In this document: positions 1 to 64,000 of the stretch, in pieces | How the letters are laid out: the number at the start of each line of letters is the position of its first letter | Position numbering within the stretch: position 1 is the first letter of the stretch | Assembly: GCF_026151205.1 (NCBI RefSeq) | Contig: NC_087077.1 | Coordinates: 20,147,975 to 20,211,974 of the forward strand | Length of the DNA stretch: 64,000 nucleotides | Source of the DNA: Bolinopsis microptera | Lineage: Eukaryota > Ctenophora > Tentaculata > Lobata > Bolinopsidae | Direction: 5' to 3' | Notes under the pieces: generated by a model | Database searches by the model: none | What the model was told of the DNA's origin: nothing | What the model saw: the letters and a program-made list of their open reading frames with translations, nothing else | Translations under genes and position numbers: made by a program

Positions 1-347
1 AAAAGTGGTCGAAAGGTTCTTTTGACATTACCGTTGCACTTTTGCAGATAAGAACATGCCAGAGCTAGGGCTGCAGAACTAGTAGTGTAACTATGGTAAC
101 TAGTAGTGTTACAGGCCCTAGCAGAGTCAGGGTCAAAAGCCAAATTAAGTAACAAAAGTAGAAGCTTGTCTATCAATCGACATAAAGTATCCGAAAAGGG
201 ATAGCTGTATGACATTTTTAACTGCTTTTGACGACCAACGGGCAATGAACTAACAAGAGAGTAATCAGAGGAAAGATTAACGAGCAACAATTAAAACATT
301 TGATACAAGTTTCCTAACCTCTAATAGTATTATTTGCCATCTTTAGC

Positions 348-415
348 CTACAAAACTAAAACACTAAGGTAACTAGTAGTGTAACTATGGTAACTACAAA
401 ACTAAAACACTAAGG
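348..415. repeat. 22-bp direct repeat flanking an X-box-like palindrome
   Basis: The 22 bases at 348-369 recur exactly at 394-415. Between them lies a 24-bp insert that contains GTAACTATGGTAAC (381-394). This is a two-copy array with a 46-bp period, or an insertion with a long target duplication. Confidence 0.9.
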
Positions 416-604
416 GATCAAATTTCTTGACTCCAGTACCAGATGTTGTTAAAAGTGAGTGAACAGAAAACACGATGTGCTAAAGTTAAACTATGCGCAA
501 TACAGCTGCCCAATGCCCATATAACAGCTTTACAATGTCTAATGTCTATACTTATGTAACGTAGGTTCTGTAAATAGAAGTTTGAATACATTGTGAGAGT
601 AAAC

Positions 605-678
605 TGTAAACATGGTAACTATTAGTGTAACTATGGTAACTAGTAGTGTAACTATGGTAACTAGTAGTATGGTAACTG
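605..678. repeat. Short 21-bp tandem array (X-box family)
   Basis: About three copies of a 21-bp unit containing GTAACTATGGTAAC followed by TAGTAGT. The same unit forms the spacer of the arrays at 3210-6190 and 48057-49640. Confidence 0.85.
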
Positions 679-1170
679 TTTACATGGCCTGACCTACCTG
701 GAGTAGTTACTAATTCACAAACTCAAAGTAATTGCTCAACAAACGTAATGATGAACTTTAAAGACCGTTACTATTGTTTGTACTAGCTATAATGGTAGTA
801 CAGTTACGGAATGTATTTGTATCGACGGTCCGCGAAGTTATCAAAAAGAACCAGAATTCATAATTATTACATTACGCAATTCACTTGGAAGCCTTAGGGT
901 GGGCTTACGGCTCATGACCGCATACATAACCATGATACGTACCTCTAGAAAATATCGATGCTCTAACAGGTATACAAATCTTTTCTCTCGGCAAGGCCGA
1001 GCAACAAACTATAACAAACTATAACATAAACTATAACTATAACATAAAGCAAAACTTACCCAACAAAAAGTCCTTGAATCGGTGCACACCTCCCAAACAG
1101 CCTGTAGATAGCGAATCTGTTCTCGGAGTACGCGCGTTACGAAAACCTCGAAATTGGCAGGAACATGTTG

Positions 1171-1262
1171 CCACGTGACCCTAATTGAGACCAATGAGGG
1201 GGTTGCCCTGGTAACGCGTGATCTACCTGGGACTCCAATAGGAGGGTGGCAGGGTCACGTGG
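1171..1262. repeat. 12-bp inverted repeat with E-box core
   Basis: CCACGTGACCCT (1171-1182) is exactly inverted at 1251-1262, with a 68-bp spacer that holds GTTGCCCTGGTAAC, another X-box-like palindrome. It may be a small fold-back element or a paired regulatory site; no gene is attached. Confidence 0.6.
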
Positions 1263-1875
1263 GTTGCTGAGCAACGCTGGTTGGTCCTGCAGTTAGAGTT
1301 CTCTATCCTTTAGGGAAAGCTGGGATTTATGAGCTCTATGTCATGCACAGCGTAAATCCAGAGCCGATTAATTGCGGATAATCCTGCATATTTGCATGGT
1401 AATGTACATGTAAATATAAATGGATCTTGGTTGTCGGGTTTGTCACTTGATACCGGGTGACCCACCAACTAAGTGCAGAAACATTGACTCTTCCTGAACT
1501 GTGGCACATTTTACCAGGTTCTGAGGTCACGAGTAGTAAGCAAGCGGGGATGAGCTGACTGCTGATGTTGAAGCTATCTGCGCACAAATATTTCTAACAT
1601 AGATCAAACTCCTACTTAAAAACTAGACTATCTGATTCCCAGATGAAATAGTTATGACAAAATATCCATTCTCAAGCAGCCAGACTTTAAGGGAGCCGAG
1701 CTATGGTAACTAGTAGTGTAACTATGGTAACTAGAATCTAAAGCGGATATTCAGTTTAAACGCACGTACCGGCGTCTCCAGAAGATTACGCAGTGTTGTA
1801 AAAATAGTGGGAGGAGTAAAACTAGGTGGAGGTCGGGTCTAGAGTAGTAGTAAGAGTAAGTAAGAGAATTTTGGG

Positions 1876-1916
1876 GGAGGCACACGGCGGTACTGACTGT
1901 ACCGCCGTGTACCTCC
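1876..1916. other. GC-rich hairpin
   Basis: ACACGGCGGTAC (1882-1893) pairs perfectly with 1899-1910 around a 5-base loop. After one mismatch the stem continues for five more pairs (GGAGG with CCTCC). It is unusually GC-rich for this AT-rich region. Function unknown. Confidence 0.75.
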
Positions 1917-2267
1917 GCCTAGGTACTGTACTTAGCTTTAGCCGTTCTCTTATCCCAATAAACGTTCAATAGCCTTGAGTAACTTGTAGTTTGTCGGGAA
2001 TTTTTAGTTGTAATTTATCAATATATAATTATAATAACTGGTTTAAGTAGTAAGTGAACAAGCTTTGTTTATTTATTTTATGCACATTGATATCAGTTCC
2101 AAAATATAACACGGACTTTATGATTGTTTAATTTTAAAATCGTAATCCCAGAATGTATCTGTCGGCAATCAGTAATAGTAATACATACCGATGAGGCCTT
2201 CTAAACCGCTACCGGATCATCAATTAAAATTCAGGCGATTTCATATGTGGTTTCCAAGTAAATGAAT

Positions 2268-2462
2268 CGTCTCTGGTCGCGCTATATCTCTTTCTCTCTC
2301 TCTCTGTTCTGGTCGCGCTATATATCGCTCTCTCTCTCTCTCTCTCTGTTCTGGTCGCGCTATATCTCTCTCTCTGTTCTGGTCGCGCTATATCTCTTTC
2401 TCTCTCTCTGTTCTGGTCGCGCTATATCTCTCTCTCTCTGTTCTGCAGGTCGCGCTATATCC
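2268..2462. repeat. CT-rich minisatellite
   Basis: About six copies of a unit of roughly 30 bp made of CTGGTCGCGCTATAT followed by a variable (TC)n run. The open frame at 2262-2543 is a by-product of the repeat. Confidence 0.85.
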
Positions 2463-3209
2463 GATCACAATAGTTCCACTTCAGTACAGCCATTCATGCC
2501 GCTGTGCCTCATGGCCACATTTCTACTGAGCTTCCACGAGTGATGGCACCTTTAGTTTTACATTGGTGACCATTATTTTATCAGTTTTAAAGGCAAGGTT
2601 ACAGCAAGGATGGAAGTCAAGCAGGGTGGCGCCAAAGGGTCCATTAGTGATGCAGATGATGCAGATGATGACTAGTCACTTATGGTTGGACCGGAACAGT
2701 TGTCTATGCACTCCTTCATAATAACATAATATTACGTTTATAAAGAGCTTAATTAACTGCAAGTCATCCAGGGGGTCGCGCTATTCAACTACTTTGAGAA
2801 TTACCGGAAGCTTGCTGGTTTCCTGTCATCTGCATTTTGACTAAAGATCACCCAAATGACTGTGTTTTGGCTCATGCTTATCAATTATCCATGGTTAATA
2901 GTTATGAAGCTTAAACTTCATGTCGCTTACCTTAAATATTCCTTTCAATTTTCTTGTAGCCGTAAACATTCTGCCATTCCCCAAACTTTGAACAATTAGC
3001 AAACATACCGATATTTCATGCCTGAAATACCGCTAAGCTACAGCCAAGCCTTCGGTAATTACCGTTTTATCCTAATTCAAAACAGTTTGTAGCAGGTAAA
3101 TTATAAAAACAGTATAGTTTCCAGACTCCGACTAATATAATAATACTCCCGTTACTTCAGATAAGCTGCTCATTTAGTTCATAATCCCCGCTCTTATCGT
3201 ATCAGAGGG
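2463..3209. other. Unique intergenic sequence
   Basis: No gene, RNA gene or repeat recognised on either strand. It ends in the first degenerate copies of the following array. Confidence 0.5.
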
Positions 3210-6190
3210 AGATAGTAGTGGTTGTAGTAGCTGGAGATATGTAACTATGGTAACTAGTAGTGTTACGATGGTAACTAGTAGTTGTTGTAGTAGTTGGAGA
3301 TATGTAACTATGGTAACTAGTAGTGTAACTATAGTAACTAGTAGTTGTAGTAGTAGTAGCTGGAGATATGTAACTATGGTAACTAGTAGTGTTACTATAG
3401 TAACTAGTAGTTGTTGTAGTAGCTGGAGATATGTAACTATGGTAACTAGTAGTGTTACTATAGTAACTAGTAGTTGTAGTAGTAGTAGCTGGAGATATGT
3501 AACTATGGTAACTAGTAGTGTTACTATAGTAACTAGTAGTTGTTGTAGTAGCTGGAGATATGTAACTATGGTAACTAGTAGTGTAACTATAGTAACTAGT
3601 AGTTGTAGTAGTAGTAGCTGGAGATATGTAACTATGGTAACTAGTAGTGTTACTATAGTAACTAGTAGTTGTTGTAGTAGCTGGAGATATGTAACTATGG
3701 TAACTAGTAGTGTTACTATAGTAACTAGTAGTTGTAGTAGTATAGCTGGAGATATGTAACTATAGTAACTAGTAGTGTTACTATGGTAACTAGTAGTTGT
3801 TGTAGTAGCTGGAGATATGAAACTATGGTAACTAGTAGTGTTACTATAGTAACTAGTAGTTGTAGTAGTATAGCTGGAGATATGTAACTATAGTAACTAG
3901 TAGTGTTACTATAGTAACTAGTAGTTGTTGTAGTAGTTGGAGATATGTAACTATGGTAACTAGTAGTGTTACTATAGTAACTAGTAGTTGTTGTAGTAGC
4001 TGGAGATATGTAACTATGGTAACTAGTAGTGTAACTATAGTAACTAGTAGTTGTAGTAGTAGTAGCTGGAGATATGTAATTATGGTAACTAGTAGTGTTA
4101 CTATAGTAACTAGTAGTTGTTGTAGTAGCTGGAGATATGTAACTATGGTAACTAGTAGTGTTACTATAGTAACTAGTAGTTGTAGTAGTATAGCTGGAGA
4201 TATGTAACTATGGTAACTAGTAGTGTTACTATAGTAACTAGTAGTTGCTGTAGCAGCTGGAGATATGTAACTATGGTAACTAGTAGTGTTACTATAGTAA
4301 CTAGTAGTTGTAGTAGTATAGCTGGAGATATGTAACTATGGTAACTAGTAGTGTTACTATAGTAACTAGTAGTTGCTGTAGCAGCTGGAGATATGTAACT
4401 ATGGTAACTAGTAGTGTTACTATAGTAACTAGTAGTTGTTGTAGTAGCTGGAGATATGTAACTATGGTAACTAGTAGTGTTACTATAGTAACTAGTAGTT
4501 GTTGTAGTAGTTGGAGATATGTAACTATGGTAACTAGTAGTGTTACTATAGTAACTAGTAGTTGTTGTAGTAGCTGGAGATATGTAACTATAGTAACAAG
4601 TAGTGTTACTATAGTAACTAGTAGTGTTACTATGGTAACTAGTAGTGTTACTATAGTAACTAGTAGTTGTTGTAGTAGCTGGAGATATGTAACTATAGTA
4701 ACTAGTAGTGTTACTATAGTAACTAGTAGTAGTAGCTGGAGATATGTAACTATGGTAACTAGTAGTGTTACTATAGTAACTAGTAGTTGCTGTAGTAGCT
4801 GGAGATATGTAACTATGGTAACTAGTAGTGTTACTATAGTGACTAGTAGTTGTTGTAGTAGTTGGAGATATGTAACTATGGTAACTAGTAGTGTTACTAT
4901 AGTAACTAGTAGTTGTTGTAGTAGCTGGAGATATGTAACTATGGTAACTAGTAGTGTTACTATAGTAACTAGTAGTTGTTGTAGTAGCTGGAGATATGTA
5001 ACTATGGTAACTAGTAGTGTTACTATAGTAACTAGTAGTTGTTGTAGTAGCTGGAGATATGTAACTATGGTAACTAGTAGTGTTACTATAGTAACTAGTA
5101 GTTGTAGTAGTATAGCTGGAGATATGTAACTATGGTAACTAGTAGTGTTACTATAGTAACTAGTAGTTGCTGTAGTAGCTGGAGATATGTAACTATGGTA
5201 ACTAGTAGTGTTACTATAGTAACTAGTAGTTGTAGTAGTAGCTGGAGATATGTAACTATGGTAACTAGTAGTGTTACTATAGTAACTAGTAGTTGCTGTA
5301 GCAGCTGAAGATATGTAACTATGGTAACTAGTAGTGTTACTATAGTAACTAGTAGTTGTTGTAGTAGCTGGAGATATGTAACTATGGTAACTAGTAGTGT
5401 TACTATAGTAACTAGTAGTTGTTGTAGTAGTTGGAGATATGTAACTATGGTAACTAGTAGTGTTACTATAGTAACTAGTAGTTGTTGTAGTAGCTGGAGA
5501 TATGTAACTATAGTAACAAGTAGTGTTACTATAGTAACTAGTAGTGTTACTATGGTAACTAGTAGTGTTACTATAGTAACTAGTAGTTGTTGTAGTAGCT
5601 GGAGATATGTAACTATAGTAACTAGTAGTGTTACTATAGTAACTAGTAGTAGTAGCTGGAGATATGTAACTATGGTAACTAGTAGTGTTACTATAGTAAC
5701 TAGTAGTTGCTGTAGTAGCTGGAGATATGTAACTATGGTAACTAGTAGTGTTACTATAGTGACTAGTAGTTGTTGTAGTAGTTGGAGATATGTAACTATG
5801 GTAACTAGTAGTGTTACTATAGTAACTAGTAGTTGTTGTAGTAGCTGGAGATATGTAACTATGGTAACTAGTAGTGTAACTATAGTAACTAGTAGTGTAA
5901 CTATGGTAACTAGTAGTGTTACTATAGTAACTAGTAGTTGTTGTAGTAGCTGGAGATATGTAACTATGGTAACTAGTAGTGTTACTATAGTAACTAGTAG
6001 TTGTTGTAGTAGCTGGAGATATGTAACTATGGTAACTAGTAGTGTTACTATAGTAACTAGTAGTTGCTGCTGGAGATATGTAACTATGGTAACTAGTAGT
6101 GTTACTATAGTAACTAGTAGTGTACCTAACTATGGTAACTAGTAGTGTTACTATGGTAACTAGTAGCTGTTGTAGTAGTTGGAGATATAA
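3210..6190. repeat. 63-bp minisatellite with two X-box-like palindromes per unit
   Basis: Roughly 45 copies of a 63-bp unit (with 66-bp and shorter variants). Each contains GTAACTATGGTAAC and usually the perfect palindrome GTTACTATAGTAAC, separated by ACTAGTAGT. Because 63 is a multiple of three, several frames stay open on both strands, giving spurious proteins of up to 636 residues rich in VTSS or TTSYYS. A higher-order period of 920 bp is visible: the rare variants TAACAAG (4594 and 5514) and GTGACTAG (4839 and 5759) recur at that spacing. Confidence 0.95.
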
Positions 6191-6520
6191 CTGCTGGAGA
6201 TAATGAGCCATTATATATCTGCAGCGGTTATCTCCGCATTAGCTAGTTAGCTTCCATTAAAGTGCTCGTGTACACGTTAAGATACACGTCAGTGCCTTGT
6301 GACCAACAGCTCTTTGCTAATATCAGGACGCATCCTGCTCGTATAACTTATTACTTTCTGCGTACATAGTTCGCAGTATTCTTACTGTGCTTACTACAGG
6401 GATCTGCTCTGAGTCTGTATATTTGCGGTCATCACATCCGACAAATCGTCCATACCGGACAACTTATATCTGATAAGTTTATAATTTATCAGCATTCCGA
6501 CGTTTAGTCGACCAAGTTTA
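6191..6520. other. Unique sequence upstream of the EF-hand gene
   Basis: No repeat or reading frame of note. It could hold the promoter and a 5' exon of the EF-hand gene; I see no convincing TATA box or splice donor. Confidence 0.4.
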
Positions 6521-6960
6521 GTCAGAGTTTTACATTGCTGAAGTGCTAGCTCTCTCTGTCCTCAAAGTTTTACATTACTGAAGTGCTAGCTCTGTCCTAA
6601 GAGTTTTACATTACTGAAGTGCTAGCTCTGTCCTCAGAGTTTTACATTGCTGAAGTGCTAGCTCTGTCTGCATCAGAGTTTTACATTGCTGAAGTGCTAG
6701 CTCTGTCTGCATCAAAGTTTTACATTGCTGAAGTGCTAGCTCTGTCCTCAGAGTTTTACATTGCTGAAGTACTAGCTCTGTCCTCAGAGTTTTACATTGC
6801 TGAAGTGCTAGCTCTGTCCTCAGAGTTTTACATTGCTGAAGTGCTAGCTCTGTCCTCAGAGTTTTACATTGCTGAAGTGCTAGCTCTGTCCTCAGAGTTT
6901 TACATTGCTGAAGTGCTAGCTCTGTCCTCAAAGTTTTACATTGCTGGAGTGCTAGCTCTA
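6521..6960. repeat. 36-bp minisatellite carrying a splice-acceptor-like motif
   Basis: About twelve copies of a 36-bp unit (some 39 bp) that includes GCTAGCTCTGTCCTCAG followed by AGTTTTACATTGCTGAAGT. The last copy degenerates into CTCTATCTGCCTCAG directly before the EF-hand exon. Every unit thus carries a pyrimidine tract plus CAG that resembles the sequence at the exon edge. The open frames on both strands here are repeat artefacts. Confidence 0.92.
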
Positions 6961-6976
6961 TCTGCCTCAGGACACT

Positions 6977-7483
6977 ATGACGGGTATGACCGCTACCTAC
7001 AAGGGGCCGGTGTCAGCTATGGAGTACCTGGGAATCAAGGTGAAGCTGACAAACGAGGAGGAACAGGAAATAAAGGACTTCTTCACTAGATACGACACTG
7101 ATGATAACGGCATGTTGGATCTGGAGGAGCTACAGAAACTGTTCGCTAACTTCAACGTGGTGGCGCTGCAGGACGACATTAAAGCGTTCTTCGAGCGAGT
7201 AGACAAGGACAAGGACGGCACAGTGGACTATGATGAGTTGATGACGTATATAGAGGAGATACTGGCTGAGAAGTACACTAGTGAGGACATAGAGAGCGCG
7301 TTTAATCTGATAGATGAGGATGGGAGTGGGGAGGTGTCGCACGAGGAGGTGGCCGTTGCCATGGCGAAGGCGGACGTGGGGATTCCTCATGATGAGATAT
7401 TGTATTTGTTGGAGGAGGCGGATCTTAATAGAGATGGGACTATCAGTTTCTCAGAGTTTAGGAGCATTCTCTTTGGACTGTGA
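6977..7483 (+). CDS. Calmodulin/troponin C-like protein with four EF-hands
   Basis: The protein has 168 residues and is a probable calcium sensor of the calmodulin/troponin C superfamily. Four EF-hand loops are visible, all with acidic residues at loop positions 1, 3 and 12 and glycine at 6: residues 40-51 (DTDDNGMLDLEE), 76-87 (DKDKDGTVDYDE), 113-124 (DEDGSGEVSHEE) and 149-160 (DLNRDGTISFSE). All four should bind calcium, unlike many troponin Cs. An N-terminal extension of about 25 residues precedes helix 1. The ATG at 6977 is chosen because an in-frame TAG lies at 6953; the methionine at residue 4 is an alternative. The sequence just upstream, CTGCCTCAG ending at 6970, is a good 3' splice site, so this may be a last exon beginning at 6971 with a six-base leader. 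Calmodulin proper is about 149 residues and more conserved; whether the target is muscle or cytoskeleton cannot be told. Confidence 0.93.
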   Translation: MTGMTATYKGPVSAMEYLGIKVKLTNEEEQEIKDFFTRYDTDDNGMLDLEELQKLFANFNVVALQDDIKAFFERVDKDKDGTVDYDELMTYIEEILAEKYTSEDIESAFNLIDEDGSGEVSHEEVAVAMAKADVGIPHDEILYLLEEADLNRDGTISFSEFRSILFGL

Positions 7484-7760
7484 AGAGAAAAAGTAATAGA
7501 GTTGGAATTCTTAGTTGACAAAAGTGGAAAGGAGAAGTAATTTTAACTCCTTCAGTAAACATGAGGTTAAACACTTGAGTCGGTGTTGTTAACAGCTTTG
7601 AAATTCGTCGAATTGAATATTGATCAGTTTGTTTGACCTTGATAATTTGAAACTCTGAAAAGATGTGAGATTTTTTATAGAACTTAATTATTCTTCAACG
7701 GCAAATTGCCGTGGCAGTCGCTGAATGTGGCAGAGTTAAGAATACGATTTATATAATATC

Positions 7761-7766
7761 AATAAA
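7761..7766 (+). other. Possible polyadenylation signal of the EF-hand gene
   Basis: AATAAA about 280 bases after the stop codon, in AT-rich sequence. It is the first good signal I see downstream. Confidence 0.45.
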
Positions 7767-8012
7767 TATAATCAGTTCCATAATGAACGGACAGGTAAAA
7801 TGCACAACCTTTTATCTGATTCTAAGAATTATTTAGACTATTAGAGACGTGTAAGACTAAAATGAATTGAACTTGAAGTAGGTTAGATTCTTGCGTTGAA
7901 TTTTATTGATTTGTAAAATGACTGTCTTTGAATTTGTACTAAAGGACGAATATTATACTAACATAAATTGAAAAACGTGAAATCGTGTCAATTAAACTCC
8001 CGGCTAGCCGGC

Positions 8013-8047
8013 ACGTAACGCGTCACCATGGTAACGTAACGCGTCAC
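8013..8047. repeat. 14-bp direct repeat across an X-box-like palindrome
   Basis: ACGTAACGCGTCAC occurs at 8013-8026 and 8034-8047, a 21-bp period. The junction creates GTCACCATGGTAAC (8022-8035), which is close to the X-box consensus. Confidence 0.88.
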
Positions 8048-8627
8048 GTGATCGACTACGAGATGGAGCCTTTGTTCTATACTAGCTAGACGGCACTTAT
8101 ATGTTTTAAATCACCCCCTCCGGGCACTTTCTGAGTACGGGATATCGAGAGATGCTAAACTGGGGAGAAGTTGTAATTTTGTTATTTATGGTCTAATAAG
8201 TCAAATTAAGCTGAAAAAGTTCGAATATGTTTTTATTTGAGCAGGATTGTTGCCAGGTACAGGATTATACCTCAAGTATGCTGTATGACAGAGCCTCACG
8301 TGCTATTTAATTATTAATATGAACTTCTTTCTCACAATGGAGCGTGCGGCAACTATAACTATAAGGAAATAACTAAAACAAAAATCTTCTCACTTGATCT
8401 GACTCTCGTAGACCCTGTAGGGACCCTTGTTTAGCCTTAGGGTTCTGTTGTCATGTTTTGTAGTTTTTGTAACACAAGTCGTCAAACTTTCACATAAACC
8501 CACTTTAGTCTACCTTATCGGACCTTATTTGGACGGACATTAATTGAACGCTGGAGGCCCTTACGTTCATCTTAATGTCCGTTCAAATAAAGTCCGTTCA
8601 TTTAAGGTCCGTCCAAGTTAAAGTCCG

Positions 8628-9160
8628 TTGAATTTTTTTCAAACATTTTTCCACTTTGAACTTTTTGTCCAAAATATGACAACTATGAGAACTTTATTAT
8701 GCCTTAAGTTAACGAAGGAAAGGTTCTCCTTGGTCTGCCAGAAAACTCTACTAGTATATGAGGTTTTCAAGGGTCACTTGGCGGAAAAAGTCAACGGAAT
8801 TATGGCACTCAACAACATAGTTCATGAGTTAGTCCCCGCCAACATGACAAACTTTTTCCAGCCTCTAGATATTACGGTAAATCGTGTTGCCAAGGACATT
8901 GTCCGACGTTGTTATAGTTCATATTACTCAGGGGATGTAATGAAACAGTGCTAGGAAAACTCCAAGTGATTAAGGTTAACCTTAAGTTGTCTAAGATAAA
9001 ACCACTTCACGCCGAATGGCTTGTAAAAGTTAACACTGAAATGCAGGACCGGGGTAGTTTGATAAAAAAAAGGTTTCCATAAAGCTAGAAATCACTGATG
9101 CTTTAAGCATGGACTATTTCATGCACGAAAACCCATTTGATGAAGATGATGTGTGATATT
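8628..9160 (+). pseudogene. Transposase C-terminal fragment (DDE_1/pogo-like)
   Basis: The open frame 8628-8954 ends with a block typical of pogo/Tigger-like DDE transposases: LLVYEVFKGHLAEKV, then VPANMTNFFQPLDITVN. The PLD aspartate matches the third catalytic acid. The position normally held by the second aspartate (in the V-FDVF-type motif) is glutamate here, so it may be inactive. After a stop at 8952-8954 similarity resumes in other frames, with a KPLHAEW-like segment near 9000 and an ITDAL-like segment near 9090. The N-terminal DNA-binding region and first catalytic acid are missing. Confidence 0.75.
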
Positions 9161-9534
9161 AGACACTGATCATGTACACATATTTTAAGATTTTTACTGC
9201 TTAACGACTGCTATTCTTACTTACTGTATAAAAAATGGATTTAAAAATCAAACCTTGATTACGTAATATAGGGGGGTCGGTCTTGATTACGGTTGATTAC
9301 GGAGGGGGGGGGGGGGGTAAAAATTGCCAAAATATTGATTACGTAATATGTGAACGACCCCTTAATAGTACAACTTTATTGAAATGACAACATAATAGAA
9401 GAGTATTAAAATATTTTTCTAAGATCAAAATGTCAATAAGTTCCGCGCCGTCTATTGTCCTTTGAGTTTGAACCCGCTAGTATATAGTAGCAACAAATGA
9501 TAAAACTAAGTAAGTAAATTTGATAATACATTTT

Positions 9535-9925
9535 TGAACTTAAAAAGGTTCTATACTGCGGTCGGCTGCTGTAATGTAATATATTGAGTGTTGAGTATTA
9601 AGATGCTTATATTATATGCTATTGTTTTAGTAACAATAAATAGTAGGTTTTCGTAACAAAAAATTTAAAAATAAAAATTGTACGTTGAACTTAAAACTGT
9701 TCTGTATTGCGGTCGGCTGCTGCAATGTAATATATTGAGTATTGAGTATTGAGATGCTTATATTATATGCTATTGTTTTAGTAACAATAAATAGTAGGTT
9801 TTCGTAAAAATAAAATACAAAAATAAAAATTGTACGTTGAACTTAAAACTGTTCTGTATTGCGGTCGGCTGCTGCAATGTAATATATTGAGTGTTGAGTA
9901 TTGAAATGCTTATATTATATGCTAT
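9535..9925. repeat. About 145-bp unit repeated three times inside the pogo-like element
   Basis: Each unit contains GCGGTCGGCTGCTG followed by AATGTAATATATTGAGT and TTATATTATATGCTATTG. The copies start near 9540, 9690 and 9840. The frame 9770-9952 on the minus strand is a by-product. Confidence 0.85.
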
Positions 9926-10094
9926 TGTATTAAAAATGGATTTAAAGATCATTAGCTGGTATAAAAAAACGTCAAAGAAATGAAAAAAATTCGGATTTTT
10001 GATGGTTTTGAATGCCTTCTAGCGTTCATATTAATGTCCGTTCATAATAATGTCCGTTCATTTAATGTCCGTCCAAATAAGGTCCGATAAGGTA

Positions 10095-11150
10095 TACTAT
10101 CTGCAGATTGCAGTGGAATGATACTAGCGACAGTCGGTACAGTGTACAAACCTAAACCATTCCCAATTACTAGCAGATTATACTGTGTATATAAATTATA
10201 ATTTTTGTTGTCTTTTTTAGCTGTGGTAATTAAAACTGAATTTAATGAAATGGAGCGTAAATGTGATGTTTAACCGTGCGTATCGACAGATTACCGAATT
10301 ACTGTCACTTTTAATCTGACAATTTGATGACCTGTTAAATTAAATCTTACAAATTCAAGGAAATGATCATAACAGTAATTATAATCAATGACCTTTCTAG
10401 GCATTTGAATTTTAGCGACTAAATATAAACAGAGATTACTAGATTAGTGAGATAATACCAGTAATATGGGTATGCGTGGACAATGTCCACCTAGAGGGGG
10501 CTCAATAACACAAACTGATGGCTGAGCAAGTAGGGAAAGCTGACTGAGCTGACTACTCAAGCTTACTGAGCTGACTACTGATACAAAATAAAAATAGTGG
10601 TCGCTATTAGATCATCTCCCCCAATCAGCAGAAACAAGAAATTGTTTCAATACTTGTAGTTGTAACATTGATAAACCCTGAAATATATATAGTATAGCAA
10701 CAATATACCCTGAAATCAGCACAGATAATGAACTGATGGACAAGGGAGTATTTAAGTCTGTTAAATATGGAGAGCAGCCATGAAACATGCATTGCAGGGG
10801 GACTACCTTCAATAAAGTGGTTCGTTGCTACTTGAAAGTCAATCATTGGATCCCATCAGGAGCCGAGATCAAAAATTTCACCAAACCGCCTATCGTAATT
10901 CCATATAGCCAACTTGCTGTAGAAAGTTATGCCCATAGATTGGCGATGAAACAAATTTTGTGGGGTTTTTTAGGCTCTATATTTTAATTTAACCAACCTA
11001 CATTGAGAACTTATCTTTTTAAATTTGATCACAGATGGTTCCAGATACATTTTATCTCCCATACAGTTAAACAAGGAACTGAAACTACTAGGTTCCGTAC
11101 AGACTCAACTCTGCACCCATGTCAATATGTTCATTATCTTGATTTATACT
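10095..11150. other. AT-rich intergenic DNA
   Basis: Several short open frames (10612-10846 minus, 10787-10987 plus, 11025-11240 plus) have no recognisable domain. No RNA gene seen. Confidence 0.45.
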
Positions 11151-11224
11151 ATACTACAAGTAACTACTAGTTACTATAGTTACACTACTAGTTACCATAG
11201 TTACTTATATCTCCCATACTATAC
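11151..11224. repeat. Left remnant of the 70-bp minisatellite split by the LTR element
   Basis: One unit of the array that continues at 20350. It contains GTTACTATAGTTAC and GTTACCATAGTTAC and ends in ATAC, the target-site duplication of the LTR element. Confidence 0.93.
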
Positions 11225-12831
11225 TGTAAGCAGTGATTAATTGAGAGGAATTTAGGGTAATATTGTGTAATATGTAGATAGTGTAATGATTATAATAAGG
11301 CGGTCGTGGGGTCCAGTATGTGACGTAGTATTTTGGGCATATATTAGTAGACGACAGTTATTGCAGTTTAAGTGCAGAGAGGTCAGTTTAACATATGTTT
11401 GAGTCAGTACGAGGTTGAATTATGGATTGTTTACAGAATACTAGTGATACTATGTTGTGGCTATCGACAGGACAGTTTGCAATTCCCGGGAAATGGTAGA
11501 TTGTTTAGACTATCAGAGCCCGGGAGGAAAATAGTGTTAGTTTTTGGAGATAGCGGAGTGCCAGTTTACCCGATCGAGAGGGGGGTCATTTTGATACCGG
11601 GCAGGTTCTGTAGCTAGAACCTGTTAAGGTTAGGTCGTTTAGTTAGGTAGATGGTTATAGTGGTAAGTATAAGATTGGCGGCCGTAGAATAGTGGGGCAT
11701 TACGTAATTACTGTTATCAGGCTTGGTTGTGGCCGACACCAGGGGATGTCTTGACAACACTGGGCTCTGGCAGAGCGGGAGTCAGCGCTGGTTGACTTAG
11801 ATAGGTAAAGCTAGACTAAGAGTAGGAGCTAGAACCGGTTAAGGTTAGGTCGTTTAGTTAGGCAGATGGTTATAGTGGTAAGTATAAGATTGGCGGCCGT
11901 AGAATAGTGGAGCATTACGTAATTACTGTTATTAGGCTTGGTTGTGGCCGACACCAGGGGATGTCTTGACAACACTGGGCTCTGGCAGAGCGGGAGTCAG
12001 CGCTGGTTGACTTAGATAGGTAAAGCTAGACTAAGAGTAGGAGCTAGAACCGGTTAAGGTTAGGTCGTTTAGTTAGGCAGATGGTTATAGTGGTAAGTAT
12101 AAGATTGGCGGCCGTAGAATAGTGGAGCATTACGTAATTACTGTTATCAGGCTTGGTTGTGGCCGACACCAGGGGATGTCTTGACAACACTGGGCTCTGG
12201 CAGAGCGAGAGCCAGCAATGGTTGACTCAGATAGGTAAAGCTAGATTAAGAGTAGGATTAACGGCAGGAAGTAGGTTGCGTAATATTTGAGGCAATATGA
12301 ATCGGAGCAATTAGGAATTTGTTGCACAGCATTTGAGGCAATATGAGTCTAAGTGACTAAGCGTTGGTTGAGCAAATATTCGATTATTCATTGTTCAGTT
12401 AAGTACCTTGGGCACCTTTATTATACCCCTTGTTTGCATTCTCACCCTATTCGATAGAGGGTCATGGTTGATACCAGACTAGTGTAAGGGACCAGGACCA
12501 GTTATGGTTGGGGCCTGGTGAGCACGGATGGAACGTGTCGTTAGAGGTTTAGAATCGACAGTGGTTATTTCAGGGCACCTAGATTAGGCACGGTCAAGGC
12601 GAGTTGACCGTGCTATCCGTGTTTTATGTTGCAGCACTAGATCGCTGAGCGTTTATGGGCGATACGAGTCTGGTTAATTAGGATTTGAAGTAGAGGTTGT
12701 CGAATTATTCATTGTATTGTTTCATAGTTTAGCTTTGTTTACCCTTTATTATCACGCTCGTTTCCATTGTCCAAACCCTTAATTAAATGCAAATAAACTT
12801 CGAACCGGGAAGCAAGTGTCGACTGCTTACA
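11225..12831 (+). repeat. 5' LTR
   Basis: 1607 bp, TGTAAGCAGT...ACTGCTTACA. Contains three 215-bp direct repeats and a polyadenylation signal AATAAA at 12792-12797, only about 35 bp before the end, implying a short U5. The small frame 11372-11617 recurs in the 3' LTR and has no known domain. Confidence 0.93.
11615..12260 (+). repeat. Three 215-bp direct repeats inside the 5' LTR
   Basis: Units start with TAGAACC at 11615, 11830 and 12045. The same three occur in the 3' LTR (about 19133-19778). First-unit variants in the 3' LTR match its own third unit, suggesting conversion between subrepeats. Confidence 0.9.
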
Positions 12832-12833
12832 AG

Positions 12834-12850
12834 TGGCGCGAACGGTAGGA
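12834..12850 (+). other. Probable tRNA primer-binding site
   Basis: TGGCGCGAACGGTAGGA begins two bases after the 5' LTR. TGG complements the CCA end of a tRNA. The tRNA identity is not assigned. Confidence 0.7.
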
Positions 12851-13238
12851 TCCTATTTTATTATAGGATAGTTTGTTTTGTATTTCAATTAAGGTAATGG
12901 AGACTATTTAGTGTGTGAGAGTGAGTCGACAGAGGTCAGGAGTATTTGTAAATATGTACGTAAACGTAATATTATACAGTGTTGTCAGTTACCATTGTTA
13001 GACTAGTGCAGTGCAAGAGCAGTAAATGAATGCTCGGTGAAGTGTAGAGTTTAAATGGTATTTTTGGGGTTTCTTTCATCATGGAGGGGAAAGGGGGTTA
13101 GATACCGGAGAGGCACAGGTTATGAGGGATTATTTTGAGGAGTATATGTCCGTCCGTTGAGGGATTGGTTCGAGAGAGTGTTTTGATGAGTTGATTCAGA
13201 GATAACCGGGTCTTATTTTAAGTTTTAAGACGGCAGAC

Positions 13239-13466
13239 TTGACATACTTTCAGCCACCAGAGCCTCAGTGGGAGTGGCTGCCTGCTGAACCGTTCTGTAG
13301 TGTGTCAGACTTGTTTTCTTTTAGTAGCGCTACGTATTGTGATATCATGAAAGAGATAGAGGAAGAGATAGAGGAAGAGATAGAGGAAGAGATAGAGGAA
13401 GAGATAGAGGAAGAGATAGAGAAAGAGATAGAGGAAGAGATAGAGGAAGAGATATTATATAAATAA
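13239..13466 (+). other. Open frame over a GA-rich 12-bp repeat in the LTR element
   Basis: A 75-residue frame whose second half is about nine copies of GAGATAGAGGAA (13346-13457), read as EIEE. The first part has no recognisable domain. Probably not a protein of its own. Confidence 0.5.
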
Positions 13467-13839
13467 GACCCGGGTGATGCTAGCATTGGAGGTTGAAGAG
13501 AGGTTATTCGGAGAGTGGTGACGTCACTTGTAGGGAATTAGAGCGGTGTATTGATTTCAAAACTTGGAACGTTTTGAAGGGGTTTTGAAATTTGAGGGGT
13601 GCCGGGGCATGGTATTTTCTATGATGAAAGAAATTAGGACTACTTTTCTGTGAAGAGAGTGTTGAATTGACTGTCCGAATATTTGAATATGAGGAACTGA
13701 CGGAGATTAAGTCATGGAGTGACGGTGTGAGACACTGATTTATCAATTAGAGTAAAAACCGAGCAATAGAGAGCTGATAAGCGAGAGCTTTAATTATTAC
13801 ATTTGACCTGTACACTTGGTATTTTAATTAGTACATTAT

Positions 13840-14395
13840 TGAAGAGAGAGACAGTGTTTGTATTTTAATTAGTACACTGTTGAAGAGAGAGACAGTGTTT
13901 GTATTTTATTTTAATACTTTCAACACTACTATATAACAAATAATTTGAGTCAGGGAAGCGGCACTGAGAGAGGAACTGTTGAAGAGAGAGAGACAGTGTT
14001 TGTATTTTATTTTAATACTTTCAACACTACTATATAACAAATAATTTGAGTCAGGGAAGCGGCACTGAGAGAGGAACTGTTGAAGAGAGAGACAGTGTTT
14101 GTATTTTATTTTAATACTTTCAACACTACTATATAACAAATAATTTGAGTCAGGGAAGCGGCACTGAGAGAGGAATTGGCAGAGATAAAGATAGCTAATG
14201 AGGTAATGATGAGAGCGCGGCAGGAGGATGAGCTAGCAAACGAGAGAGGAATTGGCAGAGATAAAGATAGCTAATGAGGTAATGATGAGAGCGCGGCAGG
14301 AGGCTGAGCTAGCAAACGAGAGAGGAATTGGCAGAGATAAAGATAGCTAATGAGGTAATGATGAGAGCGCGGCAGGAGGCTGAGCTAGCAAACGA
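13840..14395 (+). repeat. Nested tandem repeats ahead of the gag-like region
   Basis: Two arrays abut. A unit of about 120 bp with TATAACAAATAATTTGAGTC occurs three times (13840-14170). It is followed by three copies of a 76-bp unit (14169-14395) that duplicates the start of the gag-like frame. Since 76 is not a multiple of three, only the last copy is in frame. Confidence 0.85.
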
Positions 14396-15367
14396 AGAGT
14401 TAAGGACTCAATATGATGAATTGAGGCAGCAGGGAGCACAGCTAAGAAGAGATGGATTCAGAGAGGGTAAGCTAGAAGCTAGGCAGGAGAAGGAGACCGA
14501 AAAGAGGAGAATCAGAGAAGCGAACAGAGCAGCGGGTAAGAAATACCCATTAATGAAACCTCGGATGTTTGTGCTGGGGAAACACAGCTTTAGAACCTTC
14601 CTGAGCGGGTTTAAAATATTTGCCAATGCTGCGGACATCTTGGATGAAGACTTGGTGGACATGATAATGACGTACTTGGACCCCAAGGCACAGAGGAGAG
14701 TGGAGACCCTTCGATTAACCCGGGACGAGAAGAGAAATGTAGAGGCGAGTTTGGAGAGGAGGACAGAGGTGCTATGTGATGTGCATTCAAAGGCGGGTGC
14801 AGGAAGAGACTTCTTGAGATGCGTCAGAAAGAGGAAGAGACAATTTCGGATTTTGCAGCTAGAGTCACTGACATGGCAGATGAGGCATATGCACCGGAGG
14901 AGGAGGAGATCAAGAAGACCATCAGGCTAGATGTATTTACAGCTGGGGTATTAAAGGATGAAATCGGGATCGAGTTAATCAAGTCACGAGTGCAAGATTT
15001 TGAGGCCGCGCTAAAGAGGGCAGTTAAGTTGGATGGGAGATCCTGGCGAGTCGTAGCCCTAAAACCAGGGAAGAATGAGGAGGAACTTTTGTTTCAAATC
15101 GAGGAGGATATAGAGATGGATGAGGGAGTGATAAACCGAGTGATGGAAGAGAACCGGCCGAGAAGAGACATCGGTGCTTGTTACACCTGTGGACAGCATG
15201 GACATTTCGCAAAGGAATGTAGAAAGCCCCCACTTGTCATGGATGCGGGAGACAGGGTCATATTGCAATGGATTGTACGCAAGGACACGGTGGCCGAGGA
15301 GGTCTTCAAAGAGGGCAAGATCCTCTTGTACAGAAAGCTATGGACGAAAGAAATTTATCATTGGTAG
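14328..15367 (+). pseudogene. gag-like gene, frameshifted, with CCHC zinc knuckles
   Basis: The first frame (to 14930) has a charged coiled-coil-like N-terminus and a capsid-like middle. The earliest ATG in it is at 14358; the in-frame triplet at 14328 is TTG. Near 14800-14820 homology passes to a second frame (to 15367) that resembles the gag region leading to the nucleocapsid. A zinc knuckle CYTCGQHGHFAKEC spans 15179-15220. A second one, CHGCGRQGHIAMDC, spans 15235-15276 but in the -1 frame, next to a CCCCC run. At least two frame changes therefore break the gene. Normal role in such elements: packaging of the RNA intermediate. Confidence 0.75.
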
Positions 15368-15389
15368 CAGGTAGAAGAACTGATAAGAC

Positions 15390-16774
15390 ATGGGAGGAGA
15401 CCAACCACCTTTGTCGACAGAGGGGATGGATTACTTGAAGTGGAAACGTGAGGTCGGCATCTGGGAGTTGGGAACTTCGATAGCAGCTGCTAAGCAGGCT
15501 GCAGTGTGTGTCTTGAGGATCCAGGATTTCAAGGCAAGAGATTTTGCAACACGCTTAGAGTATATTTATATATATACTCAGAGTATATTTCTAGGTATTG
15601 ATCAACTAGAAAAGTTTGTTAGACCGGAACAAATGCAAATGACAGAATATATCGCTGAGTTCAAGTAACGATTGAACCGGATCGGAGAGTTGTTAATTAC
15701 AAGAAAGAAATTTATCATGATGGTATGTTGGCATACAGGTTGTTAACTCAGGCCAACCTGACCAAAGATCAACAGATATTGATCAAAGCGGCAATGGGGA
15801 CTCAAAAGTTGACGAGTAAAGCAATTGAGGAATGTTTGAAGAGGTGGTTCGGTGACGCTGTTTTCTGTCGTAGATCCAGACTGGAGTTAGACACAGTGAA
15901 GATTAAGGTAGAACCTGGATCGGATGTGCATTACCATAGGGGTCAGTTTGATGAAAAGGATACTGATATCAGTGGTGATAACGGAGAATATACATTCTAT
16001 CAAGGATACAATAATCGAGGACAAGGATGAAGGAAATCGTTCTCTTCTGGCGGTTATAACAATTACTCCAATGGCAGAGGGAGATCTGGAAATTACAGCA
16101 GACCATGGGAAAGAGACAAACAGCTCAATTCAAAAGAAAGGAATAACTCAGACTACAAAGATGAGTTAAATGCTATCAGTCACAAAACAGGCGATGTAGC
16201 AAGATGTTCAATTTGTGATTCAAATAAGCATTTCCGGGCAGATTGTCAACATGATCCCAATGTTAATGATGTTCGAAAGAAGGATTCGGGCTCAGTGTGT
16301 GTGTATCAGTCGTGCAGGAAGGGTTAAGAATCAAACAAAATTGACAATGACTACTGTGAGACAGTGCTGTTAGTCAATGAGACATTTAACAAGGTGTTGA
16401 TTGACACTGGGACAACCAGTAATGTGTATGGTGATGGTTGGTTGAACACATTCTTAGAGTCAATGCCTGAAGAGTTGAAGAAAAAGGTCAGCGAAGTCGA
16501 GAGAAACTTGAGTTTTCGTTTTGGAGACGGACGCGCGGTTGAATCTATCAAATGTGTCATGTTACCCGTCAAGTTGTGTAACAGAGATTTCATGTTAGAA
16601 ACATTTGTGGTTCCAGCTCCAGGAGAATTACCATTTTTGTTTTCTAGATGTAGCATAAGGCAACTGGGGGTATCATTAGACATAGAGAATGATCAGATTA
16701 TGATTGGCGGAGTACGGCAACAACTGAAAGTGACCAAATCAGGTCATTATGTGGCAGATTATGGGAAAATATGA
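15390..16774 (+). pseudogene. Second gag-protease-like region, interrupted by stops
   Basis: The frame 15390-15668 (starting MGGDQPPLSTEGMDYLKWKR) looks like a gag N-terminal domain. After a stop and a frame change around 15666-15710 one frame runs from about 15700 to 16774, broken by stops at 16028-16030 and 16325-16327. It carries a CCHC knuckle CSICDSNKHFRADC (16205-16246) and a retropepsin-like active-site motif, VLIDTGTTSN, near 16394-16423. The order gag, CCHC, protease is that of a retroelement polyprotein, yet it follows another gag-like gene, so the element has two. No polymerase follows. Confidence 0.7.
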
Positions 16775-16986
16775 AATCAGAGAAATATACCATTGAACAA
16801 ACTGGTAGGGAAGAGAGTGTAAGGAAAGAGGAGATTGTTGATAGTGATAGTGACAGTGAAGATGAATTCTGTCCGAATGAATCAGAGGAAGTAAGCAATG
16901 AACCATCAGCAGAAGGAGTGGAAGTTTCGAGTGAAACTGAAACTTCAATAGAAGAATCTGGTAATATAGAGACCAGTAGTGAATAA
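16771..16986 (+). other. Acidic open frame after the protease motif
   Basis: 71 residues, very rich in Glu, Ser and Asp, with its ATG overlapping the preceding stop (ATGA). No domain is recognised. It may be the remnant of a linker between protease and a lost polymerase. Confidence 0.4.
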
Positions 16987-17399
16987 GTGAAGTCAGAAAG
17001 TGTCGGTGATGAAAATAGAGACACAAGTGAGCCTGATGAATTTCAGAGTGCTTCTCGTCTGATGAGAATCAAGACTGGGTAGATGTTGTAGTCAAGAGGA
17101 ATAAGGTATTAGACTTTAAGAGTGAGGATGTCATTAGGTATAACTCAGCAGATCATACCAACGATGTGTGGCAGAGAGCAAGTGTAATTGGACCTGAATG
17201 GAAAGAAAATTCTGTAAGGAAGGAAGACATCAACGTCTGGAACTTGGTGAAAGAACCAGAAGGTACAACAATTCAATTGCGTCTCAGTGAGTGTCAAGTG
17301 CAGAAAAAATCACATGATTCTCTTAACACAGAGTCTAGTATTGATACTGTGATGATACCAAAGGAGAGATATGGTGAGGTGTGTAATCAGTTTATCATT

Positions 17400-17790
17400 T
17401 TGTGGAGACACAGTACGATTGGAGACAGAGAGCTGATAAATGGAGACACAGAGAGCTGATAAATGGAGACATAGACGGGTCGGAGACGAAGGCTGATAAA
17501 TGGAGACACAGAGTAGTAGTCGGAGACGAAGGCTGATAAATAGAGACACAGAGTGGTCGGAGACGAGAGCTGATAAATGGAGACACAGAGAGCTGATAAC
17601 TGGAAACACAGACGAGTCGGAGACGTGAGCTGATAAATGGAGACATAGACGGGTCGGAGACGTGAGCTGATAAAAGGAGACACAGTGTAGTCGGAGACGA
17701 GAGCTGATAAACGGAGACACAGATAGCTGATAAATGGAGACACAGAGTGGTCGGAGACGAGAGCTGATGAATGGAGACACAGAGTGGTCG
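17400..17790 (+). repeat. Minisatellite inside the LTR element
   Basis: Irregular units of about 20-40 bp built from GAGCTGATAAATGGAGACACAGA and GGTCGGAGACGA-like blocks. The minus-strand frames across it are artefacts. The stretch 16987-17400 before it holds a weak frame (17166-17459) without a known domain. Confidence 0.85.
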
Positions 17791-18119
17791 GGGACGAGTT
17801 ACGGGAGAATGCGGATAGGCTGGAAGGAGATACAGAGTCAGAATGAGTCATAAGATTTATATAACAGTAGTTATATCGAAATATCAGTGCAATAGCATTG
17901 ATCACAAAAAAAAATCAGATAAATCAGAAATTACTTGGAACTGAAAGAGCTGTCGATATTGAAATGAAAATTAAAACAAAGTCTTAATAAATAACTATCA
18001 GAGAGTATCACCCAACAGGGGCGGTGAGGAGAAGATGGTTAACATACCTGGAGTACAAGAGAGACAGTGACACTAAACCCACGGATTGAGATGCGTAGTA
18101 CATCAACTTGTATTCTGAA

Positions 18120-18330
18120 CAGAGACATCGAACGAGATCCAGAAGAAGATATCTGGAAGGAGAAAAGAGACATGAAACGAGATCCAGAAGAAGATATCTG
18201 GAAGGAGAAAAGAGACATGGAACGAGATCCAGAAGAAGATATCTGGAAGGAGACAAGAGACGTGGAACGGGATCCAGAGGAAAATATTCAGAACGAGGAG
18301 CGGAGACCTGGAGCGAGAGCCAGAAGAAGA
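18120..18330 (+). repeat. 45-bp repeat inside the LTR element
   Basis: About four copies of a unit containing GATCCAGAAGAAGATATCTG. Open in several frames because 45 is a multiple of three. Confidence 0.85.
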
Positions 18331-18454
18331 TATGTTGAACAACGAACGGAGACTCGGGACCGGATCCAGATGAGGATGTTCGCAACGAAGAATGAGACGG
18401 GGATAAGAAGAGACGAAAGAGAAAATGGACAGATAAAGTAAGCCGTTAAGTTTG

Positions 18455-18742
18455 GATATTGTGAAACTTTATTAAATTATTGTACCAGTATAGTAAGGTT
18501 CTAAGAAAGAACATATTTTGTTAAGTTGTGTAAGCTGTGATCGGGCAAGAGACATGGTCTATAGTAAGAGATTTTCCATTAAATTACTGTACCAGTATAG
18601 TAAGGTTCTAAGAAAGAACATATTTTGTAAAGTTGTGTAAGCCGTGACCGGGCAAGAGATATGGTCTATAGTAAGAGATTTTCCATTAAATTATTGTACC
18701 AGTATAGTAAGGTTCTAAGAAAGAACATATTTTGTAAAGTTG
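18455..18742 (+). repeat. Tandem repeat abutting the 3' LTR and containing an LTR-start-like motif
   Basis: Two and a half copies of a unit of about 120 bp with CCAGTATAGTAAGGTTCTAA. In each full copy GTTG is followed by TGTAAGC(T/C)GTGA, which resembles the first bases of the LTR (TGTAAGCAGTGA). In the last, partial copy the real LTR begins at that position. No clear polypurine tract is seen. Confidence 0.8.
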
Positions 18743-20349
18743 TGTAAGCAGTGATTAATTGAGAGGAATTTAGGGTAATATTGTGTAATATGTAGATAGT
18801 GTAATGATTATAATAAGGCGGTCGTGGGGTCCAGTATGTGACGTAGTATTTTGGGCATATATTAGTATACGTCAGTTATTGCAGTTTAAGTGCAGAGAGG
18901 TCAGTTTAACATATGTTTGAGTCAGTACGAGGTTGAATTATGGATTGTTTACAGAATACTAGTGATACTATGTTGTGGCTATCGACAGGACAGTTTGCAA
19001 TTCCCGGGAAATGGTAGATTGTTTAGACTATCAGAGCCCGGGAGGAAAATAGTGTTAGTTTTTGGAGATAGCGGAGTGCCAGTTTACCCGATCGAGAGGG
19101 GGGTCATTTTGATACCGGGCAGGTTCTGTAGCTAGAACCTGTTAAGGTTAGGTCGTTTAGTTAGGTAGATGGTTATAGTGGTAAGTATAAGATTGGCGGC
19201 CGTAGAATAGTGGGGCATTACGTAATTACTGTTATCAGGCTTGGTTGTGGCCGACACCAGGGGATGTCTTGACAACACTGGGCTCTGGCAGAGCGAGAGC
19301 CAGCAATGGTTGACTTAGATAGGTAAAGCTAGACTAAGAGTAGGAGCTAGAACCGGTTAAGGTTAGGTCGTTTAGTTAGGCAGATGGTTATAGTGGTAAG
19401 TATAAGATTGGCGGCCGTAGAATAGTGGAGCATTACGTAATTACTGTTATTAGGCTTGGTTGTGGCCGACACCAGGGGATGTCTTGACAACACTGGGCTC
19501 TGGCAGAGCGGGAGTCAGCGCTGGTTGACTTAGATAGGTAAAGCTAGACTAAGAGTAGGAGCTAGAACCGGTTAAGGTTAGGTCGTTTAGTTAGGCAGAT
19601 GGTTATAGTGGTAAGTATAAGATTGGCGGCCGTAGAATAGTGGAGCATTACGTAATTACTGTTATCAGGCTTGGTTGTGGCCGACACCAGGGGATGTCTT
19701 GACAACACTGGGCTCTGGCAGAGCGAGAGCCAGCAATGGTTGACTCAGATAGGTAAAGCTAGATTAAGAGTAGGATTAACGGCAGGAAGTAGGTTGCGTA
19801 ATATTTGAGGCAGTATGAATCGGAGCAATTAGGAATTTGTTGCACAGCATTTGAGGCAATATGAGTCTAAGTGACTAAGCGTTGGTTGAGCAAATATTCG
19901 ATTATTCATTGTTCAGTTAAGTACCTTGGGCACCTTTATTATACCCCTTGTTTGCATTCTCACCCTATTCGATAGAGGGTCATGGTTGATACCAGACTAG
20001 TGTAAGGGACCAGGACCAGTTATGGTTGGGGCCTGGTGAGCACGGATGGAACGTGTCGTTAGAGGTTTAGAATCGACAGTGGTTATTTCAGGGCACCTAG
20101 ATTAGGCACGGTCAAGGCGAGTTGACCGTGCTATCCGTGTTTTATGTTGCAGCACTAGATCGCTGAGCGTTTATGGGCGATACGAGTCTGGTTAATTAGG
20201 ATTTGAAGTAGAGGTTGTCGAATTATTCATTGTATTGTTTCATAGTTTAGCTTTGTTTACCCTTTATTATCACGCTCGTTTCCATTGTCCAAACCCTTAA
20301 TTAAATGCAAATAAACTTCGAACCGGGAAGCAAGTGTCGACTGCTTACA
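18743..20349 (+). repeat. 3' LTR
   Basis: 1607 bp, same ends and subrepeats as the 5' LTR. AATAAA at 20310-20315. Followed by ATAC, the target duplication. Confidence 0.93.
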
Positions 20350-21962
20350 ATACTACAAGTAACTACTAGTTACTATAGTTACACTACTAGTTACCATAGT
20401 TACTTATATCTCCCATACTATACTACAAGTAACTACTAGTTACTATAGTTACACTACTAGTTACCATAGTTACTTATATCTCCCATACTATACTACAAGT
20501 AACTACTAGTTACTATAGTTACACTACTTGTTACCATAGTTACTTATCTCCCATACTATACTACAAGTAACTACTAGTTACTATAGTTACACTACTAGTT
20601 ACCATAGTTACTTATATCTCCCATACTATACTACAAGTAACTACTAGTTACTATAGTTACACTACTAGTTACCATAGTTACTTATATCTCCCATACTATA
20701 CTACAAGTAACTACTAGTTACTATAGTTACACTACTAGTTACCATAGTTACTTATATCTCCCATACTATACTACAAGTAACTACTAGTTACTATAGTTAC
20801 ACTACTAGTTACCATAGTTACTTATATCTCCCATACTATACTACAAGTAACTACTAGTTACTATAGTTACACTACTAGTTACCATAGTTACTTATCTCTC
20901 CCATACTATACTACAAGTAACTACTAGTTACTATAGTTACACTACTAGTTACCATAGTTACTTATATCTCCCATACTATACTACAAGTAACTACTAGTTA
21001 CTATAGTTACACTACTAGTTACCATAGTTACTTATATCTCCCATACTATACTACAAGTAACTACTAGTTACTATAGTTACACTACTTGTTACCATAGTTA
21101 CTTATCTCCCATACTATACTACAAGTAACTACTAGTTACTATAGTTACACTACTAGTTACCATAGTTACTTATATCTCCCATACTATACTACAAGTAACT
21201 ACTAGTTACTATAGTTACACTACTAGTTACCATAGTTACTTATATCTCCCATACTATACTACAAGTAACTACTAGTTACTATAGTTACACTACTAGTTAC
21301 CATAGTTACTTATATCTCCCATACTATACTACAAGTAACTACTAGTTACTATAGTTACACTACTAGTTACCATAGTTACTTATATCTCCCATACTATACT
21401 ACAAGTAACTACTAGTTACTATAGTTACACTACTAGTTACCATAGTTACTTATCTCTCCCATACTATACTACAAGTAACTACTAGTTACTATAGTTACAC
21501 TACTAGTTACCATAGTTACTTATATCTCCCATACTATACTACAAGTAACTACTAGTTACTATAGTTACACTACTAGTTACCATAGTTACTTATATCTCCC
21601 ATACTATACTACAAGTAACTACTAGTTACTATAGTTACACTACTAGTTACCATAGTTACTTATCTCTCCCATACTATACTACAAGTAACTACTAGTTACT
21701 ATAGTTACACTACTAGTTACCATAGTTACTTATATCTCCCATACTATACTACAAGTAACTACTAGTTACTATAGTTACACTACTAGTTACCATAGTTACT
21801 TATATCTCCCATACTATACTACAAGTAACTACTAGTTACTATAGTTACACTACTAGTTACCATAGTTACTTATATCTCCCATACTATACTACAAGTAACT
21901 ACTAGTTACTATAGTTACACTACTAGTTACCATAGTTACTTATATCTCCCATACTATACTAC
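20350..21962. repeat. 70-bp minisatellite with two X-box-like palindromes per unit
   Basis: About 23 copies of a 70-bp unit with GTTACTATAGTTAC and GTTACCATAGTTAC, then TTATATCTCCCATACTATAC. Read on the minus strand it resembles the 63-bp array at 3210-6190, so the two are inverted relatives. Variants (ACTACTTG at 20523 and 21083; CTTATCTCTCC near 20891 and 21451) show a higher-order period of 560 bp, or eight units. Confidence 0.95.
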
Positions 21963-22818
21963 AAAGTCGGAACTAAGTCCGATCTAGGCCAGATTTTCCT
22001 TTCCGTATATTCCTGTCTCGCAAGGGACTCGTTTGTCCCAACCTTCTTCATTGACAGACAAATAGCTTCGTGTCGGTCGGCATCGTGTTGCTGTTCCCAT
22101 AAAACTAGATCACTGGCTATAGTAGCTCAAAATGTAGCGTCCCGCAATATTTTCCATTTAACCAATTCTGAACTCCAATTCTAGTTAATTTTAATATATA
22201 TATATCTTATATATAAGATCACAGCAAGTTTAATAAAATTAACGCGTTGCTAAGCGATTTTCTGGATGTGAAAGTGAAATGACCAATGATGAGCTAAATA
22301 TGATTTTTGTCTGGAAAGATTGCCCGTGCAGTCAATTTATTGGAACCCAAGCCCTAATTTTCTGTGGCCCCACAGCTGGCAGTTCCACACGTGTCCGCTC
22401 GTTATCTTCTGATTTTAGGTCTTTAGCTAAATATAATAGGAGAGGTAATTCGATTTTACGACATTACAAAATACAGCTCTGTTCGATCGCAGTTAGGAAA
22501 TGTATTCCAGATATTAATCATCCATAATCATGATATATTTTATGGTTGCTGTTTTATTTGCTTACAATATATTAATTTTGGAGATCAGAATGTTTAACTC
22601 CAACTAACTTGGTGCCTGTTTCATTGCTTATCGACTGTTTAACTATAAGAATTAGCATATGAGCCGGATTCTGGAAATGGGAGTGCAATGACGTGTTTTT
22701 AATAGCAGAGTGGTGCAATAATTCGTAACATTACGACACTGAAGAGTTGGTGGAGCTCCGTTAATGACAGTTGAAATACCTAGAAATACCGTTACTGATT
22801 TGATATCTTTTGAATTTG

Positions 22819-22901
22819 ACGTAAGACTGACTGGTCAAGTTGCGGCCATTGTTACCGTTACCATGGTTACGTCAGACTGACGGGTGAAGTTGCAGCCAGT
22901 G
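22819..22901. repeat. 33-bp imperfect direct repeat flanking GTTACCATGGTTAC
   Basis: 22819-22851 and 22869-22901 match at most positions (shared blocks AGACTGAC, AAGTTGC and GCCA), with a 50-bp period. The palindrome GTTACCATGGTTAC (22857-22870) lies at the junction. Confidence 0.85.
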
Positions 22902-23196
22902 CGGTCAAACCCAACTATTGCTCAATACTCCCGTATCTTGCCGGGTAACGCCCACTTTAGTGCGTAACAAAGTACCAACTTAGCCGAGATCCTCAGAATG
23001 GAAATACCGAGCAGAGTTATATATAGGTTGAATCAGTCGCAACGGGTTAAGTTTTAAGGGTTATCATATTGTTGGAGGAAGCAGTCAGTAACCTTCGCCT
23101 CGCATTTCTTGCAGTCTCTGGAAGGAAGGGGGTGTCTTTTGACTCGCTATCTTTGATCTTGCTGAGGATGAAGGACCCGTATTTTTGACAGAGACC

Positions 23197-23250
23197 TCAG
23201 TGTGCGTGCTAGTTACCATAGTAACACCACTTGTAGTCAGTGTGCGTGCT
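23197..23250. repeat. 14-bp direct repeat flanking GTTACCATAGTAAC
   Basis: TCAGTGTGCGTGCT occurs exactly at 23197-23210 and 23237-23250. The palindrome GTTACCATAGTAAC (23212-23225) lies between. Confidence 0.9.
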
Positions 23251-24055
23251 GAGATAGAGATTGAGCGAGGTGAGTAGAGAAGCGAGCGAGTTGCCAGATT
23301 ATCTCTGAATTATCCTAGACTAGTTAACAATTTACTAAAATCTCAGACTTTAATCTACGCGAGGAATTATCTGCAAATCTGTTATAATCTTCCAGTTGCA
23401 ACTGTTTCAGCTGGTGTACAACTTTACAACTTGACTGTGAGTATGTGATTGCATATTATGTATCGATCGTAATTCATTATTTCTTAGTTATTTTGATTGC
23501 GTTCTAATCATAGGTTAACGTGTTCGCTGATTCAAAAAAAATTTTAAAAATACCGATGACTTACAGAGATGTGCACGTTTCTGATGACTTACAGCTGTAT
23601 ACGTGCTTTTGCATAGGAAATATTATTAGTTCAAGCTTTTAAAAAGTAATTTCATCTCCAGGTTGATGTGGAATGTGTGTTACTATCAATGATAATGTAA
23701 CGTTCTAACGTTATGAGAGGTAACTGTAAATTACAATTCAGGCTTGATTACTTTTCAGTGCACTTTTTTGATGAGGACCTGTGTAATTCCTAGGGGCACC
23801 TAAAATGTGAAGTATAAAATGTTTGCTTCGTAAAGTATCTTTGTAAATTTTAACATCAATAAATGTGTTAAAAATCACATTTCGTGCGTCATCTACGCGT
23901 TTCAATGAATAAAAGAATAAACATTTTGTTGCCGATATGTGTGTTTGTCAGCTTTGTGATATAGTCTAGAAATTATAGTATCAGCTCTGTCATGGAGACT
24001 AGAAATAGCAGTTGCAGAGTCAACTTATAGCGGCGAGCAGGGTCATAACTTATAA

Positions 24056-24733
24056 TAATAGCAGTAACCTTGGTAGCAGTAACCTTGGTAGCAATAACCT
24101 TGGTAGCAGTAACATTGGTAGCGGTAACCTTGGTAGCAGTAACCTTGGTAGCGGTAACCTTGGTAGCGGTAACCTTAGTAGCAGTAACCTTGGTAGCGGT
24201 AACCTTGGTAGCGGTAACCTTGGTAGCAGTAACCTTGGCAGCGGAACCTTGGTAGCAGTAACCTTGGTACCAGTAACCTTGGTAGCAATAACCTTGGTAC
24301 CAGTAACCTTGGTACCAGTAACCTTGGTAGCAGTAACCTTGGTAGCAGTAACCTTGGTAGCAGTAACCTTGGTAGCAGTAACCTTGGTACCAGTAACCTT
24401 GGTAGCAGTAACCTTGGTAGCAGTAACCTTGGTACCAGTAACCTTGGTACCAGTAACCTTGGTACCAGTAACCTTGGTAGCAGTAACCTTGGTACCAGTA
24501 ACCTTGGTAGCAGTAACCTTGGCAGCGGAACCTTGGTAGCAGTAACCTTGGTACCAGTAACCTTGGTAGCAATAACCTTGGTAGCAATAACCTTGGTAAC
24601 GGTAACCTTGGCAGCAGTAACCTTGGTAGCAATAATCTTGGTAGCAGTAACCTTGGCAGCAGTAACCTTGGTAGCAGTAACCTTGGCAGCAGTAACCTTG
24701 GTAGCGGTAACCTTGGTAGCGGTAACCTTCAAG
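24056..24733. repeat. 15-bp minisatellite
   Basis: About 45 copies of AGTAACCTTGGTAGC with variants GTACC, GGCAGC and GGTAGCGG. Each unit holds the half-palindrome GTAACCTTGGTA, related to the X-box half-sites seen elsewhere. Long frames on both strands are artefacts. Confidence 0.94.
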
Positions 24734-25472
24734 ATCAGTAGCAGTATAAACCTTACAGCTGGTAATTTGAGCACAGTTTATGCTGCGGATTGTATTTAGT
24801 GTATTGTCATAGTAAATATTATTTACTAAACCTAATCGACCTTGTTCGCTGTCTCTAGTGGTAGAATACAGGGTTTATTACACTGCAAAGTTATTGTCAC
24901 GCTGCAAAGTTATCTCTGCTAACGGGTCATATTTTTCATTGTACAATAGAAGGCGTACACCTTATAGATCTGTCGTTGGTGGGTATCAGTGGTTAATGGA
25001 TATGATAGTGGGTATTATTATTGTGGGTAATGGGTAATAGTGGGAATTGGGAACTCCCTCCAATTTCCTCCTGTTTGCTACTTTATACTTTTATAAGCGC
25101 CGTGTTTAGAATTTGTTTATTAACTCTACTACTCCGCAAAGCAGATAGTTATTTTCCGTTATGGCTTTATCGTCGTAAAACTGTTAAACGCTCCCTGTAA
25201 ACACTAGACATAGTATTACCGTTACCATGGTTACATACTAAACATATTAAACATAGTATTTCGTTTAGCTAATTTGTCAGTTGCTTTATCGTTTGAAAAT
25301 CCAAATAACGAATAACTAACGAGACAGCAATTTGTACGGTTGTTTAGCTGACATATGACCGGTTATATTTCTATTTCAATTCGATATTAACGCGTGCATT
25401 CAGGAAAACTTACTACTTTCTTTATATTCGATACAAACAGTTATATGTGCTCTAAAATTATTGACTACCCCG
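24734..25472. other. Intergenic DNA
   Basis: No gene seen. Holds the X-box duplication at 25208-25260. Confidence 0.5.
25208..25260. repeat. 10-bp direct repeat flanking GTTACCATGGTTAC
   Basis: ACATAGTATT at 25208-25217 and 25251-25260 brackets the palindrome at 25221-25234. Confidence 0.75.
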
Positions 25473-26366
25473 TTCTGCACGCAGTTACTCACTCAAGCAA
25501 GTGACAGTCTGCACGCAGTTACTCACTCAAGCAAGTGACAGTCTGCACACAGTTACTCACTCAAGCAAGGGACAGTCTGCACGCAGTTACTCACTCAAGC
25601 AAGTGACAGTCTGCACGCAGTTACTCACTCAAGCAAGTGACAGTCTGCACGCAGTTACTCACTCAAGCAAGTGACAGTCTGCACGCAGTTACTCACTCAA
25701 GCAAGTGACAGTCTGCACGCAGTTACTCACTCAAGCAAGTGACAGTCTGCACGCAGTTACTCACTCAAGCAAGGGACAGTCTGCACGCAGTTACTCACTC
25801 AAGCAAGGGACAGTCTGCACGCAGTTACTCACTCAAGCAAGTGACAGTCTGCACGCAGTTACTCACTCAAGCAAGTGACAGTCTGCACGCAGTTACTCAC
25901 TCAAGCAAGTGACAGTCTGCACGCAGTTACTCACTCAAGCAAGTGACAGTCTGCACGCAGTAACTCACTCAAGCAAGTGACAGTCTGCACGCAGTAACTC
26001 ACTCAAGCAAGTGACAGTCTGCACGCAGTTACTCACTCAAGCAAGTGACAGTCTGCACGCAGTTACTCACTCAAGCAAGTGACAGTCTGCACGCAGTTAC
26101 TCACTCAAGCAAGTGACAGTCTGCACGCAGTTACTCACTCAAGCAAGTGACAGTCTGCACGCAGTAACTCACTCAAGCAAGTGACAGTCTGCACGCAGTT
26201 ACTCACTCAAGCAAGTGACAGTCTGCACGCAGTAACTCACTCAAGCAAGTGACAGTCTGCACGCAGTTACTCACTCAAGCAAGTGACAGTCTGCACGCAG
26301 TAACTCACTCAAGCAAGTGACAGTCTGCACGCAGTTACTCACTCAAGCAAGGGACAGTCTGCACGC
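25473..26366. repeat. 34-bp minisatellite
   Basis: About 26 very uniform copies of a unit with TCTGCACGCAGTTACTCACT and CAAGCAAGTGACAG. Few variants (GGGACAG; AGTAACTC), which suggests recent expansion. No X-box core apparent. Confidence 0.95.
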
Positions 26367-26889
26367 TCTGCCGTGTTGTATGTGACCCTCTCAGCTCTTC
26401 GTATGTGACCCGCCCTTGACTCTCTATCCTTCACAATAGCATTGAGCATATATTTCACAAACTGATTGTAACTCATCATTAGTAACTAATCAGATAACCT
26501 AAGTTTTTTAGAGCGCACCGAGAAGCTACAAGAACAGAGCTTGTTGTACTTGTACACAGGTAAGAAGGATGAGTGTCATTATAATGAAATCAGATACCTC
26601 ACTTTGACCTCTACTTTTTAGTTAGATACCTCACTAGTAGAGACGAAGGTAAATACTCCTTCGTAAATACTCCCAGGCAATAGTTAGGTACCTGCCGTGT
26701 CTTCGTGCTATCCTCAATCCTCATGTATATCATCCTCATTATATCGATCAGTACATTTATGCTAGACTATTTTCTGTAGAGTGTTTTTACTGTACTACAT
26801 TATAACAGACTGTATTATAGTAAACTTGGTTTGTTGATGACCCGAATACTTTCTACTAGCCAACTGTAACCGTAATTCAATACAGTTCA
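26367..26889. other. Unique intergenic sequence
   Basis: No gene or repeat recognised. Confidence 0.45.
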
Positions 26890-27130
26890 GACAACTTCTA
26901 GAACCACGGGACGCTACCAGTACCTCACGACGACACGACAGACAACTTTTAGAACCACGGGACGCTACCAGTACCTCACGACGACACGACAGACAACTTC
27001 TAGAACCACGGGACACTACCAGTACCTCACGACGACACGACAGACAACTTCTAGAACCACGGGACGCTACCAGTACCTCACGACGACACGACAGACAACT
27101 TCTAGAACCACGGGACGCTACCAGTACCTC
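26890..27130. repeat. 51-bp minisatellite
   Basis: Nearly five copies of a unit containing CTAGAACCACGGGACGCTAC and CAGTACCTCACGACGACACG. Confidence 0.92.
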
Positions 27131-27249
27131 CGCTCACAACCGAGCTTTGTAGAGAGGAGTATACTGTATCTGACTGAATGATCTAGTTTTAATTTGAACC
27201 TAACTTCTGGCTTATACCTGTCATTTCAGGATCACAATCAGTTGACGTA

Positions 27250-27352
27250 ACGTTGCCTAGCAACATTTATATCTTGTAACTTATTAGTACTCAGTAACTG
27301 TTACCTAGCAACATTTATGTTTCGTTACCTATCAGCCCCGTTACCTAGCAAT
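27250..27352. repeat. Three X-box-like sites in a row
   Basis: GTTGCCTAGCAAC, GTTACCTAGCAAC and GTTACCTAGCAAT; the first two are followed by the same ATTTAT, so they are copies of a longer unit. Confidence 0.75.
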
Positions 27353-27495
27353 ATCCCTCGTAATTACTCAGTAATCTTGCAACACATCGAACCAAGTAAT
27401 CTTGCAACACATCGAAATGATTACACCTTTTTGAAATTTAGTTGTAACCGCGATTTGTTTTAATTTTCAGTTCTGTGAAAATACACTCTACAGCA

Positions 27496-27540
27496 CAAGG
27501 ACACAAAATTTCGCGATTATTTAGGCCAAAAATTGCACCG
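27496..27540 (-). mobile_element. Degenerate half copy of the 149-bp hAT MITE
   Basis: About 40 bp (TTTCGCGATTATTTAGGCCA and flanks) match 60088-60130 of the intact MITE. The other end is missing or scrambled. Confidence 0.6.
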
Positions 27541-28671
27541 CGACAAGCCAAACTAGGCAAAATCGCGGCGAAAATCTCGAAAATCTCGAAAATCTCGGCG
27601 AATTTGCACAACTTTCCACGGTTTTTCAAGTGAACAAGTTGTTCTTAGGCACGTGGTTACGTGGTTCTGGAACAAGTAGTCCTATAGCATATTATCATTA
27701 TGGTCATCGGACAGAATGAGGTTTAAATCACTTAACACCTTTAATTCTTTTAATTCTATCGAGTGGTGGTCAAATTTTGCAGCTCAGTGGCTTTTTGTGG
27801 GCGACTTAGAGGTGGCGGCATGTTGCCAGCATTGTGGCATCCTTTGTATAGGTTTTTCACTATCACTATGTTCGTAGAAATATTTCCTTTACTCTCATGC
27901 GTTTTTGTCCATATTGTGTTCGCAAAGGTATGTTACTTACTTTGGTTTACTTTTGTGTGCTTCATAAAATTCTCTATCGGGTCATCAGAGTTGCTGACCA
28001 CCCGGACAGCGAGATCGCTGCCTTTATTCCACTCAAGTCCAGTAACGAGTTTCCATTTCGGCCACCTCACAACTGTGACAGCAACCTCACAACCGTAATG
28101 ACCACCTCACAACATTAACTGAGCTCTCTGCTGCAGCAAACTCTTAGTCTTACTGGCTTACTCGATATTTTGCTTTTGCATTCCTTCAATACTCATATTC
28201 AGTGCTATGAATATCCATTACTTAATTGAATGTTGCCACTAAAAATGGTTTATTAGAGTAAAAGAATGCGTACAACTACAAGTGGAAGTTTCCAGTCAGC
28301 AGGAATTAAAGCCACCGAGTCCTGGCCAGCCGGAGCTCATTTCTTTAATTTATCCAATCAATTATCATTTCAACAACTCTACTCTTCTAGGCTGACAAGC
28401 CTAATGTATGTGCTGTGAATGGTTTATTGTTTGACACGAAAACTGCGCTCTATGCATCTGGTTTAAAATCAGCTTGCACATGAACGGCTCTGTTTAGAAA
28501 TCTGCATCTCAGAGTTGCTCTGTCTTCGTTAACATCAGTTAGAGTTGTGTGTCTGGAGAGGGGTGGTTCTTAGAGTTTAAAAAAAAAAGAGAGGTTGGGC
28601 CAAGATAGCCCACGAAAGGATAGCATTGAGATGCTCTGCCTACCTCTGGGGTGTGGCAACCCTGGGGAAGG

Positions 28672-31036
28672 TTGGAGTGGGGTGGTTGTGAGCCTGGAGA
28701 GGGGTGGTTGTGAGCCTGGAGAGGGATGGTTGTAAGCCTGGAGAGGGGTGGTTGTGAGCCTGGAGAGGGGTGGTTGTGAGCCTGGAGTGGGGTGGTTGTG
28801 TGTCTGGAGAGAGGTGGTTGTAAGCCTGGAGAGGGATGGTTGTAAGCCTGGAGAGGGGTGGTTGTGAGCCTGGAGAGGGGTGGTTGTGAGCCTGGAGTGG
28901 GGTGGTTGTGAGCCTGGAGAGGGGTGGTTGTGAGCCTGGAGAGGGGTGGTTGTAAGCCTGGAGAGGGATGGTTGTAAGCCTGGAGAGGGGTGGTTGTGTG
29001 TCTGGAGAGAGGTGGTTGTAAGCCTGGAGAGGGTTAGTTGTGAGCCTGGAGAGGGGTAATTGTAAGACTGGAGAGGGGTAATTGTAAGACTGGAGAGGGG
29101 TGGTTGTGAGCCTGGAGAGGGGTGGTTGTGAGCCTGGAGAGTGGTGGCTGTGAGCCTGGAGAGGGATGGTTGTGAGCCTGGAGAGGGGTGGTTGTGAGCC
29201 TGGAGAGGGGTGGTTGTAAGCCTGGAGAGGGGTGGTTGTAAGCCTGGAGAGGGATGGTTGTGAGCCTGGAGAGGGATGATTGTAAGCCTGGAGAGGGGTG
29301 GTTGTGAGCCTGGAGAGGGGTGGTTGTAAGCCTGGAGAGGGGTGGTTGTGAGCCTGGAGAGGGATGGTTGTTAGCCTGGAGAGGGATGGTTGTGAGCCTG
29401 GAGAGGGGTGGTTGTAAGCCTGGAGAGGGGTGGTTGTGAGCCTGGAGAGGGGTGGTTGTGAGCCTGGAGAGGGGTGGTTGTAAGCCTGGAGAGGGGTGGT
29501 TGTGAGCCTGGAGAGGGATGGTTGTGAGCCTGGAGAGGGGTGGTTGTGAGCCTGGAGAGGGGTGGTTGTGAGCCTGGAGAGGGGTGGTTGTAAGCCTGGA
29601 GAGGGGTGGTTGTGAGCCTGGAGAGGGGTGGTTGTAAGCCTGGAGAGGGGTGGTTGTGAGCCTGGAGAGGGATGGTTGTTAGCCTGGAGAGGGGTGGTTG
29701 TAAGCCTGTAGAGGGGTGGTTGTGAGCCTGGAGAAGGATGGTTGTGAGCCTGGAGAGGGGTGGTTGTGAGCCTGGAGAAGGATGGTTGTGAGCCTGGAGA
29801 GGGGTGGTTGTAAGACTAGAGAGGGGTGGTTGTAAGCATGGAGAGGGGTGGTTGTGAGCCTGGAGAGGGGTGATTGTGAGCCTGGAGAGGGATGGTTGTA
29901 AGCCTGGAGAGGGGTGGTTGTGAGCCTGGAGAGGGGTGGTTGTAAGCCTGGAGAGGGGTGGTTGTAAGCATGGAGAGGGATGGTTGTGAGCATGGAGAGG
30001 GATGATTGTAAGCATGGAGAGGGGTGGTTGTAAGCCCGGAGAGGGGTGGTTGTGAGCCTGGAGAGGGATGGTTGTGAGCCTGGAGAGGGATGGTTGTTAG
30101 CCTGGAGAGGGATGGTTGTGAGCCTGGAGAGGGGTGGTTGTAAGCCTGGAGAGGGGTGGTTGTAAGCCTGGAGAGGGATGGTTGTGAGCCTGGAGAGGGA
30201 TGGTTGTAAGCCTGGAGAGGGGTGGTTGTGAGCCTGGAGAGGGGTGGTTGTAAGCCTGGAGAGGGGTGGTTGTGAGCCTGGAGAGGGATGGTTGTTAGCC
30301 TGGAGAGGGATGGTTGTGAGCCTGGAGAGGGGTGGTTGTAAGCCTGGAGAGGGGTGGTTGTGAGCCTGGAGAGGGGTGGTTGTGAGACTGGAGAGGGGTG
30401 GTTGTAAGCCTGGAGAGGGGTGGTTGTGAGCCTGGAGAGGGATGGTTGTAAGCCTGGAGAGGGTGGTTGTGAGCCTGGAGAGGGGTGGTTGTGAGACTGG
30501 AGAGGGGTGGTTGTAAGCCTGGAGAGGGGTGGTTGTGAGACTGGAGAGGGGTGGTTGTAAGCCTGGAGAGGGGTGGTTGTGAGCCTGGAGAGGGATGGTT
30601 GTTAGCCTGGAGAGGGGTGGTTGTAAGCCTGTAGAGGGGTGGTTGTGAGCCTGGAGAAGGATGGTTGTGAGCCTGGAGAGGGGTGGTTGTGAGCCTGGAG
30701 AAGGATGGTTGTGAGCCTGGAGAGGGGTGGTTGTAAGACTAGAGAGGGGTGGTTGTAAGCATGGAGAGGGGTGGTTGTGAGCCTGGAGAGGGGTGATTGT
30801 GAGCCTGGAGAGGGATGGTTGTAAGCCTGGAGAGGGGTGGTTGTGAGCCTGGAGAGGGGTGGTTGTAAGCCTGGAGAGGGGTGGTTGTAAGCATGGAGAG
30901 GGATGGTTGTGAGCATGGAGAGGGATGATTGTAAGCATGGAGAGGGGTGGTTGTAAGCCCGGAGAGGGGTGGTTGTGAGCCTGGAGAGGGATGGTTGTGA
31001 GCCTGGAGAGGGATGGTTGTTAGCCTGGAGAGGGTG
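28672..31036. repeat. 22-bp minisatellite, about 107 units
   Basis: Unit CTGGAGAGGGGTGGTTGTGA plus GC, with A/G variants. A higher-order copy of 923 bp is clear: the variant CCTGTAGA at 29705 recurs at 30628, and the whole variant order repeats. Minus-strand frames of 214 and 419 residues (HNHPSPG repeats) come from 3 x 22 = 66. No X-box core. Confidence 0.95.
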
Positions 31037-31554
31037 CCATATTCCAGTAACTTGGTTGTATTATTTTAGTTCTCGGTATAATATTTCCATACGATTAAGC
31101 GACAGTCTTGTTTATATATTAACCTTTATTATATATGATAACCTAAGTCTAAGTCCGATTAGGATCACTTCCTTTATATTTTCTATTAAAATTCAATTAT
31201 CACTGCCCAGCAGTGCAGAAATAATATTTACGTACTGGAGATCGCATTTCTAGCACTTGTGTAGTTTACTGTGGATTGTTACCATAACTTGCGAGCGGGG
31301 ACGAGCGTCTCCTGTGTTAGAAGTTTCTTTATTTAAATAAATATAAAACGGGAGAAACCAAATAAGGATTGTCAGTTTGAAATGTATAGCTTGCTTTTGT
31401 TACATTTTGCTACAATTAATAAAAGCTCGCGAGTCTTAGGAGAGATGTTTCTTAGAATCTGTTTCAAAGTTCACAATAGAAAACTTTTAGTTGTCAGCAC
31501 TTCGCTGGAACAGGTTCCCGGCTCGTGCTACTCAGATTGGTAAGTAGCCAACAG
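31037..31554. other. Unique intergenic sequence
   Basis: No gene or repeat recognised. Confidence 0.45.
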
Positions 31555-31752
31555 CTTCTTAGTAACCGTTACCTAGCCAACTAGCTGCTACTTAGTAACT
31601 GTTACCTAGCCAACTAGCTGCTACTTAGTAACTGTTACCTAGCCAACTAGCTGCTACTTAGTAACTGTTACCTAGCCAACTAGCTGCTACTTAGTAACTG
31701 TTACCTAGCCAACTAGCTGCTACTTAGTAACCGTTACCTAGCCAACTAGCTG
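31555..31752. repeat. 33-bp minisatellite, X-box half-sites
   Basis: Six copies containing TTAGTAACTGTTACCTAGCC and AACTAGCTGCTAC. GTTACC-TAG-CCAAC resembles an X-box with altered spacing. Confidence 0.92.
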
Positions 31753-32964
31753 CGCATTTCTCCAACTCAGTCAGCTAGCCTGATTCTAGTAGTTTCGCCC
31801 AATTCTTAACTGTCAGCACTTGAAAATCCATGAAATGTGCTCGATAATTCACTATATATTTATAGTGAGCGAAGTTAGTAGCTATTATTAGCGTCTTGGT
31901 ACTGCCCTCGCAGATTCGTTTGTTTTTTGAGTTATAACTAGATACTTGTTTAGTTTTCACTTGTTTAGTTTCACTATATTGTTTAGATTCCTTCAAACTT
32001 AATCGTGGTTCTCGTACTAATTCCTGAATAGATGCAACAATTCGTACTGTTAAGCTATTAGTAGCAGTAACCATGGTAACCAAGCTATTATTAGCATATG
32101 AAGCACGGAATAATCAGAAAAGACACAAAAAACTTGCATTTTCGGTGGTGTAAATCAGCATTTATTAAACTTCAAAGTAAACAGTAAATTACCCTCTGTA
32201 AAGTACTCAACACCTGAGTTTTCTACAAGTTTCACGGCTTCTCCCCCGATAGAATGCAAGTAGTTTACCTGTGAGGGCAGCCTAGTGCTCCAGTTTTACT
32301 TCATCTTCCACAGTCTGGACAATATCGCTGGCTACTCGGCTTAAGTAACCGTTACTTAGTAACCGTTACTTAGTTAATACTGGCTACCCTGCTTTCATCA
32401 CATTACAGTTAAAGTTACGAACCCTTTCGTAACGCTTCGATCAGAGGATCAGGTAACCTTCCCGAGCTTTCAGCAGTTTCAAAATCACGCCAATACGCCA
32501 GTCTTTTGGATCACTATCGTGGATTTCACACCGCGGTATAACCTTATTTGAGCACAGAACTTGGTTTTCGACACGTCACAACTTTACTGAGTGACGTCAC
32601 AGAAGGTGGAATATTAGGTGTCGTCATGGCAACGTGGTATATGTTCACACCTTGTAGTTTAGTTTTCAGAGAAACGTACGTACTTGTGTCGTCATGGCAA
32701 CAGACGGACTTACTGTCGTACTTACAACTCGCAACTTCGTAAAAAGTACTCAGATTTTTACTCAACAGTCGGTTTAGACTGCGTGAACTGTGACGTATAC
32801 AAATGTTTACCTATTATTTACAAAGCTATGTTTGGTCACTTGTTTTGTGTTATTTGTTTCAAACTGTACAACTACATTTAATAAATTTTGTAAATGTGTA
32901 TGATTGTTTTTGTACGATTTTTCCCGGAACTGCCCAACTGATACTCTGACTAAACTGTGAGTTG
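31753..32964. other. Intergenic DNA
   Basis: No convincing gene. Holds the X-box duplication at 32052-32096, a short run of AGTAACCGTTACTT near 32345-32370, and GTCATGGCAAC sites near 32624 and 32690. Confidence 0.5.
32052..32096. repeat. 15-bp direct repeat flanking GTAACCATGGTAAC
   Basis: AAGCTATTAGTAGCA (32052-32066) and AAGCTATTATTAGCA (32082-32096) differ at one base. Between them lie only the 14-bp palindrome (32067-32080) and one C. Confidence 0.92.
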
Positions 32965-33500
32965 TAGCTAGTTACTTAGTAACCGTTACTTAGCAACACC
33001 ACTACAGTTACTTAGCAACAGTCAACACCACTACAGTTACTTAGTAACCGTTACTTAGCAACACCACTACAGCTACTTAGTAACCGTTACTTAGCAACAC
33101 CACTACAGCTACTTAGTAACCGTTACTTAGCAACACCACTACAGTTACATAGTAACCGTTACTTAGCAACACCACTACAGTTACTTAGTAACCGTTACTT
33201 AGCAACACCACTATAGTTACTTAGTAACCGTTACTAAGCAACACCACTACAGTTACTTAGTAACCGTTACTTAGCAACACCACTACAGTTACTTAGTAAC
33301 CGTTACTTAGCAACACCACTACAGCTACTTAGTAACCGTTACTTAGCAACACCACTACAGTTACTTAGTAACCGTTACTTAGCAACACCACTACAGTTAC
33401 TTAGTAACCGTTACTTAGCAACACCACTACAGCTACTTAGTAACCGTTACTTAGCAACACCACTACAGTTACTTAGTAACCGTTACTTACAGTTACTACA
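32965..33500. repeat. 36-bp minisatellite with GTTACTTAGTAAC and GTTACTTAGCAAC
   Basis: About 14 copies of a unit with AGTTACTTAGTAACCGTTAC, TTAGCAACACCACTAC. Two X-box-like palindromes with a 1-nt centre per unit. The reverse complement of this family is the array at 40530-40787. Confidence 0.94.
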
Positions 33501-33815
33501 GTTTACTATGCTTATATGAGCGGTGCTATCATCTGTGTGTTTATTGAGGTTTTTGCATGTTTTACTCAATACTGTGTGATATATCTGTGGCTGCTCATTA
33601 TTGATTATTTATATACTTGTTCATTATTTGCATTTAGTTTGTTTTATTCCATTGTGATCTCGGTGGCGCCCAAAGAGCTGTTAGTTATTGCTGTCATGGC
33701 AACACCACTACAGTTACTCATCACGAGTCTGTTTAGTTAGCAGGTTAGCTTTGTTTTTAGATTTGCAATGATTTACTACTTGATACTCTACCTGTCAATA
33801 CGTACTATTATCACT
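33501..33815. other. Unique spacer with a hydrophobic open frame
   Basis: The frame 33516-33740 (74 residues, largely hydrophobic) starts at an ATG. It ends in GTCATGGCAAC, another X-box-like site. No family recognised; AT-rich DNA readily gives such frames, so I do not call it a gene. Confidence 0.35.
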
Positions 33816-34216
33816 CCATAGTCTAGATTCTACTACTACTGTAGTCTATAGTCTAGATTATAGTCTAGATTCTACTACTACTGTAGTCTATAGTCTAGAT
33901 TATAGTATAGATTCTACTACTACTGTAGTCTATAGTCTAGATTATAGTCTAGATTTTACTACTACTGTAGTCTATTATAGTCTAGATTATAGTCTAGATT
34001 ATAGTCTAGATTTTACTACTACTGTAGTCTATAGTCTAGATTATAGTATAGATTCTACTACTACTGTAGTCTACAGTCTAGATTATAGTCTAGATTCTAC
34101 TACTACTGTAGTCTATAGTCTTGATTATAGTATAGATTATAGTCTAGATTATCACTCCATAGTCTAGATTACTACTAGATCTACTACTGTAGTCTATAGT
34201 CTAGATTATAGTCTAG
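33816..34216. repeat. TAGTCTAGAT-rich minisatellite
   Basis: Irregular units of about 18-60 bp built from ATAGTCTAGATT and CTACTACTACTGTAGTCTAT. Confidence 0.9.
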
Positions 34217-34245
34217 CTATCATCATATCTACCAAGCAGAGACTA

Positions 34246-34440
34246 GAGGGTGTTTCAAAAGTCTTGTAAAATTGTAAGGATTTATTTGTTGAATAACTTT
34301 TTAATCATTTGTCTAAACTTGATTCTGTAAAAAGTTATTGTTATTTCTAAGCTTCTTAAGGTTTAGTGGCGACTTCTGGATTTCGTACGTTGCCATGGCC
34401 ACCATAGCAACCATATCAACCAGAATCAGTCCCCTAGCAA
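34246..34440 (+). mobile_element. Dispersed element with end GGGTGTTTCAAAAGTCTT, copy 1
   Basis: The sequence from GGGTGTTTCAAAAGTCTT onward aligns for about 180 bp with the reverse complement of 58905-59094, through blocks TTGAATAAC, CTAAACTT, ATTCT.TAAAAAGT and ATCAGTCCCC. The CAGGGTGTTTC-like end is typical of DNA transposon termini. No coding capacity. Confidence 0.7.
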
Positions 34441-35011
34441 CGGAGCTAAAATGTAGTTGCTTGTGTTCACCATAGCAACCATATCAACCAGAATCAGTCC
34501 CCTAGCAACGGAGCTAAAATGTAGTTGCTTGTGTTCACCATAGCAACCATATCAACCAGAATCAGTCCCCTAGCAACGGAGCTAAAATGTAGTTGCTTGT
34601 GTTCACCATAGCAACCATACCAACCAGAATCAGTCCCCTAGCAACGGAGCTAAAATGTAGTTGCTTGTGTTCACCATAGCAACCATATCAACCAGAATCA
34701 GTCCCCTAGCAACGGAGCTAAAATGTAGTTGCTTGTGTTCACCATAGCAACCATATCAACCAGAATCAGTCCCCTAGCAACGGAGCTAAAATGTAGTTGC
34801 TTGTGTTCACCATAGCAACCATATCAACCAGAATCAGTCCCCTAGCAACGGAGCTAAAATGTAGTTGCTTGTGTTCACCATAGCAACCATATCAACCAGA
34901 ATCAGTCCCCTAGCAACGGAGCTAAAATGTAGTTGCTTGTGTTTACCATAGCAACCATATCAACCAGATCAGTCCCCTAGCAACGGAGCTAAAATGTAGT
35001 TGCTTGTGTTC
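34399..35011. repeat. 68-bp minisatellite derived from the preceding element
   Basis: Nine nearly identical copies with CACCATAGCAACCATATCAA and ATCAGTCCCCTAGCAACGGA. The second block matches the inner part of the element copy at 58.9 kb, so the array grew from inside a transposon copy. Contains GTTGCCATGG- and CACCATAGCAAC-type half-sites. Confidence 0.92.
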
Positions 35012-35324
35012 GCATCTCCGTCTATATCTCACAAATAACAACATCTCGCTCCTAGCTGGAACTTGTTGCATAATGTAGCAAGCTCTTGTTTATCCGACCC
35101 CTGATTTCCTGTACCACAATACCACAATATACTCCGTCCCTATTGGCTCCCAACCTCAATATACTCCGTCCCTATTGGCTCCCAACCTCAATATACTCTG
35201 TCCCTATTGGCTCCCAACCACAACCCCAGCCTACTATTGGACAATGACTGAGGGACTACTCGTTGTTATAATCCATCTCTAGTTCACAAGCCCGGCATCG
35301 ATTATATCGTTAAACGTTAAACTA
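35012..35324. repeat. Short spacer with a 33-bp repeat containing CCAAT boxes
   Basis: Three copies (35124-35222) of a unit with CTCAATATACTCCGTCCCTA and TTGGCTCCCAAC. ATTGG is an inverted CCAAT box; a fourth ATTGG follows near 35239. No gene is attached. Confidence 0.75.
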
Positions 35325-35990
35325 GTATACTACACTAGTTGTAGTATACTACACTAGTAGCTTAGTTGTAGAGAGTTGAGAGTTGAGAGTCTGAATGTAC
35401 AGTAGCTAATAGTACTAGTATACTACACTAGTAGCTTAGTTGTAGAGAGTTGAGAGTAGTATACTACACTAGTAGCTTAGTTGTAGAGAGTTGAGAGTAG
35501 TATACTACACTAGTAGCTTAGTTGTAGAGAGTTGAGAGTAGTATACTACACTAGTAGCTTAGTTGTAGAGAGTTGAGAGTAGTATACTACACTAGTAGCT
35601 TAGTTGTAGAGAGTTGAGAGTAGTATACTACACTAGTAGCTTAGTTGTAGAGAGTTGAGAGTAGTATACTACACTAGTAGCTTAGTTGTAGAGAGTTGAG
35701 AGTAGTATACTACACTAGTAGCTTAGTTGTAGAGAGTTGAGAGTTGAGAGTCTGAATGTACAGTAGCTAGTAGTACTAGTATAGTACACTAGTAGCTTAG
35801 TTGTAGAGAGTTGAGAGTAGTATACTACACTAGTAGCTTAGTTGTAGAGAGTTGAGAGTAGTATACTACACTAGTAGCTTAGTTGTAGAGAGTTGAGAGT
35901 AGTATACTACACTAGTAGCTTAGTTGTAGAGAGTTGAGAGTAGTATACTACACTAGTAGCTTAGTTGTAGGGAGTTGAGAGTCAGAATGT
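35325..35990. repeat. 41-bp minisatellite
   Basis: About 15 copies of a unit with AGTATACTACACTAGTAGCT and TAGTTGTAGAGAGTTGAG. The variant GTCTGAATGTACAGTAGCTA appears near 35389, 35746 and (altered) 35981, giving a higher-order repeat of about 357 bp. Confidence 0.92.
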
Positions 35991-36495
35991 ACAGTACTAC
36001 AGTAGCTAGTAGTAATAGTATACACTATACTACACTAGTAGTACTATACAGTATAGCACTAGGAGAGCTGCTAGATTTACACAGCGAGGTTTCGTTTACA
36101 CTAGTAACTAGGACTTGTTTACTTATCTCAAACTCTCAAATAGGTTTAATATTTTAGTGGTTTTATTACAGTGTTGTACTTCTACTATATTTTGTAGTTT
36201 GAATCTAGTAGTGTTCTGTGTTTAACTCTAAACCACTAGCTATATAAGTATATACTACAACTACTAGATATATACTACAACTACTAGATATATATATACT
36301 AGTAGCTCTTGCTATCTTTTGACTGGCATATCATTTGTTCAGGGCTACTGTAAACAATTAAACTGATATAACTACAAAACTATCAGCTTAGTACTTTAGT
36401 AACCGTTACTTAGCAACACTACTACATCTAGGTAAACTATAGGTAAAAATATAATATTAATCATAAGCTAAAATGTACTAATCTTTGTATTCTAA
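35991..36495. other. AT-rich spacer
   Basis: Short repeats of TATATACTACAACTACTAGA near 36245-36300 and one copy of AGTAACCGTTACTTAGCAAC near 36398, the core of the 32965 array. No gene. Confidence 0.5.
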
Positions 36496-36762
36496 ATGGG
36501 GAAAAAGAAGAAACATTGTCAGTCAGTCGAGAAAATTGTCAGTCAGGCTATATGGCAGCTTTGTCGATGTTGTGACTATGCTAGTAGTGGTCCCAGGCTT
36601 GCGACTGGAATTGCGGTGTTAAATCGATTTAAAGGTATACCAACGATCCACCTCCCACTTGTTGTTTGGTACTTAGCATTAATAGTGTCAGCTGTAGCCA
36701 TTTATAGCAAGAATCTTAAAACTAAAGGGGATGACAAGGAAAAGAGGAAGGAAAAAGAATAA
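36496..36762 (+). CDS. Possible small membrane protein, 88 residues
   Basis: ATG in fair context (A at -3, G at +4), a basic N-terminus (MGKKKKH), a Cys-rich stretch (QLCRCCDY, 21-28), a hydrophobic segment at about 53-70 (LPLVVWYLALIVSAVAIY) and a Lys/Glu-rich tail. AATAAA at 36824-36829 lies about 60 bases after the stop, which fits a transcript end. No family recognised. A damaged duplicate of its first 120 bases follows at 36839. It could be a chance frame; the transmembrane segment and the polyadenylation signal are the only support. Confidence 0.35.
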   Translation: MGKKKKHCQSVEKIVSQAIWQLCRCCDYASSGPRLATGIAVLNRFKGIPTIHLPLVVWYLALIVSAVAIYSKNLKTKGDDKEKRKEKE

Positions 36763-36838
36763 CGGAACAAACAATTAATTAAAGTATTTACAGGAGCATT
36801 AGTTATTGTAATTACAAGCTTCAAATAAATCACTGACT

Positions 36839-36958
36839 AAATGGGGAAAAAAGAAGAAACATTGTCAGTCAGTCGAGAAAATTGTCAGTCAGGCTATATG
36901 GCAGCTTTGTAGATGTTGTGACAATGCTAGTAGTGGTCCCAGGCTTGCGACTGGAATT
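36839..36958 (+). pseudogene. Duplicate of the start of the 88-residue frame, frameshifted
   Basis: Nearly identical to 36494-36616, but with one extra A in the lysine run and a G-to-A change that gives TTTGTAG. The similarity stops abruptly at GACTGGAATT. Confidence 0.8.
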
Positions 36959-38396
36959 AGTTAGCCTTCTCCCGCTGACTTATTTTCGTCATCTCATTTG
37001 ACTCCTCATTCGTTGAAGCTCGTGATAATCCTCTGGAGTCTTTCGTCGTATCTTCTCTGTTCCGCAGATCTTGACTAAGCATCCTCTCGCATCATCACCA
37101 TCTTGATCTGGACTTCAGTCAGGACTTGTTCTTTCTTAAGACACTCCAGGGACTTCCTGATTGTTGAATAGGAACAGGAAAACTGTTGAATCCGTGGTAC
37201 TATCCCTCTGCTATGTTGCTGGATTGCGGAAGGAGAAGGATTGTTATTTTTATACTGATTTTGTTTCCACTCTTAGTGTTCCATTATAGCATTGCTTATT
37301 CAAATACTCAACCGAGTGTGATAAACCCATGTTTTTGCTTTCATAATTATGTCCGCCCAAAATGATGTCTGTCAACATAATATCCTCACAAATGAGGGCC
37401 GATAAGGTAGTTTAAAATTGAGCGGGATGCTGCAATGATCAACATTACCCACATATAAATGTCACCTCCAGTGGCTCTGCTAAAGACGATTTTACGTCCC
37501 TTCAACCATTACACAATACTAGCAGGATCCCGTCATAACACAATATGTTCTACATCGCACGAGGTTTACGAGTCCAAGTGGTGTCTTATTCCTTCCTCTT
37601 ATTCCTTGGCTAATTTTTTTGCTGATTTGAAGGCCATTAAAGCATTTGACCCAGTCAAAAAAGTTTCAGTTGTATATCTTTTACGGTTTTTGCGGAAAGT
37701 CACGTTAAAGTTGATGCCGTGGTGTCAGTAAAATGGCACGGATCCATATATATATATATATCGTCTCGCTTATATATAGTAAGATGTTCTACATAGCACG
37801 AGGTTTATCACTCATATTTTCCATTACATCAAATTCCGGCCTCATTTCCAATTTTACTTAGACTTCGAGCAAAACGTCAGATGCAACGTCAGCCATGTCT
37901 CGGAGCCACTACATTTCCCGATAAAACTAACTATAAAATTATTTTATATCGAATATGGTAAATCTTCTGCTATCATAAGATTTTTGTAAAGTGTAATTCA
38001 TACTTCAAAGTTAATTATATCGATCAGAAAGTGCACTTATCCATTTTCTTTGTTCAAATGATCAGATCATCGTAATGTTTTACTGGACATTTCCCCCTCT
38101 CTCTCTCTCTGATTTTAGTTTAAGAACCTTGTATTTTAGTGCCACTTCCATCAAATTCTAATAGTTCGTTTGAATAAAGCCTAAATAGTTAAGACAGCCG
38201 CCTAATTTTTAGGCGACATTTCCATTGTCTACCTCTCTTAAAATCATTGTAAGTATCTACAACAGTCTTTCAGACACTTTAAACAGTCATGTAGACATTT
38301 ATAACCGATTTGTTATCATTTTCAGCAGTCATAAAGACGTTTTAGCAGTGATTTAGTGATCATGTAGGCATTTACAACAGTCATGTATGCATTTCT
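36959..38396. other. Intergenic DNA with a transposon-end relic
   Basis: At 37345-37409 the sequence GTCCGCCC...CCGATAAGG followed by TA resembles the right end of the pogo-like element at 10092, so a related copy once ended here. The frame 37459-37731 (90 residues) just beyond it has no recognisable domain. Confidence 0.5.
37345..37409. mobile_element. Relic of a pogo-like element terminus
   Basis: CCGATAAGG at 37399-37407 followed by TA, preceded by diverged GTCCG blocks, as in 10030-10094. No opposite end found. Confidence 0.55.
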
Positions 38397-39389
38397 AGAT
38401 ACTTTGTAACAATTTTCAGATACTTTGTAAAGATATTAAGTACGGATTCTCTTAACTTTTGATCTCACCACTACAGTTACTTTGTAAAGATATTAAGTAC
38501 GGATTCTCTTAACTTTGTGAAGATATTAAGTACGGATTCTCTTAACTTTGTAAAGATATTAAGTACGGATTCTCTTAACTTTGTAAAGATATTAAGTACG
38601 GATTCTCTTAACTTTTGAGAAGATACTTTGTAAAGATATTAAGTACGGATTCTCTTAACTTTTCAGATACTTTGTAAAGATATTAAGTACGGATTCTCTT
38701 AACTTTTGAGAAGATACTTTGTAAAGATATTAAGTACGGATTCTCTTAACTTTTTCAGATACTTTGTAAAGATATTAAGTACGGATTCTCTTAACTTTGT
38801 AAAGATATTAAGTACGGATTCTCTTAACTTTTGAGAAGATACTTTGTAAAGATATTAAGTACGGATTCTCTTAACTTTGTAAAGATATTAAGTACGGATT
38901 CTCTTAACTTTTGAGAAGATACTTTGTAAAGATATTAAGTACGGATTCTCTTAACTTTTCAGATACTTTGTAAAGATATTAAGTACGGATTCTCTTAACT
39001 TTTGAGAAGATACTTTGTAAAGATATTAAGTACGGATTCTCTTAACTTTTTCAGATACTTTGTAAAGATATTAAGTACGGATTCTCTTAACTTTGTAAAG
39101 ATATTAAGTACGGATTCTCTTAACTTTTGAGAAGATACTTTGTAAAGATATTAAGTACGGATTCTCTTAACTTTGTAAAGATATTAAGTACGGATTCTCT
39201 TAACTTTTGAGAAGATACTTTGTAAAGATATTAAGTACGGATTCTCTTAACTTTTCAGATACTTTGTAAAGATATTAAGTACGGATTCTCTTAACTTTTG
39301 AGAAGATACTTTGTAAAGATATTAAGTACGGATTCTCTTAACTTTTTCAGATACTTTGTAAAGATATTAAGTACGGATTCTCTTAACTA
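38397..39389. repeat. 33/47-bp compound minisatellite
   Basis: About 25 copies of TTTGTAAAGATATTAAGTAC plus GGATTCTCTTAAC, alternating with an optional TTTGAGAAGATAC or TTTCAGATAC insert. The pattern of inserts repeats at higher order (for example 38640 and 38960). Near 38465 it joins CACCACTACAGTTACTT, a piece of the 32965 family. Confidence 0.93.
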
Positions 39390-39505
39390 ACTTATATATA
39401 TTTCTTAACTTTTGATCTCTCAGTCGGGGGGTAGGTGCAAACTAGTATTTAAATCTGGAAACCCTGCTTCATTGCGAACCCATACTAACTTACACATGGC
39501 GCTGT

Positions 39506-39680
39506 CAGCACGTGCAAAGTACTGCGGGTAAAGTAGAGCACGTGCAAAGTAAAATAGAGCACGTGCAAAATAAAATAGAGCACGTGCAAAGTAAAATAGA
39601 GCACGTGCAAAATAAAATAGACCACGTGCAAAATAAAATAGACCAAGTGCAAAATAAAATAGAGCACGTGCAAAATAAAC
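39506..39680. repeat. 21-bp repeat with one CACGTG E-box per unit
   Basis: Eight units of AGAGCACGTGCAAAATAAAA plus T; seven keep CACGTG and one has CAAGTG. The adjacent minus-strand frame (39505-39879) has a non-repeat start of about 60 residues with no recognised domain. Confidence 0.9.
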
Positions 39681-40012
39681 ACAGGTGTAGCTGAATCTGC
39701 GGTCCCTGGAAGTAAGCAGTCAGCAGCATTCCTTTGTCTACTGACCAGTAAACAGTTCCTCCGCAGAACCTCCAGGACCAGGCAATCTTGTGAGGCTGTT
39801 TTGTGGCATTTCCCCTGGTGATTTCCCTCATTATTTCCTCCTCTAACACAATATGATTATACAGCTGCTGATTTTTCAAACCAGTAACCTGAGTATCCCA
39901 CCTAGGTAATTACAGTGAGAAATGCTGGACCAGTGATTTTAGTGATTAATGAGAAGTTCGCGTTATTTTGTTAACATTTGCCCTGAACTACCACTTCTAC
40001 TACTAGAGTAGG
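39681..40012. other. Spacer with a weak minus-strand frame
   Basis: On the minus strand 39879-39680 stays open and codes a mixed-composition stretch containing RFCGGTVYWSVDKG. It might be a lone exon, but no splice partner or family is recognised. Confidence 0.3.
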
Positions 40013-40420
40013 GTAGAGTCTGTAGTGTTGTTAGGTAACATGGGTAGAGTCTGTAGTGTTGCTAGGTAACATGGGTAGAGTCTGTAGTGTTGCTAGGTAA
40101 CATGGGTAGAGTCTGTAGTGTTGCTAGGTAACATGGGTAGAGTCTGCAGTGTTGCTAGGTAACATGGGTAGAGTCTGTAGTGTTGCTAGGTAACATGGGT
40201 AGAGTCTGCAGTGTTGCTAGGTAACATGGGTAGAGTCTGTAGTGTTGCTAGGTAACATGGGTAGAGTCTGTAGTGTTGTTAGGTAACATGGGTAGAGTCT
40301 GTAGTGTTGCTAGGTAACATGGGTAGAGTCTGTAGTGTTGCTAGGTAACATGGGTAGAGTCTGTAGTGTTACTAGGTAACATGGGTAGAGTCTGTAGTGT
40401 TGCTAGGTAACATGGGTAGT
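40013..40420. repeat. 31-bp minisatellite with GTTGCTAGGTAAC
   Basis: About 13 copies of TGGGTAGAGTCTGTAGT followed by the X-box-like GTTGCTAGGTAAC and A. Confidence 0.95.
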
Positions 40421-40529
40421 CTTTAGCCTTATTTCTAGTAGTGTTTGAAATGGCTTCACTCGTACCTTCTATCGGAATGAACGAATACTTTTTAGTTCCT
40501 CCGAGCTAGATACTGTTCAGTTAGCTACT
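40421..40529. other. Short spacer
   Basis: Nothing recognised. Confidence 0.5.
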
Positions 40530-40787
40530 GTTGCTAAGTAACTGTAGTAATGTTGCTAAGTAACGGTTACTTAGTAACTGTAGTGGTGTTGCTAAGTAAC
40601 GGTTACTAAGTAACTGTAGTGATGTTGCTAAGTAACGGTTACTTAGTAACTGTAGTGGTGTTGCTAAGTAACGGTTACTAAGTAACTGTAGTGATGTTGC
40701 TAAGTAACGGTTACTAAGTAACTGTAGTGATGTTGCTAAGTAACGGTTACTAAGTAACTGTAGTGATGTTGCTAAGTAACGGTTAGA
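40530..40787. repeat. 36-bp minisatellite, inverted relative of the 33 kb array
   Basis: About seven copies of GTTGCTAAGTAACGGTTACT plus AAGTAACTGTAGTGAT. The reverse complement matches the 32965-33500 unit. Confidence 0.94.
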
Positions 40788-40924
40788 TACTGTGTGTCTC
40801 CTTGAATCAGTGCTCTTCACTGAGCTATCTCTTAGTCACTGTGCACTGTGCACTACTTGTATTACATTTGTTTGTTGCTTTGTAAGTCACAGAATCTGCT
40901 TCCTCGGTAGTGTCCTGTGAGTCC

Positions 40925-41551
40925 ATGTAGTGTTGCTAGGTAACCTGTGAATGGCACTGAATTAGGATCATGTGTTGCTAGGTAATCTGTGAGTGGCACT
41001 GAATTAGGATCATGTGTTGCTAGGTAATCTGTGAGTAGCACTGAGTTAGGGTCATGTGACATGTGTTGCTAGGTAACATGGCACTGAGTTAGGGTCATGT
41101 GTTGCTAGGTAACTGAGTGGCACTGAGTTAGGATCATGTGTTGCTAGGTAACCTGTGAATGGCACTGAATTAGGATCATGTGTTGCTAGGTAACCTGCGA
41201 GTGGCACTGAGTTAGGGTCATGTGTTGCTAGGTAACTGAGTGGCACTGAGTTAGGATCATGTGTTGCTAGGTAACTGAGTGGCACTGAGTTAGGATCATG
41301 TGTTGCTAGGTAACATGTGAGTGGCACTGAGTTAGGGTCGTGTGTTGCTAGGTAACTGAGTGGCACTGAGTTAGGGTCATGTGTTGCTATGTAACCTGTG
41401 AATGGCACTGAATTAGGGTCATGTGTTGCTAGGTAACCTGCGAGTGGCACTGAGTTAGGGTCATGTGTTGCTAGGTAACATGTGAGTGGCACTGAGTTAG
41501 AATCATGTGTTTCTAGGTAACGTGGCACTGAGTTAGGGTCATGTGTTGCTT
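40925..41551. repeat. 37/42-bp minisatellite with GTTGCTAGGTAAC
   Basis: About 15 copies of GTTGCTAGGTAAC plus CTGTGAATGGCACTGAATTA and GGATCATGT. It shares the X-box-like core with the 40013 array but not the rest of its unit. Confidence 0.94.
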
Positions 41552-43664
41552 TGTATATCTTCAGAATTGTCTATACCTCGGTTAACCTTATGTAATATCA
41601 TTGGTATATCAGTTGGGTGCACGATAGATAGATGTAAAGGGTTATTGTAAAGTTAACATATTGGGAATATCGGGAATATTGGTGTATTCTGAATCCTCAG
41701 CTAATAGTGATCATAAATGACACTTTTCAATAAACCTAATTACTATCCACCTATCAACCGACGAGCTGATCTACTGATAATATCACATACTCCTACTATA
41801 TATTATGTGATACTATCACATACTCCTTGTATTCATACAATTTCATTATTATATGGCTTATAAGTATTCTACAAGTATTTTTCTGCATTCACTTTTCTTT
41901 GATTCTAAATTGGACCAAAGGGAATATTTCTGCAGAATTTGTTTATTTTGTTGAACTGAAAGTTTCGGCAGGCATTATGTGTGAATCTCCACAATAAGCA
42001 GGAATTTTGGAGAAATCATGATTACATAGGCTTCAGAAATTGCGGGATAATATAATAAGGCTTCGCCGTCAAATGAAATTGCGAATATTCTTCAGGGAAA
42101 AGTCGCATGGATTAATTATACACCTAAACGGTAACAGAAACTTTTAATATAATATTAACATAGATAACATAGATAGCATTATTAGTAGTTGTAGTAATAT
42201 TAGATACCATTATGGAGCAGGTGATATGTTAAGAATTGGATATGTATGTGACCGTAATCAGAAATATTTCTAATGAGATTTCAACATTTAATTTTGTTGA
42301 AAAATCAACAATAGACCAACATAATACTAACAAGCTACGCGTTTTACATCATGACTCACATATCATGCTCATACTTGCTTATATACATGTTTAAATTACA
42401 TTCATTATAAAGGCATTCATTCAAGAATATTGAACAGGTTATTTCCTTAGTCATTAGTATTTTGATAAACATTCCTAACCTTACTCAGTAGCAGTACTCA
42501 CAGGCCACAGCTCAACAGTCAACAGTAGTAATCTGGACTGTTCCTAACCTTACTCAGAATCTATTGTAAACCTGTTCACATTGTTTACCATCGCCTTTAT
42601 GTTATACCTGTTTTAGTTTTGTAGACTCTAAAATCTTTAGAAACAGATCATGTTTCATCAAACATACCGTATGTGTTGTTTGCTGAACTCTGTGACTTTT
42701 TCATATATTATTTCGTTTTACATATTCCTTTTGCAATATCTAATTTTGTTTGAATTTTTAATAGCCAATATACAGTTCTATAGTAATAATTAATATAGAT
42801 ATAGTTCTGTAATATTCGTTTAGTAAGCATTGTCAATCCCAGCATCTCATGTTCCCCAAATAGAGCGGGTATGCTGCTTTCACTTCCTTATATGGGCATC
42901 ACGTGTTCATCATGTCAGATCACGTGTTCTCCTTATATGGGCATCTCATGTTCCCCAATTAGAGCGGGTATGCTGCTCTTCACTGGAATGGTTTGTAGCC
43001 AGAATCCAAACAAAGGAGATTATATAATGTTCAGACAGCAGCTCAGTACTGTAACCATGGTAACACAGTCCTCAATTACTACTAGGTCGGAACTAAATGC
43101 GCAATTAAATTAGTTTTGGTTGAAAGCAGTAAAGTCACTAAAGATTGGCTGTACGTTTTAATCATGTTAAACATACCGACTACCTACAACCTGCACGTTT
43201 AGTGCGTGTAAACGTGTGTTATAGTACCTGTACTGCAAGTCCTGTACCAAGTCCAGTGTCCACTCTCTGTACCAAGTCCACTCTCTGGGGAATATCACTT
43301 TACCCTGATTGTTTGGGATTGCGTCGGCTTAGGTCTAATAAAAACAGTTTTGTTTTGGAAATAGTTCCCAGAGATATTTTACTTACAGTCAGAACAACTA
43401 TTTGCATAAAGAAGCTTTTGTAGGACCGATCTGCTTTTCTGTGTCATTTTTATCTTTTATTTAAAAATTTGTAATTGTGTAGACTGATAATGGCCTAGCT
43501 GATTAGATCTTCTAGTCTTTGTTTCAAGTCTTTGTTGTGTATGTAATTATATTTAAGTGCCACCGTAAATTCTTAGATAATTGAAGAAAGTTAAAGAATA
43601 GTAATTGTCTAAGTTAATAATCAGAGATGTTGTCTGTATAGTTTATCCTTTGCAGCTCCCGCTG
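41552..43664. other. Mostly unique AT-rich DNA
   Basis: No gene recognised. A block of about 55 bp with ATCTCATGTTCCCCAA and TAGAGCGGGTATGCTGCT occurs at 42842-42890 and 42940-42985. A GTAACCATGGTAAC site lies near 43051. The frame 43145-43423 has no recognised domain. Confidence 0.45.
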
Positions 43665-44585
43665 TAGCTTTATCGTTACTGTGGATAGTATTATTATGAT
43701 CAAATTCAATACTTTCTCCTGCAGCTTTATCGTTACTGTGGATATTATTATTATGATCAATACTTTCTCCTGCAGCTTTATCGTTACTGTGGATATTATT
43801 ATTATGATCAATACTTTCTCCTATAGCTTTATCGTTACTGTGGATATTATTATTATGATCAATACTTTCTCCTGCAGCTTTATCGTTACTGTGGATATTA
43901 TTATTATGATCAATACTTTCTCCTGCAGCTTTATCGTTACTGTGGATAGTATTATTATGATCAATACTTTCTCCTGTTATAGCTTTATCGTTACTGTGGA
44001 TATTATTATTATGATCAATACTTTCTCCTGTTATAGCTTTATCGTTACTGTGGATATTATTATTATGATCAATACTTTCTCCTGCAGCTTTATCGTTACT
44101 GTGGATAGTATTATTATGATCAATACTTTCTCCTGTTATAGCTTTATCGTTACTGTGGATATTATTATTATGATCAATACTTTCTCCTATAGCTTTATCG
44201 TTACTGTGGATATTATTATTATGATCAATACTTTCTCCTGCAGCTTTATCGTTACTGTGGATATTATTATTATGATCAATACTTTCTCCTGCAGCTTTAT
44301 CGTTACTGTGGATAGTATTATTATGATCAATACTTTCTCCTGCAGCTTTATCGTTACTGTGGATATTATTATTATGATCAATACTTTCTCCTGTTATAGC
44401 TTTATCGTTACTGTGGATATTATTATTATGATCAATACTTTCTCTTACAGCTTTATCGTTACTGTGGATGTTATTATTATGATCAATACTTTCTCTTACA
44501 GCTTTATCGTTACTGTGGATGTTATTATTATGATCAATACTTTCTCCTGCAGCTTTATCGTTACTGTGGATATTATGAATACTTT
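43665..44585. repeat. 51-bp minisatellite
   Basis: About 18 copies with GATCAATACTTTCTCCTGCA and GCTTTATCGTTACTGTGGAT plus ATTATTATTAT. Since 51 is a multiple of three, frames of over 330 residues stay open on both strands; they are artefacts. Confidence 0.95.
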
Positions 44586-44896
44586 CATGTTTAACAGGCA
44601 ATGTTACTATGACTGCCATCTGATCCTAACTAATATTATGGGCAGTAAACTTACTCTGCCGACTTCTAACTGGTTACTGTCCACTTAGTATGTAGTGCTG
44701 TAACCATGGTTACACTGTAGTGTTTCACTAAGTTAGTGATTTAGTAACTCAGTTAAACAACATTTCCTGTAATTAACTGATAGTAGCCCGTCTAATGGGT
44801 TAATCTTAAACCAGTTCATCTTAGGAAGCTGGGTAGAGAGACCACTTTGTCACTACTGTAGTAAGGAGTGTAGTAAGAGTGTAATAGAATTGTAGA
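44586..44896. other. Spacer
   Basis: No gene. Holds GTAACCATGGTTAC at about 44700, flanked by two TGTAGTG words. Confidence 0.5.
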
Positions 44897-45986
44897 CTAC
44901 TATTACTACACTATTACTACACTCCTACTACACTATTACTACACTATTACTACACTATTACTACATGCCTACTACACTTCTTACTACTACTACTACACTA
45001 TTACTACACTATTACTATACTCCTACTACACTCCTACTACACTCCTTACTACACTCCTACTACACTCCTACTATACTCCTACTACATTCGTACTACACTC
45101 TTACTACACTCCTACTACACTCCTACTACACTCCTACTTCACTCTTACTACACTCCTACTACACTCCTACTACACTCTTACTACACTCCTACTACACTAC
45201 TACTACTACTATTACTACTACACTACTACTACACTCCTACTACACTCCTACTACACTCTTACTACACTCCTACTACACTCCTACTACACTCCTACTTCAC
45301 TCTTACTACACTCCTACTACACTCCTACTACACTATTACTACACTATTACTACACATGCCTACTACACTTCTTACTACTACTACTACACTATTACTACAC
45401 TATTACTACACTCCTACTACACTCTTACTACACTCCTACTACACTCCTACTACACTCCTACTTCACTCTTACTACACTCCTACTACACTCCTACTACACT
45501 ATTACTACACTATTACTACACTATTACTACATGCCTACTACACTTCTTACTACTACTACTACACTATTACTACACTACTACTACACTCCTACTACACTCC
45601 TACTACACTCCTTACTACACTCCTACTACACTCCTACTATACTCCTACTACATTCGTACTACACTCTTACTACACTCCTACTACACTCCTACTACACTCC
45701 TACTTCACTCTTACTACACTCCTACTACACTCCTACTACACTCTTACTACACTCCTACTACACTACTACTACTACTATTACTACTACACTACTACTACAC
45801 TCCTACTACACTCCTACTACACTCTTACTACACTCCTACTACACTCTTACTACACTCCTACTACACTCCTACTACACTCTTACTACACTCCTACTACACT
45901 ACTACTACTACTATTACTACTACACTACTACTACACTCCTACTACACTCCTACTACACTCCTACTACACTACTACTACTACTCCTA
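44897..45986. repeat. 11-bp CTCCTACTACA minisatellite
   Basis: Roughly a hundred units of CTCCTACTACA and length variants. Larger blocks starting ATGCCTACTACACTTCTTAC recur at 44965, 45356 and 45531. The long frames (340, 225 and 193 residues) are artefacts of the repeat. Confidence 0.95.
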
Positions 45987-47142
45987 ATACTCTCTCCCTT
46001 GCCATGTCAGTCCGCTTCCAGGCGTTGCTGTAAAATAATCTTTAGTACAGTACATCGGTTTGATAAAATAACTGGGTCTCCAGTCTTTAGTATAATCTTT
46101 ACACGGGTTTAATAGCCCGTAAAGCTAGGTCAGTAATCACACTTATCTCTAGCTGTAGTTATCACGCACCGTCTCCCTGCCTTCGTGCTGGATCTCAGGA
46201 TCTGACCTCGTAATCACATCTAACGCTACTTTAACCAACATATAATGTATAATCATGCAGAAGACGCAGTGTACATATTATATTACGAGCCACTAATCTC
46301 AAATCTGACAACTATACATTAATAGTCCTCATTTACTGCTTTTATTTGTCTTGTCTAAATGAGGGAACCCGTCTTGCAAACAGTAAGACGAAAATCTAGA
46401 GATTTTTCCATCCGGATATTCTGTCAAGTTTGTTTGGTTGTTTTGTTCATAGAACCCGTCCCCAATCTCGTATCCAGGGTTACAGTACTGTGTTACCATG
46501 GTTACAGTAACCCGTCCCCAATCTCGTATCGGAAAACGATCCAGCTCAATTGTGAGTGTAAATATGGGTGGAAGCTGCAATGGTATAATTAATATTCTGC
46601 CATCCTGTGGTAACCACAGGTAACCACAGTGTGGTAACCACAGGTAACCACAGTGTGGTTGCAATTAACTCACGATCCTACCATCGATAAGAGTAATTAT
46701 CATTTCCGACTGCTAGTAATAATTTTAATTATAGCTCCACTCCCCAGCTATAACATGTACTTATGATTGCACCAGTCAGCGGTCTTTAGTGGTTAGTACT
46801 GGTTACTAAGGGTTACTAAGGGTTACTAAGGGTTACTAAGGGTTACTAAGGGGTCGGTGTTTTGAAGCCATTGAAATCTGGACAAGGAAATGTGGGTAAG
46901 TGTATGGTTACTATAACTACTCCTTACTGTACTAACAGAGGAGGAGAGGGGTGATCTGGGTATGACATAATCCTGGCATACAGCTTCACGGGTGTACACT
47001 GTTATAACACACTGTATAACTAGTTAATAGTACTGTATAACTAGTTAATAGTTGTAATGTTTTGTTATTTCCCACAATCGTTAGTGCGAGCTCCCTCGCA
47101 GTACTGGGATCTGATAATGCTGCTAGGAGCTGCACACAGTAC
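45987..47142. other. Intergenic DNA with small repeats
   Basis: No gene. Holds the X-box duplication 46453-46530, paired TGTGGTAACCACA palindromes (46604-46660, RUNX-like TGTGGT half-sites) and six copies of GGTTACTAAGG (46802-46852). Confidence 0.5.
46453..46530. repeat. 22-bp direct repeat flanking GTTACCATGGTTAC
   Basis: The 22 bases at 46453-46474 recur exactly at 46509-46530 (period 56). The palindrome sits at 46492-46505 between them. Confidence 0.92.
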
Positions 47143-47292
47143 AGTGTAACCATGGTTACAGTACTGTGTTACCATGGTTACAGTACTGTGTTACCAGGTT
47201 ACAGTACTGTGTTACCATGGTTACAGTGCTGTGTTACCAGGTTACAGTACTGTGTTACCATGGTGACAGTACTGTGTTACCATGGTTACAGT
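47143..47292. repeat. 22-bp minisatellite with GTTACCATGGTTAC
   Basis: About seven copies of ACAGTACTGTGTTACCATGG plus TT, two with a shortened TTACCAGGTTAC. ACAGTACTGT is a second palindrome. Confidence 0.93.
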
Positions 47293-47894
47293 ACGCTTTT
47301 GTGTGTTATCGATCAGCTTGGATCCTATAGATCGAGCTATTTTGCCGTACGATATTTACTCTGCTTTGATAGCATTTGCCGGGAATACGGATTTCTTTGT
47401 CTTTTTGCCTTTAGTGAATATTTATCTGCTATTTTTGAGTTGCCGGACGCCGGTATATATATATATTATATATATATATATATAATATATATAATATATA
47501 GTATCTGAAAACGGCTTAATCGACTCATTTTGAAACTTTGATTTTACGGTTGAATTATCCATAAATAAAATGGAATCATCCCATATTTAATTTTTACATC
47601 TGAGTTTAGTAACACTAACAAATTGAGAATAACATTTTATTTGAGTAAATAAACCCTGCTTGTCTGGTTTCTCTAGATAATGATAGTTTCTTACTTTACA
47701 TAACTAACTATTTCCCTTTAGTTCACTATCCTACTATTTCCCTTATTAGTTACAGTAAAGGTTTATAGTTTGCTCTAAGTTAACTTAACTTGCTCTAAGT
47801 TATTACACTAACCCACTATTTACTCTAAGTTTACTAACCCACTATTTGCTATGTAGTTTACTAACCCACTATTTGCTATGTTATAGCCGTTAGG
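47293..47894. other. 5' flank of the tetraspanin gene
   Basis: An AT dinucleotide tract (47456-47500) and three copies of AACCCACTATTTGCTATGT-like sequence (47808-47882) just before the start codon. A promoter is probably here, but I cannot place it. Confidence 0.45.
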
Positions 47895-48056
47895 ATGCAG
47901 CCGCTAATACCAGCTGAGAAGCGTATAAAGGTAGCGGACACACTCCGGCTACTATTTCACTACTGTAACATAGTAAACCTGACACTGGGACTAATAGTGT
48001 TCGGGGTGGGGGTGTCACTAGTTCTCTCCCCTCTACCTCTCCCTGCTGGCAAAGAT
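47895..48056 (+). CDS. Tetraspanin exon 1
   Basis: 54 codons: the cytoplasmic N-terminus, TM1 and the start of the small loop (PLPLPAGKD). The start is the ATG in AGGATGC; no better upstream ATG was seen in frame. The last 60 or so bases of this exon are repeated twelve more times in intron 1. Confidence 0.88.
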
Positions 48057-51000
48057 GTAAGTAGTGTAACTATAGTAACTAATAGTGTTTGGGGTGGGGG
48101 TGTCACTAGTTCTCTCCCCTCTACCTCTCCCTGCTGGCAAAGATGTAAGTAGTGTAACTATGGTAACTAGTAGTGTAACTATGGTAACTAGTAGTGTAAC
48201 TATGGTAACTAATAGTGTTCGGGGTGGGGGTGTCACTAGTTCTCTCTCCTCTACCTCTCCCTGCTGGCAAAGATGTAAGTAGTGTAACTATGGTAACTAG
48301 TAGTGTAACTATGGTAAATAGTAGTGTAACTATGGTAACTAGTAGTGTAACTATGGTAACTAGAAGTGTAACTATGGTAACTAGTAGTGTAACTATGGTA
48401 ACTAATAGTGTTCGGGGTGGGGGTGTCACTAGTTCTCTCTCCTCTACCTCTCCCTGCTGGCAAAGATGTAAGTAGTGTAACTATGGTAACTAGTAGTGTA
48501 ACTATGGTAAATAGTAGTGTAACTATGGTAACTAGTAGTGTAACTATGGTAACTAATAGTGTTCGGGGTGGGGGTGTCACTAGTTCTCTCCCCTCTACCT
48601 CTCCCTGCTGGCAAAGATGTAAGTAATGTAACTATGGTAACTAGAAGTGTAACTATGGTAACTAGTAGTGTAACTATGGTAACTAATAGTGTTCGGGGTG
48701 GGGGTGTCACTAGTTCTCTCCCCTCTACTTCTCCCTGCTGGCAAAGATGTAAGTAGTGTAACTATGGTAACTAGTAGTGTAACTATGGTAACTAGTAGTG
48801 TAACTGTGGTAACTAATAGTGTTCGGGGTGGGGGTGTCACTAGTTCTCTCCCCTCTACCTCTCCCTGCTGGCAAAGATGTAAGTAATGTAACTATGGTAA
48901 CTAGAAGTGTAACTATGGTAACTAGTAGTGTAACTATGGTAACTAATAGTGTTCGGGGTGGGGGTGTCACTAGTTCTCTCCCCTCTACTTCTCCCTGCTG
49001 GCAAAGATGTAAGTAGTGTAACTATGGTAACTAGTAGTGTAACTATGGTAACTAGTAGTGTAACTATGGTAACTAATAGTGTTCGGGGTGGGGGTGTCAC
49101 TAGTTCTCTCCCCTCTACCTCTCCCTGCTGGCAAAGATGTAAGTAATGTAACTATGGTAACTAGAAGTGTAACTATGGTAACTAGTAGTGTTTGGGGTGG
49201 GGGTGTCACTAGTTCTCTCCCCTCTACCTCTCCCTGCTGGCAAAGATGTAAGTAGTGTAACTATGGTAACTAGTAGTGTAACTATGGTAACTAGTAGTGT
49301 AACTATAGTAACTAATAGTGTTTGGGGTGGGGGTGTCACTAGTTCTCTCCCCTCTACCTCTCCCTGCTGGCAAAGATGTAAGTAGTGTAACTATGGTAAC
49401 TAGTAGTGTAACTATGGTAACTAGTAGTGTAACTATGGCAACTAATAGTGTTCGGGGTGGGGGTGTCACTAGTTCTCTCCCCTCTACCTCTCCCTGCTGG
49501 CAAAGATGTAAGTAGTGTAACTATGGTAACTAGTAGTGTAACTATGGTAACTAGTAGTGTAACTTTGGTAACTAATAGTGTTCGGGGTGGGGGTGTCACT
49601 AGTTCTCTCCCCTCTACTTCTCCCTGCTGGCAAAGATGTAAGTACAGTTAATGTTGCAAATTTTGATATTCTGTAAGTTGGTCCCAATTAGACACAAACT
49701 TTCGACATTTTACCGTCCTCAAGATTTTTTAAATTTTAATACTCTGTAGCGAATTGGTTTGTTTGAACCTTTTTCGAAGAAAAAGACATTATTCTAAGCA
49801 AACAGTCAACAAATTCTTCTCAAAGTGTTATAGTATTTATATTTGTGCTGTGTTACCATGGTTACAGTACTGTGTTCTCATTGTGCCCTTATAATCTACA
49901 TGTTTATCTGCGATAGCTGATAACAGTAAATAGAACGGGTCGTCTGTCCAGCTACTTACAGATTAGAAGTTAAGATTACGTAATAAGAATAACTAACATA
50001 ATATGTCATATATATGTTATTATGTGCTAACATTACTAATAATAACGAGCTAATCCTATTCTCTCAGATCTCTGTAATCTACGGAACTTTACTGATATCA
50101 GCAGTTATAGTGATACTAGTGGTGAGTAGTAGGATATTATTAGTAATATATTACATAAATTACTAAGTAGTAGGATATTATTAGTAATATATTACATAAA
50201 TTACTAAGTAGTAGGATATTATTAGTAATATATTACATAAATTACTAAGTAGTAGGATATTATTAGTAATATATTACATAAATTACTAAGTAGTAGGATA
50301 TTATTAGTAATATATTACATAAATTACTAAGTAGTAGGATATTATTAGTAATATATTACATAAATTACTAAGTAGTAGGATATTGTAAAATCCGGATTGG
50401 AGTATTATTTATGAGTCGCATTGTTGTAATGTATTCTGGGTAAAATTATCTTTATCCCGGTTGTTGCGACAAGTAAAAATGCTCTTATTAGGGAAAGGAG
50501 ATTACTCGACGTTTCAATGTAACTACATCGTATTCATGATCTAAAAACAAGTGTTAAAAATTCAAAACGTAAAAAACATATATCTGAGGCAAAATTTGTG
50601 TACATTAATTTATTTTTAATCAATCAACTTTATCCAAAAATTCGATACAAAAAAGTCATAACAAAATAGTAGGATATTATTAGTAATATGTTACATAAAT
50701 TACTAAGTAGTAGGATATTATTAGTAATATATTACATAAATTACTAAGTAGTAGGATATTATTAGTAATATATTACATAAATTACTAAGTAGTAGGATAT
50801 TATTAGTAATATATTACATAAATTACTAAGTAGTAGGATATTATTAGTAATATATTACATAAATTACTAAGTAGTAGGATATTATTAGTAATATATTACA
50901 TAAATTACTAAGTAGTAGGATATTATTAGTAATATATTACATAAATTACTAAGTAGTAGGATATTATTAGTAATATATTACATAAATTACTAAGTAGTAG

Positions 51001-53784
51001 GATATTATTAGTAATATATTACATAAATTACTAAATAGTAGGATATTATTAGTAATATATTACATAAATTACTAAGTAGTAGGATATTATTAGTAATATA
51101 TTACATAAATTACTAAGTAGTAGGATATTATTAGTAATATATTACATAAATTACTAAGTAGTAGGATATTATTAGTAATATATTACATAAATTACTAAGT
51201 AGTAGGATATTATTAGTAATATATTACATAAATTACTAAGTAGTAGGATATTATTAGTAATATATTACATAAATTACTAAGTAGTAGGATATTATTAGTA
51301 ATATATTACATAAATTACTAAGTAGTAGGATATTATTAGTAATATATTACATAAATTACTAAGTAGTAGGATATTATTAGTAATATATTACATAAATTAC
51401 TAAGTAGTAGGATATTATTAGTAATATATTACATAAATTACTAAGTAGTAGGATATTATTAGTAATATATTACATAAATTACTAAGTAGTAGGATATTAT
51501 TAGTAATATATTACATAAATTACTAAGTAGTAGGATATTGTAAAATCCGGATTGGAGTATTATTTATGAGTCGCATTGTTGTAATGTATTCTGGGTAAAA
51601 TTATCTTTATCCCGGTTGTTGCGACAAGTAAAAATGCTCTTATTAGGGAAAGGAGATTACTCGACGTTTCAATGTAACTACATCGTATTCATGATCTAAA
51701 AACAAGTGTTAAAAATTCAAAACGTAAAAAACATATATCTGAGGCAAAATTTGTGTACATTAATTTATTTTTAATCAATCAACTTTATCCAAAAATTCGA
51801 TACAAAAAAGTCATAACAAAATAGTAGGATATTATTAGTAATATGTTACATAAATTACTAAGTAGTAGGATATTATTAGTAATATATTACATAAATTACT
51901 AAGTAGTAGGATATTATTAGTAATATATTACATAAATTACTAAGTAGTAGGATATTATTAGTAATATATTACATAAATTACTAAGTAGTAGAATATTATT
52001 AGTAATATATTACATAAATTACTAAGTAGTAGGATATTATTAGTAATATATTACATAAATTACTAAGTAGTAGGATATTATTAGTAATATATTACATAAA
52101 TTACTAAGTAGTAGGATATTATTAGTAATATATTACATAAATTACTAAGTAGTAGGATATTATTAGTAATATATTACATAAATTACTAAGTAGTAGGATA
52201 TTATTAGTAATATATTACATAAATTACTAAGTAGTAGGATATTATTAGTAATATATTACATAAATTACTAAGTAGTAGGATATTATTAGTAATATATTAC
52301 ATAAATTACTAAGTAGTAGGATATTATTAGTAATATATTACATAAATTACTAAGTAGTAGGATATTATTAGTAATATATTACATAAATTACTAAGTAGTA
52401 GGATATTATTAGTAATATATTACATAAATTACTAAGTAATAGCATATTATTAGTAATATATTACATAAATTACTAAGTAGTAGGATATTATTAGTAATAT
52501 ATTACATAAATTACTAAGTAGTAGGATATTATTAGTAATATATTACATAAATTACTAAGTAGTAGGATATTATTAGTAATATATTACATAAATTACTAAG
52601 TAGTAGGATATTATCAGTCATATATTACATAAATTACTAAGTAGTAGGATATTATTAGTAATATATTACATAAATTACTAAGTAGTAGGATATTATTAGT
52701 AATATATTACATAAATTACTAAGTAGTAGGATATTATTAGTAATATATTACATAAATTACTAAGTAGTAGGATATTATTAGTAATATATTACATAAATTA
52801 CTAATGGTGAGTTCACAAGACAGCTGGTACAGTTACAATTCCGGTTGGAACTTTGCCAACTTGGTGGCAAACATAGTTTCCTTTAGAAGAAGGTCTTCAT
52901 TAGCCACTCCTCCTGATCAGGGACAAAAGGAAATCGCGGCATGTGTGGAATCGCGATTTTCCCCATTATTTGCGACAAATTTTATGTATAGTCTTATGTA
53001 TAGTCTGTTAAAAATCGCGGTATCGCGATTTTTGGGCATAATAATTGCGATTTTCTTTTGTCCCCGCTCCTGATCAATGAGGGATATAAAATCTTTGTAA
53101 CTTAAAAGCTTTCAATCACATTACTTCACACTAAACCCTTACTCCTTCATAAACTTCAACATATTTCAGGGCATGCTGGGTATTCACGGCTGCTACTGGG
53201 TTCAAGAAAACAGACTGAAACTCTACGCTGTCTCCACGATAGCAGCTATTGTGTTAGAAGCAGGGCTCGGATCCATGGCCATTATAAAGGAGCAGTCCAT
53301 CATGGACCACATAGACTCGACCCTGGAGAACTTCAGAAGCATGAACAGTAACCATAGTAACATGCCTTTACGGGAGTACAGACAGTCTCAGTACGATACT
53401 AACGCTACCTACAAGAACATTGTGGATAACGTGCACACAGAGCTATCCTGCTGCTCCTTTATAAATATTAGCAATAACATCAGCTCCTGTCACCACCGTA
53501 TCAGTGGTACACCTCTACCAGGCTGTGTGGAAACCTTCAGGGACTTTATCAATATCAAGCTAACTTACATACGGTGTTTAGCATTCATGTTGGTTCCTAT
53601 CCAGTTGTTCTGTTTAGGGTTTGATCTGATGGTTCTGAAGACACTGCAGGTTACTAAGGAGTACGATAAGTTGGAGAGGGAACTGAGTAATAGAAAGAGG
53701 GAGAAGAGGAACAGTATGGGGTACACTACTATTGGGGATGTGGAGAACATTAACCTACAGGCTGCGTACAATAGAGTGGTGTAA
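47895..53784 (+). CDS. Tetraspanin, three exons (47895-48056, 50068-50121, 53170-53784)
   Basis: The spliced product has 276 residues, a typical tetraspanin length. Tetraspanins organise membrane microdomains with integrins and other receptors. TM1 lies at about 20-45 and TM2 at 55-79, ending in LGIHGCYWVQENR, the counterpart of the family's GxCGAxxEN motif. TM3 is at about 89-111. The large extracellular loop (about 112-205) has four cysteines: CCS at 166-168 (usually CCG), then C179 and C191 (PLPGC). TM4 is at about 206-231, followed by a 45-residue basic tail. Several N-glycosylation sequons occur in the loop. Both introns are phase 0 with good sites: GAT|GTAAGT...CTCAG|ATC and GTG|GTGAGT...TTCAG|GGC. 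Oddities: the first extracellular loop is very short; both introns are almost entirely minisatellite; the stop codon lies inside an X-box palindrome. The subfamily cannot be assigned. Confidence 0.93.
48057..49640 (+). repeat. Intron 1 minisatellite that repeats the exon 1 end and its splice donor
   Basis: Units consist of a 67-bp copy of the end of exon 1 (from AATAGTGTTCGGGGTGGGGG to GCAAAGAT|GTAAGTA) followed by one to six 21-bp X-box units (GTAACTATGGTAAC). Donor-like GTAAGT occurs at 48057, 48145, 48275, 48468, 48619, 48749, 48879, 49009, 49139, 49248, 49378, 49508 and 49638. Every step is 1 modulo 3 (67 plus multiples of 21). Confidence 0.95.
50068..50121 (+). CDS. Tetraspanin exon 2
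   Basis: 18 codons, ISVIYGTLLISAVIVILV, forming most of TM2. The acceptor TTCTCTCAG (to 50067) and donor GTG|GTGAGT (50122) are both strong and phase 0. Confidence 0.88.
50385..50666. repeat. 282-bp insert in the intron 2 array, copy 1
   Basis: Begins GTAAAATCCGGATTGG and ends CATAACAAAA; flanked on both sides by TAGTAGGATATT from the array. It could be a small retroposon or MITE; no clear internal promoter or inverted ends. Confidence 0.85.
51540..51821. repeat. 282-bp insert in the intron 2 array, copy 2
   Basis: Appears identical to 50385-50666, in the same place in the unit and 1155 bp further on, so it was copied together with the surrounding array. Confidence 0.88.
52918..53066 (+). 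mobile_element. 149-bp hAT-type MITE in intron 2
   Basis: Ends CAGGGACAAAAGGAAATCGC and ...TTTTGTCCCCG as imperfect terminal inverted repeats. An exact 8-bp target duplication, CTCCTGAT, lies at 52910-52917 and 53067-53074. CAGGG ends and 8-bp duplications are hAT hallmarks. It matches the reverse complement of 60084-60232. Confidence 0.92.
53170..53784 (+). CDS. Tetraspanin exon 3 (last)
   Basis: 204 codons plus stop. Codes the end of TM2, TM3, the large extracellular loop with the four cysteines, TM4 and the tail. The acceptor is CATATTTCAG (to 53169). The stop TAA (53782-53784) is within GTAACCATGGTTAC (53781-53794). A diverged copy of the tail-coding sequence follows at 53835. Confidence 0.93.
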   Translation, partial: GMLGIHGCYWVQENRLKLYAVSTIAAIVLEAGLGSMAIIKEQSIMDHIDSTLENFRSMNSNHSNMPLREYRQSQYDTNATYKNIVDNVHTELSCCSFINISNNISSCHHRISGTPLPGCVETFRDFINIKLTYIRCLAFMLVPIQLFCLGFDLMVLKTLQVTKEYDKLERELSNRKREKRNSMGYTTIGDVENINLQAAYNRVV

Positions 53785-54381
53785 CCATGGTTACGTCTGG
53801 TAACTACTGGTTACTAGTCTGGTAGCTACTAGCAACAGAAAGAGAGAGAGAAGAGGAACAGTAATAGTGTTGTGGACTATGAAGAACATCAATCTACACA
53901 CTACATACGATACAATTACTGGTAAAGCATTCTGGTAGCGAGTTTAGTTGCCATGGCATTAGAGTTGCAATGTTTAAGAATTGCCCAATATGAACACTCC
54001 TATCTCCACATGGCTATCTACAACTAACTCTAACCTTGTATGTAACTACTCCAGGAGGAGCTATGTAAAGAGTACAGCAAGATAGGGATTGGGACAGAAC
54101 AGTGAACAGTTGGACCTTGCTACGACTTTTAAAGTTACTACAGCGTGATTTCGTGACTGTGATCTTGAATCCCGAGACCTGACTCCTGACGGAACGATTA
54201 GGTTTAATGAGAACAATTTACCACGACTGATCAATTTTAAGTCTGTGCATAATATTACAGTCTACTCGAGAGATTGGAGATATATACATGATCATGAAGC
54301 CATGACATTATAGCTGCAGTAACAGTGATCCTAGAAGTGCAAACCAATGAATGAGAGATGGGGAGATTATTATGGTGATCT
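53785..54381. other. 3' flank of the tetraspanin gene
   Basis: Holds the tail duplicate (53835-53925). Near 54054 CTCCAG is followed by a short frame resembling the KEYDK part of the tail and ending in TGA, perhaps another decayed copy or an alternative end. Confidence 0.45.
53835..53925 (+). pseudogene. Diverged copy of the tetraspanin tail-coding sequence
   Basis: Aligns with 53690-53781 through AGAAAGAG.GAGA.GAAGAGGAACAGTA, then GAACAT.AA.CTACA and TACGATACAATT. It lies just after the X-box palindrome that holds the stop codon, so the gene end is duplicated across that palindrome. Confidence 0.8.
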
Positions 54382-55130
54382 CTACTCTGGTTGTGTGACC
54401 ATGGTTACTCTGGTTGTGTGACCATGGTTACTCTGGTTGTGTGACCATGGTTACTCTGGCTGTGTGACCATGGTTACTCTGGCTGTGTGACCATGGTTAC
54501 TCTGGCTGTGTGACCATGGTTACTCTGGTTGTGTGACCATGGTTACACTGGTTGTGTGACCATGGTTACACTGGTTGTGTGACCATGGTTACTCTGGTTG
54601 TGTGACCATGGTTACTCTGGTTGTGTGACCATGGTTACTCTGGCTGTGTGACCATGGTTACTCTGGTTGTGTGACCATGGTTACTCTGGCTGTGTGACCA
54701 TGGTTACTCTGCCTGTGTGACCATGGTTACTCTGACTGTGTTACCATGGTTACTCTGGCTGTGTGACCATGGTTACCCTGGCTGTGTGACCATGGTTACT
54801 CTGGTTGTGTGACCATGGTTACTCTGGTTGTGTGACCATGGTTACTCTGACTGTGTTACCATGGTTACACTGGTTGTGTGACCATGGTTAATCTGACTGT
54901 GTTACCATGGTTACTCTGACTGTGTGACCATGGTTACTCTGGCTGTGTGACCATGGTTACTCTGGTTGTGTGACCATGGTTACTCTGGCTGTGTTACCAT
55001 GGGTACTCTGGCTGTGTTACCATGGTTACTCTGACTGTGTTACCATGGTTACTCTGACTGTGTTACCATGGTTACTCTGACTGTGTGACCATGGTTACTC
55101 TGACTGTGTGACCATGGTTACCAGAGTCTC
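54382..55130. repeat. 23-bp minisatellite with GTGACCATGGTTAC
   Basis: About 32 copies of TCTGGTTGTGTGACCATGGT plus TAC; variants GTTACCATGGTTAC. One X-box-like palindrome per unit. Confidence 0.95.
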
Positions 55131-55740
55131 TGGCTGGATATTTATTTTTTAAAGCTCCATGTATAACTAAACCAACTTTTCTTAAAGCCTAAGTATTTAT
55201 TATTTTGAGAGTTTGCGAGATAACCGTTAGCATACGAATTTAATAATGTTGTGCTTGCTGGAGTTTCAATAACCATGGTAATTTGCGAAGTTTTAAAATT
55301 TTTCTGCGTTTTGATTTGTGCATTTTCTTTCCAACTAGTTTATACATGATCGTGTGAGATTTGCTAATTTGTTATATTTATTTTGATTTTCAACTTTATT
55401 TGAACTAACATTTACTTTGCTCAGTTTATATAACAAATATTCCGTGTTGTTACTTTGTCTAAGCGGTTTCGCAAATAATCAAAAAATAATTGACTGTCAA
55501 AAATAAATACAGTTCAGCTCTTATACCAGGTTATGTAAAGGTGGAATGCACATTCAAATTTGAGATCTGACGAAAATTACAAATGTTCTTTCTACTCAAT
55601 AATTATTTATTCATAACGATTTTATATTGTGTCTTCATCGGTCAATTGGAAGTTGGTTGAAAAGTATAGGTTAACAAATGCGATTGGCAATATTTGATCA
55701 GTACAAGTTTTGGAGGTCTAGAATGGCCAAATAACGCCAA
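55131..55740. other. Unique AT-rich DNA
   Basis: No gene. One ATAACCATGGTAAT near 55270. Confidence 0.5.
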
Positions 55741-56650
55741 CACGAGCAGTAACCATGGCAACACGAGCAGTGTGATATATAAACTGAGCAGTAACCATGG
55801 CAACACGAGCAGTGTGATATATAAACTGAGCAGTGTTACCATGGCAACACGAGCAGTGTAATATATAAACTGAGCAGTGTTACCATGGCAACACGAGCAG
55901 TGTGATATATAAACTGAGCAGTGTTACCATGGCAACACGAGCAGTGTGATATATAAACTGAGCAGTGTTACCATGGCAACACGAGCAGTGTGATATATAA
56001 ACTGAGCAGTGTTACCATGGCAACACGAGCAGTGTAATATATAAACTGAGCAGTGTTACCATGGCAACATGAGCAGTGTGATATATAAACTGAGCAGTGT
56101 TACCATGGCAACATGAGCAGTGTGATATATAAAGTGAGCAGTGTTACCATGGCAACACGAGCAGTGTGATATATAAACTGAGCAGTGTTACCATGGCAAC
56201 ATGAGCAGTGTGATATATAAACTGAGCAGTGTTACCATGGCAACACGAGCAGTGTGATATATAAACTGAGCAGTGTTACCATGGCAACACGAGCAGTGTG
56301 ATATATAAACTGAGCAGTGTTACCATGGCAACATGAGCAGTGTGATATATAAACTGACCAGTGTTACCATGGCAACACGAGCAGTGTGATATATAAACTG
56401 AGCAGTGTTACCATGGCAACATAAGCAGTGTGATATATAAACTGAGCAGTGTTACCATGGCAACATGAGCAGTGTGATATATAAACTGAGCAGTGTTACC
56501 ATGGCAACACGAGCAGTGTGATATATAAAGTGAGCAGTGTTACCATGGCAACACGAGCAGTGTGATATATAAACTGAGCAGTGTTACCATGGCAACACGA
56601 GCAGTGTGATATATAAACTGAGCAGTGTTACCATGGCAACACGAGCAGTC
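55741..56650. repeat. 44-bp minisatellite with GTTACCATGGCAAC
   Basis: About 20 copies of GAGCAGTGTGATATATAAAC plus TGAGCAGT and the near-ideal X-box GTTACCATGGCAAC. Confidence 0.95.
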
Positions 56651-57535
56651 GACAGAGTCCCCACTTTTACCAAAGACTTTATACAAAGAGGGAGAAGAAG
56701 AATAGAGTGGTGTAACCATGGTAATTTCTGTTAACTACTGGTTACTAGAAGTAACCATGGCTACATAACGCCAACACGAGCAGTCGACAGAGTCCCCACT
56801 TTTACCAAAGAGTCCCCACCTTTACCAAAGACTTTTGATTTTATGACAGATTCTGCAAACAGTCACATTGCTATTCCTCGGTCATTGCAATTAGAATATT
56901 AGTGCAGAACTATAGAATACAGAGTTGTTAAACTCTTAAACTATATCGAAACATTTGTCAAGTTATTTAGGATTCCATTAGAAAGGTATCCCATCGTGAT
57001 TCAAAGTTAAAGTTTTTGAGGCGTAGTATTTTAGGTACCCTTTAATAGCTTAGAACCTATTTTAATGCCTTAAAAACTTTGCTAAGTTCGAACTTGGCGC
57101 CCCGACTTAAAGTTTTTGACGGTTTATCAAAGAGTTGAGAGATGAAGAAGATTCGAACAAGCTGACTTTTTTACTTTCTGCATTATGCATGGCTGAACAA
57201 AAACAAATTTTCTAAATTTTATTATTAGAGCACATATTCGATGAAGAAATGTTCTATAGTTATACTGCTGTTATAGTATGAACCACTGTTATAAGAAACT
57301 GATGAACTTATTATTATTATTGATACAGCATCCAAACTCAGATCCCAAGTCCTGTAAAGTTCTTTTCTGTGTAATTTTTGCCATAAAAAAGTTGATCGAT
57401 ATAAATTTCAGTTTAAAGTTTTCTTTATTATTAATACTTTAATAAGTTAATACTAGCCCCTCTGATTCTGAAACTTAAATGGAAAGATATCAGCCTTCAT
57501 ACTCCGAGAGCAGCCACCTTAGAGGAAGAAGGCCA
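56651..57535. other. Unique DNA with a tetraspanin 3'-end fragment and the start of a segmental duplication
   Basis: 56686-56748 resembles the end of the tetraspanin gene and its flank (GAGGGAGAAGA, AATAGAGTGGTGTAACCATGG, TAACTACTGGTTACTAG). GTCCCCACTTTTACCAAAGA occurs at about 56656 and 56792. From about 57005 the sequence resembles 61.6 kb. Confidence 0.6.
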
Positions 57536-57726
57536 ACAGTGCAGTAACCATGGTAACAACAGTGTAACCATGGTAACAACAGTGTAACCATGGTAACAAC
57601 AGTGTAACCATGGTAACAACAGTGTAACCATGGTAACAACAGTGTAACCATGGTAACAACAGTGTAACCATGGTAACAACAGTGTAACCATGGTAACAAC
57701 AGTGTAACCATGGTAACAACAGTGAC
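57536..57726. repeat. 20-bp minisatellite with GTAACCATGGTAAC
   Basis: Nine to ten identical copies of CAGTGTAACCATGGTAACAA. Minus-strand frames of 76-91 residues are artefacts. Confidence 0.95.
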
Positions 57727-58900
57727 AAAGACAGAAGAATTCTCCGCATAGTAGAATACTATCACTCATACTGGGATGATGTTATCTAATGGAACGTGTT
57801 TCAACAGGGGTGTAATCATTCCTACATCCCTGTATTCCTACATCCCTGTAATAAGTACGTGTTTTTGAAATTTTACAGTTTAAAATGAAGAGTTTAGGAA
57901 TCAATAGTTATTTTCACTTTTAATCATTCTTGATATTATCCTTGGATTACATTCACCGCATAATGTGTTGCTTCAAGGCAGTCTTGTTTGAAGTTCTACC
58001 TACTTTTCATAGATTTGCACACTGTATCTTGACATACACTGTATATCGTCACGCATGTTATATTGCCATGAAGTAGAATCCCTTACAGGCATTTTCTGCT
58101 CGATACGCTAGGGACCCCAGATATTCCGCATTTTTGACGGTATAATTCATTAAAAGTGTTCCTGAGATAATTAAACTGAGTTTACCCGGTTAAAACCCAA
58201 TTTTCTGTCCAAAAATAGGTTAAAAAGCTATGTCCTTTTATTTTTGAGCAAGTTAATTTCGTTGGCATATCAGAAAAATTTGCTTAAAAGTGTATTAGAT
58301 TTAGCTGCACAAGATAGTATTAATATTGTGTTATTATTTCAGGATTTCCCCGGTCAAAAATCCAATAAAATGGTGATATAGGGTTGTCGAGATACAGTGT
58401 GATTACCCTTTTCATATACTTCACAGAACGTATTCAAATAGAGTTCTCGACTTAACAACAACTGACGTTAACTAGCTGCTTTTTTACAATCACTGACTTA
58501 CTCTGGCCGTTGCCATGGTTACGTATGTTTTACGTATGCCTTCATCGTCACAGAATCAACCATGAATTCGGAATGAATTAAGAAGAGTTAATGATTGAAT
58601 TTAAAATGAATTAAGAAGAGTTAATGATTGAATTTATAATGAATTAAGAAGAGTTAATAATTGAATTTAGAATGAATTAAGAAGAGTTACCGTAATGATT
58701 GAAGCTTTTCATTCCTGCTAGCAACAAGTGTTCAGTTATTTAATTTCTTTGCTCTTTAGTAGCTTTAATTCTTTAGTCTTTTGGAATGATTCGGTGACAC
58801 TATAACTCTGATAACGACATTAGGCAATTTCTTAAAATGCAGAATGTTTTCACTTTCACCAACGTTTTGATTTGGATAATGTTTCTCTTATCGACCAAAT
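57727..58900. repeat. Segmental duplication block A (57.0-58.9 kb)
   Basis: Diverged blocks recur at 61.6-63.1 kb: AACTTGGCGC, ATATCCTTGG, CTTGTTTGAAGTTCTAC, TAGAGT.CTCGA, CTTCATCGTCACA, GATTGAAGCTTTTC and GCTATAACGCTGAT-like sequence. GAATTCTCCGCAT at 57738 matches the start of the small frame at 62085, but here it runs into TAG. Confidence 0.65.
58566..58690. repeat. 36-bp repeat, four copies
   Basis: AATGAATTAAGAAGAGTTAA plus TGATTGAATTTA. Confidence 0.88.
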
Positions 58901-58904
58901 GAAA

Positions 58905-59094
58905 GACCAATATCGCCTAAAAATGATATTTTATTTGCTTGCTGGGGGACTGATAGTGGTTGTTATGGCAACATTTAGAATTCGCCATTAAACTTTAGAA
59001 CTACTAGTGACTTTTTAAAGAATGAAGTTTAGAAAAAACGGATAAAAAGTGTTATTCAAAAAGTACATCCTTGGAAGACTTTTGAAACACCCTG
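58905..59094 (-). mobile_element. Dispersed element with end GGGTGTTTCAAAAGTCTT, copy 2
   Basis: Reads AAGACTTTTGAAACACCCTG at its right edge, the complement of the 34246 copy. Contains GTTGTTATGGCAAC, where the other copy has GTTGCCATGG. Confidence 0.7.
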
Positions 59095-59339
59095 TAGACG
59101 TGTTGGAATCTGGTGTTGTAAAATTAGAATATTGAATATCCCGGCCCCGGCCATCCAGCTAGTGGTTGCTATGGCAACATCCTGCACAACAAAATTTAAA
59201 ACTTCATAGTTAGAGGGTAATTAAACAATTTTATATAATTTACTTGAATTGTCAGGAAAAGCACACGTACTTGAACTTTAGTTTGACACGTACCCTAGTT
59301 CGACACCTACTGTCAGTTCAACAAACCCTAAAGTTCGGC
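59095..59339. other. Short spacer
   Basis: GTTGCTATGGCAAC near 59165; nothing else recognised. Confidence 0.5.
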
Positions 59340-60000
59340 TCTGCCAAACTTTAACTAGAGTACGCTACCTGGACTACCTGCCAAACTAGAGTACGCTACC
59401 TGGACTACCTGCCGAACTAGAGTACGCTACCTGGACTACCTGCCGAACTAGAGTACGCTACCTGGACTACCTGCCGAACTAGAGTACGCTACCTGGACTA
59501 CCTGCCGAACTAGACTACGCTACCTGGACTACCTGCCGAACTAGAGTACGCTACCTGGACTACCTGCCGAACTAGAGTACGCTACCTGGACTACCTGCCG
59601 AACTAGAGTACGCTACCTGGACTACCTGCCGAACTAGAGTACGCTACCTGGACTACCTGCCGAACTAGAGTACGCTACCTGGACTACCTGCCGAACTAGA
59701 GTACGCTACCTGGACTACCTGCCGAACTAGAGTACGCTACCTGGACTACCTGCCGAACTAGAGTACGCTACCTGGACTACCTGCCGAACTAGAGTACGCT
59801 ACCTGGACTACCTGCCGAACTAGAGTACGCTACCTGGACTACCTGCCGAACTAGAGTACGCTACCTGGACTACCTGCCGAACTAGAGTACGCTACCTGGA
59901 CTACCTGCCGAACTAGAGTACGCTACCTGGACTACCTGCCGAACTAGAGTACGCTACCTGGACTACCTGCCGAACTAGAGTACGCTACCTGGACTACTTA
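59340..60000. repeat. 31-bp minisatellite
   Basis: About 21 almost identical copies of GCCGAACTAGAGTACGCTAC plus CTGGACTACCT. No X-box core. Confidence 0.95.
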
Positions 60001-60083
60001 GAGTGAGAAGATGTCTTTTAGCCTTGGTACGTTCTTGCCATCTTGGAGAGGGAGGCTTGCTGGCAGTTAGAGAGGGTCACACA

Positions 60084-60232
60084 CAGGGACAAAAGGATTT
60101 CGCGATTATTTTGGCCAAAAATCGCGATACCGCGAATTTTAACATACTATACATTAAACTATACATAAAATTTGTCGCAAATAATGGGAAAAATCGCGAT
60201 TCCGTACATGCCGCGATTTCCTTTTGTCCCTG
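60084..60232 (-). mobile_element. 149-bp hAT-type MITE, second copy
   Basis: CAGGGACAAAAGG...CCTTTTGTCCCTG with an exact 8-bp target duplication, GTCACACA (60076-60083 and 60233-60240). Inverted relative to the copy at 52918. Both are 149 bp. Confidence 0.93.
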
Positions 60233-60251
60233 GTCACACAGCGTCGGCCAC

Positions 60252-61024
60252 TAAGTGTTTTCGTCAGTGTCGGAAGCATTCTGTTTCGTAGGTACGTCAG
60301 TGTCGGAAGCATTCTGTTTCGTAGGTACGTCAGTTTCGGAAGCATTCTGTTTCGTAGGTACGTCAGTGTCGGAAGCATTCTGTTTCGTAGGTACGTCAGT
60401 GTCGGAAGCATTCTGTTTCGTAGGTACGTCAGTGTCGGAAGCATTCTGTTTCGTAGGTACGTCAGTGTCGGAAGCATTCTGTTTCGTAGGTACGTCAGTG
60501 TCGGAAGCATTCTGTTTCGTAGGTACGTCAGTGTCGGAAGCATTCTGTTTTGTAGGTACGTCAGTGTCGGAAGCATTCTGTTTCGTAGGTACGTCAGTGT
60601 CGGAAGCATTCTGTTTCGTAGGTACGTCAGTGTCGGAAGCATTCTGTTTCGTAGGTACATCAGTGTCGGAAGCATTCTGTTTCGTAGGTACGTCAGTGTC
60701 GGAAGCATTCTGTTTCGTAGGTACGTCAGTGTCGGAAGCATTCCGTTTCGTAGGTACGTCAGTGTCGGAAGCATTCTGTTTCGTAGGTACGTCAGTGTCG
60801 GAAGCATTCTGTTTCGTAGGTACGTCAGTGTCGGAAGCATTCTGTTTCGTAGGTACGTCAGTGTCGGAAGCATTCTGTTTCGTAGGTACGTCAGTGTCGG
60901 AAGCATTCTGTTTCGTAGGTACGTCAGTGTCGGAAGCATTCTGTTTCGTAGGTACGTCAGTGTCGGAAGCATTCTGTTTCGTAGGTACGTCAGTGTCGGA
61001 AGCATTCTGTTTCGTAGGTAGGTT
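60252..61024. repeat. 33-bp minisatellite
   Basis: About 23 near-identical copies of GTCAGTGTCGGAAGCATTCT plus GTTTCGTAGGTAC. Eleven codons per unit keep three frames open over both strands; none is credible as a gene. Confidence 0.95.
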
Positions 61025-62084
61025 CAGGTTCTGCTTAGCAGTGTAGGAGTTAAGTTCCCAGCAGGACTAGTTGGGTGAGTATGGGGTTTAGTGCTCAGGA
61101 CAGTGGAGTCGTCTATAAGCTCAGGATTCGTTTATTAAATAAATCAAAGTTGGCCGCCGCAAATCATATTGACGCATTAAATGGCATAGTGTGTTATGAA
61201 ACTCTAGGTCTTGGTTTTTAGATATAAATGCTAAGATATATGTGATTTGATAACTTTTTTTCAAGCACGTTTATGAAGAGTTTCTTTTTGGCATAGATCC
61301 AATCAATAAAGCCATGCATCTAATGTCCGGCATAAGTTAACTATGTGTAACCATGGTAACTAGGGTAATGTCCGGCAACAGTTTTGGACGTTCCATGTTA
61401 TTCCGGCACCCTGGAATTTGACCATAAAATTAAAAGTTTCGGTACCGTTTGAAACTTTACGGAAGTTTGGTGGTCCGACAATGTTTTTGGTCCGAAGTTG
61501 GCCGGTCCGGTCATTGCCGTTCCACTATATAAGCATTCAAGTATAATCAATTTCTCCTTGTAACATCATATAAATACCTTTAAAACACCGCAAAGTTCTA
61601 ACTTGGCGCTGGTTTATCGAAGAGTCGAAGGATTGAAAAGATTTCAAACAGCTTGTTTTTATTTGATTTGAACAGTTTACTTTCACTTATCTGTCATTAT
61701 CGATAATATCCTTGGCTTACTTTTACCACATAATTTGTTGCTTTGTCTTGTTTGAAGTTCTACTTTTCACGATCAAATAGAGTCCTCGAATGAAGCTGCC
61801 AAAGGCTGCTGTTTCAGGTAAATAGGTGCAATACAGAATACTTAACAGTTTTACTTATCATTACAGGTGTCTTCATCGTCACAAAGGGTATGGTAGGACT
61901 TAACTAACTTGAGGTATTCTACTATGGTCAATAATTTAGTTAGGTTTTTGGACAGCTTGTACTTCTATAAATATATTTGATATAGTTCTATTTGATTTAA
62001 TAGTCCATCAGGGTCCAGTAGTTCTTTAGGTTTTACTGATAGCCCTGTTTGCATTCAACAGTCCATTTAACAGTCCATTTAAGG
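61025..62084. other. Unique DNA and segmental duplication block B
   Basis: Includes the X-box duplication 61321-61377 and, from about 61585, the blocks matching 57.0-58.7 kb. No gene apart from the small frame that follows. Confidence 0.5.
61321..61377. repeat. 12-bp direct repeat flanking GTAACCATGGTAAC
   Basis: TAATGTCCGGCA at 61321-61332 and 61366-61377 (period 45) brackets the palindrome at 61347-61360. Confidence 0.88.
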
Positions 62085-62210
62085 ATGGAGGATGAATTCT
62101 CCGCATTCCAACAGTATTTTGTGTTGTTCACTGTGCTGATTCCGGGAAGCATTCTCTTTACGCTCTCATTATATTGTACGATAAGATATCGTTTATTTAA
62201 AATTGAATAA
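62085..62210 (+). CDS. Possible 41-residue single-pass microprotein
   Basis: ATG with A at -3 and G at +4. Acidic start (MEDEF), a hydrophobic segment at about 11-31 (YFVLFTVLIPGSILFTLSLYC) and a basic end (RYRLFK). The layout suits a small membrane protein, but no family is recognised. A related start (GAATTCTCCGCAT) at 57738 is cut by a stop. Frames this short arise by chance. Confidence 0.25.
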   Translation: MEDEFSAFQQYFVLFTVLIPGSILFTLSLYCTIRYRLFKIE

Positions 62211-64000
62211 TTATGGACCTGTCAAGGATTGCAGCCCAGTTAAGAGCTACTTGTGCCATGTAAGGGATAACTGAGGTCAAGTGACCACCGATCCTATCAC
62301 GTGACCGCCGAGTACAATAGGAATAGGGCTTATCTTAGTGTTTGTTTAGCTTATCAGTAGTTTTAAAAGCACTCCGTGGGAAATTGATGTGGTGTCTTGA
62401 CATTTATCTAATTCACGCGTGAGAAACTCACGCGTTACGGCGGAGTAGGGCTCGAAAGGGTGTAGTCAAGGTTCTTTTTTATTACGTTTACATTGGTTTA
62501 GCTGAAAGTGGATTAATTTGTTTAATAGTTATATCCTGTAGTACAACGTGTACTCCACCAATTGTTGAGTATTGAGACCTATTGAAAGTTATATTATGCA
62601 GCCCTACGCGATCCCTGCCAAACCAACTGAAGTCCTATAAAGCAAGTAAATTATTGATACCCCCATTTTTAATTCTATTCGGATTTCGGATTTACTTAAC
62701 ATTATCATCGAGACACACTTCTCACCTTTACTAAGTTATTGTTGAAATCTAGCGGGGCTACAACCAAATTGTTGACACACACTTCTATCCTTTTCTGTTT
62801 CTGATATCGGGACATACTTCTCGATCGTTTAGTTATAGTGACTGTAGAAATCAGCATCTGTTATAGTTAGCCCAACTTACCACTTCAGTTTGATAACGTA
62901 GAGTAAAACCTAGTTTACTACTATAAACTAATTTAGAATCTACGAAGGAAAGTTATTGATTGAAGCTTTTCTTTTCTACTAGCAACTGATATATTTACTC
63001 TTTTAGAATGTTTCAGTGGTGCTATAACGCTGATAAAAATATCAGTAATTTCCTTCAAATGCAAAATGTTTCAATTTGATGATCTGATATCTGATAAGGA
63101 TAGATAACATTTCACGTCTCTGAGCACTACTAGGATAAACACTAATTTTTACTGTAGAAATAAACGGACAGATTCCGATTTCGAATAATCAAATTGTACG
63201 ATCAGAAACTACATTCTCGGCTTTAATTTGGACGATTTGCCAGTTCCAATGCTCATAATATAATTACTAATTATGCTCATAATTACTAATTAGGCCTCTT
63301 TAGGTTTGGGCATTTTTGGCTGGGTAAAACGCACTGTAACACTGGTAACAGTAACCACTTATAACCATGGTAACCAGTTATTTGAGAATTTTCTGTACTC
63401 TGTACTCATACTCAGGGCCCGTTTATAATGTTGACCGCTAATGCAGGTTTGGTAACGCTTAAATTAGGTCCGATTTGGGAGTATTTTACTTACTGAGTAC
63501 TATAAAGTTATTATATCGTTAACTTCAGCCAATCTCGACCTGAATCCTTTCACCTCCCCTTAAAGGCGTGACATTACATCTCCTTAGAACATTACAAACT
63601 TCCCTAGCGATTAAAAGTGCAAACTTCAAGGGATTGGCGGTTTCTCAAAGACTTTTTGAATGAAAAACGATCTCAAACAGGTAAGTTTTTTAGTTTGTGT
63701 ATTGTGAGTGGCTTCTACTAATTTAAAGTTTTCTCTTTTATGCATAATATATAATATATAATAGCGCATACTTCTTTTCATACCTTCATCGGAAAACTAT
63801 GAAGAAATATTTTAGATCACAATAAATTGTAACTAAAAGGATTTTAACGGGTGATACTCGTAAAATATCTGTTCCATATATAGGACCGTCGACGAGTCCA
63901 ACTCGGCGCGCGTCCTGGTAGGTTGTAAACCTACAAAAAGGATTCACACGTGTGCACAACTCAACAGTAACCATGGTAACTAACAAATCAACAGTTATCA
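62211..64000. other. Unique DNA, end of the window
   Basis: No gene recognised. Hairpin ACGCGTGAG-AAA-CTCACGCGT at 62415-62435. Part of duplication block B to about 63100, and a weaker third copy at about 63580-63790. GTAACCATGGTAAC at 63967-63980 is flanked by TCAACAGT on both sides (63961-63968 and 63988-63995). Confidence 0.5.

Follow-up and report, generated by a model that had tools for sequence, protein, structure and literature searches.

Why does one short motif in the genome of the ctenophore Bolinopsis microptera repeatedly sit between two copies of whatever local sequence surrounds it? An earlier note on this DNA had proposed either a mini mobile element or a newborn minisatellite, the latter with a filler by which repair joins the copies of a tandem duplication. 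The window, i.e., the whole stretch of DNA analysed (64,000 nucleotides), holds the nine A-filler-A sites noted earlier (A being the duplicated local sequence); all are real and located as reported. With no strand assigned, these are 348-415 (22-bp copies at 348-369 and 394-415; filler 370-393 with GTAACTATGGTAA(C)), 8013-8047 (14-bp copies at 8013-8026 and 8034-8047; filler CATGGTA), 22819-22898 (imperfect copies; filler 22849-22868), 23197-23250 (14-bp copies; filler 23211-23236), 25208-25260 (10-bp copies; filler 25218-25250), 32052-32096 (15-bp copies with one mismatch; filler 32067-32081), 46453-46530 (22-bp copies; filler 46475-46508), 61321-61377 (12-bp copies; filler 61333-61365) and 63956-63995 (filler 63969-63982). 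Re-scoring set the imperfect copies at 22819 to 30 bp (33 earlier) and those of the last site to 13 bp with one mismatch instead of 8 bp, the first copy beginning at 63956. Adding four sites from the adjoining 80 kb gave a set of 13; sites beyond the window (e.g., 137579) are numbered along the window plus this extension, the region totalling 144 kb, 5 kb of it N.

The shared motif, which we take to be similar to the RFX-bound X-box consensus GTTRCC-AT-GGYAAC, is less uniform than first described. It had been called a palindrome constant between sites; it takes five forms over the nine sites (GTAACTATGGTAAC, GTCACCATGGTAAC, GTTACCATGGTTAC, GTTACCATAGTAAC and GTAACCATGGTAAC), and "palindromic" is an overstatement since only one of the 13 sites carries a perfect 14-bp palindrome (8-bp palindromic core in 9/13, 2-bp core in 3/13). 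Matches to the RFX DNA-binding domain are present in this genome and the sequence likeness makes the motif a putative site, but here 299 of the 344 X-boxes in the 144-kb region belong to tandem arrays. The CENP-B box is one motif shared by unrelated satellites; judged from sequence alone, the X-box is alike in that a single short motif, of a kind that proteins might bind, recurs across many arrays of unrelated sequence. Two other identities were considered for the motif: a telomerase-type filler was rejected because the motif is, on inspection, not telomeric, and the ctenophore loop-anchor (CTEP) motif, described as GC-rich with two CpGs (PMC12221973), was rejected because the X-box contains no CpG. 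Among the matches listed from the open-licence PMC literature, judged by title and opening of the abstract, no paper describes X-box minisatellites in ctenophores.

Tight flanking repeats, defined by a score of at least 10 at +1/-2, were found at 10 of the 22 isolated motifs of the window (the ninth site, too close to the window edge, being excluded) versus 35 of 1600 random unmasked positions, and at 8/20 motifs once two array-linked sites (87 and 48066) were removed (Fisher p=1e-8). The adjoining 80 kb, outside the earlier reader's view, gave 4/14 versus 45/1975 (p=3e-4), and a looser scan of the window plus the adjoining stretch gave 22/42 versus 384/3000. The comparison with random sites, which the earlier note had proposed genome-wide, therefore supports an excess in the window and the adjoining 80 kb but not in two samples from elsewhere: in a C1 sample the isolated motifs had 3/43 against 72/1294 for controls whose rate is raised because arrays were left unmasked (p=0.44), and in 60 kb from C2, C3, C9, C10 and C12 tight flanks occurred at 0/3 motifs versus 22/2004 controls. 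The structure itself extends beyond the motif. Some 101 kb of the region is unmasked, and this sequence contains 59 close A-filler-A structures, as compared to 1, 2, 0, 2 and 1 when it is resampled five times under a first-order Markov model; in 50 of these 59 the filler holds no X-box. X-box fillers are nonetheless over-represented: there are 9 among the 59, or 4.5 times the 2.0 that local DNA taken at random would give (p=1.4e-4).

Comparison with copies lacking the motif, as the earlier note had suggested, bears on how these structures arose. Copies with one flank and no palindrome exist at three loci, two of them recognized by paralogues and one as an exact copy of an array locus. At 137579 the single flank copy of the empty paralogue differs at one base; the 63956 site has an empty paralogue at C6:20216161-20216306, plus two further filled copies. 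The third locus is a 44-bp X-box array (55738-56649, no strand assigned) carrying CAACACGAGCAGT at both outer ends (55738-55750 and 56637-56649): on the forward strand at 56765-56811, its outer flanks are joined over one CAACACGAGCAGT with no X-box, the 47-mer matching exactly. Paralogues of 61321 (C6:20327549-20327825), 101447, 105136 and L052 are filled and thus uninformative on the empty state.

These empty copies weigh on two alternatives. One supposes that the X-box came first and that its hairpin provoked a duplication around itself, in keeping with the general knowledge that inverted repeats can stall polymerases. Duplicating a pre-existing A-X would leave two X-boxes rather than one, the empty copies hold none, 12 of the 13 motifs are imperfect palindromes, and other fillers give the same structure; already disfavoured by the empty copies, this order of events seems very improbable to us. 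The other alternative, to which we attach only slightly more weight, is that a fragment of an array was inserted with the flank repeat as part of the inserted piece, so that no target was duplicated. It is suggested by L073 (C1:1230888), where both paralogues lack the insert as well as the repeated flank, which indicates that the repeats came with the insert; there the repeat TGCTACTA plus the motif is similar to a 21-bp array unit. At 137579, 63956 and 55738, by contrast, the flank is present in the empty copy.

The empty-copy comparisons are unrooted, and loss by deletion between A copies is therefore possible at these loci. Evidence of polarity comes from one exon, the C1 coding-exon site L085, where the motif-encoded peptide is missing from two homologues; the insert there is accordingly derived, with a length change of 7 codons where 9 are expected. 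A tetraspanin exon (window 53173-53781) was also considered as a polarity case and set aside: its motif-encoded SNHSN is common to the closest homologue and the stretch is variable in others, so it gives no polarity.

The origin of the fillers is most clearly traced at 46453, where a filler 31-mer occurs three times in 264.65 Mb: at the site itself and in two array units 676 and 719 bp away. These units, at 47154 and 47197 of a 22-bp X-box array (47136-47294, no strand assigned), are the sole other exact copies in the genome, and the filler reaches beyond the X-box into this one particular array. Weaker donor cases are 127514, with a filler 18-mer occurring eight times, once in an array about 450 bp off, and the 22819 and 25208 sites, which have in common a 19-mer with seven genome copies. 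At 348 a 29-mer made up of the filler and the adjoining 2 and 3 bp of its flanks recurs 287 bp off, one among 15 further copies that the 144-kb region contains. A donor is not always close, since a 31-mer of the L010 filler has exact matches on C12 alone, and its one-mismatch relatives on C1 lie some 44 kb off. Among the 13 fillers, the minimal ones centred on the X-box do not allow a donor to be identified. Junction microhomology was computed and, because motif calling favours motif-completing flanks and so biases it, left out as support.

Several fillers are nearly bare X-boxes, whole or partial, with 0-1 extra bases (32052, 101447, 105136 and 137579). They are what a tiny mobile element might leave: a discrete X-box unit would be inserted by a trans-acting enzyme, and the target duplication would be long and variable, like that of target-primed reverse transcription. 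The over-representation of X-boxes among fillers fits the same idea, and so does their abundance (exact motifs at 786 and 1991+1827 places, arrays included, versus 1 and 0+2 when the motifs are reversed). Across the 13 sites, however, duplications range from 10 to 30 bp and fillers from 7 to 34 bp with ends that differ between fillers, so that neither the fixed duplication length nor the constant ends of a DNA transposon or MITE are seen; the variable target duplication of a non-LTR retrotransposon or SINE is present, and inspection of the 13 fillers revealed no common 3' end or tail. The tie between the 46453 filler and an array about 0.7 kb off, together with the 50 structures whose filler has no X-box, indicates that what is inserted is no discrete element, and an imperfect palindrome in 12 of 13 sites also speaks against one. 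We regard a mobile element as unlikely, and a transposable element in general as an unlikely source; this part of the earlier interpretation is not supported.

How single sites relate to arrays is visible in paralogue pairs: 95346 has two units and its paralogue one, as does 124684, whose filler is not an X-box. The direction of change is unrooted in both pairs, which would also suit dying minisatellites, with A-X-A as the remnant of a contracted longer array. The X-box-free copies at three loci and the two homologues lacking the motif at the L085 exon argue against contraction, as do array lengths. By our own reading, the remainder left after whole copies is shorter than a quarter unit in 12 of the 16 X-box arrays whose edges are clear; it is longer than a quarter in 12 of the 13 single A-X-A sites. 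Arrays of this kind would thus not normally contract to A-X-A, and we think this origin improbable. The 16 arrays derive from 31 rows, counting the 48148-49644 array, which falls into ten blocks, as one and leaving out six rows without clear edges (3240, 55738, 101192, 118958, 119560 and 120010). The same leftover lengths qualify the claim that larger arrays are amplified versions of single sites, which holds in part only. A flank repeat at both array ends is seen at 55738 and apparently at 126981; array ends as proof of plain A(XA)n amplification were rejected because most arrays do not show this pattern.

Taken together, we consider it reasonably probable that A-filler-A sites are short tandem duplications whose filler is copied, that either the repair of a break or a template switch produced them, and that they can seed minisatellites. 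A staggered-end break or stalled fork would lead to some 7-30 bp of local sequence being copied twice; before the two A copies are joined, one end would copy a short stretch of another template, often an X-box minisatellite. The two A copies could then let the unit (filler plus A) duplicate through slippage or unequal exchange, and the new minisatellite may in turn act as a donor. Several elements of this scheme are presumed: that the breaks are staggered, that classical end joining or polymerase theta acts on them, which way the unrooted loci have changed, and what makes X-boxes the preferred filler. Both remaining options of the earlier interpretation, repair that joins a duplication by way of a filler and the newborn minisatellite, gain support from the one-flank, motif-free copies, from a 46453 filler with exact matches in a local array only, and from the one- and two-unit paralogues.

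Comparable products are known. When breaks have protruding ends, their repair can yield tandem duplications whose inserts are templated in cis (Schimmel et al., 2017, PMC5730883); these are likewise short, local and of variable length, with an insert sometimes copied from nearby. The breaks there are nuclease-induced, whereas here one motif family recurs as filler and some products grow. In our data, the empty one-flank copy expected of such duplications is found at three loci and fails at L073, and a template elsewhere is found, clearly at 46453. Models in which minisatellites arise out of direct repeats, noncontiguous or flanking (Taylor and Breden, 2000; Haber and Louis, 1998, as cited in PMC3389668), also have a unit bounded by flank repeats that expands by slippage, as the one- and two-unit states here would suggest. 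Those models, as cited, begin from pre-existing repeats, while the copies without flank repeats or filler suggest here a single event making both together. At double-strand breaks, the insertion of interstitial telomeric repeats similarly places a defined motif, with occasional flank duplication (6/130 rodent and 4/25 primate loci; PMC2246262); that motif is telomeric, and the one described here is non-telomeric with one filler traced to a genomic donor. The repair chemistry is known already; the recurrence of one motif among the fillers seems to be new.

A more speculative extension, which we put forward tentatively, is that the X-box is a self-spreading 14-bp motif without an enzyme of its own, passing from repair-copied filler to new flank, new minisatellite and next donor, and seeding many unrelated families genome-wide. 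The birth of minisatellites is usually inferred afterwards; this region holds empty, one-unit, two-unit and array states and one traceable donor, and these successive states make birth models directly testable. If a transcription-factor-like motif is preferentially copied, repair would scatter potential RFX sites across an animal genome and would even spread short peptides into coding exons.

All nine places in the window where a single X-box, a palindrome-like motif of about 14 bp, had been described between two copies of its local flank (348, 8013, 22819, 23197, 25208, 32052, 46453, 61321 and 63956) were confirmed present. For an unbiased test, every isolated motif was scanned: it could differ from the motif by up to a single mismatch, lay neither in a tandem array nor at the end of a sequence, and had no other motif within 70 bp. 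A flanking repeat was called tight at a flank-repeat score (+1/-2) of at least 10. Tight repeats occurred at 10 of 22 isolated motifs in the window versus 35 of 1600 random positions (8/20 without two array-linked sites), and at 4 of 14 versus 45 of 1975 in the adjoining 80 kb, into which site numbers above 64,000 continue. Within 60 kb from contigs C2, C3, C9, C10 and C12, 0/3 isolated motifs versus 22/2004 random positions had them. Contig C1 was sampled at 35 loci from 100 listed places of the imperfect motif GTAACCATGGTAAC and 20 loci from listed places of the exact palindrome GTTACCATGGTAAC, leaving out motif-cluster loci (L009, L011-L023, L043, L087-L091); once sites close to another motif had been dropped, 28 + 15 = 43 remained. 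This sample gave no enrichment at a score of at least 10 (3/43 motifs versus 72/1294 controls), and counts at the looser cut-off of at least 8 were 7/43 and 163/1294. Both motif listings begin with C1, so other contigs are thinly sampled; eight more sites (8 of 19 listed places, on C7, C8, C9, C11 and C13) scored 9, 12, 6, 8, 20, 5, 6 and 3 without formal test, the 20 lying inside an array. The excess over random sites that the earlier note anticipated thus holds in the window and the adjoining 80 kb and fails in the C1 sample: the effect is strong in this C6 region and, elsewhere, is seen at single sites.

The window is C6:20147975-20211974, some 0.72 Mb short of the end of this 20.93 Mb contig, in an assembly of 264.65 Mb; a table in PMC11797021 lists 13 chromosomes and 265 Mb for B. 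microptera. Across the whole genome, arrays counted in, GTTACCATGGTAAC has 786 sites versus 1 for the reversed motif, and GTAACCATGGTAAC has 1991 + 1827 on the two strands versus 0 + 2 reversed. The imperfect form of the motif is about five times commoner than the perfect palindrome (arrays counted in), so complete palindromic symmetry is not the thing copied. The name X-box follows the RFX-site consensus, and we take the motif to be a putative RFX site; the genome has matches to the RFX DNA-binding domain. X-box-like motifs also lie at 53348-53361, inside a tetraspanin-like coding exon where the motif encodes SNHSN, a peptide shared with the closest homologue, and at 53781-53794, at that exon's stop codon. 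Several occur close to one gene's end at C1:799952-801451 (L112), one in a coding exon, one directly after the stop codon and the rest apparently intronic. An interspersed family carries a central X-box with CACGTG-rich sequence on either side and no tight flank duplication (C1 loci L027, L032, L033, L034, L037, L041, L042, L077, L078 and L083); it makes up 7 of the loci in one set of 20.

X-boxes are one filler among many. A scan of roughly 101 kb of unmasked sequence for flank-filler-flank structures (filler 5-45 bp, score at least 11) found 59, versus 0-2 in five resamples. The filler contained an X-box in nine and lacked one in 50, of which at least four (1701, 27252, 53795, 77715) carry X-box-like sequence in the flank copies. 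If fillers were drawn at random from this DNA with its arrays, 2.0 X-box fillers would be expected (P(≥9) = 1.4e-4); with five duplicates taken out and the array-like site 77 discounted, which leaves 8, the excess persists at p = 4e-4. X-boxes are therefore about 4.5-fold over-represented among fillers relative to their share, inside a general process.

Joined flanks of 13 sites, the nine and four in the adjoining 80 kb, were used as genome-wide queries for empty copies. A single flank without the motif, the pattern that the earlier note proposed to look for in related strains or species, was found at 137579 (inverted paralogue C6:20244615-20244853, one base different), at 63956 (four copies, one empty and three filled) and for the 44-bp array that spans 55738-56649, whose exact empty counterpart lies at 56765-56811; all these comparisons are unrooted. 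Both copies are filled at 61321, at 101447 and at the locus L052; at 105136 the paralogue is filled and additionally duplicated. For the remaining 8 of 13 sites, no second copy spanning the site was among the matches listed. The pattern failed at L073, where both paralogues lack the insert and the repeated flank too, which marks this locus as an inserted fragment. Several paralogues come from a large inverted segmental duplication at C6:20241829-20291974 (L046-L051), its inverted pieces about 75-92% identical. Within the window, a 1.6-kb duplication (11225-12832 and 18743-20350, 99.6% identical) carries a 3-unit 215-bp satellite in each copy, and ORFs at 14328-15367 presumably resemble a zinc-knuckle gag protein of a retroelement.

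Polarity can be read in a C1 coding exon (L085; flank TCAGCCTCC, filler TGGTAACCATGGTAACGG, score 9, under the cut-off of at least 10). The peptide encoded there, GNHGN, is missing from two homologues (90% and 68% identical), so the insertion is, by this protein comparison, derived. The net length change is 7 codons, two short of the 9 expected.

Donors were sought for individual fillers. A 31-mer of the 46453 filler has three exact occurrences genome-wide, one in the filler and the others in two array units 676 and 719 bp downstream on the same strand. The 18-mer of the 127514 filler has 8 occurrences, one within an array about 450 bp away; a 19-mer common to the fillers of 22819 and 25208 has 7 genome copies, these two sites included; the filler at 348, extended by 2 and 3 bases into its flanks, is matched by a 29-mer at a distance of 287 bp, and the region holds 15 such copies. 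For L010, the filler 31-mer matches exactly only on C12; relatives with a single mismatch lie on C1 at a distance of about 44 kb. Minimal X-box fillers cannot be traced to a donor.

The most likely working account is fill-in and joining of breaks with protruding ends, with copied filler and later slippage. Filling in and joining the ends would duplicate the overhang (A), array sequence with an X-box (X) would be copied in between to give A-X-A, and the two A copies would then permit slippage to more units. In cis copied inserts are a described by-product of joining breaks with protruding ends (PMC5730883). Template switching at a replication fork may also be the source of A-X-A, since it would yield the identical product. 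The slippage step of the fill-in and joining account resembles two published models, one by Haber and Louis and one by Taylor and Breden, in which slippage starts from flank copies (as cited in PMC3389668).

Growth from such units is visible at 95346, which has two units versus one in its paralogue (flank GCAGTGT, filler TACTATGGTAACTA, middle flank copy one base different), and likewise at 124684, with a non-X-box filler; the array at 126981 resembles A(XA)3. These cases agree with the suggestion that larger arrays are amplified versions; 12 of 16 clear-edged arrays, by our own reading of array edges, speak against it, with a leftover of less than a quarter unit. Most of today's arrays have therefore either lost an A(XA)n founding structure or started another way.

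Duplication with templated filler and minisatellite birth from flanked units are already known. A bolder reading, that the X-box motif spreads by repair alone, is doubtful, and draws on a single clear local donor and, for the most part, a single region. What seems new here is that one motif recurs and is over-represented among the fillers, and that empty, one-unit, two-unit and array states can be seen together.
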